Positions 1 through 36,109 of a stretch of DNA of 36,109 nt are shown in pieces (positions within the stretch are counted from its first letter, which is position 1; every line of letters begins with the position of its first letter). Position numbers and translations under genes: made by a program. This DNA is from Ignavibacteria bacterium (lineage in GTDB: Bacteria > Bacteroidota > Ignavibacteria > UBA10030), in contig VGVZ01000030.1 of the NCBI GenBank assembly GCA_016873805.1, positions 1 to 36,109 of the forward strand, given 5' to 3'. The notes below the pieces were generated by a model, which ran no database searches, had not been told where the DNA came from, and saw nothing but the letters and a program-made list of their open reading frames with translations.

Positions 1-120
1 GTTCGCTCATGGGAGCAACAGCGTAACCGTCATCGAACCACCATCTCGTGGCGCTTTACCACGAACCGGGCACGAGAAACCATGGCCCGGCATTATGCCA
101 ATGTCACACAATCATCGTAA
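1..120 (+). CDS. IS630-type transposase, C-terminal end (partial)
   Basis: Frame 1 is open from the first base to a TAA at 118-120, giving 39 codons of a gene that begins outside the window. The peptide has the pattern W-x(4)-R-N-x(4)-TTISWRFTT-x(3)-ARE-x(6)-Y. This resembles the end of IS630/Tc1-mariner transposases, where a TIxWxFTTxxAR-type stretch precedes the C-terminus. Only the tail is visible, so the catalytic DDE residues and the element's left end cannot be judged. No clear terminal inverted repeat was recognised between 121 and 127 or inside the neighbouring response-regulator gene, so the element could be complete, truncated or a relic. The call rests on one motif, hence moderate confidence. 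Confidence 0.6.
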   Translation, partial: VRSWEQQRNRHRTTISWRFTTNRARETMARHYANVTQSS

Positions 121-127
121 CAGTCCA

Positions 128-1516
128 CTAGTGAGCGTCGATTTTGTATTTCTTCAGCATCCGATAGAACGTTGCGCGGCCAATCTGCAGTCTGTTGGCG
201 GCGTCGGCGATGTTTCCATCCGTAGTCTTTAATGCGTGGCGAAGGGCCATTTCCTTCACGCGTTCGAGAGGAAGCACGGGCGAAGTGTCGTCAAATGCCG
301 TGGGGGCAGGAACCTCCCCCGATTGCTGTGAGGAGAACGATGAGACGATGAGGGGCAAGTCGTTTTCTGTCAGAATCTCTCCTTCGACGAGGACCACCGC
401 ACGCTCAATTGCGTTTTCAAGCTCACGGACATTTCCCGGCCAGGGATACTGATAGATCTTCTTCATGGCGTTTCGGGAAAATGTCAGCTTTCCCCTGTTT
501 GCATCTTTGGCAAATCGCCTGAGAAAGTGTTCAGCGAGCGGAAGGATATCACCGCGCCGCTGGCGGAGCGGGGGAATGAGAATCGGAAACGTCGAAAGTC
601 GAAAGTAAAGATCCTCACGGAAGTTTCCTTCCCCTACCTCTTTCCGAAGGTCGCGGTTGGTCGCAGTAACAAGGCGGACGTTGGACTTGATCGTCTCGTT
701 TCCTCCTACCCTCTCAAACTCACCGGATTGAATCACCCGCAGCAGTTTGGCCTGCAAACCGGGATCGAGTTCACCGATTTCGTCCAGGAACAGGGTTCCC
801 ATGTTTGCCTGTTCGAATTTGCCGATGCGACGCTGTACCGCTCCCGTGAAGGATCCCCGTTCGTGTCCAAACAGTTCGCTTTCCAGAAGCTCGCGCGGAA
901 TTGCGGCGCAGTTCATAATAACGAAGGGGCCCGACGCTCGTTTTCCGTTGAAATGAAGGGCTCGTGCGATGAGTTCCTTTCCGGTTCCGCTCTCCCTCTG
1001 AATCAGCACCGTGATGTCGCTATCCTTGGCTTTCTTGACCAGCTTGAACACCTCCTGCATCGCGCCGTCGTTGGAGATGATGTTGTCAAAATGAATCGTT
1101 TCGCTGACGGCTGATCGAAGTCGTTCGACCTCCTTGGTCAATTGACTCACCTCGAGTGCCGTTTTGATCGCGTGTTCGAGGCGGTTGAAATCAACCGGCT
1201 TGCTAAAGTAGTCAGACGCACCGAGTTTCAGAGCGTTGACTGCCGTGTCGATCTGAGCCTGAGCCGAAATCATGATCACCGGCAAATGAGGATGGCTGGA
1301 CTTGATCGATTGGAGAATTTCGATCCCATTCATACCCGGCAACATGATATCCGAAAGGACAAGGTGGGGCTCATCGTTGGTGCCAAGGTTTCGGAAGAAG
1401 GCTTCACCGTCTGGGAAGACTCTCGCGGTGTGTCCCCATCGCTTCGTAATCCAGTGCTCCATGATACGGGAAATGGAGGGCTCGTCTTCGATGACGTCGA
1501 TAATGCATGCGGGCAT
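128..1516 (-). CDS. sigma-54-dependent response regulator (NtrC/AtoC type)
   Basis: A 462-residue protein with the full NtrC-family layout. It has an N-terminal receiver domain (about 1-120, phospho-acceptor Asp56 in VLSDIMLPG), an AAA+ domain (about 145-375) and a C-terminal Fis-type helix-turn-helix (about 425-460). The sigma-54-contacting loop is GSFTGA at 221-226, a variant of GAFTGA, and Walker B is LFLDEIGE at 243-250. The Walker A motif reads RESGTGKE (174-181), so the first glycine is Arg, which is unusual for ATP binding although the GTGK core is kept. The gene lies downstream of a histidine kinase on the same strand after a 254-nt spacer. It probably activates sigma-54 promoters, and two candidate targets lie at 2825-2842 and 3625-3642. 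The start is the ATG at 1516; no strong ribosome-binding site is visible. Confidence 0.93.
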   Translation of the reverse strand: MPACIIDVIEDEPSISRIMEHWITKRWGHTARVFPDGEAFFRNLGTNDEPHLVLSDIMLPGMNGIEILQSIKSSHPHLPVIMISAQAQIDTAVNALKLGASDYFSKPVDFNRLEHAIKTALEVSQLTKEVERLRSAVSETIHFDNIISNDGAMQEVFKLVKKAKDSDITVLIQRESGTGKELIARALHFNGKRASGPFVIMNCAAIPRELLESELFGHERGSFTGAVQRRIGKFEQANMGTLFLDEIGELDPGLQAKLLRVIQSGEFERVGGNETIKSNVRLVTATNRDLRKEVGEGNFREDLYFRLSTFPILIPPLRQRRGDILPLAEHFLRRFAKDANRGKLTFSRNAMKKIYQYPWPGNVRELENAIERAVVLVEGEILTENDLPLIVSSFSSQQSGEVPAPTAFDDTSPVLPLERVKEMALRHALKTTDGNIADAANRLQIGRATFYRMLKKYKIDAH

Positions 1517-1669
1517 AGTACTGTCGGTTCAGAGTGGTAGATGAGAGAAGAAGACCGGAAGCCTCAAGGCCCTCAGACAATACCCATTGCCTCGTTGAGG
1601 AGCCAACAACGCAGGGAGTCATGAGTGGTGTCAAATGGAGTCGCTGGCGGGGGAGTCGATTGAAATGGT

Positions 1670-1737
1670 AAACTCCCGACCACGGGCCAGGGCATCTCAC
1701 ATTTCCAAATCGGAGCCCTCGGCGTGAGCGGGAGTTT
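1670..1737. other. Inverted-repeat element between kinase and regulator
   Basis: In the 254-nt gap between the kinase stop and the regulator start, AAACTCCCG (1670-1678) pairs with CGGGAGTTT (1729-1737). Inside it, CTCAC (1696-1700) pairs with GTGAG (1724-1728), which directly abuts the right outer arm. This predicts one long bulged stem in the minus-strand transcript. There is no T-tract, so a leader structure, processing site or attenuator is as likely as a terminator. Nothing else is visible in 1517-1770. Confidence 0.35.
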
Positions 1738-1770
1738 CAATTGTTGTGACGCAAAATGATACGCGTTGTA

Positions 1771-2520
1771 TCAATTCTGAGGAACCTGGATCGTGAAGAC
1801 CGACCCACTCCCTTTCGTGCCGTTGACTCCAAGGCTTCCGCCGTGAAGTTCGACAAGATATCTCGCAATAGCAAGACCCAATTCAGCCCCTTGGGCTTCT
1901 CGCACGGGGTCCTTGCCGTTGCCGAAGATATTGAAAAGGAAGGGAAGTCCGTCGTCGCAAACGCCGGGTCCGTTGTCCGATACGTGGATCTCCATGTAGG
2001 AGGCGGAAGCATGGAGGTTGATCTTGATCTTTCCCCGCTCGGGAGTGAACTTCAGCGAGCTGCTGAGAATGTTGAGCAGAGCTCGGAGAATACGAGCCGG
2101 GTCGATCTTGACCATCATCTGTTCCGCAGGGATTTCGAATTCGATCGTGATTGAGCGTCGCCGGGCAATCGGCTGAAGAACATTGATCGCCTGGTTGACC
2201 AGTCCGACCAGATCGGTATTCTGCTTCAAAAGAGCAGTTCTGCCGCTTTCGAGTCGGGCCAGATCCAGATAGTCGTTCAGCAAACGAGAAAGTCGTCGGC
2301 TCTCGTCCCCGATGATTTGAACGATCTCGGCTTGTTGCTCCGGATCGAGTGATCGTTCGTCTCGCAGGAGGTCTGAATACCCGATGATGCTTGTCAGCGG
2401 GGTTCGGAACTCATGAGAGACCCTGTTGAGGAATTCAATCTTCAGTCGCTCAAGCGTCGACAGGAGATGATCCCGGTCTTGTTCAAGGACCTCCGTATGG
2501 AGAACTCTTGCCTGTTGCAT
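1771..2520 (-). CDS. Soluble histidine kinase, possibly degenerate
   Basis: A short kinase made only of a HisKA dimerisation domain (His36 in VSHEFRTPL) and a HATPase_c domain (about 140-249); no membrane segment, PAS or GAF sensor precedes them. The ATG at 2520 was chosen because GAGGG sits about 8 nt upstream; the frame is open back to a TTG at 2586. The N box is abnormal: the usual SNAxKF reads SSSLKF (153-158), replacing the Mg-ATP-binding Asn with Ser. The G2 box reads GAELGLA where GxGLGLA is normal. The G1 box DNGPG (182-186) is intact. It could be a weak kinase, a phosphatase or a scaffold. Its partner is presumably the response regulator encoded downstream. Confidence 0.82.
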   Translation of the reverse strand: MQQARVLHTEVLEQDRDHLLSTLERLKIEFLNRVSHEFRTPLTSIIGYSDLLRDERSLDPEQQAEIVQIIGDESRRLSRLLNDYLDLARLESGRTALLKQNTDLVGLVNQAINVLQPIARRRSITIEFEIPAEQMMVKIDPARILRALLNILSSSLKFTPERGKIKINLHASASYMEIHVSDNGPGVCDDGLPFLFNIFGNGKDPVREAQGAELGLAIARYLVELHGGSLGVNGTKGSGSVFTIQVPQN

Positions 2521-2824
2521 GGTAGTGCCCTCTGTTGATCGTTTCATCAATTGATTCTGAGATACCTTGTGCAAGCTCCGTACCAATTGAAATCTTGTTG
2601 ATTTTTCGCTGTTCTTGCGGGTGGGCCAATCTCAATAGGGTTCATCTGACTCAAAATGAGCCAAGAAGGACTTCATGTCTCTTCTCAATTCCCCCTTCAG
2701 GTTCGAGAATCGTATGATTCAGGGGAATCTAGGTAAACGTATCGATATGAAACGATCATCTCAATTACGAACGTGGAATATCGGCTGGGCCGTCAAGTTC
2801 GGCCAGAACAGGGGAAATTCGACT

Positions 2825-2842
2825 TTGGCATGGGGTTTGGGG
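2825..2842 (+). promoter_or_regulatory. Candidate sigma-54 (-24/-12) promoter 1
   Basis: The sequence TTGGCATG-GGGT-TTGGGG fits the -24 element TGGCAC with one change. After the correct 5-nt spacer comes TTGG, where TTGC is the consensus -12 element. It lies 59 nt before the ATG at 2902. The same arrangement recurs before the neighbouring paralogue (3625-3642). A dyad GAATC-GTAT-GATTC at 2707-2720, about 105 nt upstream, is a possible activator site. The rest of the 381-nt gap 2521-2901 holds no recognised gene. Confidence 0.55.
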
Positions 2843-2901
2843 AATAGTAGACCAGAACAATGAAACCAACAACATCAATATTATTTCAAGGAGTTACAGC
2901 A

Positions 2902-3384
2902 ATGAAAAAGATGACAGCAGTGTTCGCCGTGTTCGCTCTTAGCCTCCTGGTTGCCGGCTCGGCATTTGCGCAGGCATCAGCGACACACAATTTGAATCTT
3001 GCAGTCAACGCAGTCACAAAGATCTCTACCTCAGCCGGAGCGATCAATCTCACTATCAATGATGGCGTCGCCGGTGTCGATGCTCTGACGAGTGTCAATG
3101 GTTCGGGTGACTATAGCATCACGCATAACAAGAACACCAATATGAAGATCACGGCACAGATCGATTCTAATATGCCGACCGATATTACGCTGAAGGCAGA
3201 TCTTGCAAGCGTGAAGGGAACTTCAGAAGGTCAGAAGACACTCAGCACGACCGCAGTTGACGTTGTTACAGCCATTGCCAAGGGTGCCGATGCGACCAAG
3301 ACGGCGACCTATACGCTGGAAGCGTTGGCGAGCGCTGGCGAGTGGAGCGGAGCCCGGACAGTGACACTGACGTTGACCGACTAA
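2902..3384 (+). CDS. Small exported beta-rich protein A
   Basis: A 160-residue secreted protein of unknown function. The start at 2902 is set by AAGGAG at 2888-2893 (8-nt spacing) and by the signal peptide that begins there: MKK, a hydrophobic stretch, then a likely cut after AFA in GSAFAQA. The mature part is rich in Thr, Ala, Asn and Val with alternating hydrophobic residues and no cysteines, as in an immunoglobulin-like or pilin-like beta sandwich. It ends in VTLTLTD. It is related to the protein at 3701-4165: both have a short N-terminal repeat of the type NLNLAV/TINLTI, a middle motif KITAxxDSxMP and a Thr-rich end. A candidate sigma-54 promoter precedes it and a strong terminator follows, so it is a single-gene unit. 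A surface appendage or envelope role is plausible but unproven. Confidence 0.85.
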   Translation: MKKMTAVFAVFALSLLVAGSAFAQASATHNLNLAVNAVTKISTSAGAINLTINDGVAGVDALTSVNGSGDYSITHNKNTNMKITAQIDSNMPTDITLKADLASVKGTSEGQKTLSTTAVDVVTAIAKGADATKTATYTLEALASAGEWSGARTVTLTLTD

Positions 3385-3424
3385 GAGTAGCCAGTCAGGG
3401 AACAATCCCCAGCAGGTCTCCCCA

Positions 3425-3460
3425 CAAAGCGGCGTCGGATCAATAACCGACGCCGCTTTG
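3425..3460 (+). terminator. Hairpin terminator after exported protein A
   Basis: A perfect 14-bp stem, CAAAGCGGCGTCGG (3425-3438) with CCGACGCCGCTTTG (3447-3460), encloses an 8-nt loop. The following CTTGT gives only a short T-rich tail. The position 40 nt after the stop fits intrinsic termination. Confidence 0.8.
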
Positions 3461-3624
3461 CTTGTACGACGAGCTGGCTTATGCAGGATGTTCCGCCCGA
3501 TCAGCGAATCTTGTACCATTTCACAGTCGCACCGACGAAAGTCTCGTGATGATACGTGTGTCTCACTTAGAAACAGATATCGATCGGAGAGTGGGAATTT
3601 TCACGAAAATAGGCCATAATCGCG

Positions 3625-3642
3625 TTGGCACGCCATTTGGGG
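3625..3642 (+). promoter_or_regulatory. Candidate sigma-54 (-24/-12) promoter 2
   Basis: TTGGCACG-CCAT-TTGGGG has an exact TGGCAC -24 element, a 5-nt spacer and the same TTGG variant of the -12 element as promoter 1. It lies 58 nt before the ATG at 3701. The rest of 3461-3700 carries no gene and no obvious -35/-10 promoter. Confidence 0.6.
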
Positions 3643-3700
3643 ATCATATGTCAGAAGAATTGGAATATTTCGAATCAAAATAACAGAAGGAGATAGATCA

Positions 3701-4165
3701 ATGAAACGAACCGGACTCATATTGATGGTCGTTCTTGGGATCGTTTTGCTCACCGGCACGCTGTATGGTCAGACGGCCAATCAAACGATCAACCTCACCA
3801 TCGGCTCGGTCATGCTTGTTGCGCCGGATGCGGCATCGCACAGTCTCTCAATCACGACTGGTACGGTCGATCAGATTGCGCTCACACCGGCGACTGCGGC
3901 AGGAACGTATCGCTGGGTGACCAACCAGGCGCCAACGAAAATCACGGCAGAGCTCGACAGTGATATGCCGGCGGGAAGCACTCTTCAGCTCAGAATCGGA
4001 GCAGGTGCGTTTTCACCTCTGACGACTGCACCGACAGATGTTCGTACAGGGATGCCAAGAGGAGCGGGCAACGAAGATTACACGTTCCAATTCACCGCAA
4101 ACGCAACTGTGGATCCTGCGTCGATTCCCGCGTCGAAGACCGTTACCTGGACCATTACAAACTAG
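3701..4165 (+). CDS. Small exported beta-rich protein B
   Basis: A 154-residue exported protein, paralogous in architecture to the product of 2902-3384. AAGGAG at 3687-3692 precedes the ATG by 8 nt. The signal peptide is a Lys/Arg start followed by a long hydrophobic stretch, with probable cleavage near LYGQ. The mature protein begins NQTINLTIGS, contains KITAELDSDMP in the middle and ends in TVTWTITN, a beta-strand-like close. There are no cysteines, lipobox or catalytic motif. Length, signal peptide and the KITA-x(2)-DS-x-MP motif tie it to protein A, though overall identity is low. It has its own promoter and terminator, so it may be switched on with protein A by the adjacent two-component system. 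Function unknown. Confidence 0.85.
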   Translation: MKRTGLILMVVLGIVLLTGTLYGQTANQTINLTIGSVMLVAPDAASHSLSITTGTVDQIALTPATAAGTYRWVTNQAPTKITAELDSDMPAGSTLQLRIGAGAFSPLTTAPTDVRTGMPRGAGNEDYTFQFTANATVDPASIPASKTVTWTITN

Positions 4166-4203
4166 GAGGGGATTCCACGAAGAGCCAAGACTCCTAGTTT
4201 CGT

Positions 4204-4240
4204 CAGCGGCGGCGTCAATGAGACATTGGTGCCGCCGCTG
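4204..4240. terminator. Bidirectional hairpin terminator between convergent genes
   Basis: CAGCGGCGGC (4204-4213) pairs perfectly with GCCGCCGCTG (4231-4240). An inner CAATG/CATTG pair extends the stem. It lies between the stop at 4165 (+) and the stop at 4280 (-), so it can serve both strands; TGTTGT follows on the plus side. Confidence 0.75.
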
Positions 4241-4279
4241 TGTTGTACGGGGGGGGCAATCGTACGGTGAGGCCAGATG

Positions 4280-5581
4280 CTACGTTTTCTGCTGTTTCTT
4301 CTTCGCGGCGGGGAAAAGAACGTTGTTGAGGATGAGCCGATATCCGGGGGAATTCTTGTGGAGAGAGAGATCGGTCGGGGGATCGCCGACAGCGTGCTGA
4401 TAATCTTCCGGATCATGACCGCCGTACCAGGTAAACGTGCCGCGTCCGACGTTGCCGTGGATATACTTCACTTCCTCAGTCCCTTCGCGTTCGGCAAGTC
4501 TGATAACAGTCCGCTTCAGGAGTCCCTTCCGGAATGCCGTTGTCTGACCCATGAATCCCTTGATGATGGCGACGTGATTTTGCGTCAGCATGGTCGGGAC
4601 AGGATCGTACTTCGCAGAGAACTCAAAGAGCGTAAAGTAATCGGTATTGGGATCTCGAAGGGCCGGCGGATCGCTGGGCGGAATGTCGATATCGGAATAT
4701 TCATACCGCATGGGATTTGGATCGAGCGTGAAGTGTTCAAACGCGAAGGTTCGCGAAAAATTGAGTTTCTTCTGAATATCACGATCGGGCGGATCGCCAT
4801 CGAACATGATGTCGCAGATGTCAACTGCTTCGGCGGCGAGAGCGATATCGTAGCTGTCGGTGGCCGAACACATCGCGAACATAAAACCGCCGCTCCCCAC
4901 ATAATCTCTTATTGCGCGCGCCACGGCCTTCTTCGCATCTGAGACTTTCCGATACCCGAGCCGCCTCGCTTCTCTCTCATAGAGTCCCTGTTGTTCGACG
5001 TACCATGGCGCGAAGCGATAGTTGGCGTAGAACTTCCCATACTGGCCTGTGAAGTCTTCGTGATGGAGATGGAGCCAATCGTATTCAGAGAGTTTTCCTG
5101 TGAGCACCTCTTCATCCCAAACCTTTGTGTAGGAAATCTCCGCATACTCCAGGGCGAGAGTGACGGCGTCATCCCACGGCTTGAAATTCGGGGGGACATA
5201 AACGGCAATTCTCGGCGCCTTTTCGAGGCGTACCACATCCATGTTGTTGTCCTCCTGCTGGATGTGGGCATATATCGTAGCGGCCTGCGCTGCAGCCACT
5301 CTTTCAAAGGCAACTCCCCTCACCCGGCACTCACGGGCGATCACCTCGCTGAAGTCCATGAAAAAGGAACCGCCCCGATAATTGAGAAGCCAGTCGACTT
5401 CACCCCCCCGCTCGAGAACCCAGAAGGTAAGACCGTAGGACTTCAGGTGGTTTGTTTGCTGCAGGTCCATGGGAATCAGAAGCTTTGTCTGCGCCTGCGC
5501 CGCCGGGAAGAACAGGGCGAAGTGGAACAGGACAATCATGAGGGATCGAACGGTCGATGCACGACGACGGAGAGGGTTCAC
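4280..5581 (-). CDS. Exported amidotransferase-fold protein of the 'asparagine synthetase B' family
   Basis: A 433-residue exported protein with a signal peptide ending AAQAQ near residue 31. The mature part resembles a Bacteroidota/Ignavibacteria family often auto-labelled asparagine synthetase B, a label I would not trust: there is no N-terminal Cys nucleophile and no ATP-pyrophosphatase motif. Visible features are a Rossmann-like segment RIAVYVPPN, an HLHHEDF stretch and GGFMFAMCSATDSYDIALAA. The last could present a Cys nucleophile on a class I glutamine-amidotransferase-like elbow. GTFTWYGGHDPEDYQH near the end may contribute a His. It overlaps the TPR gene upstream by 4 nt (ATGA), so the two are translationally coupled and probably act together in the envelope. 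Substrate unknown. Confidence 0.6.
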   Translation of the reverse strand: MNPLRRRASTVRSLMIVLFHFALFFPAAQAQTKLLIPMDLQQTNHLKSYGLTFWVLERGGEVDWLLNYRGGSFFMDFSEVIARECRVRGVAFERVAAAQAATIYAHIQQEDNNMDVVRLEKAPRIAVYVPPNFKPWDDAVTLALEYAEISYTKVWDEEVLTGKLSEYDWLHLHHEDFTGQYGKFYANYRFAPWYVEQQGLYEREARRLGYRKVSDAKKAVARAIRDYVGSGGFMFAMCSATDSYDIALAAEAVDICDIMFDGDPPDRDIQKKLNFSRTFAFEHFTLDPNPMRYEYSDIDIPPSDPPALRDPNTDYFTLFEFSAKYDPVPTMLTQNHVAIIKGFMGQTTAFRKGLLKRTVIRLAEREGTEEVKYIHGNVGRGTFTWYGGHDPEDYQHAVGDPPTDLSLHKNSPGYRLILNNVLFPAAKKKQQKT

Positions 5582-7443
5582 AAAGAGTCTCCTCGCAACA
5601 TGCGTATTCTTTGACGGGCTTCTTCGACGTGTACTGAGGTTGGGAACTTCATCAGGACCTGCTCGTACGTTGCGATTGCACGCTGGGGATCGTCCTTGTA
5701 TCGCTCATAGATCCCTCCAAGGGCCATCAGCGCCTTGTCACGAACGATGCTGTCCGGAAGATTTTCAACGACTGTCACATAGACTGCGATGGCATCATCG
5801 ATTTTCCCGAGAGTGGTGAGTATCTCGCCAATCCGGATGTGTGCATCGTCAAGGAGAAGTGCGGTTGGATACTGCTTCACGATGAAGTCGAAGCGCTGCA
5901 ACGCTTCGGAAAATCGATGCTGACGGAGAAGAAGGTCTGCCGTCGCGTAATCCTTCAGAGCCGCTGCGGACGATCGGTTCTCGTTGATGAAATACATCAG
6001 CTGAAGCGCGTCGTTCGCAAGATCTCTGTTGGGGTTGGCAGAAAGGCCCTCGAGTGCCACGAGCGCGGAATCGAATTGTCCCTCATAATATTCAAGCAGG
6101 GAAATCTGGTAAGTCACCAGATCACGCAGAGACTCCTGAGGAGCGGAGCGCAGGGTTTCGCAGTTCCTGCGTGATTCCGCGAGCATGTTCTTCTGGAGGA
6201 GAATCTCCGCAACACGCAGCGTTGCATCGGCAGCCAGGGATGCCGCGTGAGGATGGATCCGAACACGTTGGAATGCATCGAGGGCGGCATCAAGCTCGAA
6301 CAGCACATCGTGTCTAATCACCCCGATCCGAAATAATGCCTGCGCTGCGACTTCGGAATTCGGATAATCGACTATCAGTCCCTCATATTGGGAGATCAAC
6401 GTGGCGGCTTCGAAGCGGGATTCCGCGGCGCCGAGCGTGGGGCGAGGTGCGCGTGATTCTTCCGATCGACCGGGCTCGCCGCGGATTTCCTCGAGTGATC
6501 GAAGAAGACCGAAGCGGGCGAACGGGACAAGCCGGTGTGACGGATATCGATCGATGAATTCTCGAAATGCTCGCTCGGCAATCGGATAGAGTCGTTCTTG
6601 GACGGCGCGTTGCGCGAAGTTGAAGATTTCCTGACCGTTCGCGCGTGTCAGTCGATCGATCTCGCGATACTCCTCATAGGCGGCCGGATATTCCTTTTTC
6701 TCGAGATACAACCACGCGAGGAGCGTCTTAAGAGGAACATATTCCGGGTTCTGCAATACGACGGCTCGGGCAGATTTCAGCACCTCTTCCAATCCTTCCG
6801 GCCTCTGGATCAAACCGGTGAGCCGCGATTGCACGTACGAGAGTTGTTGTGGAGTAGCAAGAAGAACGGCAAGGTATTCTCGTGTCGCGTTTCCGTACTG
6901 CATCAGCGCGCCATACAACATCGCACGCTCATCTGCGAACAGAAGCGGCTGTCTGCTTTCGGAACGCGCTTTCAAATACATCCCCAAGGCCTGTTCGTAT
7001 AGACGGAGCTCCATCATCTGCGAAGCCACGAGCCGGTAGAGATTGGTATTCCCCGGCTGGGTTTGCACCGCCAGATTCCAGATTGAATCGGCACTCGATT
7101 GTTCCCCCTTCTGAAAGTACAAGGCGCCGAGGGATGAGAGAAGGACCGGATCGTTCGGACTGGTCGACAGGCGCTGTCTCACAAGCTTCATGGCTTGGTC
7201 ATACTCCTTCAGCTGAACGTAACATCGCCGGAGTGCGTCAAACAGCACATAGTTCTGCGGATCAGCAGCCTGCAGCGGCTCATAGATCGCTGCCGCTCGC
7301 TCCCATTCGCCGGCCTGTTCAAAACTTTGCGCGAGACGAATCTTCAGCTGAAGATCATCTGTTTGACCGAAGGTTGATGGCGCTCCGATCAACAGAAATC
7401 CGGCGAGCATCAGGATGAACAATATCGTTTGGCGATGCTTCAT
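5578..7443 (-). CDS. Exported tetratricopeptide-repeat protein
   Basis: A 621-residue protein with an N-terminal signal peptide (MKHRQ, hydrophobic stretch, likely cut near STFGQ) and TPR units over nearly its full length. Good repeats include EQAGEWERAAAIYEPL at the start, and DAHIRIGEILTTLGKIDDAI and ALGGIYERYKDDPQRAIATYEQ at the end; the last resembles YbgF/BamD-type TPRs. It is probably a periplasmic or outer-membrane-associated scaffold. It lies 11 nt after the methyltransferase gene and overlaps the next gene by 4 nt, so it is the middle member of a tight operon. No enzyme domain was recognised, and the partner proteins cannot be told from sequence. Confidence 0.85.
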   Translation of the reverse strand: MKHRQTILFILMLAGFLLIGAPSTFGQTDDLQLKIRLAQSFEQAGEWERAAAIYEPLQAADPQNYVLFDALRRCYVQLKEYDQAMKLVRQRLSTSPNDPVLLSSLGALYFQKGEQSSADSIWNLAVQTQPGNTNLYRLVASQMMELRLYEQALGMYLKARSESRQPLLFADERAMLYGALMQYGNATREYLAVLLATPQQLSYVQSRLTGLIQRPEGLEEVLKSARAVVLQNPEYVPLKTLLAWLYLEKKEYPAAYEEYREIDRLTRANGQEIFNFAQRAVQERLYPIAERAFREFIDRYPSHRLVPFARFGLLRSLEEIRGEPGRSEESRAPRPTLGAAESRFEAATLISQYEGLIVDYPNSEVAAQALFRIGVIRHDVLFELDAALDAFQRVRIHPHAASLAADATLRVAEILLQKNMLAESRRNCETLRSAPQESLRDLVTYQISLLEYYEGQFDSALVALEGLSANPNRDLANDALQLMYFINENRSSAAALKDYATADLLLRQHRFSEALQRFDFIVKQYPTALLLDDAHIRIGEILTTLGKIDDAIAVYVTVVENLPDSIVRDKALMALGGIYERYKDDPQRAIATYEQVLMKFPTSVHVEEARQRIRMLRGDSL

Positions 7444-7454
7444 CGATTGTGGAT

Positions 7455-8111
7455 TCAGCGCCCCGGAGTTCGTTCGAATACAAGTACGCGCCAGACAAAA
7501 CTGGCGTCTTCATAGCGCAGAGCAAAGCCGCTGGAGAGGATCATTCCTCTCAGCACTCCCCAGTCATGCCAATAGGGATGAAAAGACGTCCGCAAAAGCC
7601 GGTTGATGAATATCTGGAGCTTGAAGGTCAACTTGATGAGGATGTGTTCACGGGGGTGGCTCAACGCGTACACTCCGGTTGTCTTCCCGAGAGAGGCCGC
7701 GAGAAGGGCTTTCGGGTTGTCGTAGCAGCATACCACCTTGTCGAGGAGTGTAATGTCCGCCCGGTCGACTGTGTCGGCCACCTGTACGAAATCCTCTGCG
7801 ACGTATTCAACCCGATCCTTCACCCCGAATTCAATGGAAAGCTTTCGCGCCTCCTCAAGCATCCCGATTGAAACCTCGATACCGGTTGCTCGTTGCGCCC
7901 CCTGCGTCAACAGCGTGAGGTGAAGCGACCCAACACCACAGCCGATGTCAAGAATATGGCGGAACGAAGAGCCGTCGGAACCGACCCCCCGGAGGATCAT
8001 CGTTTGAATCTTGTCCGGCCCTTTCTTCCGAAAATCTTTGGCATATCGTTTCGACCAGCGAGAGAAAAAGCGATTTGTTCCCTCGCACAACTGAGACCGG
8101 CAACAGTTCAT
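7455..8111 (-). CDS. Class I SAM-dependent methyltransferase (intact copy)
   Basis: A 218-residue cytoplasmic methyltransferase. Motif I, ILDIGCGVGSLHL (about 53-65), binds S-adenosylmethionine. An acidic residue follows beta-2 (TGIEVS), and VEYVAEDF provides the motif II region. There is no DNA- or rRNA-specific NPPY signature, so a small-molecule or protein substrate is more likely. The ATG at 8111 has GAGGAGG about 5 nt upstream. The first 47 or so codons lie in a 453-bp segment repeated at 23884-24336, where the gene stops after a few foreign codons. In the reconstructed ancestral locus this gene followed the GNAT gene by 79 nt. Confidence 0.85.
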   Translation of the reverse strand: MNCCRSQLCEGTNRFFSRWSKRYAKDFRKKGPDKIQTMILRGVGSDGSSFRHILDIGCGVGSLHLTLLTQGAQRATGIEVSIGMLEEARKLSIEFGVKDRVEYVAEDFVQVADTVDRADITLLDKVVCCYDNPKALLAASLGKTTGVYALSHPREHILIKLTFKLQIFINRLLRTSFHPYWHDWGVLRGMILSSGFALRYEDASFVWRVLVFERTPGR

Positions 8112-8425
8112 TCCAACCTCCTCGTTTCCTCATCTGTCCCACACATCATGAACCCCAAAGGCGAAGTCCACCGGCAAACGTCTTCGGCTCTCAGTGGTCT
8201 TTTCCCAACACGAAATCGATCTCGTAGAACTGATAATCGGACTTCGTCATGCCGAGTCGCTCATACGTTTGCTTTGCCCGAGTATTCGCGCCGTCAACAT
8301 AAAGACGGATTCCGCACACATCGGGATTCTCCCGTGCGATCCGGAGAACGTGCTCATGCAGTGTCCGATAGATGCCGTGTCGTCGGAACTCTTCCCGAAC
8401 AAAGACGCTCTGGATCCACCAGAAG
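7969..8425. repeat. Long direct repeat, left copy (island boundary)
   Basis: Bases 7969-8421 are identical, base for base, to 23884-24336 (offset 15,915). One mismatch and three more matches follow, after which similarity ends. The repeat covers the 5' end of the methyltransferase gene, the 79-nt spacer and the 3' end of the GNAT gene. Left of 7969 the methyltransferase continues; right of 8425 unrelated island DNA begins. Confidence 0.97.
8191..8425 (-). pseudogene. GNAT acetyltransferase 3' fragment
   Basis: This is the last 78 or so codons of the acetyltransferase that is complete at 24106-24582, from FWWIQSVFVREEF to the C-terminal GKDH, with identical DNA up to 8421. Upstream of 8425 the frame continues into unrelated codons and meets a TAG at 8494-8496. 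The N-terminal half of the GNAT fold is missing. With motif A split from the N-terminal strands and no proper start, it should be inactive. It marks the left junction of the nos island. Confidence 0.9.
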
Positions 8426-8586
8426 TATGTGATATAACTTCGTTTCCCAGCGGGTGTCTGCTTCCGGGCCGGAACCTTGTGACCGGATGAATTCTACAAA
8501 CCACCCATCTGCCTCGGAAGTTCTTCTTTCGCAGGGGGTAGCCGAGCCGAGCGGCATGTGCGGTCTTCGTGAGAAAATCGCCGAGC

Positions 8587-9048
8587 TTACCGTCTTCTTT
8601 CCTGCGCTGCTTTCTTCACAAGCTCCATCATCTGGTCGTAATCTCTTGCCGTGCCGCCGTATGTTGCGGCAAACGAGACGGCCGCTTCCTTCGAAGCAAA
8701 AGCCAACACCGGCATCATCGCTCTTGCAGGAATGATGACGCTTCCAGTCACGAACCAGGCTTTATGAGCATCAATCATAGCTAGAGCGGTGAAGTCCACC
8801 ACTCTCATCGATGTTGCTATGTTTCCCCCACGCATTGCGACAGCACATCCCAAACCACACGCCCAGACCGTCAAATCGCCGGTGACAGTCTCGACCCTCG
8901 TCAGCATGTTCTCAAAGACATCCATGTTGCACTGCGGGCAAGTGCCGACTTTCTCTCCGAGAGCCGGGCGAAGTTGATCCAGCGCCGTTTGAGCTAGCGT
9001 GACTTGCACGAGCAGAAAAAGCAGCGGGAGTTGTTTGAGAGTGTTCAT
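8587..9048 (-). CDS. Second NosL-like copper-binding protein
   Basis: A 153-residue exported protein with a signal peptide (hydrophobic 6-19, likely cut near TLAQT) but no lipobox. CPQCNMDV at 37-44 matches the CxxCxM copper-binding motif of NosL, and a second pair, CGLGC (64-68), could add ligands. The phrase KAWFVTG and the C-terminal GGTARDYDQMMELV also fit the NosL fold. It is the last gene of a three-gene unit with the copper receptor and the DUF6448-like protein, 39 nt after the receptor stop. It probably receives Cu(I) in the periplasm, while the lipoprotein NosL at 15002-15541 serves NosZ assembly. The region 8426-8586 beyond its stop has no gene. Confidence 0.8.
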   Translation of the reverse strand: MNTLKQLPLLFLLVQVTLAQTALDQLRPALGEKVGTCPQCNMDVFENMLTRVETVTGDLTVWACGLGCAVAMRGGNIATSMRVVDFTALAMIDAHKAWFVTGSVIIPARAMMPVLAFASKEAAVSFAATYGGTARDYDQMMELVKKAAQERRR

Positions 9049-9087
9049 AGGCGCCAGTCCTCTTTCGTTTGCAGTGAAGAGATGTCC

Positions 9088-11355
9088 TTATCGGGCGCTG
9101 ATTTCGATGTTTGCGAAGAATGACCGGCCCGGTTCATTGATCGGTGTGCCGGTGGTTCGAAGACGTCTGTTCAGATGCTCATAGTACGCCTTGTTGAAAA
9201 CGTTGTTCACTCCAATTGTAGCGTTGATCACCCTGTGAGGTTTCAGTCGGAGTGCACCATTCACAACGACAAATCCCGGCGTCGGTGTTTCGCCGAACGA
9301 TGGCGAGATGTCCCGCTGCGCGGCGGCAGCCCGAACGGAAACCTCGGGAAGCACCTTCCCTCCCATCATCGTCGCAGCAAGCACAGCAGTCATATCCAAG
9401 GGGGGGATTTCCGGTAGCGGCTCACGCGCTCTGTTGTTCCGCGCCCGGGTGTAGGACGCCTTCAGTTGCAGATGGAGATAATCGGCAACTTCCGTAACCG
9501 ACGTTAACTCGAACCCCGCCAATGTTGCCGACTCGATGTTGCAAAACCGCTTCACTCCAAACACATCAGGATTCTTTGCAGGAAGGGGCGTAATCTCCGA
9601 CGAGATGTAATCGGTCACATGGGAGTAAAAAAGACTACCGCTCACGGTGCCGATCATCGTTCTCCCCCTCAACCCGACGTCGATAGTTGTATTCACTTCC
9701 GGTTTGAGGAATGGATTCCCCACGTAGTCGAGCCGGTCAAGCCCGATGGGGAAGAAATTGATATACCGCTCGGCGATGCCGGCGCTTCGCACACCGCGTC
9801 CGGCATGGGCTGCCAGCTCCACATTCCGGCTCAGCGTGCGTGTCAGACCGAAACTGAAACTGGGGTTGATTTGCTTGAGCTTCAACGATCCATACAGGTC
9901 TCGAAATCCGGCATCGGGTTTGTCCGGGGAAGCGGAGTTGACATCAAGCCGCCAGGACCCAATGAACTGAAACCCTGCAATCGCCGAGCGATACTCCAAG
10001 AACACACCGGCGTTCGTGATGCGCGCGTCCTGCCAGACGTTATCGAAAGCAGTCGCGCCGGCCCTCGGACCTGTGAGGAAGGTCCGCGTCCTGAGGCCCG
10101 ACTTCTCTGTTCGCATGAAGTCGGTTCCGACGAAGAGGACGGACGACCCGACGATCATCCCCACTTCAGCACGCGCGCCTGAGACCGCCGTCGAAACGTG
10201 CGTCTCTGCAGTCACCGTTGCTGCGGTCGGCCGGAAACGATTATCCATCGTATGATCGACATCGGATCGATATGCTTTGAGGGTAAGGGAGGCGAGAACC
10301 GAACTCAGGTTCTTCGCGGCATAGTCGGCAATGAGGATTCTCGTGTCGTCTTTTCGTTCATCCATCGGGAGCGAGGGGAACTGAATATCACGCGCGGCGA
10401 CATGCCGCAGAGAAAGCTGCAGCCGGTGTTGCACGAGCGGGTTCACCCCGAACTTGAGTGTGAAGTCCCGCTTTGTAAAGTTCGAAGGAACCGTTTCACC
10501 GTGACCGTCGGTGTAGTCACCGTACTTCTTTATCCCTCCGCTCAACCGGAAGTCGTAAAGGCGACTGCCGCCATTAATCGTGAGACGATTCTGCCAGCCG
10601 TTGAACGTCGAATCATAGCCGCTCGTGAGATTTCCACCGACGCTCCACGTTTCGTACTGCTCGGGTGCAGCCATGACGAGGTTAATCACGCCGCCGAAGG
10701 ATGGCCCGAACCGCAGGGCGAAGGGACCTTTAAGCACTTCGATCTTCTCAAGATCGCCAGCGGTCACGTGCGAGGCGGGGGGATCCATCCTGCTCGGGCA
10801 CGCTCCCTCCACGCGCGCCTCTCCATCGATCTGGACATTAAGCTGGTCAGAACGAAATCCTCGCAACACAGGGTCGAGTCCGTACCCTCCACGACGAATG
10901 GCCGAAACGTTCGGCACGCTTCGCAGGAACTCACCCAGATCTTTTTGCGGGTGGGCAGCAGTCTCCTTTATCAGAATGTCTGATTGACGGTAGCCGACGA
11001 CGCGACCTGCCGTTACCACAATTTCCTCGACAAGGATGATCGGCCTTTCTTTCAGAGAAACCTCCAGGTACTTCATCTCACCTTCCGCCAGTACGATTGA
11101 GGTGTCGTGGCGTTCGTAGCCGATGAAGGAGAATACCAACGGGTACTCTCCGGCGGCGAGCCGATCTAATCGAAAGTGTCCCCTGAAATTCGACACCTCT
11201 CCCTTTCCACGGTCTTTCACCCAAACATTCGTTTCACCGAGAGGCGCGCCAGTACGGGCATCAAAGACAAATCCTTCGATGGCCCCTAACCGTTGCGCGG
11301 AGGCAACCATGGCGGTCATCGTCATTGCCACAAATAGGACGGAAAACTGGCGCAT
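9088..11355 (-). CDS. TonB-dependent copper receptor (OprC/NosA-like)
   Basis: A 755-residue outer-membrane receptor. The order is signal peptide (1-20), a carboxypeptidase-regulatory-like beta domain (about 25-105, GFVFDARTGAPL to FSFIGYERH), plug domain (about 110-235, with VLKGPFALRFG) and a 22-strand barrel ending in the aromatic-rich PGRSFFANIEISAR. The plug contains GACPSRMDPP, that is CxxxM followed by PP. This matches the CxxxM copper site of OprC/NosA receptors, which supply copper for N2O reductase. It sits between the DUF6448-like gene (38 nt upstream) and the NosL-like gene (39 nt downstream). The likely role is copper uptake under conditions where NosZ is made. No TonB/ExbBD genes are in the window. 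Confidence 0.87.
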   Translation of the reverse strand: MRQFSVLFVAMTMTAMVASAQRLGAIEGFVFDARTGAPLGETNVWVKDRGKGEVSNFRGHFRLDRLAAGEYPLVFSFIGYERHDTSIVLAEGEMKYLEVSLKERPIILVEEIVVTAGRVVGYRQSDILIKETAAHPQKDLGEFLRSVPNVSAIRRGGYGLDPVLRGFRSDQLNVQIDGEARVEGACPSRMDPPASHVTAGDLEKIEVLKGPFALRFGPSFGGVINLVMAAPEQYETWSVGGNLTSGYDSTFNGWQNRLTINGGSRLYDFRLSGGIKKYGDYTDGHGETVPSNFTKRDFTLKFGVNPLVQHRLQLSLRHVAARDIQFPSLPMDERKDDTRILIADYAAKNLSSVLASLTLKAYRSDVDHTMDNRFRPTAATVTAETHVSTAVSGARAEVGMIVGSSVLFVGTDFMRTEKSGLRTRTFLTGPRAGATAFDNVWQDARITNAGVFLEYRSAIAGFQFIGSWRLDVNSASPDKPDAGFRDLYGSLKLKQINPSFSFGLTRTLSRNVELAAHAGRGVRSAGIAERYINFFPIGLDRLDYVGNPFLKPEVNTTIDVGLRGRTMIGTVSGSLFYSHVTDYISSEITPLPAKNPDVFGVKRFCNIESATLAGFELTSVTEVADYLHLQLKASYTRARNNRAREPLPEIPPLDMTAVLAATMMGGKVLPEVSVRAAAAQRDISPSFGETPTPGFVVVNGALRLKPHRVINATIGVNNVFNKAYYEHLNRRLRTTGTPINEPGRSFFANIEISAR

Positions 11356-11393
11356 TGTTGTAGCACCCTCATCGAATGAGAGACCATCCCGAC

Positions 11394-11984
11394 TCAGTGG
11401 TGATGCTCTGTCTGCTCGAGCATTCCGTGCAGGCGTTCGACAAAGTGGATGTACTCCACGTAGGCTTCGACATATTTACGTCCGTCGGCCACACTCCGCT
11501 CGGCTGTCTTCTGCTTCTCGAAGGCCATGTTGAAGCGCGTGCGGAGCTTTTCGGTGACAGCGGCGCTCAGGTGCTTGACAAGATCGTCAACAGAGCCCGA
11601 CTCCAGCGCGCCATCGGCGTGCCGGATGGATGGCTCGATGGGGGCGTTTTCCGGTTTCAAGCCGGTATACGACTCTCCTTCGCCCATGCGATGAAGGCGA
11701 ACAACGGTCTCAAAGAAGAAACGGTCGGCAACTTCTTTTGCCTCACCCCCAGATTTCTTGACCCGCATCGTCCTTGTGAACGCGTCACGCACTTCGTTCT
11801 CATGTTCGGGTTTGACCCACTTCAAGACGAGTGTAACATCTCCTTTCTCGATGGCCGCCTTCGCGGTTTTCACCACGGGGCCGTTCATCGAGTCGCAGTG
11901 CGATGCGCTGATTGCGGGGAATAGCATCAAGAATACGACAGCAAGAATGACGACGGGAATACAGTTCCCCAATCGAGTCTTCAT
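11394..11984 (-). CDS. DUF6448-like exported protein
   Basis: A 196-residue exported protein of unknown function. The ATG at 11984 is preferred over the one at 12002 because GGAGGAG lies about 9 nt before it. After the signal peptide (hydrophobic 7-25) the mature protein starts HCDSMNGPVV, then KAAIEKGDVTLVLKWV and a helical region to the end, closing in EHHH. This matches the family I recall as DUF6448, whose hallmark is the HCDSxxGPVV start. The Cys/His start and the His tail are possible metal ligands. It leads the copper-receptor transcription unit inside the nos island, which suggests a role in copper handling, but that is inference only. Confidence 0.7.
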   Translation of the reverse strand: MKTRLGNCIPVVILAVVFLMLFPAISASHCDSMNGPVVKTAKAAIEKGDVTLVLKWVKPEHENEVRDAFTRTMRVKKSGGEAKEVADRFFFETVVRLHRMGEGESYTGLKPENAPIEPSIRHADGALESGSVDDLVKHLSAAVTEKLRTRFNMAFEKQKTAERSVADGRKYVEAYVEYIHFVERLHGMLEQTEHHH

Positions 11985-12038
11985 GGTTAATCGCTCCTCC
12001 ATTGTTATTCATAAGCAATTGCTCATCCCAGCGTGACG

Positions 12039-12067
12039 ATAGTATTCAATCGTTTTCAATCCGACAA
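12039..12067 (-). promoter_or_regulatory. Candidate promoter of the copper-uptake unit
   Basis: Read on the minus strand, TTGTCG (12062-12067) and TACTAT (12039-12044) are separated by exactly 17 nt, a fair -35/-10 pair. It lies about 55 nt before the start at 11984. The 12003-12262 gap holds no gene and separates the nosDFY end from this unit. No convincing FNR or NnrR box was seen. Confidence 0.4.
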
Positions 12068-12262
12068 TGGTGTCGTCACTACGGGGCTCTTCTTGCTGTG
12101 GCTGTTCATGTCTCTACCACAATAACGTTCCCACGGAATGTTTGCCTGCCGACAATAGCCAGGCGAGCCATCCTCGTATTGCACAAGACGCTGACTAGTT
12201 ACATTCATGAAAGACCTGGCAGAACTCGGTGATCCTGCGCGAGACCTGTTGGGTCTCTTCCG

Positions 12263-13054
12263 TTAGAAGTCCTTCTGTATGAATCTCCTGAGTGCCAGAA
12301 GGAAGGGGAATGCCGTCCAGACGACGAGCGATCCGAATGACACGACCATTCCCGTTACTGAACCAAAAAATTCTTCGAACACTGCACCGGTGTATCCCAT
12401 CAACGCCGAAATATCGAATTGCAGCATCAGAGCGATTCTCGCCAGGTCGATGGGATTGAACAACGTCATCACGATCACGGGTTGCTCCATCGGATACTCA
12501 CGGAACGTCAGCGTCGCGAGGAGGATCAGTCCGTCATAGATCACGGCGAAGAAAAGCCAGAGGAGGATGGATACTCCAAAACCGCGGCCCTTATCCTCAT
12601 TCACCACGGCGATCAGTAATGCCAAAGCGACGAAAATCAGCGTCAGAAAAATGCCCGCGCCGATGAGGGCGACGACGGTCGGCGTATTCCCCGCCTCGCC
12701 AACGCCGTGAATGACGAACGGCATCGTAACGCCAATCACGAAGGCCAGCGCGAGCGGAAGCGCGAGACCGGCATGCATGCCGACGAACAGCCACTTCCGA
12801 TCGACCGGCTGCGAGAGCAGAAGCTCGATGAACTCGCGCGAGTTATAGGCATACATCGTTCCGAAGACAAGGGAGACGAGCGGGATAATAAGGAGCGTGA
12901 CGTTCATTAGGCTCAACATTACCTTTGACGCATCGCCGCCGAATTGGAACAGCGCTTCGGAGATGACGAGAAAGAACAGCGCATAGGCGAGCATCCACCT
13001 ATTGCGGATGACGTTGTGGAATTCGTATTTGAGGATTTTCAGCGTCGTCTTCAT
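12263..13054 (-). CDS. nosY: NosY, ABC-2 membrane permease for Cu-site assembly
   Basis: A 263-residue membrane protein with about six hydrophobic helices and a cytoplasmic N-terminus (MKTTLKILKYEFHNVIRNRW), the usual form of NosY. YNSREFIELLLSQPVDR in the first cytoplasmic region is typical of ABC-2 permeases of this group. With NosF it forms the transporter that works with NosD to supply sulfur for the CuZ cluster of NosZ in the periplasm. Its start overlaps the nosF stop by 4 nt (13051-13054). It is the last gene of the main nos transcription unit before a 278-nt gap to the next start. Confidence 0.9.
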   Translation of the reverse strand: MKTTLKILKYEFHNVIRNRWMLAYALFFLVISEALFQFGGDASKVMLSLMNVTLLIIPLVSLVFGTMYAYNSREFIELLLSQPVDRKWLFVGMHAGLALPLALAFVIGVTMPFVIHGVGEAGNTPTVVALIGAGIFLTLIFVALALLIAVVNEDKGRGFGVSILLWLFFAVIYDGLILLATLTFREYPMEQPVIVMTLFNPIDLARIALMLQFDISALMGYTGAVFEEFFGSVTGMVVSFGSLVVWTAFPFLLALRRFIQKDF

Positions 13055-13761
13055 TTGCCGTTGTTCTCCATCAGACGGGCGATGCCGCGTTCGAGGGTCG
13101 GTTCACCCGTCGTCGAGATAAGGTCATGGGGCTTGCCGTCATACAAGACCTTTCCGTCGAGCAAGAAAACAACCTTGTCCGACAGCTCTTCCACCTCGTG
13201 CATGTTATGCGACGTAAGGACGATCGTCTTCCCCTTTTGCCGCTCGTTGAGAATTCTGTCTTTCATCAGACTGCTTGCCAGGGGGTCAAGGCCGGCCGTG
13301 GGTTCGTCGAGAATCAAGATGGCGGGATTGAACATGAGCGCCAGCACCGCACTCACCTTCTGGCGTGTGCCGCCGGAAAGTGTGCGAACAGGCCTCTTCC
13401 GTTCCGACCCCAAACGAAAGAGCTCGATCAGTTCCTCTTCGCCGGCGTTCTTCACGTTACGGAGATCCTTCACCATCTCGATCAGTTCATCGACGGTCAG
13501 GTTCTCCGGAAAGCGGGCAATCTGCGGCATGTAGCCGATATCGTTCCTGTACTGCCATGTGCCATTCATACACACGCCGTCGATGGAGACGGCGCCGCTG
13601 TCGTGCCGCACGAGTCCGAGGACGCATTTGATGAGTGTCGTTTTTCCGGAGCTGTTGGGTCCGACGACGGCAGTGATCGAGCCGCGTTCGATCGCGAAGC
13701 CTACTCCCTTGAGAACGTGGAGCGATCCAAATCTCTTGTCGATGTTCCGAATCTCGATCAT
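13051..13761 (-). CDS. nosF: NosF, ABC transporter ATPase
   Basis: A 236-residue cytoplasmic ATPase. Walker A is GPNSSGKTT (about 34-42), the signature is LSGGTRQK, Walker B is AILILDEPTAGLDP and the switch His is in VLTSHNMHE. The Walker A has Ser-Ser where Gly-Ala is usual, but the GxxxxGKT frame is complete. It pairs with NosY and NosD in CuZ maturation. Both ends show ATGA-type 4-nt overlaps with nosD and nosY, so the three products are translationally coupled. Confidence 0.92.
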   Translation of the reverse strand: MIEIRNIDKRFGSLHVLKGVGFAIERGSITAVVGPNSSGKTTLIKCVLGLVRHDSGAVSIDGVCMNGTWQYRNDIGYMPQIARFPENLTVDELIEMVKDLRNVKNAGEEELIELFRLGSERKRPVRTLSGGTRQKVSAVLALMFNPAILILDEPTAGLDPLASSLMKDRILNERQKGKTIVLTSHNMHEVEELSDKVVFLLDGKVLYDGKPHDLISTTGEPTLERGIARLMENNGK

Positions 13762-15005
13762 CGTATTCTCTGCATTGCGGGCTTCCGATCCACCAGTGAT
13801 TCGGGTGTCAGCGTCGGCAGAACGCGCTCGGCCAGATCGAGCAGGTCAATGAAGACACTCCGGAGCAGGATCAATGTCGGCGGATGGCGCTCAACAACGT
13901 AGGAGAAGAGCCGCACGGGGCGGTATGGAACGTCTCCGTAGCCGTCGCCGGTCATGTCGTATCCCCGGTAACCGCTCCAGTAGTTCCCCTCGAACCTGCT
14001 GAAGGTCTGGCGGCTGTTCGTCGCGACGTCGAACGAGTTGGCGATGAAATTGTTCTCCGTGAAGTGGTTTTCGACCGAGTTCGCCATGATGCGCACGGCC
14101 CACCCGTTCTGTGTGAACTCATTCCGCTCAATCGTGATGCGGGACGACCCTTCCGAGTAAAGACCGACAGTATTTCGGAAAAACCGGTTCCGCGCAACGT
14201 AACTATCTGTGATATCCTTCAGGAGCAGGCCGTACGCCACCGGCCCCCAGTTGTGCTCCATCAGGTTATCGATCATCTGCACGTTCTTCGTGTACATAAC
14301 CGCGACTCCAGCACCGTTACGCTGAAAGACGTTGCGCCGATAGATGGAACCGTTGGAGAACATAAAATGCAGGCCGTAGCGGAGATTGTCCTCGCTAACG
14401 TTTCCTTCGATGATGCTGTCGATCACCCACTCCAGATAGATTCCATCCCGATGTCCGCGGATGTGATTACCTTCGATAGTGACGTCTCTGCAGTACCAGA
14501 GGTGAATGGCATTCCCCGACGAGGCCTCGCGGACGGCCTCTCCTTGAATGTCGTTTCCGATGATGCGCGTGTTGGAGGACTTTGCCAGATAGATTCCGAA
14601 GAACGTCCTCCGCAGCCGGTTGCCTTCAATCACACAGCCGTGCGCATCCTCCAACTTGATACCGGCGCGGTCCTCAACATAGCTGACCCCGACGTTCGCA
14701 ATCTGCAGTCCCTTGATGGTCACGTTGCTGGCACGCACCGAGAGGACGGTGTGGCGATCCTCACCGTCGAATACAGGAAAATCTCTCCCAACGATCTCAA
14801 CCGACTTGTCGACGACGATGCTACCTTCGCGGTACACGCCCGGATGCACAACGATCCTGTCTCCATCACGAGCGAGGCGGAGCGCTGCGCTCAGTGTTCG
14901 AACAGGCCCATCTGGATGGACGACTATCTCGCCAGCGGAGACGGTGGCAGTAACGACTGCAACCGCCCCAAGAGCGAAGCACGAAAGGCGACGCAAAGCG
15001 TTCAT
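13758..15005 (-). CDS. nosD: NosD, periplasmic beta-helix Cu-site assembly protein
   Basis: A 415-residue exported protein. The start at 15005 is chosen because its ATG overlaps the nosL stop (ATGA), GGGGAGGA lies just upstream, and a good signal peptide (MNALRRLS, hydrophobic, cut near TVSAG) follows. The mature part is a right-handed beta-helix of CASH/NosD repeats, with repeated I-x-G-N-x-I and I-x(2)-N-x-F/V turns such as GCVIEGNRLR, DVTIEGNHIRG and SRITIERNEFT. It works with NosF and NosY in building the CuZ centre of NosZ. The frame is open further upstream to 15062, but that extension would place the signal peptide internally. Confidence 0.92.
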   Translation of the reverse strand: MNALRRLSCFALGAVAVVTATVSAGEIVVHPDGPVRTLSAALRLARDGDRIVVHPGVYREGSIVVDKSVEIVGRDFPVFDGEDRHTVLSVRASNVTIKGLQIANVGVSYVEDRAGIKLEDAHGCVIEGNRLRRTFFGIYLAKSSNTRIIGNDIQGEAVREASSGNAIHLWYCRDVTIEGNHIRGHRDGIYLEWVIDSIIEGNVSEDNLRYGLHFMFSNGSIYRRNVFQRNGAGVAVMYTKNVQMIDNLMEHNWGPVAYGLLLKDITDSYVARNRFFRNTVGLYSEGSSRITIERNEFTQNGWAVRIMANSVENHFTENNFIANSFDVATNSRQTFSRFEGNYWSGYRGYDMTGDGYGDVPYRPVRLFSYVVERHPPTLILLRSVFIDLLDLAERVLPTLTPESLVDRKPAMQRIR

Positions 15006-15541
15006 ACTCCTCCCCATTGCGGCAGCCATTCTACTTCTACGAGCCGGAGAACTTCCTGCCATCCAATGACGGCACCGCCGTAGCGCTCGTGCATCTCCTC
15101 AGCAGAAGAACGAGTCTGGTAGGAGGAAGCGTTGAGTCCCATCGGACTGCGGAGGTTCGGGCTGTGAAGATAGAGGGCATCTTCCACAGCGATGAGTGTT
15201 CCGGGTGCGTCGAAGCTGACCGTCCACATGGAGTGGATTTCGTCGCGGGAAATCGTCTTCTGGAGCACCATCGCCGCCATGCACTCGACAGAATCGAACT
15301 TATGATTCTTTCCTTTGCGCGTGACAAGCACCGCTCCGTACTGCTGTTCGGTAATAAGCATCTTGCAGAACACACAGACATCCCTCCCGTATGCGATCGG
15401 CTCTGGCGCCGGAGCACAGGAGGAAGCAAAGAGAAGAGCGGCGATCAAGAGTACAGAAGCACTCCCTTTGAGACCCGGATTCCCCAACAGGATGGCAGAT
15501 ACGTAGTTCATCACTTCTTTGGACTTGCAGACCGCAATCAT
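15002..15541 (-). CDS. nosL: NosL, copper-delivery lipoprotein
   Basis: A 179-residue lipoprotein with a hydrophobic stretch ending in LLFASSC (Cys42 lipidated) and the NosL copper motif CVFCKM (56-61). This is followed by FDSVECMAAMV and a C-terminal GGAVIGWQEV, both typical of the family. The ATG at 15541 abuts the stop of the NosB-like gene (15542), which suggests coupling; the ATG at 15511 is an alternative that gives a more standard signal peptide. It passes Cu(I) to apo-NosZ. The nosD start lies in its last codons. Confidence 0.92.
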   Translation of the reverse strand: MIAVCKSKEVMNYVSAILLGNPGLKGSASVLLIAALLFASSCAPAPEPIAYGRDVCVFCKMLITEQQYGAVLVTRKGKNHKFDSVECMAAMVLQKTISRDEIHSMWTVSFDAPGTLIAVEDALYLHSPNLRSPMGLNASSYQTRSSAEEMHERYGGAVIGWQEVLRLVEVEWLPQWGGV

Positions 15542-16153
15542 CTATCCGATTGCAGACGCGGGTTGTTGGCTGTTCGCGCGTGTATCTCTCTTCACATCCA
15601 GATACCATGCCACGGCAGCGAGAAGAATGGAGGCAAGATACAGGTATCCTCCGAGGTGCGGCAGGGAAGTGGCCCTGAAGTTCAGTATCTGTTTCGTCCC
15701 GATGAGCGGAGGCTGATAAGCCATACCGGGAATCTTGATGGCAGCGTTGGGGTCAAGGTTGTGGCCGTAATCATATCCCCACAAATAGTAATCCACCAAA
15801 CCGACGCTGCCCGTGACGACCAGCAGAATGAGCCAGGCAGTGAGCAGAGATCTCTTTTTTCGAAGCACGACAACCAGCCCCGAGAGAATAAAGAATCCGG
15901 CGATGTACGGCATGATCCTCAGCTCGGGGATGGATTCCGGAACGATGGCCTTCATGCCGATGTAGTGATTGAGGATGTTCATGCTTTCGAGATTATTCGG
16001 CCGCATGCCGCTGATTTCATTGATCCAGATGTAGAGGCCGATCCCTTCCGGATACTGTGGTGCCAGCATCGTGATCTGCCAAAGCGGTACGAAATACAAC
16101 GCCACGAACAGAAGTGATGCGACGAGAACTAGCAGCTTCGATGTCGTGTGCAT
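15542..16153 (-). CDS. NosB-like integral membrane protein of clade II nos clusters
   Basis: A 203-residue protein with four predicted membrane helices (about 6-25, 82-98, 104-124, 176-193). A long periplasmic loop between helices 1 and 2 contains PEGIGLYIWINEISG. It follows nosZ on the same strand, the position held by nosB in Wolinella-type clade II clusters, where the protein is needed for N2O respiration but has no known biochemical role. GGAGG lies about 9 nt before the ATG. Trp/Tyr/Pro-rich loops (YYLWGYDYGHN) and several His residues could bind heme, quinone or copper, but no clear motif was seen. A hairpin separates it from nosZ. Confidence 0.7.
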   Translation of the reverse strand: MHTTSKLLVLVASLLFVALYFVPLWQITMLAPQYPEGIGLYIWINEISGMRPNNLESMNILNHYIGMKAIVPESIPELRIMPYIAGFFILSGLVVVLRKKRSLLTAWLILLVVTGSVGLVDYYLWGYDYGHNLDPNAAIKIPGMAYQPPLIGTKQILNFRATSLPHLGGYLYLASILLAAVAWYLDVKRDTRANSQQPASAIG

Positions 16154-16183
16154 TCAGATGCCTCCGGACAGTGGTGTACGGTA

Positions 16184-16230
16184 ACCTGCCCGACTTCATC
16201 CTCCAGCAAGGGGGGACGAGTCGGGCAGGT
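16184..16230 (-). terminator. Intercistronic hairpin between nosZ and the NosB-like gene
   Basis: ACCTGCCCGACT (16184-16195) and AGTCGGGCAGGT (16219-16230) form a perfect 12-bp stem with a 23-nt loop, 25 nt after the nosZ stop. No T-run follows on the minus strand. It may act as a leaky terminator or a 3' stabiliser that keeps nosZ mRNA more abundant than the assembly genes downstream. Confidence 0.65.
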
Positions 16231-16255
16231 ACTGACTTGAACAAACCTTCTCGAC

Positions 16256-18223
16256 CTACTCGCCTTTCCCCGTGCTGAACGAGAGGGGAACGGTGGAGCC
16301 TGCCGGTGAAACGCGAATATAACCCTGCATCTCCTGGTGCAGCGCCGAGCAGAAATCGGTGCAGTAGAACGGGAAGACGCCGACTTTCTTCGGTTCCCAC
16401 ACCAACGTGCCGGTTTCACCCGCCATCAGGAGCAATTCGGCGTTTTGGCTCCCCTTCACGGTAAAGCCGTGCGGGATATCCCACTCCTGCTCAATGTTGG
16501 TGACATGGAAATACACCTTGTCGCCGATACGGATCCCCTCGATGTTATCCGGCGTAAAATGAGACCGCACTGCCGTCATGTAGATGCGGACAATATTCCC
16601 TTCGCGCACAACTCTGGCCTGCTCGGCCTTCTTCGTTGCCCGAGGGTGTTTGTTCTCCTCCAGCTTGTAGATCTGAACGGACTTGTCCATGATCTTCTCC
16701 GCCGGAATCGCCTGGGCATAGTGCGGCTCGCCGACGGTCGGGAAATCGAGCAGCAACCGCATTCTGTCGCCCGTGATGTCGATCAGCTGTGCCGCGTGTG
16801 CAAGCTCGGGACCGGTGGGGAGATAGCGGTCCTTGGTGATCTTGTTCATCGCCACCACGTACTTGCCCCACGGCTTGCGTGTGTTGCCACCGGGGATCAT
16901 GATATGACCGAGCGAGTAATACGTGGGGATGCGATCGACAACTTCCCACGTACCGATCTTCCACTTGACCACTTCGGAAGAGATGAAGTGAGAAGTATAC
17001 GCGTAGCCCTTCCCGTCGAACTCGGTGTGTAGCGGTCCAAGCCCCGGGTTCTGCACCTCACCGGCAATCGTGGCCTCGTATTTTAGAACGGGGATGCCGT
17101 TGATTGTCGTTTCGAACTCTTTATTTTCGATCGCCTTCAACATCTTGCTGAAGGAGTGGACGGGGATGACGGCTGCGAGCTTGCCCCCTGCCGCAATGTA
17201 CTCTCCGGTTGGATCGACATCCACCCCGTGTGGCGACTTGGGTGTCGGGAGGAAGTAGATCAGGCCCGGACAAGCGTTGGGGTCCAGCACCGTCACAGAC
17301 GTTCGCTTTTCCGACGTCGTGATTCGAGTAGCATGGTCGCGGTAGTTATTGTAGTACTCTGCCGCCATCTTCTTCCCCTTTCCTTCCTTCAGATACTGTT
17401 CCGCCACCTTCCAGTTTACTGCTGCGATGAAGTCTTTATCGTTCCGTGATGCGCGCACCTCCAGCAAGGTATGGGCTTCCTCCGTGTTGTAGCTCGTGAA
17501 AAACGCCCACCCGTGCGATGGTCCCTTGCCGGCGCTGGCAAGGTCGTAATTGTATCCCGGCACGACGATCTGGAATGCCACATTCATTTTCCCGTTTTTT
17601 GGGTCGACGCCGATGAAGCTGATCGTCCCGCGGAAGTTTTGCTTGTAAGTTGAGATCGGAACGTCTGCCTGCGGGATCGGCACCCCGAAGCGCGTGCTGG
17701 CGACGATGTACTCGGAGTTTTCCGTCGTGAACGGTGAGGCGTGGTTGCCGGCGGAGTTGGGAATTTCGATCATCTCCACGGTCTCGAACGTCGCCAGGTC
17801 GATCCTCGCGACCCTCGGCGTGTTATTGGCGTTGATGAAGAGCCACTTGCCATCCGCCTCTCCATTTGTCTGAGAAAGTACGGTGTGGTGCGAATCGTCC
17901 CATGGGAGGAATCCGGAAGATGTATTCAGCATCGGCTTGGTTTCCTCACTGAAGCCATAGCCGTTCTCCGCATTCACCGCGAAGACCGGGATGATCTTCA
18001 GCAAGCGGCCCGACGGCAGTCCATAGACCGACACCTGCCCGCTAAACCCTCCGGAAAGAAAGGCATAGAATTCATCGTAACTGCCCGGCGGAACATACAC
18101 GGCCTGCGCTGCCTCGCCCGTCACCAGCGCAGGTTTTTCCGGGCAACCCATCCAGATAAACGCCCCGGCCAACAGAAGCACAACGACACTCCACCCCACA
18201 TTTGAAATGCGACGCGTTTTCAT
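16256..18223 (-). CDS. nosZ: Nitrous oxide reductase NosZ, clade II type
   Basis: A 655-residue periplasmic copper enzyme reducing N2O to N2. The N-terminus (MKTRRISNV, then hydrophobic 11-26 to GC) is a Sec or lipoprotein-type signal. Two arginines are present but not the RRxFLK Tat consensus, which fits clade II. CuZ histidines appear in their usual contexts: DDSHHTVL (112-113), GNHASPF, KSPHGVD, GPLHTEF, LGHIMIP and GEPHYAQ. The C-terminal cupredoxin has CuA ligands in CTDFCSALHQEM (Cys621, Cys625, His629, Met632), plus an upstream His in DIPHGFTV. AAGGAGG lies about 7 nt before the start. It is preceded by electron-transfer genes and followed by assembly genes. Confidence 0.97.
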   Translation of the reverse strand: MKTRRISNVGWSVVVLLLAGAFIWMGCPEKPALVTGEAAQAVYVPPGSYDEFYAFLSGGFSGQVSVYGLPSGRLLKIIPVFAVNAENGYGFSEETKPMLNTSSGFLPWDDSHHTVLSQTNGEADGKWLFINANNTPRVARIDLATFETVEMIEIPNSAGNHASPFTTENSEYIVASTRFGVPIPQADVPISTYKQNFRGTISFIGVDPKNGKMNVAFQIVVPGYNYDLASAGKGPSHGWAFFTSYNTEEAHTLLEVRASRNDKDFIAAVNWKVAEQYLKEGKGKKMAAEYYNNYRDHATRITTSEKRTSVTVLDPNACPGLIYFLPTPKSPHGVDVDPTGEYIAAGGKLAAVIPVHSFSKMLKAIENKEFETTINGIPVLKYEATIAGEVQNPGLGPLHTEFDGKGYAYTSHFISSEVVKWKIGTWEVVDRIPTYYSLGHIMIPGGNTRKPWGKYVVAMNKITKDRYLPTGPELAHAAQLIDITGDRMRLLLDFPTVGEPHYAQAIPAEKIMDKSVQIYKLEENKHPRATKKAEQARVVREGNIVRIYMTAVRSHFTPDNIEGIRIGDKVYFHVTNIEQEWDIPHGFTVKGSQNAELLLMAGETGTLVWEPKKVGVFPFYCTDFCSALHQEMQGYIRVSPAGSTVPLSFSTGKGE

Positions 18224-18264
18224 ACTGTATCCTCCTTGGTTGGTAGTGGTATTGCGTTGAAGCG

Positions 18265-19467
18265 TTATTTGCGAGTGGATTTCTCAAGCCTGGCGGCTTT
18301 CTCGTTCGCTTGAGTCAGAAGCTCAACCAGCCTCTGTCTCTCTTCATCGGTGAGAAAGATCTGTCCTCCGAGCACCGCTCCCATCGTCCCGATCGGCTCC
18401 TGGAAGAATTGCTCAATCGTGCGTCCCACCTTACGCGGGACATTTGCGGCCGCGCGACTCAAGTCGGGCCCAATAGCTGCTGCCGATTCGATACCGAAGA
18501 CGGAAACCGAGTGACACACAAAGCATCCTTTGTTCACAAAAAAGGCACCTTCTCCTTCGCGCATTCGGCGTTCACGCTCGAGTTCTTCGGGCGTCGGTAC
18601 ATCAGCCAGCGCCGCCACCGCCTGCGGATAATACTGCCGGGGAAATGCAGCCTGTTTCCAGCTCAGCGTCAGCATCGTAAGGGCAATCCGCTCCCTTGGC
18701 GTCAGTTTGAAGTCGGGCATAATCGTCGTCGGGGTTACCATGCGCGGATCGCGATAGTGAAGGAGGTGCCAGGCAAAGAGCGACGGCCTCCCGACAACCC
18801 TGCCGTAGTCGGATTGTTCGGGCAGCTTGTTGCCGGCGTAAGTCAGGTCAGGGCCCAGAACACCGCCGCGACCGTTAATGATATGACATGCCCGACAGTT
18901 TTTATCCCTGACGATCTTCTTCCCAGTGTTGATGTACTCCGCGCCGGCCGTCTGGCTATCGTACCGGTGACAGACATTGCAGTTGATTTGCATCAGCGTG
19001 TTCCGCTCGGTGATCCGATGTAACTCTTGAAGCTCCTGCCCGTGCAGAGGGTCTTCCCAGTGCTCGACCATGCCGTGGGCATCCTCTTTCTTGAGAGCGT
19101 ATCCCTGGCCTCCGTGACAAACGGTGCAGCCGTACTGTGCCACCGGGTGCTTCTCGAGAATCTCTTTCGAGTGCGTTCGGTACGGATGAGGAGCCTGCTC
19201 TAATCCTCGCCACTCGTGACCGAGGTGGCAGGTCATGCAGCGATCAGTCCGACGGAGATCGCGCAGGTAGATTTGCTTGATACCCGTTTCCACACCATCG
19301 GCCTTCTCGGGTCCAAGTTTTTCCGCAACGAGGGCTTTGAAGTCCCTCTGGTACTGCTTCCACGCCGGAGTCGCGGAAGTGAAGAAGAGCATGCCCGTCG
19401 CAATGAGACCGACGATGCCCAGCGCAAAGATGATGATCGAATCTCTCTTGAAGCTCTTCTTGTCCAT
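18265..19467 (-). CDS. Membrane-anchored pentaheme cytochrome c
   Basis: A 400-residue protein with one N-terminal membrane helix (about 10-30) and a periplasmic part carrying five CxxCH heme motifs: CMTCH 77, CTVCH 114, CNVCH 163, CRACH 191 and CFVCH 315. Hemes 4 and 5 sit in class I-like folds; TTIMPDF (Met250) is a likely axial Met for heme 4, and VLGPDLTYAG follows it as in monoheme c domains. The first three hemes lie in a compact NapC/triheme-like region. It lies between cytochrome b and NosZ, 41 nt before nosZ, and is the natural carrier from the Rieske/b module to the CuA centre. The last heme domain could act as a swinging donor. Confidence 0.92.
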   Translation of the reverse strand: MDKKSFKRDSIIIFALGIVGLIATGMLFFTSATPAWKQYQRDFKALVAEKLGPEKADGVETGIKQIYLRDLRRTDRCMTCHLGHEWRGLEQAPHPYRTHSKEILEKHPVAQYGCTVCHGGQGYALKKEDAHGMVEHWEDPLHGQELQELHRITERNTLMQINCNVCHRYDSQTAGAEYINTGKKIVRDKNCRACHIINGRGGVLGPDLTYAGNKLPEQSDYGRVVGRPSLFAWHLLHYRDPRMVTPTTIMPDFKLTPRERIALTMLTLSWKQAAFPRQYYPQAVAALADVPTPEELERERRMREGEGAFFVNKGCFVCHSVSVFGIESAAAIGPDLSRAAANVPRKVGRTIEQFFQEPIGTMGAVLGGQIFLTDEERQRLVELLTQANEKAARLEKSTRK

Positions 19468-19485
19468 GGTCGAACCAGTCGGTTG

Positions 19486-20829
19486 TTAATAGACTTTCGG
19501 CAGTACGGGCCACGATTCCCACGGCCAGTAGAATTCCCAGTACGGTCCTCGCATAAACGTGCCGATCACGGTGAGGATGATGATCATGAGGCAAACGGCG
19601 ATGAAGACGATGTTCTGCCTCGTGCGTGTCCGGTCAAACCAAATGCCGGTTGCAGCAGCCGGACTCTTGTCCAGATACGGCCAGAGCAAAAGTACAATCA
19701 CCAACACGCCGGGAATCAGCACGCCACCGATAAAGCTTCCGTCAAACGTGATGCCGGCGACGGTGAATGTGGTGATACTGACCAGCTCCTGCAGCCAGAG
19801 GAAATACCATGGCGCCTTGGCGGGATTTGGCGTGACGTTCGGATTGGCTGCCTCCTCCAACGGAGCGCCGACGAAAAGGCTCATCACCGCCACCGCCACG
19901 AACGTGGACAGCAGCACGAGGGCGATTCTCCGCGTGAGAACGGGAACGGAGTTGACCGTGTGTTGCTCTTCATCTCGCAGCGTCGTCTCCACCTGAACCG
20001 TCCTTCCCGCCGTGAGGCCGAGCAAGGAGTACGTCTTGCTCTTCACACCTCCCTCCTGCTTCTGCTTCTCCTGTGAGAGCACGAGGGGGTCGACACACGC
20101 AAGGCCGCCATCCTTCCTGACTCGCCACATGTGATAGGAAAGAAGGAGGAGGACGACAAGCGGTAGGAAGAAGCAGTGGAGTACGTAGAACCTGATGAGG
20201 GCGTTCTGGTCGATCTCGTGCGCACCGAGGAGGAAGTACCTGACTTCCTCTCCGACGAGGGGGATACTTTTTGCAATGTTGGTCCCGACCGTCACAGCCC
20301 AATAAGCGAGCTGGTCCCACGGCAGGAGATAGCCGGTAAAGGAGAGGAAAAGAGTTACCAGCAGGAGGACGACGCCGATGATCCAGTTCAGCGGGCGGTT
20401 CTGGTCGGTAGCGATGCCGTTCTTGTATGCGCCGGCGAGGAAAACACGGACCATGTGGAGGAACACGACCGCTACCATCAGATGTGCGGCGTTTCTGTGC
20501 ATCGCCCGGATGAACGCCCCGAACGAAACGACATACTCAAAGTCTTTCACAGTCTGATATGCGCGTTCCACCGAGGGGACATAGAGAAACATCAACACAG
20601 CGCCGGTGAGAGTGAGGATGAGAAACAGGCCGGCCGTGATCGTCCCCAGCCACAGCGAGTAACTCCAGGAGAGACTGCGCAGCGTAGTTTTGGCGGGGAA
20701 CCAGTGAAAGAGGAGATTTCGGACGATCGACTCGCCGGCTTCTTTCTCGGACCTTGGAATAAACGTCCAGAAGATCTTCCGGCCGTTGGGCTTGAGGTTG
20801 GCGACTTTCGTTTCGGCGTTCATAGGCAT
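19486..20829 (-). CDS. Cytochrome b of a Rieske/b quinol-oxidising module
   Basis: A 447-residue protein in which cytochrome b6-like and subunit IV-like parts are fused, with about eight or nine helices. Heme b ligands are complete: His111 and His125 (13 residues apart), His218 and His233 (14 apart). The quinol-site PEWY motif is replaced by APWYF (in NPAKAPWYFLWL), as in several menaquinol-oxidising bc complexes. A charged insert (about 245-300, including QEKQKQEGG) links the two halves. With the Rieske protein encoded just before it (10-nt gap) and the pentaheme cytochrome after it, it should oxidise menaquinol and pass electrons outward. Confidence 0.93.
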   Translation of the reverse strand: MPMNAETKVANLKPNGRKIFWTFIPRSEKEAGESIVRNLLFHWFPAKTTLRSLSWSYSLWLGTITAGLFLILTLTGAVLMFLYVPSVERAYQTVKDFEYVVSFGAFIRAMHRNAAHLMVAVVFLHMVRVFLAGAYKNGIATDQNRPLNWIIGVVLLLVTLFLSFTGYLLPWDQLAYWAVTVGTNIAKSIPLVGEEVRYFLLGAHEIDQNALIRFYVLHCFFLPLVVLLLLSYHMWRVRKDGGLACVDPLVLSQEKQKQEGGVKSKTYSLLGLTAGRTVQVETTLRDEEQHTVNSVPVLTRRIALVLLSTFVAVAVMSLFVGAPLEEAANPNVTPNPAKAPWYFLWLQELVSITTFTVAGITFDGSFIGGVLIPGVLVIVLLLWPYLDKSPAAATGIWFDRTRTRQNIVFIAVCLMIIILTVIGTFMRGPYWEFYWPWESWPVLPKVY

Positions 20830-20838
20830 CGCTTCATT

Positions 20839-21336
20839 CTACACAGTCAGTTTTGAGTTTCGTTCAACACGCTGATCAAGGTCGGCTACGAGCTTTCCAT
20901 CTTCGGGAGCAATTTCCAGTCTGACCCACTCCAGCGGTCTTGGCGCGGGTCCTTCATAGTTCATCCCATCGCCATAGAACTTCGAGCCATGACAGGGGCA
21001 GTGGAACTCGGAGTCGATGACGACACTTTTTCCCTCGATCTCCACCGTCTTGGGCCGGGCGAGCTTGGTGTGGTTCACCGTGCATCCCAGATGCGTGCAG
21101 ACCGCGGAGATGGCGTGGAAGGTTTCGCGGTCGCGATAGACGTACAGCTTCAGGTCGTTGAAGAACATGATCCCCTCCGGAATCTCGTGGGGATGGCCGA
21201 TCTTCACTCGGCGCAACTGTCCGTAGGTCACGTTGGGGAAGAGCGACCGAACCCACGTGAAGACATGACCGGCGAGAAGAGCCGCCACGGAGGCGAGGCC
21301 GAGTTTGTTCAGAAAATCGCGTCTTAAGAGTTTCAT
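20839..21336 (-). CDS. Rieske iron-sulfur protein, Tat-exported
   Basis: A 165-residue protein. The ATG at 21336 is preferred because GAGGGAG precedes it and because it places RRDFLNK at residues 5-11, a canonical twin-arginine motif, before the membrane anchor (about 14-28). The [2Fe-2S] ligands are in CTHLGC (Cys80, His82) and CPCHGS (Cys113, His116), with Cys85 and Cys115 for the disulfide. Rieske proteins use the Tat pathway because the cluster is inserted in the cytoplasm. It is encoded between the flavin oxidoreductase (13-nt gap) and cytochrome b. Confidence 0.95.
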   Translation of the reverse strand: MKLLRRDFLNKLGLASVAALLAGHVFTWVRSLFPNVTYGQLRRVKIGHPHEIPEGIMFFNDLKLYVYRDRETFHAISAVCTHLGCTVNHTKLARPKTVEIEGKSVVIDSEFHCPCHGSKFYGDGMNYEGPAPRPLEWVRLEIAPEDGKLVADLDQRVERNSKLTV

Positions 21337-21349
21337 CGAGCCGTCTCCC

Positions 21350-23293
21350 TCAGGATTGTTGTTCGACAGCAAGGGTTTCTGTTTCAGCGTACCACATGCG
21401 CTCCATTGTCATGGCGTCAGTCGGGCACACCACGGTGCACAACCCGCACCGAATACAGCGCTCATCGTCCTTGATCATGACGGAGAGATGGTCAGCTTCC
21501 CCGAAGCTGTAGTGGGAATCAAGACGCTCGCGCGCTCGCGCTTCCAGCTCGACGTCTTCCAGAGGGACGAGTTTGAGGCAATAGTACGGACAGATGTCGG
21601 TGCAGGCTCCGCAGAGAATGCACTTCTCGCCGTTGTAGATCGTCTGGATATGGCAAAGAAGGCATCGCCGCGCCTGTTCGAGTGCTTCGGCTTCGGCATA
21701 GTCTGTCTCTACTTCGACAATGCCGGTTCGACGGTCAATCGGAATCGTATTCGGCGCTTTGCGCGCGAAGATTTCATATCCGGCGAACGTGGAATACTCA
21801 CGGGTAGCTATTTTCTCGATCGACAGCTTGACGGCAGGCCGGCTCGAAGTCTTCCTGAGACGGTCATCGATGGACCGCGCGGCGAGCTTCCCGTTGGCGA
21901 TGGCATCGATAAGATTCCGAGGTCCGAACACGACGTCGCCCCCCGCAAAGACCCCTGCAAGAGAAGTCTCGAGCGTATCGGGATTGACCTTGATGGTGCC
22001 GGCGGGCGTCAGCTCCAGGCCACTCGATCCCTGAAGGAAATCGAGCTTCGGCCGCTGGCCGATGGCGAGGATGACGGTTTCGGCTTCGAGATGCTCGCTC
22101 ACCGTCTCGTCGTAGATCGGGTCGAAGCGTCCCTTTTCATCGTACGTTCGTTTGACGCCGATCAGGTCGACGCCGCGAACTTTGCCGTCTGCCGTCGTGA
22201 ACCTCTTGACGCCGCGCTGTGTGTGGAATCTGATTCCCTCCCGGACGGCCTCGTCGTATTCCTTCTTCCCCTGCGCCGTTCGAAGGACGGGCATCTCCTC
22301 AAACGATTCGAGACTCGTGATAACGATTTCCAGGACACCGGCGCGACGAGCTGTCCGCGCGGCATCCAGTGCAGCGTGCGCGGTGCCGTCTTCTGGTCTG
22401 ACTTTCTCATCCTGCTCGAGGGCGGCGCGCAGAGCCGTCCGCGCCGCGTCGAACGCAACAAACCCTCCGCCGATGACGATCACTTTGCGGCCGAGCGGCA
22501 CGCGGTAGCCATTGTTGATATTGATCAGAAAGTCAACGGCGTTGATAATTCCGTCGGCGTCGGCTCCCTCGACATTCATCTCCCGTGCGGCTTGCGTTCC
22601 GACACCGATGAAGATCGCGTCGAACCCCTGTCGTTCAAGTTCTTTGATGCTGAAGTTCTTCGTCAGCGGTGCGCCGGTCTGCACTTCCACACCGAGCTGG
22701 AGGATCTTGCCGATTTCCTTCTCGATGACGCTGCGCGACAGACGGAACCCCGGAATACCGTGCCTCAACATACCGCCCAGCGCATGCGTGGCCTCGAACA
22801 CGGTCACCTGATACCCGATGGCCGCCAGATCGTGCGCACAGGCAAGTCCCGCCGGACCCGCTCCGATGACGGCAACCTTGTGGCTCACTCCTTCAGATCT
22901 CCGCGCTCGCCTGTGGAAGGGCAGATGCCATGCCAGCGTATTGTCTTCCCCCTGAAGCGCTGTGGTCATGAGTTCATCCTGCGTATCGGGCGAAAGCGAT
23001 TCCACGCCGTATTTTTCGGTGACAAACCGTTTCAGCGCGCGGATGGCCACCGGCGCGTCGATGCTTCCACGGCGGCAGTAGTCCTCACACGGCGCTGCGC
23101 AGACGCGACCGCAGACAGAGACAAAGGGATTGGGAGAGCGCGCGACGAGAAAGGCTTCTTTGTAATTCCCTTCGGCGATGAGTTGCACGTACCGCCCGGC
23201 ATCGGTGTGAATCGGGCATGCTGCCTGGCACTTAACCTGTTTCTGCCAGTGCACAAAATCCGGGATTGCGACGCGGTACTTTTCTTCCATCAT
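21350..23293 (-). CDS. GltD-like NAD(P)H/FAD oxidoreductase with two 4Fe-4S clusters
   Basis: A 647-residue cytoplasmic flavoprotein. The N-terminus has the Cys-rich GltD-type region (Cys22, Cys26, Cys61, Cys65, Cys69, Cys73). Then come a FAD fold (VIGAGPAG at 142-149), an NAD(P) fold (VIGGGFVA at 273-280), a second FAD motif (VFAGGDVV) and a C-terminal ferredoxin domain with CxxCxxCxxxCP at 558-569 and 613-624. The usual GGGNxAMD reads GGGFVAFD, and a stretch at 282-319 carries DAARTA twice, an apparent internal duplication. It overlaps the Rrf2 stop by 4 nt. It may link NAD(P)H or ferredoxin to the Rieske/cytochrome b module, perhaps at the quinone; glutamate synthase activity is unlikely because no large subunit is present. 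Confidence 0.85.
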   Translation of the reverse strand: MMEEKYRVAIPDFVHWQKQVKCQAACPIHTDAGRYVQLIAEGNYKEAFLVARSPNPFVSVCGRVCAAPCEDYCRRGSIDAPVAIRALKRFVTEKYGVESLSPDTQDELMTTALQGEDNTLAWHLPFHRRARRSEGVSHKVAVIGAGPAGLACAHDLAAIGYQVTVFEATHALGGMLRHGIPGFRLSRSVIEKEIGKILQLGVEVQTGAPLTKNFSIKELERQGFDAIFIGVGTQAAREMNVEGADADGIINAVDFLININNGYRVPLGRKVIVIGGGFVAFDAARTALRAALEQDEKVRPEDGTAHAALDAARTARRAGVLEIVITSLESFEEMPVLRTAQGKKEYDEAVREGIRFHTQRGVKRFTTADGKVRGVDLIGVKRTYDEKGRFDPIYDETVSEHLEAETVILAIGQRPKLDFLQGSSGLELTPAGTIKVNPDTLETSLAGVFAGGDVVFGPRNLIDAIANGKLAARSIDDRLRKTSSRPAVKLSIEKIATREYSTFAGYEIFARKAPNTIPIDRRTGIVEVETDYAEAEALEQARRCLLCHIQTIYNGEKCILCGACTDICPYYCLKLVPLEDVELEARARERLDSHYSFGEADHLSVMIKDDERCIRCGLCTVVCPTDAMTMERMWYAETETLAVEQQS

Positions 23294-23769
23294 TTGATCC
23301 CGATCTGTTTCTTGAAGTCCTGGATGAGGAAGACGTTATCGGTGAACTGTAGGACGCGCTTTCCCTCTTTGACCTCCTTGACCAGCTCGTCGAGCGTGAC
23401 GCGGTCGAGCACGGCGCGGATCTGTCCGAGTATCTTTTGCCAGTAGTGATGGAGAGCGCACGGGTTTCGTTCATCGCAGGTCCCCGCGCGCAGAAGACAC
23501 ATCTGGAAGAAATCCGTTCCGTCGATCGACTGCAGAACATCGTAGATCGTAATCTCCCTCGGGTCGCGTGCAAGGCGAAAACCGCCCTGCGGGCCTTTCA
23601 ACGACTTCACATATTTCATTTGAACGAGAAGTCGCATCACCTTGTTGAGATACTCCTTCGGTATGGAGAGCGCGGAGGCAATCTGCTTGGAAAGGATGTA
23701 CTCGTTCTTCCCGACCGAGGCGATGAGGATGAGAGCCTGTAATGCGTATTTTGAGGTCTTGCTGAGCAC
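23290..23769 (-). CDS. Rrf2-family Fe-S transcription regulator
   Basis: A 159-residue winged-helix regulator, first gene of the nos unit. It starts at a GTG (23769) with GAGAGG upstream. The helix-turn-helix lies at about 25-50 and the wing is LKGPQGGFRLAR. Three cysteines (91, 98 and 104, spacing C-x6-C-x5-C) match the cluster-binding loop of IscR/NsrR proteins, so it probably senses NO, oxygen or Fe-S status. NsrR spacing is close but not identical, so no gene symbol is given. It overlaps the oxidoreductase gene by ATGA and sits 35 nt after its promoter, so it is likely autoregulatory. Confidence 0.9.
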   Translation of the reverse strand: MLSKTSKYALQALILIASVGKNEYILSKQIASALSIPKEYLNKVMRLLVQMKYVKSLKGPQGGFRLARDPREITIYDVLQSIDGTDFFQMCLLRAGTCDERNPCALHHYWQKILGQIRAVLDRVTLDELVKEVKEGKRVLQFTDNVFLIQDFKKQIGIK

Positions 23770-23804
23770 TGAGGTGTTCCGCCTCTCGGGAGGAACCGCA
23801 GACT

Positions 23805-23833
23805 ATCTTAGCCAACGCAAACTTGTGGGTCAA
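23805..23833 (-). promoter_or_regulatory. Promoter of the nos respiratory unit
   Basis: On the minus strand TTGACC (23828-23833) and TAAGAT (23805-23810) are exactly 17 nt apart, a strong sigma-70 type pair. It lies 36 nt from the Rrf2 GTG and inside the island, only about 50 nt from the right junction, so the cassette carries its own promoter. No clear Rrf2 operator palindrome was identified. Confidence 0.65.
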
Positions 23834-23855
23834 GAGATTCGGATATCCGCGTCCA

Positions 23856-24026
23856 CTAATTGTTTTTCCCCGTCATGTTCGACGAGCCGTCGGAACCGAC
23901 CCCCCGGAGGATCATCGTTTGAATCTTGTCCGGCCCTTTCTTCCGAAAATCTTTGGCATATCGTTTCGACCAGCGAGAGAAAAAGCGATTTGTTCCCTCG
24001 CACAACTGAGACCGGCAACAGTTCAT
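23856..24026 (-). pseudogene. Methyltransferase 5' fragment
   Basis: This begins with the same ATG, ribosome-binding site and 47 or so codons as the methyltransferase at 7455-8111, then leaves the repeat at 23884. The frame runs through nine foreign codons and ends at a TAG (23856-23858). The SAM-binding motif I is missing, so no enzyme can be made. It marks the right junction of the nos island. Confidence 0.9.
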
Positions 24027-24340
24027 TCCAACCTCCTCGTTTCCTCATCTGTCCCACACATCATGAACCCCAAAGGCGAAGTCCACCGGCAAACGTCTTC
24101 GGCTCTCAGTGGTCTTTTCCCAACACGAAATCGATCTCGTAGAACTGATAATCGGACTTCGTCATGCCGAGTCGCTCATACGTTTGCTTTGCCCGAGTAT
24201 TCGCGCCGTCAACATAAAGACGGATTCCGCACACATCGGGATTCTCCCGTGCGATCCGGAGAACGTGCTCATGCAGTGTCCGATAGATGCCGTGTCGTCG
24301 GAACTCTTCCCGAACAAAGACGCTCTGGATCCACCAAAAG
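23884..24340. repeat. Long direct repeat, right copy (island boundary)
   Basis: Bases 23884-24336 are identical to 7969-8421 in the same orientation. Here the GNAT gene continues intact to the right of 24340, and the DNA left of 23884 is island sequence. Perfect identity over 453 bp implies a recent duplication or continuing recombination. Confidence 0.97.
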
Positions 24341-24582
24341 GTTCCGTTGCGCCAATCGCTCCATTCGTAAGTGATCATCAACTGACCGACGATTGTCCCG
24401 CGATATTCCGCGACATAGTAGAGCCCTTTGGTTGAGTCGCTCAGAAGATTTTCGACTCCTTGATGGGCGACCTGAGCATCGAGAATCTTATCTTCCGTTT
24501 CCTTTGCCATCAACAGGTTGAATTCGGTGATGACGGACGCATCGTCCGGAACGGCTTGTCGGACTGTGATCTCTTCGATCAT
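24106..24582 (-). CDS. GNAT-family N-acetyltransferase (intact copy)
   Basis: A 158-residue acetyl-CoA-dependent acetyltransferase. The N-terminus IRQ-type strand reads ITVRQAVPDDASVI. Motif A is FWWIQSVFVREEFRRHGIYRTL, with RRHGIY as the acetyl-CoA pyrophosphate loop, and motif B is GANTRAKQTYERLGM. The acceptor substrate cannot be told. The start overlaps the S9 peptidase stop by 4 nt (24579-24582). The 3' 235 bp are repeated at 8191-8425, where they form a pseudogene. Ancestrally the methyltransferase gene followed directly. Confidence 0.88.
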   Translation of the reverse strand: MIEEITVRQAVPDDASVITEFNLLMAKETEDKILDAQVAHQGVENLLSDSTKGLYYVAEYRGTIVGQLMITYEWSDWRNGTFWWIQSVFVREEFRRHGIYRTLHEHVLRIARENPDVCGIRLYVDGANTRAKQTYERLGMTKSDYQFYEIDFVLGKDH

Positions 24583-25667
24583 CGGTATCCCGCTTTGACC
24601 AGATCATCCAACGATCGGAACGGCGTGGGAGGTTTCAGATACGTGGCGAGGAATTTGTACACCTTCAGCCGAGTTTCCCGGGCCGACTTGATATCGATTC
24701 GCTCGAGGCTGTGTCCGCCGGGTGCATCTTTGAAGATCTCGTATTCGAACTTCTTCCCCGCCGCCTTAAGAGCGCGGATGAGATGTTCAACCTCCAGCAC
24801 GTTGACGTCGTCGTCGTTCGTCGTCGTGTGGATGAGGAGCGGAGTCTTGAGCTTCTCGGCATGATTGACGGGAGAGCGCTTCCGATATTCTTCGATATTG
24901 TCTCGGGCCGTCTTGCCGATGTGATACTGGGCGGAGAAGAGCCGTCGATAGTCATCGGTGGCATATCCCATCCGCGCAACCAGATCGCTCACCGGCACAC
25001 CGGCGTAAGCCGCTTTGTATGCGTCAGGATACTCGAACACGTTCATGAGTGAAATCATCCCGCCGTGGCTCCACCCCAGGATGCCGATCCGGTCGTTGTC
25101 GACGAAATCGTAGTTCTCGATCATGTAGTTGCGGCTCGCATAGACATCGTCGTTCTCGAGGGCGCCGTAGTCGATCAGTTCCATAAACGAGCGTCCGTAA
25201 CCGGTACTGCCGCGATATTCCGGAGCGACAATGATGTATCCCTGCGCGACGATCTCACGGACCATATGCGCATGATAGGTCGAGAAATCTCCGTGGACGC
25301 CGCCGTGGGGAAAGACAAGGAGAGGATATTTCTTGGACCGATCGATCTTGTGAGGAATGAATACATAGGTCCAGAATTTTACCGGATTGTCGACGCCCAT
25401 GGCTGTCGGATTCGGTTTTTTGGACTTTGGCGGACCCGTGATGTAGACTTTATCGATGAGTGCAACGTCCCCCACTTTGCTGTACCAGAGAACGTCGTCG
25501 ATGAGCTTTTCGAGGCGGTCAAATCGGGCGCTCATTGATTCAAGCTGACGCTCAAGGCGTTGTGTGTCTGTTGGTGGCGGCTGCTGTGCGTTGACGAGCG
25601 AATAACTGACTGTCAACAACATGATCGGGAAGAAGAAATGCAACGACGTCTTTGTGATGTTCTTCAT
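24579..25667 (-). CDS. Exported S9-family peptidase (prolyl oligopeptidase type)
   Basis: A 362-residue exported alpha/beta hydrolase. A signal peptide (to about residue 27, VNAQ) is followed by a short helical region (QRLERQLESMSARFDRL) and the catalytic domain. The nucleophile is Ser200 in GWSHGG, the acid is in HTTTNDDDVNV and the His in APGGHSLER. The oxyanion region is FPHGGVHG. It lacks the N-terminal beta-propeller of classical prolyl oligopeptidases, so the substrate could be a peptide or an ester. It is the first gene of the operon that the nos island interrupts. Confidence 0.87.
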   Translation of the reverse strand: MKNITKTSLHFFFPIMLLTVSYSLVNAQQPPPTDTQRLERQLESMSARFDRLEKLIDDVLWYSKVGDVALIDKVYITGPPKSKKPNPTAMGVDNPVKFWTYVFIPHKIDRSKKYPLLVFPHGGVHGDFSTYHAHMVREIVAQGYIIVAPEYRGSTGYGRSFMELIDYGALENDDVYASRNYMIENYDFVDNDRIGILGWSHGGMISLMNVFEYPDAYKAAYAGVPVSDLVARMGYATDDYRRLFSAQYHIGKTARDNIEEYRKRSPVNHAEKLKTPLLIHTTTNDDDVNVLEVEHLIRALKAAGKKFEYEIFKDAPGGHSLERIDIKSARETRLKVYKFLATYLKPPTPFRSLDDLVKAGYR

Positions 25668-25720
25668 GGGTGTTCCTCTTTGAGGTTGATTCGAATTTGT
25701 GACATGATGGACAGCGGGAC

Positions 25721-25743
25721 AGAATTCCCGTAAAGGGAATTCT
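25721..25743 (-). terminator. Hairpin between lipoprotein and S9 peptidase genes
   Basis: AGAATTCCC (25721-25729) and GGGAATTCT (25735-25743) form a perfect 9-bp stem with a 5-nt loop, 44 nt beyond the lipoprotein stop. There is no T-run on the minus strand, so termination efficiency is uncertain. Confidence 0.5.
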
Positions 25744-25786
25744 CAGGTCTCCTTCAATGGATCATGCGGCTGTTTGGCGAATGCGC

Positions 25787-26413
25787 TCACTGTTCCACGT
25801 GCAGTGAGTGACTCAGCAGTCTGAAGGTCTCGGCGGTAATAATGTTCGCGCCCGAGCTCCAGGATATGTACACCGGTCCTACGTTTTTGACAAAGGCAGA
25901 TGTTTGGGATCGTAATCCGCCTCCAACACTATACTTGACTGTGTCTCCACTTCCAACCGGCATAAACCGTGGCGTTTCGAATCTCCATCCTCCAATCAAC
26001 AGCGTTACGTAGTCGTTCTTGTCCTCTACGATGCGAAACGAGGATGTGTCTGTGAATCTATAAACTCGGTCACGCGCAGGATCATACGAGTTTATGAAGG
26101 ATGCAGTGCCGGTATCGGTTCGGTGCACATGGTATTCAAGGCGATCGGCGTAGGGTGTTCGGTAATCAATAACCCACTCGCTTGTGCCCACCTTTTTCAG
26201 CGCCTCCCCAGCCGTTGGGCGACTGAAAAACTCATAGGAAAACATCCATCGGTTCCCAAGAGCTAAGGGGCAATAGTCCTCGGAGACGACGGGTTCAGGT
26301 AGAGTCGATGTGTCTATGCCTTCGTCACACTGCATGGAGGTGATTGCCAGCACACACCAAAGCACTCCGCGTATTCTCAGAGATGTTTGTATTGTTCCTC
26401 CGTGGCTTAGCAT
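25787..26413 (-). CDS. Hypothetical lipoprotein
   Basis: A 208-residue protein. The ATG at 26413 is chosen because a basic, hydrophobic signal (IRGVLWCVLAITSMQC) with a lipobox-like SMQC follows it; the frame is open further upstream but overlaps the S46 peptidase gene. The mature protein begins DEGIDTS and contains CPLALGNRWMFSYE, a phrase typical of small Bacteroidota/Ignavibacteria envelope lipoproteins that fold as beta barrels or cradles. No catalytic motif is visible. It follows the S46 peptidase gene by 23 nt and is probably cotranscribed with it. Function unknown. Confidence 0.7.
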   Translation of the reverse strand: MLSHGGTIQTSLRIRGVLWCVLAITSMQCDEGIDTSTLPEPVVSEDYCPLALGNRWMFSYEFFSRPTAGEALKKVGTSEWVIDYRTPYADRLEYHVHRTDTGTASFINSYDPARDRVYRFTDTSSFRIVEDKNDYVTLLIGGWRFETPRFMPVGSGDTVKYSVGGGLRSQTSAFVKNVGPVYISWSSGANIITAETFRLLSHSLHVEQ

Positions 26414-26436
26414 ATATCTTCTTGGACGTACGATGA

Positions 26437-28587
26437 TCACTTCAGCCCCATCTCCGTCAGCAGATGATCCGCCTCGCCGACCTTCTCCGTTACCCACAGA
26501 ACGTACCGGATGTCCACGGCAATCGAGCGGCTGTACGATTCGCTCCATGCAAAATCGTTGATGGTTGCCTCCCACGCCCGGTCGAAATTCACGCCGACCA
26601 ATTCACCATTCGCATTGATCACGGGACTTCCCGAATTTCCTCCGGTTGTATCTGTATTGTAGAGGATTGCCACCGGGACATCATTGAGCTTCGGATGCTT
26701 GTATCGGCCGTATTCCTTCGCATTCGCGAGGTTGATGACCTTTTCGGGTGTATCGAACGGCTCTTCACCCGTCGTCTTCTCAATAACTCCCTTGAGTGTG
26801 GTGATCGGAGAGTAGTACGTTGCATCAGCCGGGTTGTAGCCGCGGATATATCCGAATGTCAAACGAAGCGTTCTATTCGCGTCCGGGATGAATGCGGTTT
26901 TGAGATACTGCTCCTTCACATCAACCAGAAGAGCGGAAAGCTTTGAGAGAGCTCCTTCGCGTCGCTGGCGAGTTTCCTTCAGAGCTTGATACGTCGGGTA
27001 GAGGGCTCTCGCGAGCTTGAGGAAAGGATCGTTGATCGTCTCCAATTCCTCCTTGCTCGTTGAAAGAAGTTCGAGAACATATTGTTCGTTGTTGAGTTTC
27101 GATGCCGGGTATGCTTTGTCGATAAACGAAGCGATATCCCGCTCTACGTTTCCTGTTGTGAGCAATGCGCCAATGGCCGGAACGCGCTGATTCATCGGAA
27201 GACTTCCCGCCTGCATCAGAAGCTCCCGGAGAAAGGTGCGGTCGGTCTCGTCATGGTAGTCCGCCAGTGCGCGTAGCATCGTCTCTTTCGTGCGTGGAAA
27301 ATTTCTATCCATGTATGCAGATTCGCGTTCGAGATCGGGCTTCTGGCGCTCGATCGAGGCCTCGTAGATGCGATATGCGGCGGAGAGCATCGTGGAACTG
27401 GAAGGAAGGAAATCGAGAATGATCTCAGATTCCGCACGACTCGTGATCTCCTCGTACACCTTTCCGATCTCGGTCAACACCGTTCCATAGACTTCGTTTC
27501 GTCTCGGATCGGAGTCGATGAATCGCTGAAGATCCGCTTCTTCCAGTTTCTTCTTTTCGACCAGATTGAGACGATCGAGCCCTTTCAGCTGGCCGCGAAA
27601 ACGTTTCATGACGTTGGCCAGACTCTTGATCCGGGCGGCGTGCTTGATCGCAACTTCACGATCCTTCTCTCCCATCTCTTTCATCACGGCAATCTGCCAA
27701 TCGTACAGATTCGCGATGTATGGCATTCGGTACTGTTCCTCATACTGCATGAAGTGCGATGTCCGGTGGCGGTTCGTGCGACCCGGGTATCCAAGCAGGA
27801 ACACAAAATCTCCCTCATCGACTCCGGCCGGCTGAACCTTCAGGATCTTCCTCGGCTTGTATGGGACGTTGGTCGGCGAATAGTCTGCGGGTGATCCGTC
27901 CGGGGCAACGTACACGCGCATGAAAGAAAAATCTCCCGTATGGCGCGGCCAAATCCAGTTGTCCGTCTCTCCGCCGAACTCGCCGATGCTGCGTGGGGGA
28001 ACGTAGACCATGCGCACATCGCGCAGGTAGGTGTAGATAAAGAGAACGTACGTGCGCCCTGCGAACATCTCCGAAACCTCTGCCCGCTTGCCCGGATGCT
28101 GCTGTTCCGCCTCGGCGGCGAGTTCCTTCATCTTGCGATCAATCGCTTTTGTGCGCTCGGCGAGATCCATTCCTTCAGTGACGGCGCTCAGGACTTCGCG
28201 CGAAACATCCCGGTACGAATCGGTAATCCGCACCGTATAGCCGATGGCCTGTGCCTCTTCGGCGCGCGTCTTTGCAAGGAATCCATTGGCGATGTAATCG
28301 TTCTCCTTCGTGCTCGCTGCCTGCGCGGCGCCAAACGCACAGTGGTGATTGGTCAGGATCAAACCGTCGGACGAAACGAACGAACCCGTACAACCGCCGA
28401 CCATCACAATCGCATCGATGAGACTGACACCGTCGGGATTATACAGAGCGTTGGGATCGATCTTCAATCCCTTCGCCTTCAGGTTTAGTTTGTGGATGTC
28501 GCTGATCGGATACATCCCCTCGTCTGCCAGCGAGAAATTGACGAAGAGAGCGAGGAGAAGAAGAAAGAGTGAAAGACGTGTGATCAT
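26437..28587 (-). CDS. S46-family dipeptidyl peptidase (DPP7/DPP11 type)
   Basis: A 716-residue exported serine peptidase that removes dipeptides from peptide N-termini in the periplasm. The ATG at 28587 is used; an in-frame TTG lies six codons upstream. The signal peptide ends near SLADE. The chymotrypsin-like triad is visible: His in TNHHC (81-82), Asp in WPRHTGDFSFMR and Ser in TGGNSGSPV near residue 640. The helical insert between these is characteristic of S46. Whether it prefers hydrophobic (DPP7) or acidic (DPP11) P1 residues cannot be decided by eye. S46 enzymes are concentrated in Bacteroidota and relatives, which supports the lineage call. Confidence 0.93.
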   Translation of the reverse strand: MITRLSLFLLLLALFVNFSLADEGMYPISDIHKLNLKAKGLKIDPNALYNPDGVSLIDAIVMVGGCTGSFVSSDGLILTNHHCAFGAAQAASTKENDYIANGFLAKTRAEEAQAIGYTVRITDSYRDVSREVLSAVTEGMDLAERTKAIDRKMKELAAEAEQQHPGKRAEVSEMFAGRTYVLFIYTYLRDVRMVYVPPRSIGEFGGETDNWIWPRHTGDFSFMRVYVAPDGSPADYSPTNVPYKPRKILKVQPAGVDEGDFVFLLGYPGRTNRHRTSHFMQYEEQYRMPYIANLYDWQIAVMKEMGEKDREVAIKHAARIKSLANVMKRFRGQLKGLDRLNLVEKKKLEEADLQRFIDSDPRRNEVYGTVLTEIGKVYEEITSRAESEIILDFLPSSSTMLSAAYRIYEASIERQKPDLERESAYMDRNFPRTKETMLRALADYHDETDRTFLRELLMQAGSLPMNQRVPAIGALLTTGNVERDIASFIDKAYPASKLNNEQYVLELLSTSKEELETINDPFLKLARALYPTYQALKETRQRREGALSKLSALLVDVKEQYLKTAFIPDANRTLRLTFGYIRGYNPADATYYSPITTLKGVIEKTTGEEPFDTPEKVINLANAKEYGRYKHPKLNDVPVAILYNTDTTGGNSGSPVINANGELVGVNFDRAWEATINDFAWSESYSRSIAVDIRYVLWVTEKVGEADHLLTEMGLK

Positions 28588-28787
28588 GGTATGCCCCGTG
28601 TTCAAATGATGATTGCGATCGAGAAAGTGTATCGAAAAATTGAGAGAAATACCAACGGGAGCGGTCTCTGAGACTCATGGGATTTCGTCAAAGATGAGGG
28701 ATGGAATGAGGGAACAATGTTCCATCAAAGATAGAAAAACTTCGGAGAAGAAGAAGCGGGATTCGAAACAAGAGCGGTGCGTCTTGA

Positions 28788-29945
28788 TCACGGACGGATG
28801 ACGGCCTTGATCACGTACTCCGGCACGAATCGAATCGCTTCATCGTGGTACGATCCCGTCTTGTTGTTGGCTGTGGAAACAACAACAAGATCCAATGATG
28901 GAACAACAAAGATAAACTGATCTCCCCATCCCCACGCAACCTTGATCCCATCGGGTTTTGGTTCGACACTGGCCGATCCCTGGAGGGGCATCATCCACCA
29001 TTGATAGCCGTATCCGAAATTGCCAGATGTGCCGATGGTTCTGCTCGTCGACGTCTGCACCCACGAGGCGGAGACAATCGGCTGGCCATGCCAAGCTCCG
29101 TTGTCGAGGAAGATCAATCCGATGCGTGCCATATCGCGTGGACGCAGGTGAAGACCCCATCCGGTGTTGGTGATATTGGATGAACCCGGTTCCCACTCCC
29201 ACTGATAAATTCCAAGGGGATTGAACAAACGTTCACGTGCATACTCCGACACAGATTTTCCGGCGCTCCGTTTGAGGATTTCGCCGAGCAGCACCGAGCA
29301 TCCGCTGTTGTATTTGAATTGTGCGCCCGGCGTCGATACCATCGGTTGCGCAAGAACAAAACGGATCCAGTCCGGACTTCCCATCATCCGGGTGATCGGA
29401 TTCCGGGAATCGTTGTAGGAGACCGACAGCTCATCCCACTCCAATCCGGATGTCATCGTCAGAAGATGTTCGATCGTCATGGATTGCTTCTGAGGATTGG
29501 TATGGGCGAGGTCGGCATGTTCAGGAAAATAGCTGAAGACGTTCGTTTGCAGACTGGGGATGAGGTGTTGTTCGACCGCGATCCCGATCAGTGCGGAGGT
29601 TACGCTCTTCGTCACGGAGTACACCTGATGGCTCGCATAACGGGATGAACCCCGGTAGTATTCTTCCATCACAAGCATCCCATGTCGCACAACGAGGAGC
29701 GAACGGATTTCACCGTGCAGACCGGATGTAATCCTGCTATTCAGGGTCGCAAGCATTGCTCCATCCATTCCCGCTTGTTGCGGCGAGGCGGTCTTCCAGT
29801 CGATGTCGACAGGATCAACTCCGACGTCGGCGCAAGAGCAAAAGAGAAGGAGAACAACAGCCGCGGCGAGAATGTGAAGCGACCAAAGGGATCGCGCTTG
29901 GAGGCGAAGAATGGTCAGAGAGGAGTTCTTCGATGAGTCGATCAT
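28788..29945 (-). CDS. Serine hydrolase of the beta-lactamase (class C/PBP4*) family, lipoprotein
   Basis: A 385-residue probable lipoprotein. The first ATG is at 29945, with an in-frame TTG six codons upstream. A hydrophobic stretch ends LLLFCSCAD (Cys38 a possible lipid site). The SxxK nucleophile motif is SVTK (110-113), the YxN motif lies in KYNSG and WGWGDQ near the C-terminus occupies the KTG-like position. This family includes esterases, D-Ala-D-Ala peptidases and rarely true beta-lactamases, so resistance should not be assumed. About 200 nt without a gene separate it from the S46 start. Confidence 0.85.
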   Translation of the reverse strand: MIDSSKNSSLTILRLQARSLWSLHILAAAVVLLLFCSCADVGVDPVDIDWKTASPQQAGMDGAMLATLNSRITSGLHGEIRSLLVVRHGMLVMEEYYRGSSRYASHQVYSVTKSVTSALIGIAVEQHLIPSLQTNVFSYFPEHADLAHTNPQKQSMTIEHLLTMTSGLEWDELSVSYNDSRNPITRMMGSPDWIRFVLAQPMVSTPGAQFKYNSGCSVLLGEILKRSAGKSVSEYARERLFNPLGIYQWEWEPGSSNITNTGWGLHLRPRDMARIGLIFLDNGAWHGQPIVSASWVQTSTSRTIGTSGNFGYGYQWWMMPLQGSASVEPKPDGIKVAWGWGDQFIFVVPSLDLVVVSTANNKTGSYHDEAIRFVPEYVIKAVIRP

Positions 29946-30038
29946 GGTGTGGACCGCAGGCAAGCGTCAACCTATCATAGCTGAATTCGGAAAAAATCTC
30001 AAGGGATGAAGTTTCATCAGACGGAGTGCATCATGAGA

Positions 30039-30362
30039 TCAGGAGGAGGAAACCGGCTTCCAGGTTCCGCCGGATCCGTGGTACGTTTCGGCGAACAGTT
30101 CGAATTGCCGGCCGCATGATGTGCATTCGAAGAGATAGTGCACGACATCACCCCAACCTCCTTCTGGAGGAAGCATAGTGAATGGTAAAACACCCTGATG
30201 GGGATATTCATCGACAAGGCTGAGAATTTCCTTTTCGAGATGTTCCCTTGCCCTTTGAATAGCCGCCTGAAGATCCCCGGGAAGATCAATCCGTGAGATG
30301 ATTTGAAGTTCGGAACACTTCCGGCAATCCACCATCCGTTCGGTTCTCCCGTTGAAAGACAT
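30039..30362 (-). CDS. Small CxxC protein of unknown function
   Basis: A 107-residue protein with two CxxC pairs, CRKC near residue 13 and CTSC near residue 82. They are separated by a helical region (LQAAIQRAREHLEKEILSL), consistent with a split zinc ribbon. The last part, CTSCGRQFELFAETYHG, looks like a folded zinc knuckle. ATG at 30362 lacks a clear ribosome-binding site; the ATG at 30335 has GGGAG about 10 nt upstream and may be the true start. It has no signal peptide and is transcribed divergently from the symporter gene. I do not recognise a function. Confidence 0.6.
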   Translation of the reverse strand: MSFNGRTERMVDCRKCSELQIISRIDLPGDLQAAIQRAREHLEKEILSLVDEYPHQGVLPFTMLPPEGGWGDVVHYLFECTSCGRQFELFAETYHGSGGTWKPVSSS

Positions 30363-30498
30363 CCAGATTGAGAGACCTGTGAGTTCTCGGGACCCCCATC
30401 TATATAGTTGAATTTGGGATGAAAAGCAGGTATGTACGATCCAATTTGGCGTCGATGGATCTCGTAATCAAATATCAACACAGGACGGAGCGTCGGAT

Positions 30499-31767
30499 AT
30501 GAGTCGGCACACGAAGATCTTCATCGGTCTACTCTTCGGAGCAGCGGCGGGCGTTGTGTGTAATGCCTTTCTTCATGAAACGGCATTCGTGAATGTTGTG
30601 CAGACGTATGTGAGTGATCCCCTGGGGAAGATCTTCCTCAATCTCCTCATCATGATGGTGATTCCTCTCGTCTTTGCGAGTCTCTCGCTGGGGGTGGCAC
30701 AGATCGGGGACCTGAAGCACCTGGGACGGATCGGCGTTCGGACGATCGGGTACTTCCTGCTGGTTACAACCATCGCGGTGACAATCGGTCTGGTGCTCGT
30801 GAACACGATCCGGCCCGGTGATTTCCTTCCGTCCGAAACAAAAGAGGAGCTTCTTTCTTCCTACAGCGAGCAGGCATCGCAGTTGAAGGATGCATCGGAA
30901 CGGACGGAGTTCGGAATCCAAACACTGGTGAACATTGTTCCGCGAAATCCGGCAGCAATCATCGCGCGGCCGAATCCCGATATGCTGGCGCTCATATTCG
31001 TGGCACTGATGGTCGGTATCGCGCTGACCCTCATTGCGAAGGAACGTGCGGCACCGGTGATTCGCGTCCTTGAGGGGATCAACGATATCACGGTTTCCAT
31101 CATCAACATTGCGATGAGACTGGCTCCCTATGGAGTTGCCGCGCTGATTTTCAGTGTCACGTCACGATTTGGTTTCGATCTGATCGTTGCACTCAGCATG
31201 TACGTGGTGACGGTTCTCATCGGACTTTTCCTTCACCAGTTTGGTGTGTTCGCGATTCTCATCCGTCTCTTTGCACGGTACAATCCGTTGTTGTTCTTTC
31301 GCAACGTGCAGACCGTGATGCTCACGGCCTTTTCGACGAGTTCGAGTAACGCCACACTTCCCACGACGATTCTTGTTTCTCAAAACAATCTCGGCATCCC
31401 GTCGCATATCACCGGATTCGTGTTGCCCATGGGGGCCACAATGAACATGAACGGCACGGCGTTGTTCGAAGGAGTGACAGTCCTCTTTCTCGCTCAGGTG
31501 TTCGGTGTCGAACTGTCGCTGGGCGCGCAAATTGTTGTCGTGATTATGAGTGTGCTGACTGCGGTTGGGGCGGCGGGGGTTCCGTCGGGATCCATTCCGC
31601 TCCTCGTGATGGTGCTGGCGATGGTGAATGTTCCCGCGGAGGGTATTGCGATCATCCTCGGTGTTGACCGGATTCTCGATATGTGCCGTACGGTGCTCAA
31701 TGTGACGGGGGATGTCACGTGTGCGGCGTACATTGCAAGGTCGGAAGGAGTTACGCTGAAAGCGTAG
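30499..31767 (+). CDS. Dicarboxylate/amino acid:cation symporter (DAACS, GltP-like)
   Basis: A 422-residue inner-membrane transporter with the full glutamate-transporter fold. The HP1 serine-rich loop is STSSSNATLP, the cation motif NMDGT reads NMNGT, HP2 is AAGVPSGSIPLL and helix 8 is DRILDMCRTVLNVTGD, whose Asp, Arg and Asn contact the substrate. Together these say Na+- or H+-coupled uptake of glutamate, aspartate or C4-dicarboxylates. The Arg in helix 8 is the residue normally associated with acidic side-chain recognition. The ATG at 30499 has GGACGGAG upstream. It is monocistronic and convergent with the GAF gene. Confidence 0.93.
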   Translation: MSRHTKIFIGLLFGAAAGVVCNAFLHETAFVNVVQTYVSDPLGKIFLNLLIMMVIPLVFASLSLGVAQIGDLKHLGRIGVRTIGYFLLVTTIAVTIGLVLVNTIRPGDFLPSETKEELLSSYSEQASQLKDASERTEFGIQTLVNIVPRNPAAIIARPNPDMLALIFVALMVGIALTLIAKERAAPVIRVLEGINDITVSIINIAMRLAPYGVAALIFSVTSRFGFDLIVALSMYVVTVLIGLFLHQFGVFAILIRLFARYNPLLFFRNVQTVMLTAFSTSSSNATLPTTILVSQNNLGIPSHITGFVLPMGATMNMNGTALFEGVTVLFLAQVFGVELSLGAQIVVVIMSVLTAVGAAGVPSGSIPLLVMVLAMVNVPAEGIAIILGVDRILDMCRTVLNVTGDVTCAAYIARSEGVTLKA

Positions 31768-31801
31768 CCGGCAAAGAAGTTCAGTGCCGTTGCATCTCGA
31801 T

Positions 31802-32497
31802 CTACGGAGCGGGCTTTGTGGGATAGAGGAGCTCGATGCAGTCCGGACATACGCCGTGACTGAACCGGGCGTCGCTCTTCTTCTGGATATACGACTCAAG
31901 CTGCATCCAATTTCCATCGTCATCCCGGATCTTTTTGCACGTGGAACAGATGGAAATCAGTCCGCTCAAGGACCGGATCGCATCACGGGACGCGTTCAGT
32001 TCGCGAATGGTCTGACGAAGATCGAGAAGCGCAGAGGCCTGACGCGCGAGACTCGATAGTGCCTCTTGCTGTTCCGGTGTGACGGTCCGCGGCGCGGTGT
32101 CGACGGCGCAAAGTGTCCCGACCGGGAATCCATCGGCCGTCCGGAGCAGAGCACCGGCATAGAAGCGGATCTTCGGCTCTTTGTGGACCAATGGGTTGTT
32201 GACGAATCGCGGATCTTCAAGAGCATCTGCCACGACCATCACGTTCGATTCCAAGATCGCGTGAGCACAGAAGGCGATATCGCGAGGAGTCTCGGTTTCC
32301 TGAATGCCGATACGCGATTTGAACCACTGCCGATGTTCATCAACCAGGCTGATGTAGGCAATGGGAGTCTCGCAGATATAGGACGCAAGTTTGGTCAGGT
32401 CGTCGAAGCTCTGCTCTGGGTCTGTGTCGAGAATTTTCAGTCGTCTGAGCGCGGCAAGTCTTTCGTTCTCGTTCGATGGGCGGAGGGGAGTAGTCAC
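31802..32497 (-). CDS. GAF-domain sensory protein with C-terminal CxxC module
   Basis: A 231-residue cytoplasmic protein. The start is assigned to a GTG at 32497 because AAGGA lies about 9 nt upstream; the longer frame to 32593 would add an unconvincing tail. A GAF domain (about 15-165, with NERLAALRRLKILDT at the start and FYAGALLRTADGFPVGTLCAVD near the end) is followed by a short helix. The C-terminal module is SGLISICSTCKKIRDDDGNW to CPDC, a Cys-paired unit found at the end of many GAF/PAS proteins. There is no output kinase or cyclase domain, so it may signal through protein contact. Confidence 0.82.
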   Translation of the reverse strand: MTTPLRPSNENERLAALRRLKILDTDPEQSFDDLTKLASYICETPIAYISLVDEHRQWFKSRIGIQETETPRDIAFCAHAILESNVMVVADALEDPRFVNNPLVHKEPKIRFYAGALLRTADGFPVGTLCAVDTAPRTVTPEQQEALSSLARQASALLDLRQTIRELNASRDAIRSLSGLISICSTCKKIRDDDGNWMQLESYIQKKSDARFSHGVCPDCIELLYPTKPAP

Positions 32498-32587
32498 GCG
32501 GGGCGTCCTTTTTGTGAGAAGCCGAAATGTCTGAGATCTGAATCTGTATGTTCTAGTGTCGCGTTCCGGAAAAAGGTTTACAAAGTC

Positions 32588-32708
32588 AAGCACGAAATCT
32601 CAAGCACGAAAACCGAAACAAAAGCCAATGACAGTAATTCAAATGAACCAACCTGGTCTTTGAACGTTTTCGATTTGAGCATTTGAATTTGTTTGTGATT
32701 TCGTGCTT
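32588..32708. repeat. Imperfect palindromic intergenic element
   Basis: AAGCACGAAATC (32588-32599) is matched by its complement at 32697-32708. Further inside, AAACAAA and ATTCAAATG segments also pair in order, giving a long interrupted inverted repeat. AAGCACGAAA occurs a second time at 32605-32614. The composition (CGAAA, CAAA, TTCGTGCTT) resembles dispersed palindromic repeats seen between genes in FCB and planctomycete genomes. It lies in the 353-nt gap 32498-32850, which holds no gene. Confidence 0.55.
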
Positions 32709-32850
32709 CGCATTTCGGATTTGCCCGTCCGGACTTCGACAAGATTCTTCTGGAACAGGACACTAGCTGAATGTTCAACATCAGAGAATGCTCAAAGGTT
32801 CATCATGGATTTGAAATTGAGACAGATTAATGACGTTCGGATCACGGAGT

Positions 32851-33600
32851 TCAAAAGGCGCCGAAGAGCTTCAACGCCATCAATCCAATGGCCACTGCAA
32901 GAATGATGCGGATGAGCTTTTCGCCCCCCTTCACCGAGGCATGTGCGGCCCACCATCCGCCGATGGCGCCCCCCGCGCCGAGCACGAGTCCCAATCCCCA
33001 ATTGACATTTCCGGTGAGTGCGAAGATCAGAAGCGCCGGGACCATGTACATCAGGACGATCGTGACTTTGTGCATATTGACATACACGAGGTTCATCTTC
33101 AGCAAGTGGTACAGTGCGGCCATGAAGAGGAACCCAACACTCACCTGGATGAACCCGCCGTAGAAACCGATGCCGAACATCGCCGGGTAGATCCATTTTT
33201 CCCGATGGCGCGAGAGCCCGCCGGCATGTGGACCGTGTGGTTTCTGCGGAATCAGGATTGTGAAGACGGTGCCGATAAGAACGATGCCGAGTAGTTTCTG
33301 AAACAGTGCGTCGCTCACATTGACGGCAAGGAGTGCACCGGCGATCGCTCCGGGAAGAGCCCAGAGTGTGAGTCGGAGACTTTTCTGGAACTCATGCACC
33401 TCTTGTCTGCGGAACGAGGCGACCGCGGCGATGTTTTGCGTGATGATATGAATCCGGTTGGTTCCGTTCGCGAGAGCGCTGTCGAGTCCCATAAAAATCA
33501 GCGCGGGCAGTGTCAGCGTCGATCCTCCCCCTGCCATAACATTCAAGAAGCCGGAAACAATTCCGATGGCGAAAAGAAAGAGATATTGCAGGAAATCCAT
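32851..33600 (-). CDS. TauE/SafE-family membrane permease
   Basis: A 249-residue inner-membrane protein with about eight hydrophobic helices in two repeats. AAGGA lies 7 nt before the ATG at 33600. The first repeat contains GFLNVMAGGGSTLTLPAL and the second GFYGGFIQVSVGFLFM, the glycine-rich signatures of TauE/SafE (DUF81) permeases. These export sulfite, sulfoacetate or related organic anions. The substrate cannot be deduced, and no sulfur genes adjoin it. The 373 nt upstream (33601-33973) hold the promoter region of the next gene but no coding sequence that I can support. Confidence 0.87.
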   Translation of the reverse strand: MDFLQYLFLFAIGIVSGFLNVMAGGGSTLTLPALIFMGLDSALANGTNRIHIITQNIAAVASFRRQEVHEFQKSLRLTLWALPGAIAGALLAVNVSDALFQKLLGIVLIGTVFTILIPQKPHGPHAGGLSRHREKWIYPAMFGIGFYGGFIQVSVGFLFMAALYHLLKMNLVYVNMHKVTIVLMYMVPALLIFALTGNVNWGLGLVLGAGGAIGGWWAAHASVKGGEKLIRIILAVAIGLMALKLFGAF

Positions 33601-33874
33601 GAGAGTCCTTGATGCTTCCGGTGGTGGGCCGACAACGAAGGGATCGGAGGAGAGTGAAATGGCAAACTCTGTCTCAGAACCGAGTGACGTCAGCGTAGAA
33701 TCGGTGAAAATGTACGGAGATCGGACAGCAAGTTCAATGAAGGCCCGGAGTCGCATTCAGTTCTTTTCGCGTACCGCAGAAAAGATGGATCTCAACATGA
33801 GACCGTTTCCTCCCTCCATGCTGCCTTACCTGTCATACTCGATCTCCACGCACCTGGCCGCGCCAAGTTTCCCC

Positions 33875-33903
33875 TTGACATTAACCTGAAGATGATTTAA
33901 TCT
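33875..33903 (+). promoter_or_regulatory. Candidate promoter of the large exported protein
   Basis: A perfect TTGACA (33875-33880) is followed, after exactly 17 nt, by TAATCT (33898-33903), a weak -10. It lies 70 nt before the ATG at 33974. Confidence 0.45.
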
Positions 33904-33912
33904 TATTCGCCA

Positions 33913-33932
33913 CTGATTCCGGGGGGAATCAG
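33913..33932 (+). other. 5'-end stem-loop of the leader mRNA
   Basis: CTGATTCC (33913-33920) and GGAATCAG (33925-33932) form an 8-bp perfect stem with a GGGG loop, about 10 nt after the predicted -10. It would be the first structure in the transcript, as in 5' mRNA-stabilising hairpins. Confidence 0.4.
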
Positions 33933-33973
33933 ATTCATTTCTTCAGTGACCTTTCAACACAACAGGGGAACAT

Positions 33974-36109
33974 ATGAGAACACCAACACCACCGGTGCGG
34001 GCGGTCAGGCCCGCGCTCTTGTTTCTCCCCATGATTTCTTTGCTTGTTCATATCACTTATCTCTCGGCGCAGGTTGTGATTAGGGAGAAGGTGGAAATTG
34101 AGAAAAGCGGTGTGAACCAGCCACTGGGATCGTCGACGGTAAGCCAAAGCTCAACGGTATCGTACTTCGACCCACCAGTATTTGCGCTCTTTCCCAACTC
34201 GATTACGACCCCTCTTCCAGCTCTGCTTAATGTGCGAGGAGAAATTGACCGAGCGCCCCAGCGATCGAACACATGGGTTCAGCTTCGCTTCTTTGGGGGA
34301 TCTACTCCAGGGGGGCAGGGAAAGGTGGTTCGAATGATGGGCATCTCGAACAACATTCCATATGACATATCTGATCCGTTTGACGGTATTGTTGGGAAGC
34401 AAAGCCTCTGGGCAACAATGCTTGTCAGGGATCTAGCAAACACACGAGACTACGTCCCACAACACTATCCACAACGCTATGGATCCGCGAACGAAGCCAG
34501 ATTCGAATTTCTTGGCCAACTTGCCGGTCTTTCAGGATTGATAGATATTCCGGCGAGGGTAATTGCGACCGGCAGCATTCTCGATGAGGAAAGACTCGAT
34601 GGATGGCAACTAGAAGCCAGCAAGAAGAACTTGTTGTGTTCATACGCGCCGGACAGCATCAGCGTCGTGACCTTTATCAGTCAAAACGCGAAAGGAGAAA
34701 CATATGCGCCGACACGGATTCCGGGGGCCGAAGCGTGGGTGAGTCTCAAGGTTGAATCGAAGAGGGACTACGTTACGCTGAGAGAACCTGATCAAGGGGT
34801 GGTGGGAAGGGAAATCATCATCCGGATGCACAATCTATGGAGCGATGAGTACGCTCCGCTTGGAAGGGTCAGATTGGTCTATAATGCAAAGGCGGCTGCG
34901 GTTCCCGAGGGAATAGACACAGTGCGAGTGGCTATCAATGGGGGTGGGAAGTCCGCGAGCACGACCGTGCTGATTTGTTGTGACGTGAGCTATTTCGAGG
35001 TGATGACCGCAAAAGATACTGTGGAGCATGGAAGCACGATTGCACTGACGACAATTGCACGAGACTACTTCAAGAGGGAGATATCACTAAAAGAATCGCG
35101 CATGCTGAAATTCTCGGTTCCAGAGGGAAGCGGCTGTTTCATTGTTGCCGGGAGGGACACTGTTCCGGACGAGGCGGTCGTACCTTATGCTCTTGCGCGC
35201 AAAGGGGAAATTCAGTTTTGGGCGAACGGAAATGTTCCAGCAACATCAGAACCGGAGAAGCTTAGAATCCTAGCGCAAACGATCGAGGAGCCACGGTACG
35301 GATCTGTGTCTATTGTGATCAAGAAAGAAGCGCTGGACCATTTTCGGATTACATTTCGGAGTGATACAACGGCCTTTGCTGAGACAAATGAAATCTTTGT
35401 TCAGGCAAAAGACAAAGATAGCAATGACGTTGCACTTGATGGCTCGAAACTGTTAGGATTTGAAGTAGAGACAAATGCAGAATTTGCTACCTTTGTTGAC
35501 CGGCAGGGGGACACAGTGAAGGTGAGTCCGGCCATTCTGCGAGATGTTCGATATCAGGATGCGAACGATGGGTTGATACGTCTAGCGGCCGTGAAGAAGA
35601 ATCCTGATTCGGTGGTCGTGTGTCGGCTTCGAGTGGCGCTGCAAGAAGATGAGAATAAGATGGGAAGAAAGGATGCGATCGTTGTAGAACAGACCTTGAA
35701 GATTGTGATGGAAGGCGAACGAGTTGTGGAGCCAATCATTTCGCCGCGTACAATTCAAAAACCTGGAAAGGAGAATAAGAAAGAGTTCACGGTTCGGCTC
35801 ACGCGTGGGGGAAAGCCCATAGAGAATCATCCCTTCGGGTTGACAACTGACTATGTGGATAGTAGTGGTGGGCATAGCCATGTTACGCCACGGCGGACAG
35901 AAAAGAGGGAAAACGATGGCCACTTCATCCTGCGTCGGACGGGAACGGACTATGACAGACCGTACAACGGAAGCACTCAATCCAACGGAGAAGAGAGATT
36001 TGATTATGTTGCATCAATTTTCGGAGACATCATGCGAGTTCGCGTGGACTCGCGCATGAATCAGCTCCTATGGGATACGCTAAGCGTGGTTGAACGGGTG
36101 CCGGGGTTG
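33974..36109 (+). CDS. Large exported multi-domain protein, partial (3' end outside window)
   Basis: An ATG at 33974, with AGGGGA 5 nt upstream, opens a frame that has no stop for 712 codons and runs off the window edge. The N-terminus has a basic start and a hydrophobic stretch ending LSAQV, a likely signal peptide. The rest is beta-rich with Ig-like or invasin-like segments such as DHFRITFRSDTTAFAETNEIFVQAKD, which resembles bacterial Ig-like repeats. A GGHSH motif lies near residue 635. There is no catalytic motif. The size and composition suggest a cell-surface or secreted adhesin-like protein. Its C-terminus, where a sorting domain would be, is not visible. Confidence 0.8.
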   Translation, partial: MRTPTPPVRAVRPALLFLPMISLLVHITYLSAQVVIREKVEIEKSGVNQPLGSSTVSQSSTVSYFDPPVFALFPNSITTPLPALLNVRGEIDRAPQRSNTWVQLRFFGGSTPGGQGKVVRMMGISNNIPYDISDPFDGIVGKQSLWATMLVRDLANTRDYVPQHYPQRYGSANEARFEFLGQLAGLSGLIDIPARVIATGSILDEERLDGWQLEASKKNLLCSYAPDSISVVTFISQNAKGETYAPTRIPGAEAWVSLKVESKRDYVTLREPDQGVVGREIIIRMHNLWSDEYAPLGRVRLVYNAKAAAVPEGIDTVRVAINGGGKSASTTVLICCDVSYFEVMTAKDTVEHGSTIALTTIARDYFKREISLKESRMLKFSVPEGSGCFIVAGRDTVPDEAVVPYALARKGEIQFWANGNVPATSEPEKLRILAQTIEEPRYGSVSIVIKKEALDHFRITFRSDTTAFAETNEIFVQAKDKDSNDVALDGSKLLGFEVETNAEFATFVDRQGDTVKVSPAILRDVRYQDANDGLIRLAAVKKNPDSVVVCRLRVALQEDENKMGRKDAIVVEQTLKIVMEGERVVEPIISPRTIQKPGKENKKEFTVRLTRGGKPIENHPFGLTTDYVDSSGGHSHVTPRRTEKRENDGHFILRRTGTDYDRPYNGSTQSNGEERFDYVASIFGDIMRVRVDSRMNQLLWDTLSVVERVPGL

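Follow-up and report, generated by a model that had tools for sequence, protein, structure and literature searches.

A nitrous oxide respiration operon lying between two copies of a 453-bp stretch of two host genes in an Ignavibacteria genome

Background

How much of the greenhouse gas N2O can be removed depends on the spread of N2O reductase genes. These genes are scattered across bacterial groups, and the best 80 relatives of the NosZ protein analysed here come from many phyla. The locus studied in this work belongs to an Ignavibacteria genome of 3.2 Mb (60 contigs, 99% complete) and lies on the 36,109-bp contig C30, which was analysed whole and is called the window below. It bears a nos operon between two copies of a 453-bp sequence. 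An earlier note on this DNA had interpreted the arrangement as an excisable respiratory module bounded by its repeats. The question raised by the locus is what these repeats consist of, and by which route the operon came to lie between them.

Methods

Empty sites were searched for in 31 other genomes of the same family, using protein matches to the two host genes, a methyltransferase (MT) and a GNAT acetyltransferase; matches with E <= 1e-40 were considered strong. The operon was compared with 12 nos clusters of the same order, 4 of them from the same family, counting matches that covered at least 60% of the query, and with 80 other NosZ loci (79 public records and G085), from which locus L064 was set apart. 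The NosZ tree took in 13 clusters of relatives, drawn from the 23 further genomes in which the NosZ query had a match of any kind.

Results

Sequence comparison within the window confirmed the earlier observation that positions 7969-8421 equal positions 23884-24336 without mismatch: the two stretches are in direct orientation and identical at 453 of 453 bases, with 0 bp of further identity on either side. The end coordinate given earlier, 24340, is 4 bp too far, the repeat ending at 24336. The copies are 15,915 bp apart and enclose a unique insert of 15,462 bp (8422-23883), which holds the nos operon. No other exact direct repeat of at least 25 bp is present in the window, and the 453-bp sequence occurs at two places in the genome at E <= 0.001. 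A perfect repeat of this length cannot be due to chance.

Read on the minus strand, the repeat is composed of codons 83-158 and the stop of GNAT (231 bp), a 79-bp spacer and the first 143 bp of MT. The intact MT gene (7455-8111, minus strand; Pfam Methyltransf_25/31/11) has these 143 bp, i.e. 47 codons and 2 bases, in the left copy, which further contains the spacer and a dead 231-bp 3' fragment of GNAT. The intact GNAT gene (24106-24582, minus strand; Pfam Acetyltransf_1, 3.6e-15) has its 3' half, from codon 83 to the stop, in the right copy, where the MT start region is present again as a dead 143-bp piece (23884-24026). The left copy completes MT and the right copy completes GNAT, and each also carries a dead fragment of the other gene. 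Protein searches returned the corresponding partial second matches at 23880-24026 (MT) and 8194-8424 (GNAT), a residue or two longer by chance. Both host genes stay complete because the stretch from the GNAT end to the MT start is found on both sides of the insert. When the flanks are joined across a single repeat copy, a whole GNAT and a whole MT result, 79 bp apart; the claim that a single crossover would release a 15,915-bp circle agrees with this exact rejoining. The repeats are a duplicated stretch of two host genes, and not the ends of a module as had been proposed. The best hairpin at a repeat edge (at 23883, -6.0 kcal/mol) was equalled by 2.4% of window positions and those at the other three edges by 16-23%, and no hairpin is claimed.

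The earlier note had suggested searching relatives for the same operon without the island. A strong MT match was found in 12 of the 31 same-family genomes, 11 of which also had a strong GNAT match (the exception being G015). GNAT and MT were adjacent in all of these 11 genomes, on one contig and one strand, with 8-763 bp between the matches. Nine of the 11 loci were reread in fetched stretches; the genes corresponding to 4280-5581 and 5578-7443 and an S46 peptidase were all near the pair in two of the nine, and the S46 peptidase alone in a third. MT is divided between contigs in G005, where the piece next to GNAT is the 5' part alone (E 1.2e-29), and is cut by a contig end in G019. In two of the 11 genomes with the pair, G019 and G027, a different contig carries a nosZ match. 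Outside the family, six genomes showed strong matches to both proteins, with GNAT and MT on different contigs, which in drafts proves little. Since the pair is adjacent in 11 of 11 genomes, contiguous GNAT-MT is taken as the state of the family and the nos operon as an insertion in this lineage. The repeat DNA matched all 11 family loci at 65-82% identity over 38-226 bp, and none of the 100 relatives drawn was of the same genus; the evidence for an empty site is accordingly confined to the family level. The nos operon has split the GNAT-MT pair, and the 453-bp target stretch now lies on both sides of it.

With respect to expression of the host genes, S9 and GNAT form a pair that overlaps by 4 bp. 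Now that the nos operon lies upstream, transcription of MT may come from this operon instead of from the S9-GNAT pair, running through the dead GNAT fragment in the region 8191-8490.

All annotated genes of the insert are on the minus strand, and both insert ends are single-copy in the genome. The first gene of the operon encodes an Rrf2-family regulator (23290-23769; Pfam Rrf2, 7.6e-35). It is followed by genes for a glutamate-synthase-small-subunit-like FAD/4Fe-4S oxidoreductase (21350-23293; Pfam Pyr_redox_2, Fer4_20 and Fer4), a Rieske iron-sulfur protein (20839-21372; Pfam Rieske, 6.2e-12), the cytochrome b of a Rieske/cytochrome b complex (19486-20829; Pfam Cytochrome_B, 1.8e-41) and a multihaem cytochrome c with 5 CXXCH motifs by motif count (18265-19467; Pfam Cytochrom_C, 5.7e-14). 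Next comes nosZ (16256-18223; Pfam nos_propeller, 1.8e-34), whose product scored 946 bits with TIGR04246, above the curated cut-off of 625 for Sec-dependent (clade II) N2O reductases. The membrane protein encoded at 15542-16153 has no Pfam or NCBIfam match and has a homologue in 78 of the 80 NosZ loci other than L064; from its position and from recall we take it to be NosB. The genes of NosL (15002-15541; Pfam NosL, 8.7e-13), NosD (13758-15062; Pfam NosD, 3.2e-42), the ABC ATPase NosF (13051-13761; Pfam ABC_tran, 2.8e-27) and the ABC-2 permease NosY (12263-13054; Pfam ABC2_membrane_2, 3.4e-10) follow, the last two named by position. The series ends with a DUF6448 protein (11394-12002; Pfam, 1.2e-57), a TonB-dependent receptor (9088-11355; Pfam TonB_dep_Rec_b-barrel, 4.5e-28) and a second NosL-like protein, a copper chaperone by family name (8587-9048; Pfam NosL, 1.8e-6; no NCBIfam match).

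The gene set of a clade II nos cluster is complete, with nosD, nosF, nosY and nosL identified by Pfam families and nosB by homology to other nos loci only. The NosL, TonB, DUF6448 and NosY/F/D/L/Z genes announced between the copies are indeed there; beyond the N2O and copper genes, the insert holds an electron-transfer module (cytochrome c, cytochrome b, Rieske and FAD-FeS proteins) and the Rrf2 regulator. Judging from the gene families, electrons would pass via the Rieske/cytochrome b proteins and cytochrome c to NosZ, as in ordinary clade II N2O respiration, and NosD/F/Y/L together with the TonB receptor would supply copper. Copper uptake is the likely role of the receptor, given its context; it matches its L064 counterpart, which likewise follows nosY, at 55%. 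Homologues of the DUF6448 protein were found in 3 of the 12 order-type nos clusters and 2 of the 80 other NosZ loci, at differing positions, and it is possibly a copper- or N2O-related accessory protein. The cargo appears to be an otherwise typical clade II N2O respiration operon. The copper nitrite reductase model had no match in the genome, and the cytochrome c552 (NrfA-type) model had two above its cut-off of 24.1 bits, one of 189.6 bits, in which the matched region contains a TAG, and one marginal at 24.2 bits.

The operon had also been described as promoter-bearing. One sigma-70-like match does lie in the insert upstream of rrf2 (23833-23805, minus strand), a weak candidate given that the 5 sites in the scan were fewer than the shuffled mean of 7.7 (sd 2.8). 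The strict FNR-type box pattern was absent from the window, the TTG-N8-CAA pattern was not found in 23701-24120, and Rfam gave 0 hits at the gathering threshold.

In line with the earlier note, neither integrase nor transposase was found in the 30 window proteins compared with Pfam, a set that excludes the ORFs at 8194-8490 and 33974-36109 as well as short overlapping ones, and the four tyrosine-integrase matches of the genome are all on other contigs. With 0 tRNA or tmRNA genes in the window as well, an integrase-type genomic island was rejected. A composite transposon, IS ends and dispersed repeats were likewise discarded, the insert ends being single-copy in the genome and the repeats being GNAT and MT sequence. 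An exact direct repeat of at least 40 bp spanning nosZ was found in one of the 81 other NosZ loci (L095; 83 bp, 8034 bp apart), 54 of these 81 being at least 16 kb long, so that wide repeats could be missed in this count; flanking by long repeats is therefore no visibly general way in which nos clusters move. No account of this arrangement was found in the portions consulted of the literature on nosZ with genomic islands or with direct repeats and excision.

These data bear on the proposal of a dedicated excisable module, that is, a mobile unit with the repeats as its ends whose presence switches in the population. The locus does show a discrete nos operon between long direct repeats. The identical ends, the presence of a whole operon with its own regulator and the restoration of both host genes upon excision all speak for such a unit; however, the repeats are parts of two host genes rather than element ends, no recombinase occurs among the scanned proteins, and no like arrangement surrounds nosZ in the 81 other loci, many of them short. 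We regard this proposal as very unlikely. As the repeats are parts of two host genes, a one-off target-duplicating insertion is favoured over a dedicated excision system.

How the assembly was made matters for the physical form of the locus. The sample used for this comprised 80 segments with 495,089 bases in total, one segment being 1000 N. Of the 60 longest stretches listed as shared within it, 27 were exactly 127 bp; 38 of the 80 sampled contig ends had their terminal 127-mer in common with another sampled end, and the 453-bp pair was the sole shared stretch of at least 200 bp. The shared 127-bp contig ends therefore point to a short-read de Bruijn assembly with k=127, a signature that we assume to be that of SPAdes. 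Positions 1-133 of the window belong to a stretch of 131-133 bp that recurs at the ends of contigs C4, C11 and C35; the assembly breaks at this repeat.

Since the 453-bp repeat is longer than k, the order left flank-repeat-insert-repeat-right flank contains the same 127-mers as left flank-repeat-right flank plus a circle of insert and repeat, and sequence alone cannot separate the integrated form from an empty chromosome with a 15,915-bp circle. With such an assembly, the choice of the integrated form over circle and empty site, as well as the identity of the copies, are the assembler's inference, and minor differences between them may have been lost by merging. Each of the two island junctions should be represented by 127-mers, and the step across the repeat would have been decided by read pairs or loop handling. 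The operon could accordingly be carried with one repeat copy on a free or coexisting circle in some or all cells, the chromosome likewise being empty in some or all and the assembler having walked the loop once. The 127-bp overlap of contig ends and a repeat exceeding k make both forms k-mer-equivalent, and assemblers of the SPAdes type can pass through short loops of this kind on the basis of coverage. Against a circle, no replication, partition or mobility family was detected among the scanned insert proteins, and without replication or partition functions a circle alone should be lost; a 25-base repeat pattern gave 0 exact matches in viral contigs, which is weak evidence against a circle and against phage carriage. 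We consider the circle rather unlikely, and continue with the integrated insertion.

The tetranucleotide correlation of the insert to the genome was 0.841, versus 0.593-0.837 for 20 leave-one-out 15.5-kb genome chunks; that of the window's own flanks was 0.731. A foreign composition is not supported by this test, although the G+C of the insert (0.565) is above that of all 20 chunks (0.492-0.557). This native signature suggests an origin of the insert within the species or in a close relative, or else a long residence followed by a recent move. It also bears on the possibility of an assembly chimera, in which the GNAT-MT locus of this short-read assembly in 60 contigs would have received an unrelated nos contig by error: the insert fits this genome better than does any of 8 other loci compared (at most 0.649). 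Moreover, a chimera would require two false joins, made independently of each other, to hit one and the same 453-bp stretch in register, and de Bruijn assembly should cover each junction by 127-mers. Misassembly is unlikely, and a chimera of this kind appears highly improbable.

Neither a donor copy nor a source of the operon was found. Of the 144 plasmid records with a NosZ match, 141 matched at less than 60% identity and 3 at 60-80%; with all of them at 80% or less, none is a direct source, and a plasmid origin was rejected. The cytochrome c query gave 5 pattern matches in viral contigs, with no relative among them. That two half-dead copies are perfectly identical points to a recent event, the identity itself being possibly imposed by the assembler.

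The operon also has a mixed make-up. The order clusters contained the oxidoreductase in 10 of 12 cases, the Rieske protein in 11, cytochrome b in 11 and cytochrome c in all 12, at median identities of 59%, 54%, 63% and 49%, respectively; the corresponding medians were 47% for NosZ, 33% for NosD, 33% for NosF and 31% for NosY. In the 80 other NosZ loci the medians were 68% for NosZ, a value high by design because the loci were chosen by NosZ, 48% for NosD, 50% for NosF and 46% for NosY. None of these 80 loci, many of which are cut by contig ends, showed any of the four electron-transfer genes. On the basis of identity and of presence or absence, a tree having been made for NosZ only, the operon is seemingly a hybrid of an order-type electron-transfer module joined to a nosZBLDFY set of another NosZ branch. 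The joint would be at 18223-18265, between nosZ and the cytochrome c gene.

L064, on an Ignavibacteriales MAG contig, shows the same cytb-cytc-nosZBLDFY-TonB order as the window and is its sister in the 94-row NosZ tree (SH-aLRT 99). From this shared layout and sister position, the fusion is probably older than the insertion. No MT match was obtained when the genomes that carry the three nearest NosZ loci (L063, L064 and L065) were searched, without positive control.

Discussion

The best explanation of the locus, and one that we hold to be probable, is that the nos operon entered the GNAT-MT pair by insertion with long target duplication. In this scheme the operon would derive from a conspecific or close relative, as its native tetranucleotide signature suggests, and would have been joined between two chromosome ends overlapping by 453 bp, such as could arise from breaks in two sister chromatids or from a long staggered cut that was filled in. 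By an alternative route, a circle already carrying the 453-bp piece would have integrated by one RecA crossover. Either route, whether by end joining or by crossover, would require no recombinase of the operon's own. A RecA crossover between direct repeats deletes the intervening DNA; the repeats would allow the operon to be lost, restoring GNAT-MT exactly, or to be amplified in tandem. We see here a real and unusually clear insertion scar, which is no evidence for a dedicated excision system.

From this scar the target, the duplicated length, the preserved host genes and a candidate route of reversal appear readable. If confirmed, the locus would show that insertion with long target duplication is not confined to restriction-modification genes and can involve an entire respiratory operon; it would also offer a simple PCR test for gain and loss of the operon in a natural population. 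What makes the locus interesting is that it represents a variant of an insertion mode already known, and that gain and loss can be tested on it. A broader reading, which we find unlikely, is that a respiratory pathway moves by recombinase-free target-duplicating insertion and is reversibly lost by RecA crossover, making N2O consumption in this population a presence/absence trait, with the operon integrated, missing from its site or transiently circular.

Insertion with long target duplication was reportedly treated by Nobusato et al. in 2000 (Gene 259:99). As far as the accessible parts of the papers tell, it was first described in Helicobacter pylori (PMC1643837); restriction-modification systems insert with long, variable target duplications "in the order of 100 bp" (PMC3874152), and similar insertions are dealt with in another report, in which the resulting direct repeats permit tandem amplification (PMC3031569). 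The present locus resembles these cases in that DNA without known mobility genes has a long target stretch as direct repeat on both sides, here 453 bp at 100% identity from parts of GNAT and MT. It differs in cargo and size, the known cases, from these parts of the papers, being restriction-modification genes with duplications of about 100 bp and ours a 15.5-kb respiratory operon with 453 bp, and in that the empty site is drawn from family members rather than from a sister strain.

With respect to its cargo, the locus resembles clade II nos clusters with Rieske/cytochrome b genes: the nosZ-B-L-D-F-Y order is the same, and the upstream FAD/FeS-Rieske-cytb-cytc series has the layout of the same order. 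Unlike in the order's own clusters, NosZ and the maturation genes of the window are nearer another NosZ branch, and a TonB receptor and a second NosL follow.

The nitrogen-fixation island of Pseudomonas stutzeri, in the portion of the report available, lies between cobS and gshP, with flanking repeats and reportedly neither integrase nor transposase (PMC4174501). Both are metabolic islands in a fixed gene pair, with repeats in the flanks and, as reported there and found here among the scanned proteins, no integrase or transposase; the repeats of P. stutzeri are short according to that portion, whereas ours is one long perfect repeat made of two host genes. Finally, merodiploids made by transformation in Streptococcus pneumoniae carry tandem duplications of about 100-900 kb at pre-existing repeats, according to the excerpted text (PMC3784515). 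Interchromatid recombination leaves a duplication there, in likeness to one of the routes proposed above; those repeats, as the excerpt describes them, existed beforehand, whereas here the repeat itself is new and arose from single-copy host DNA.
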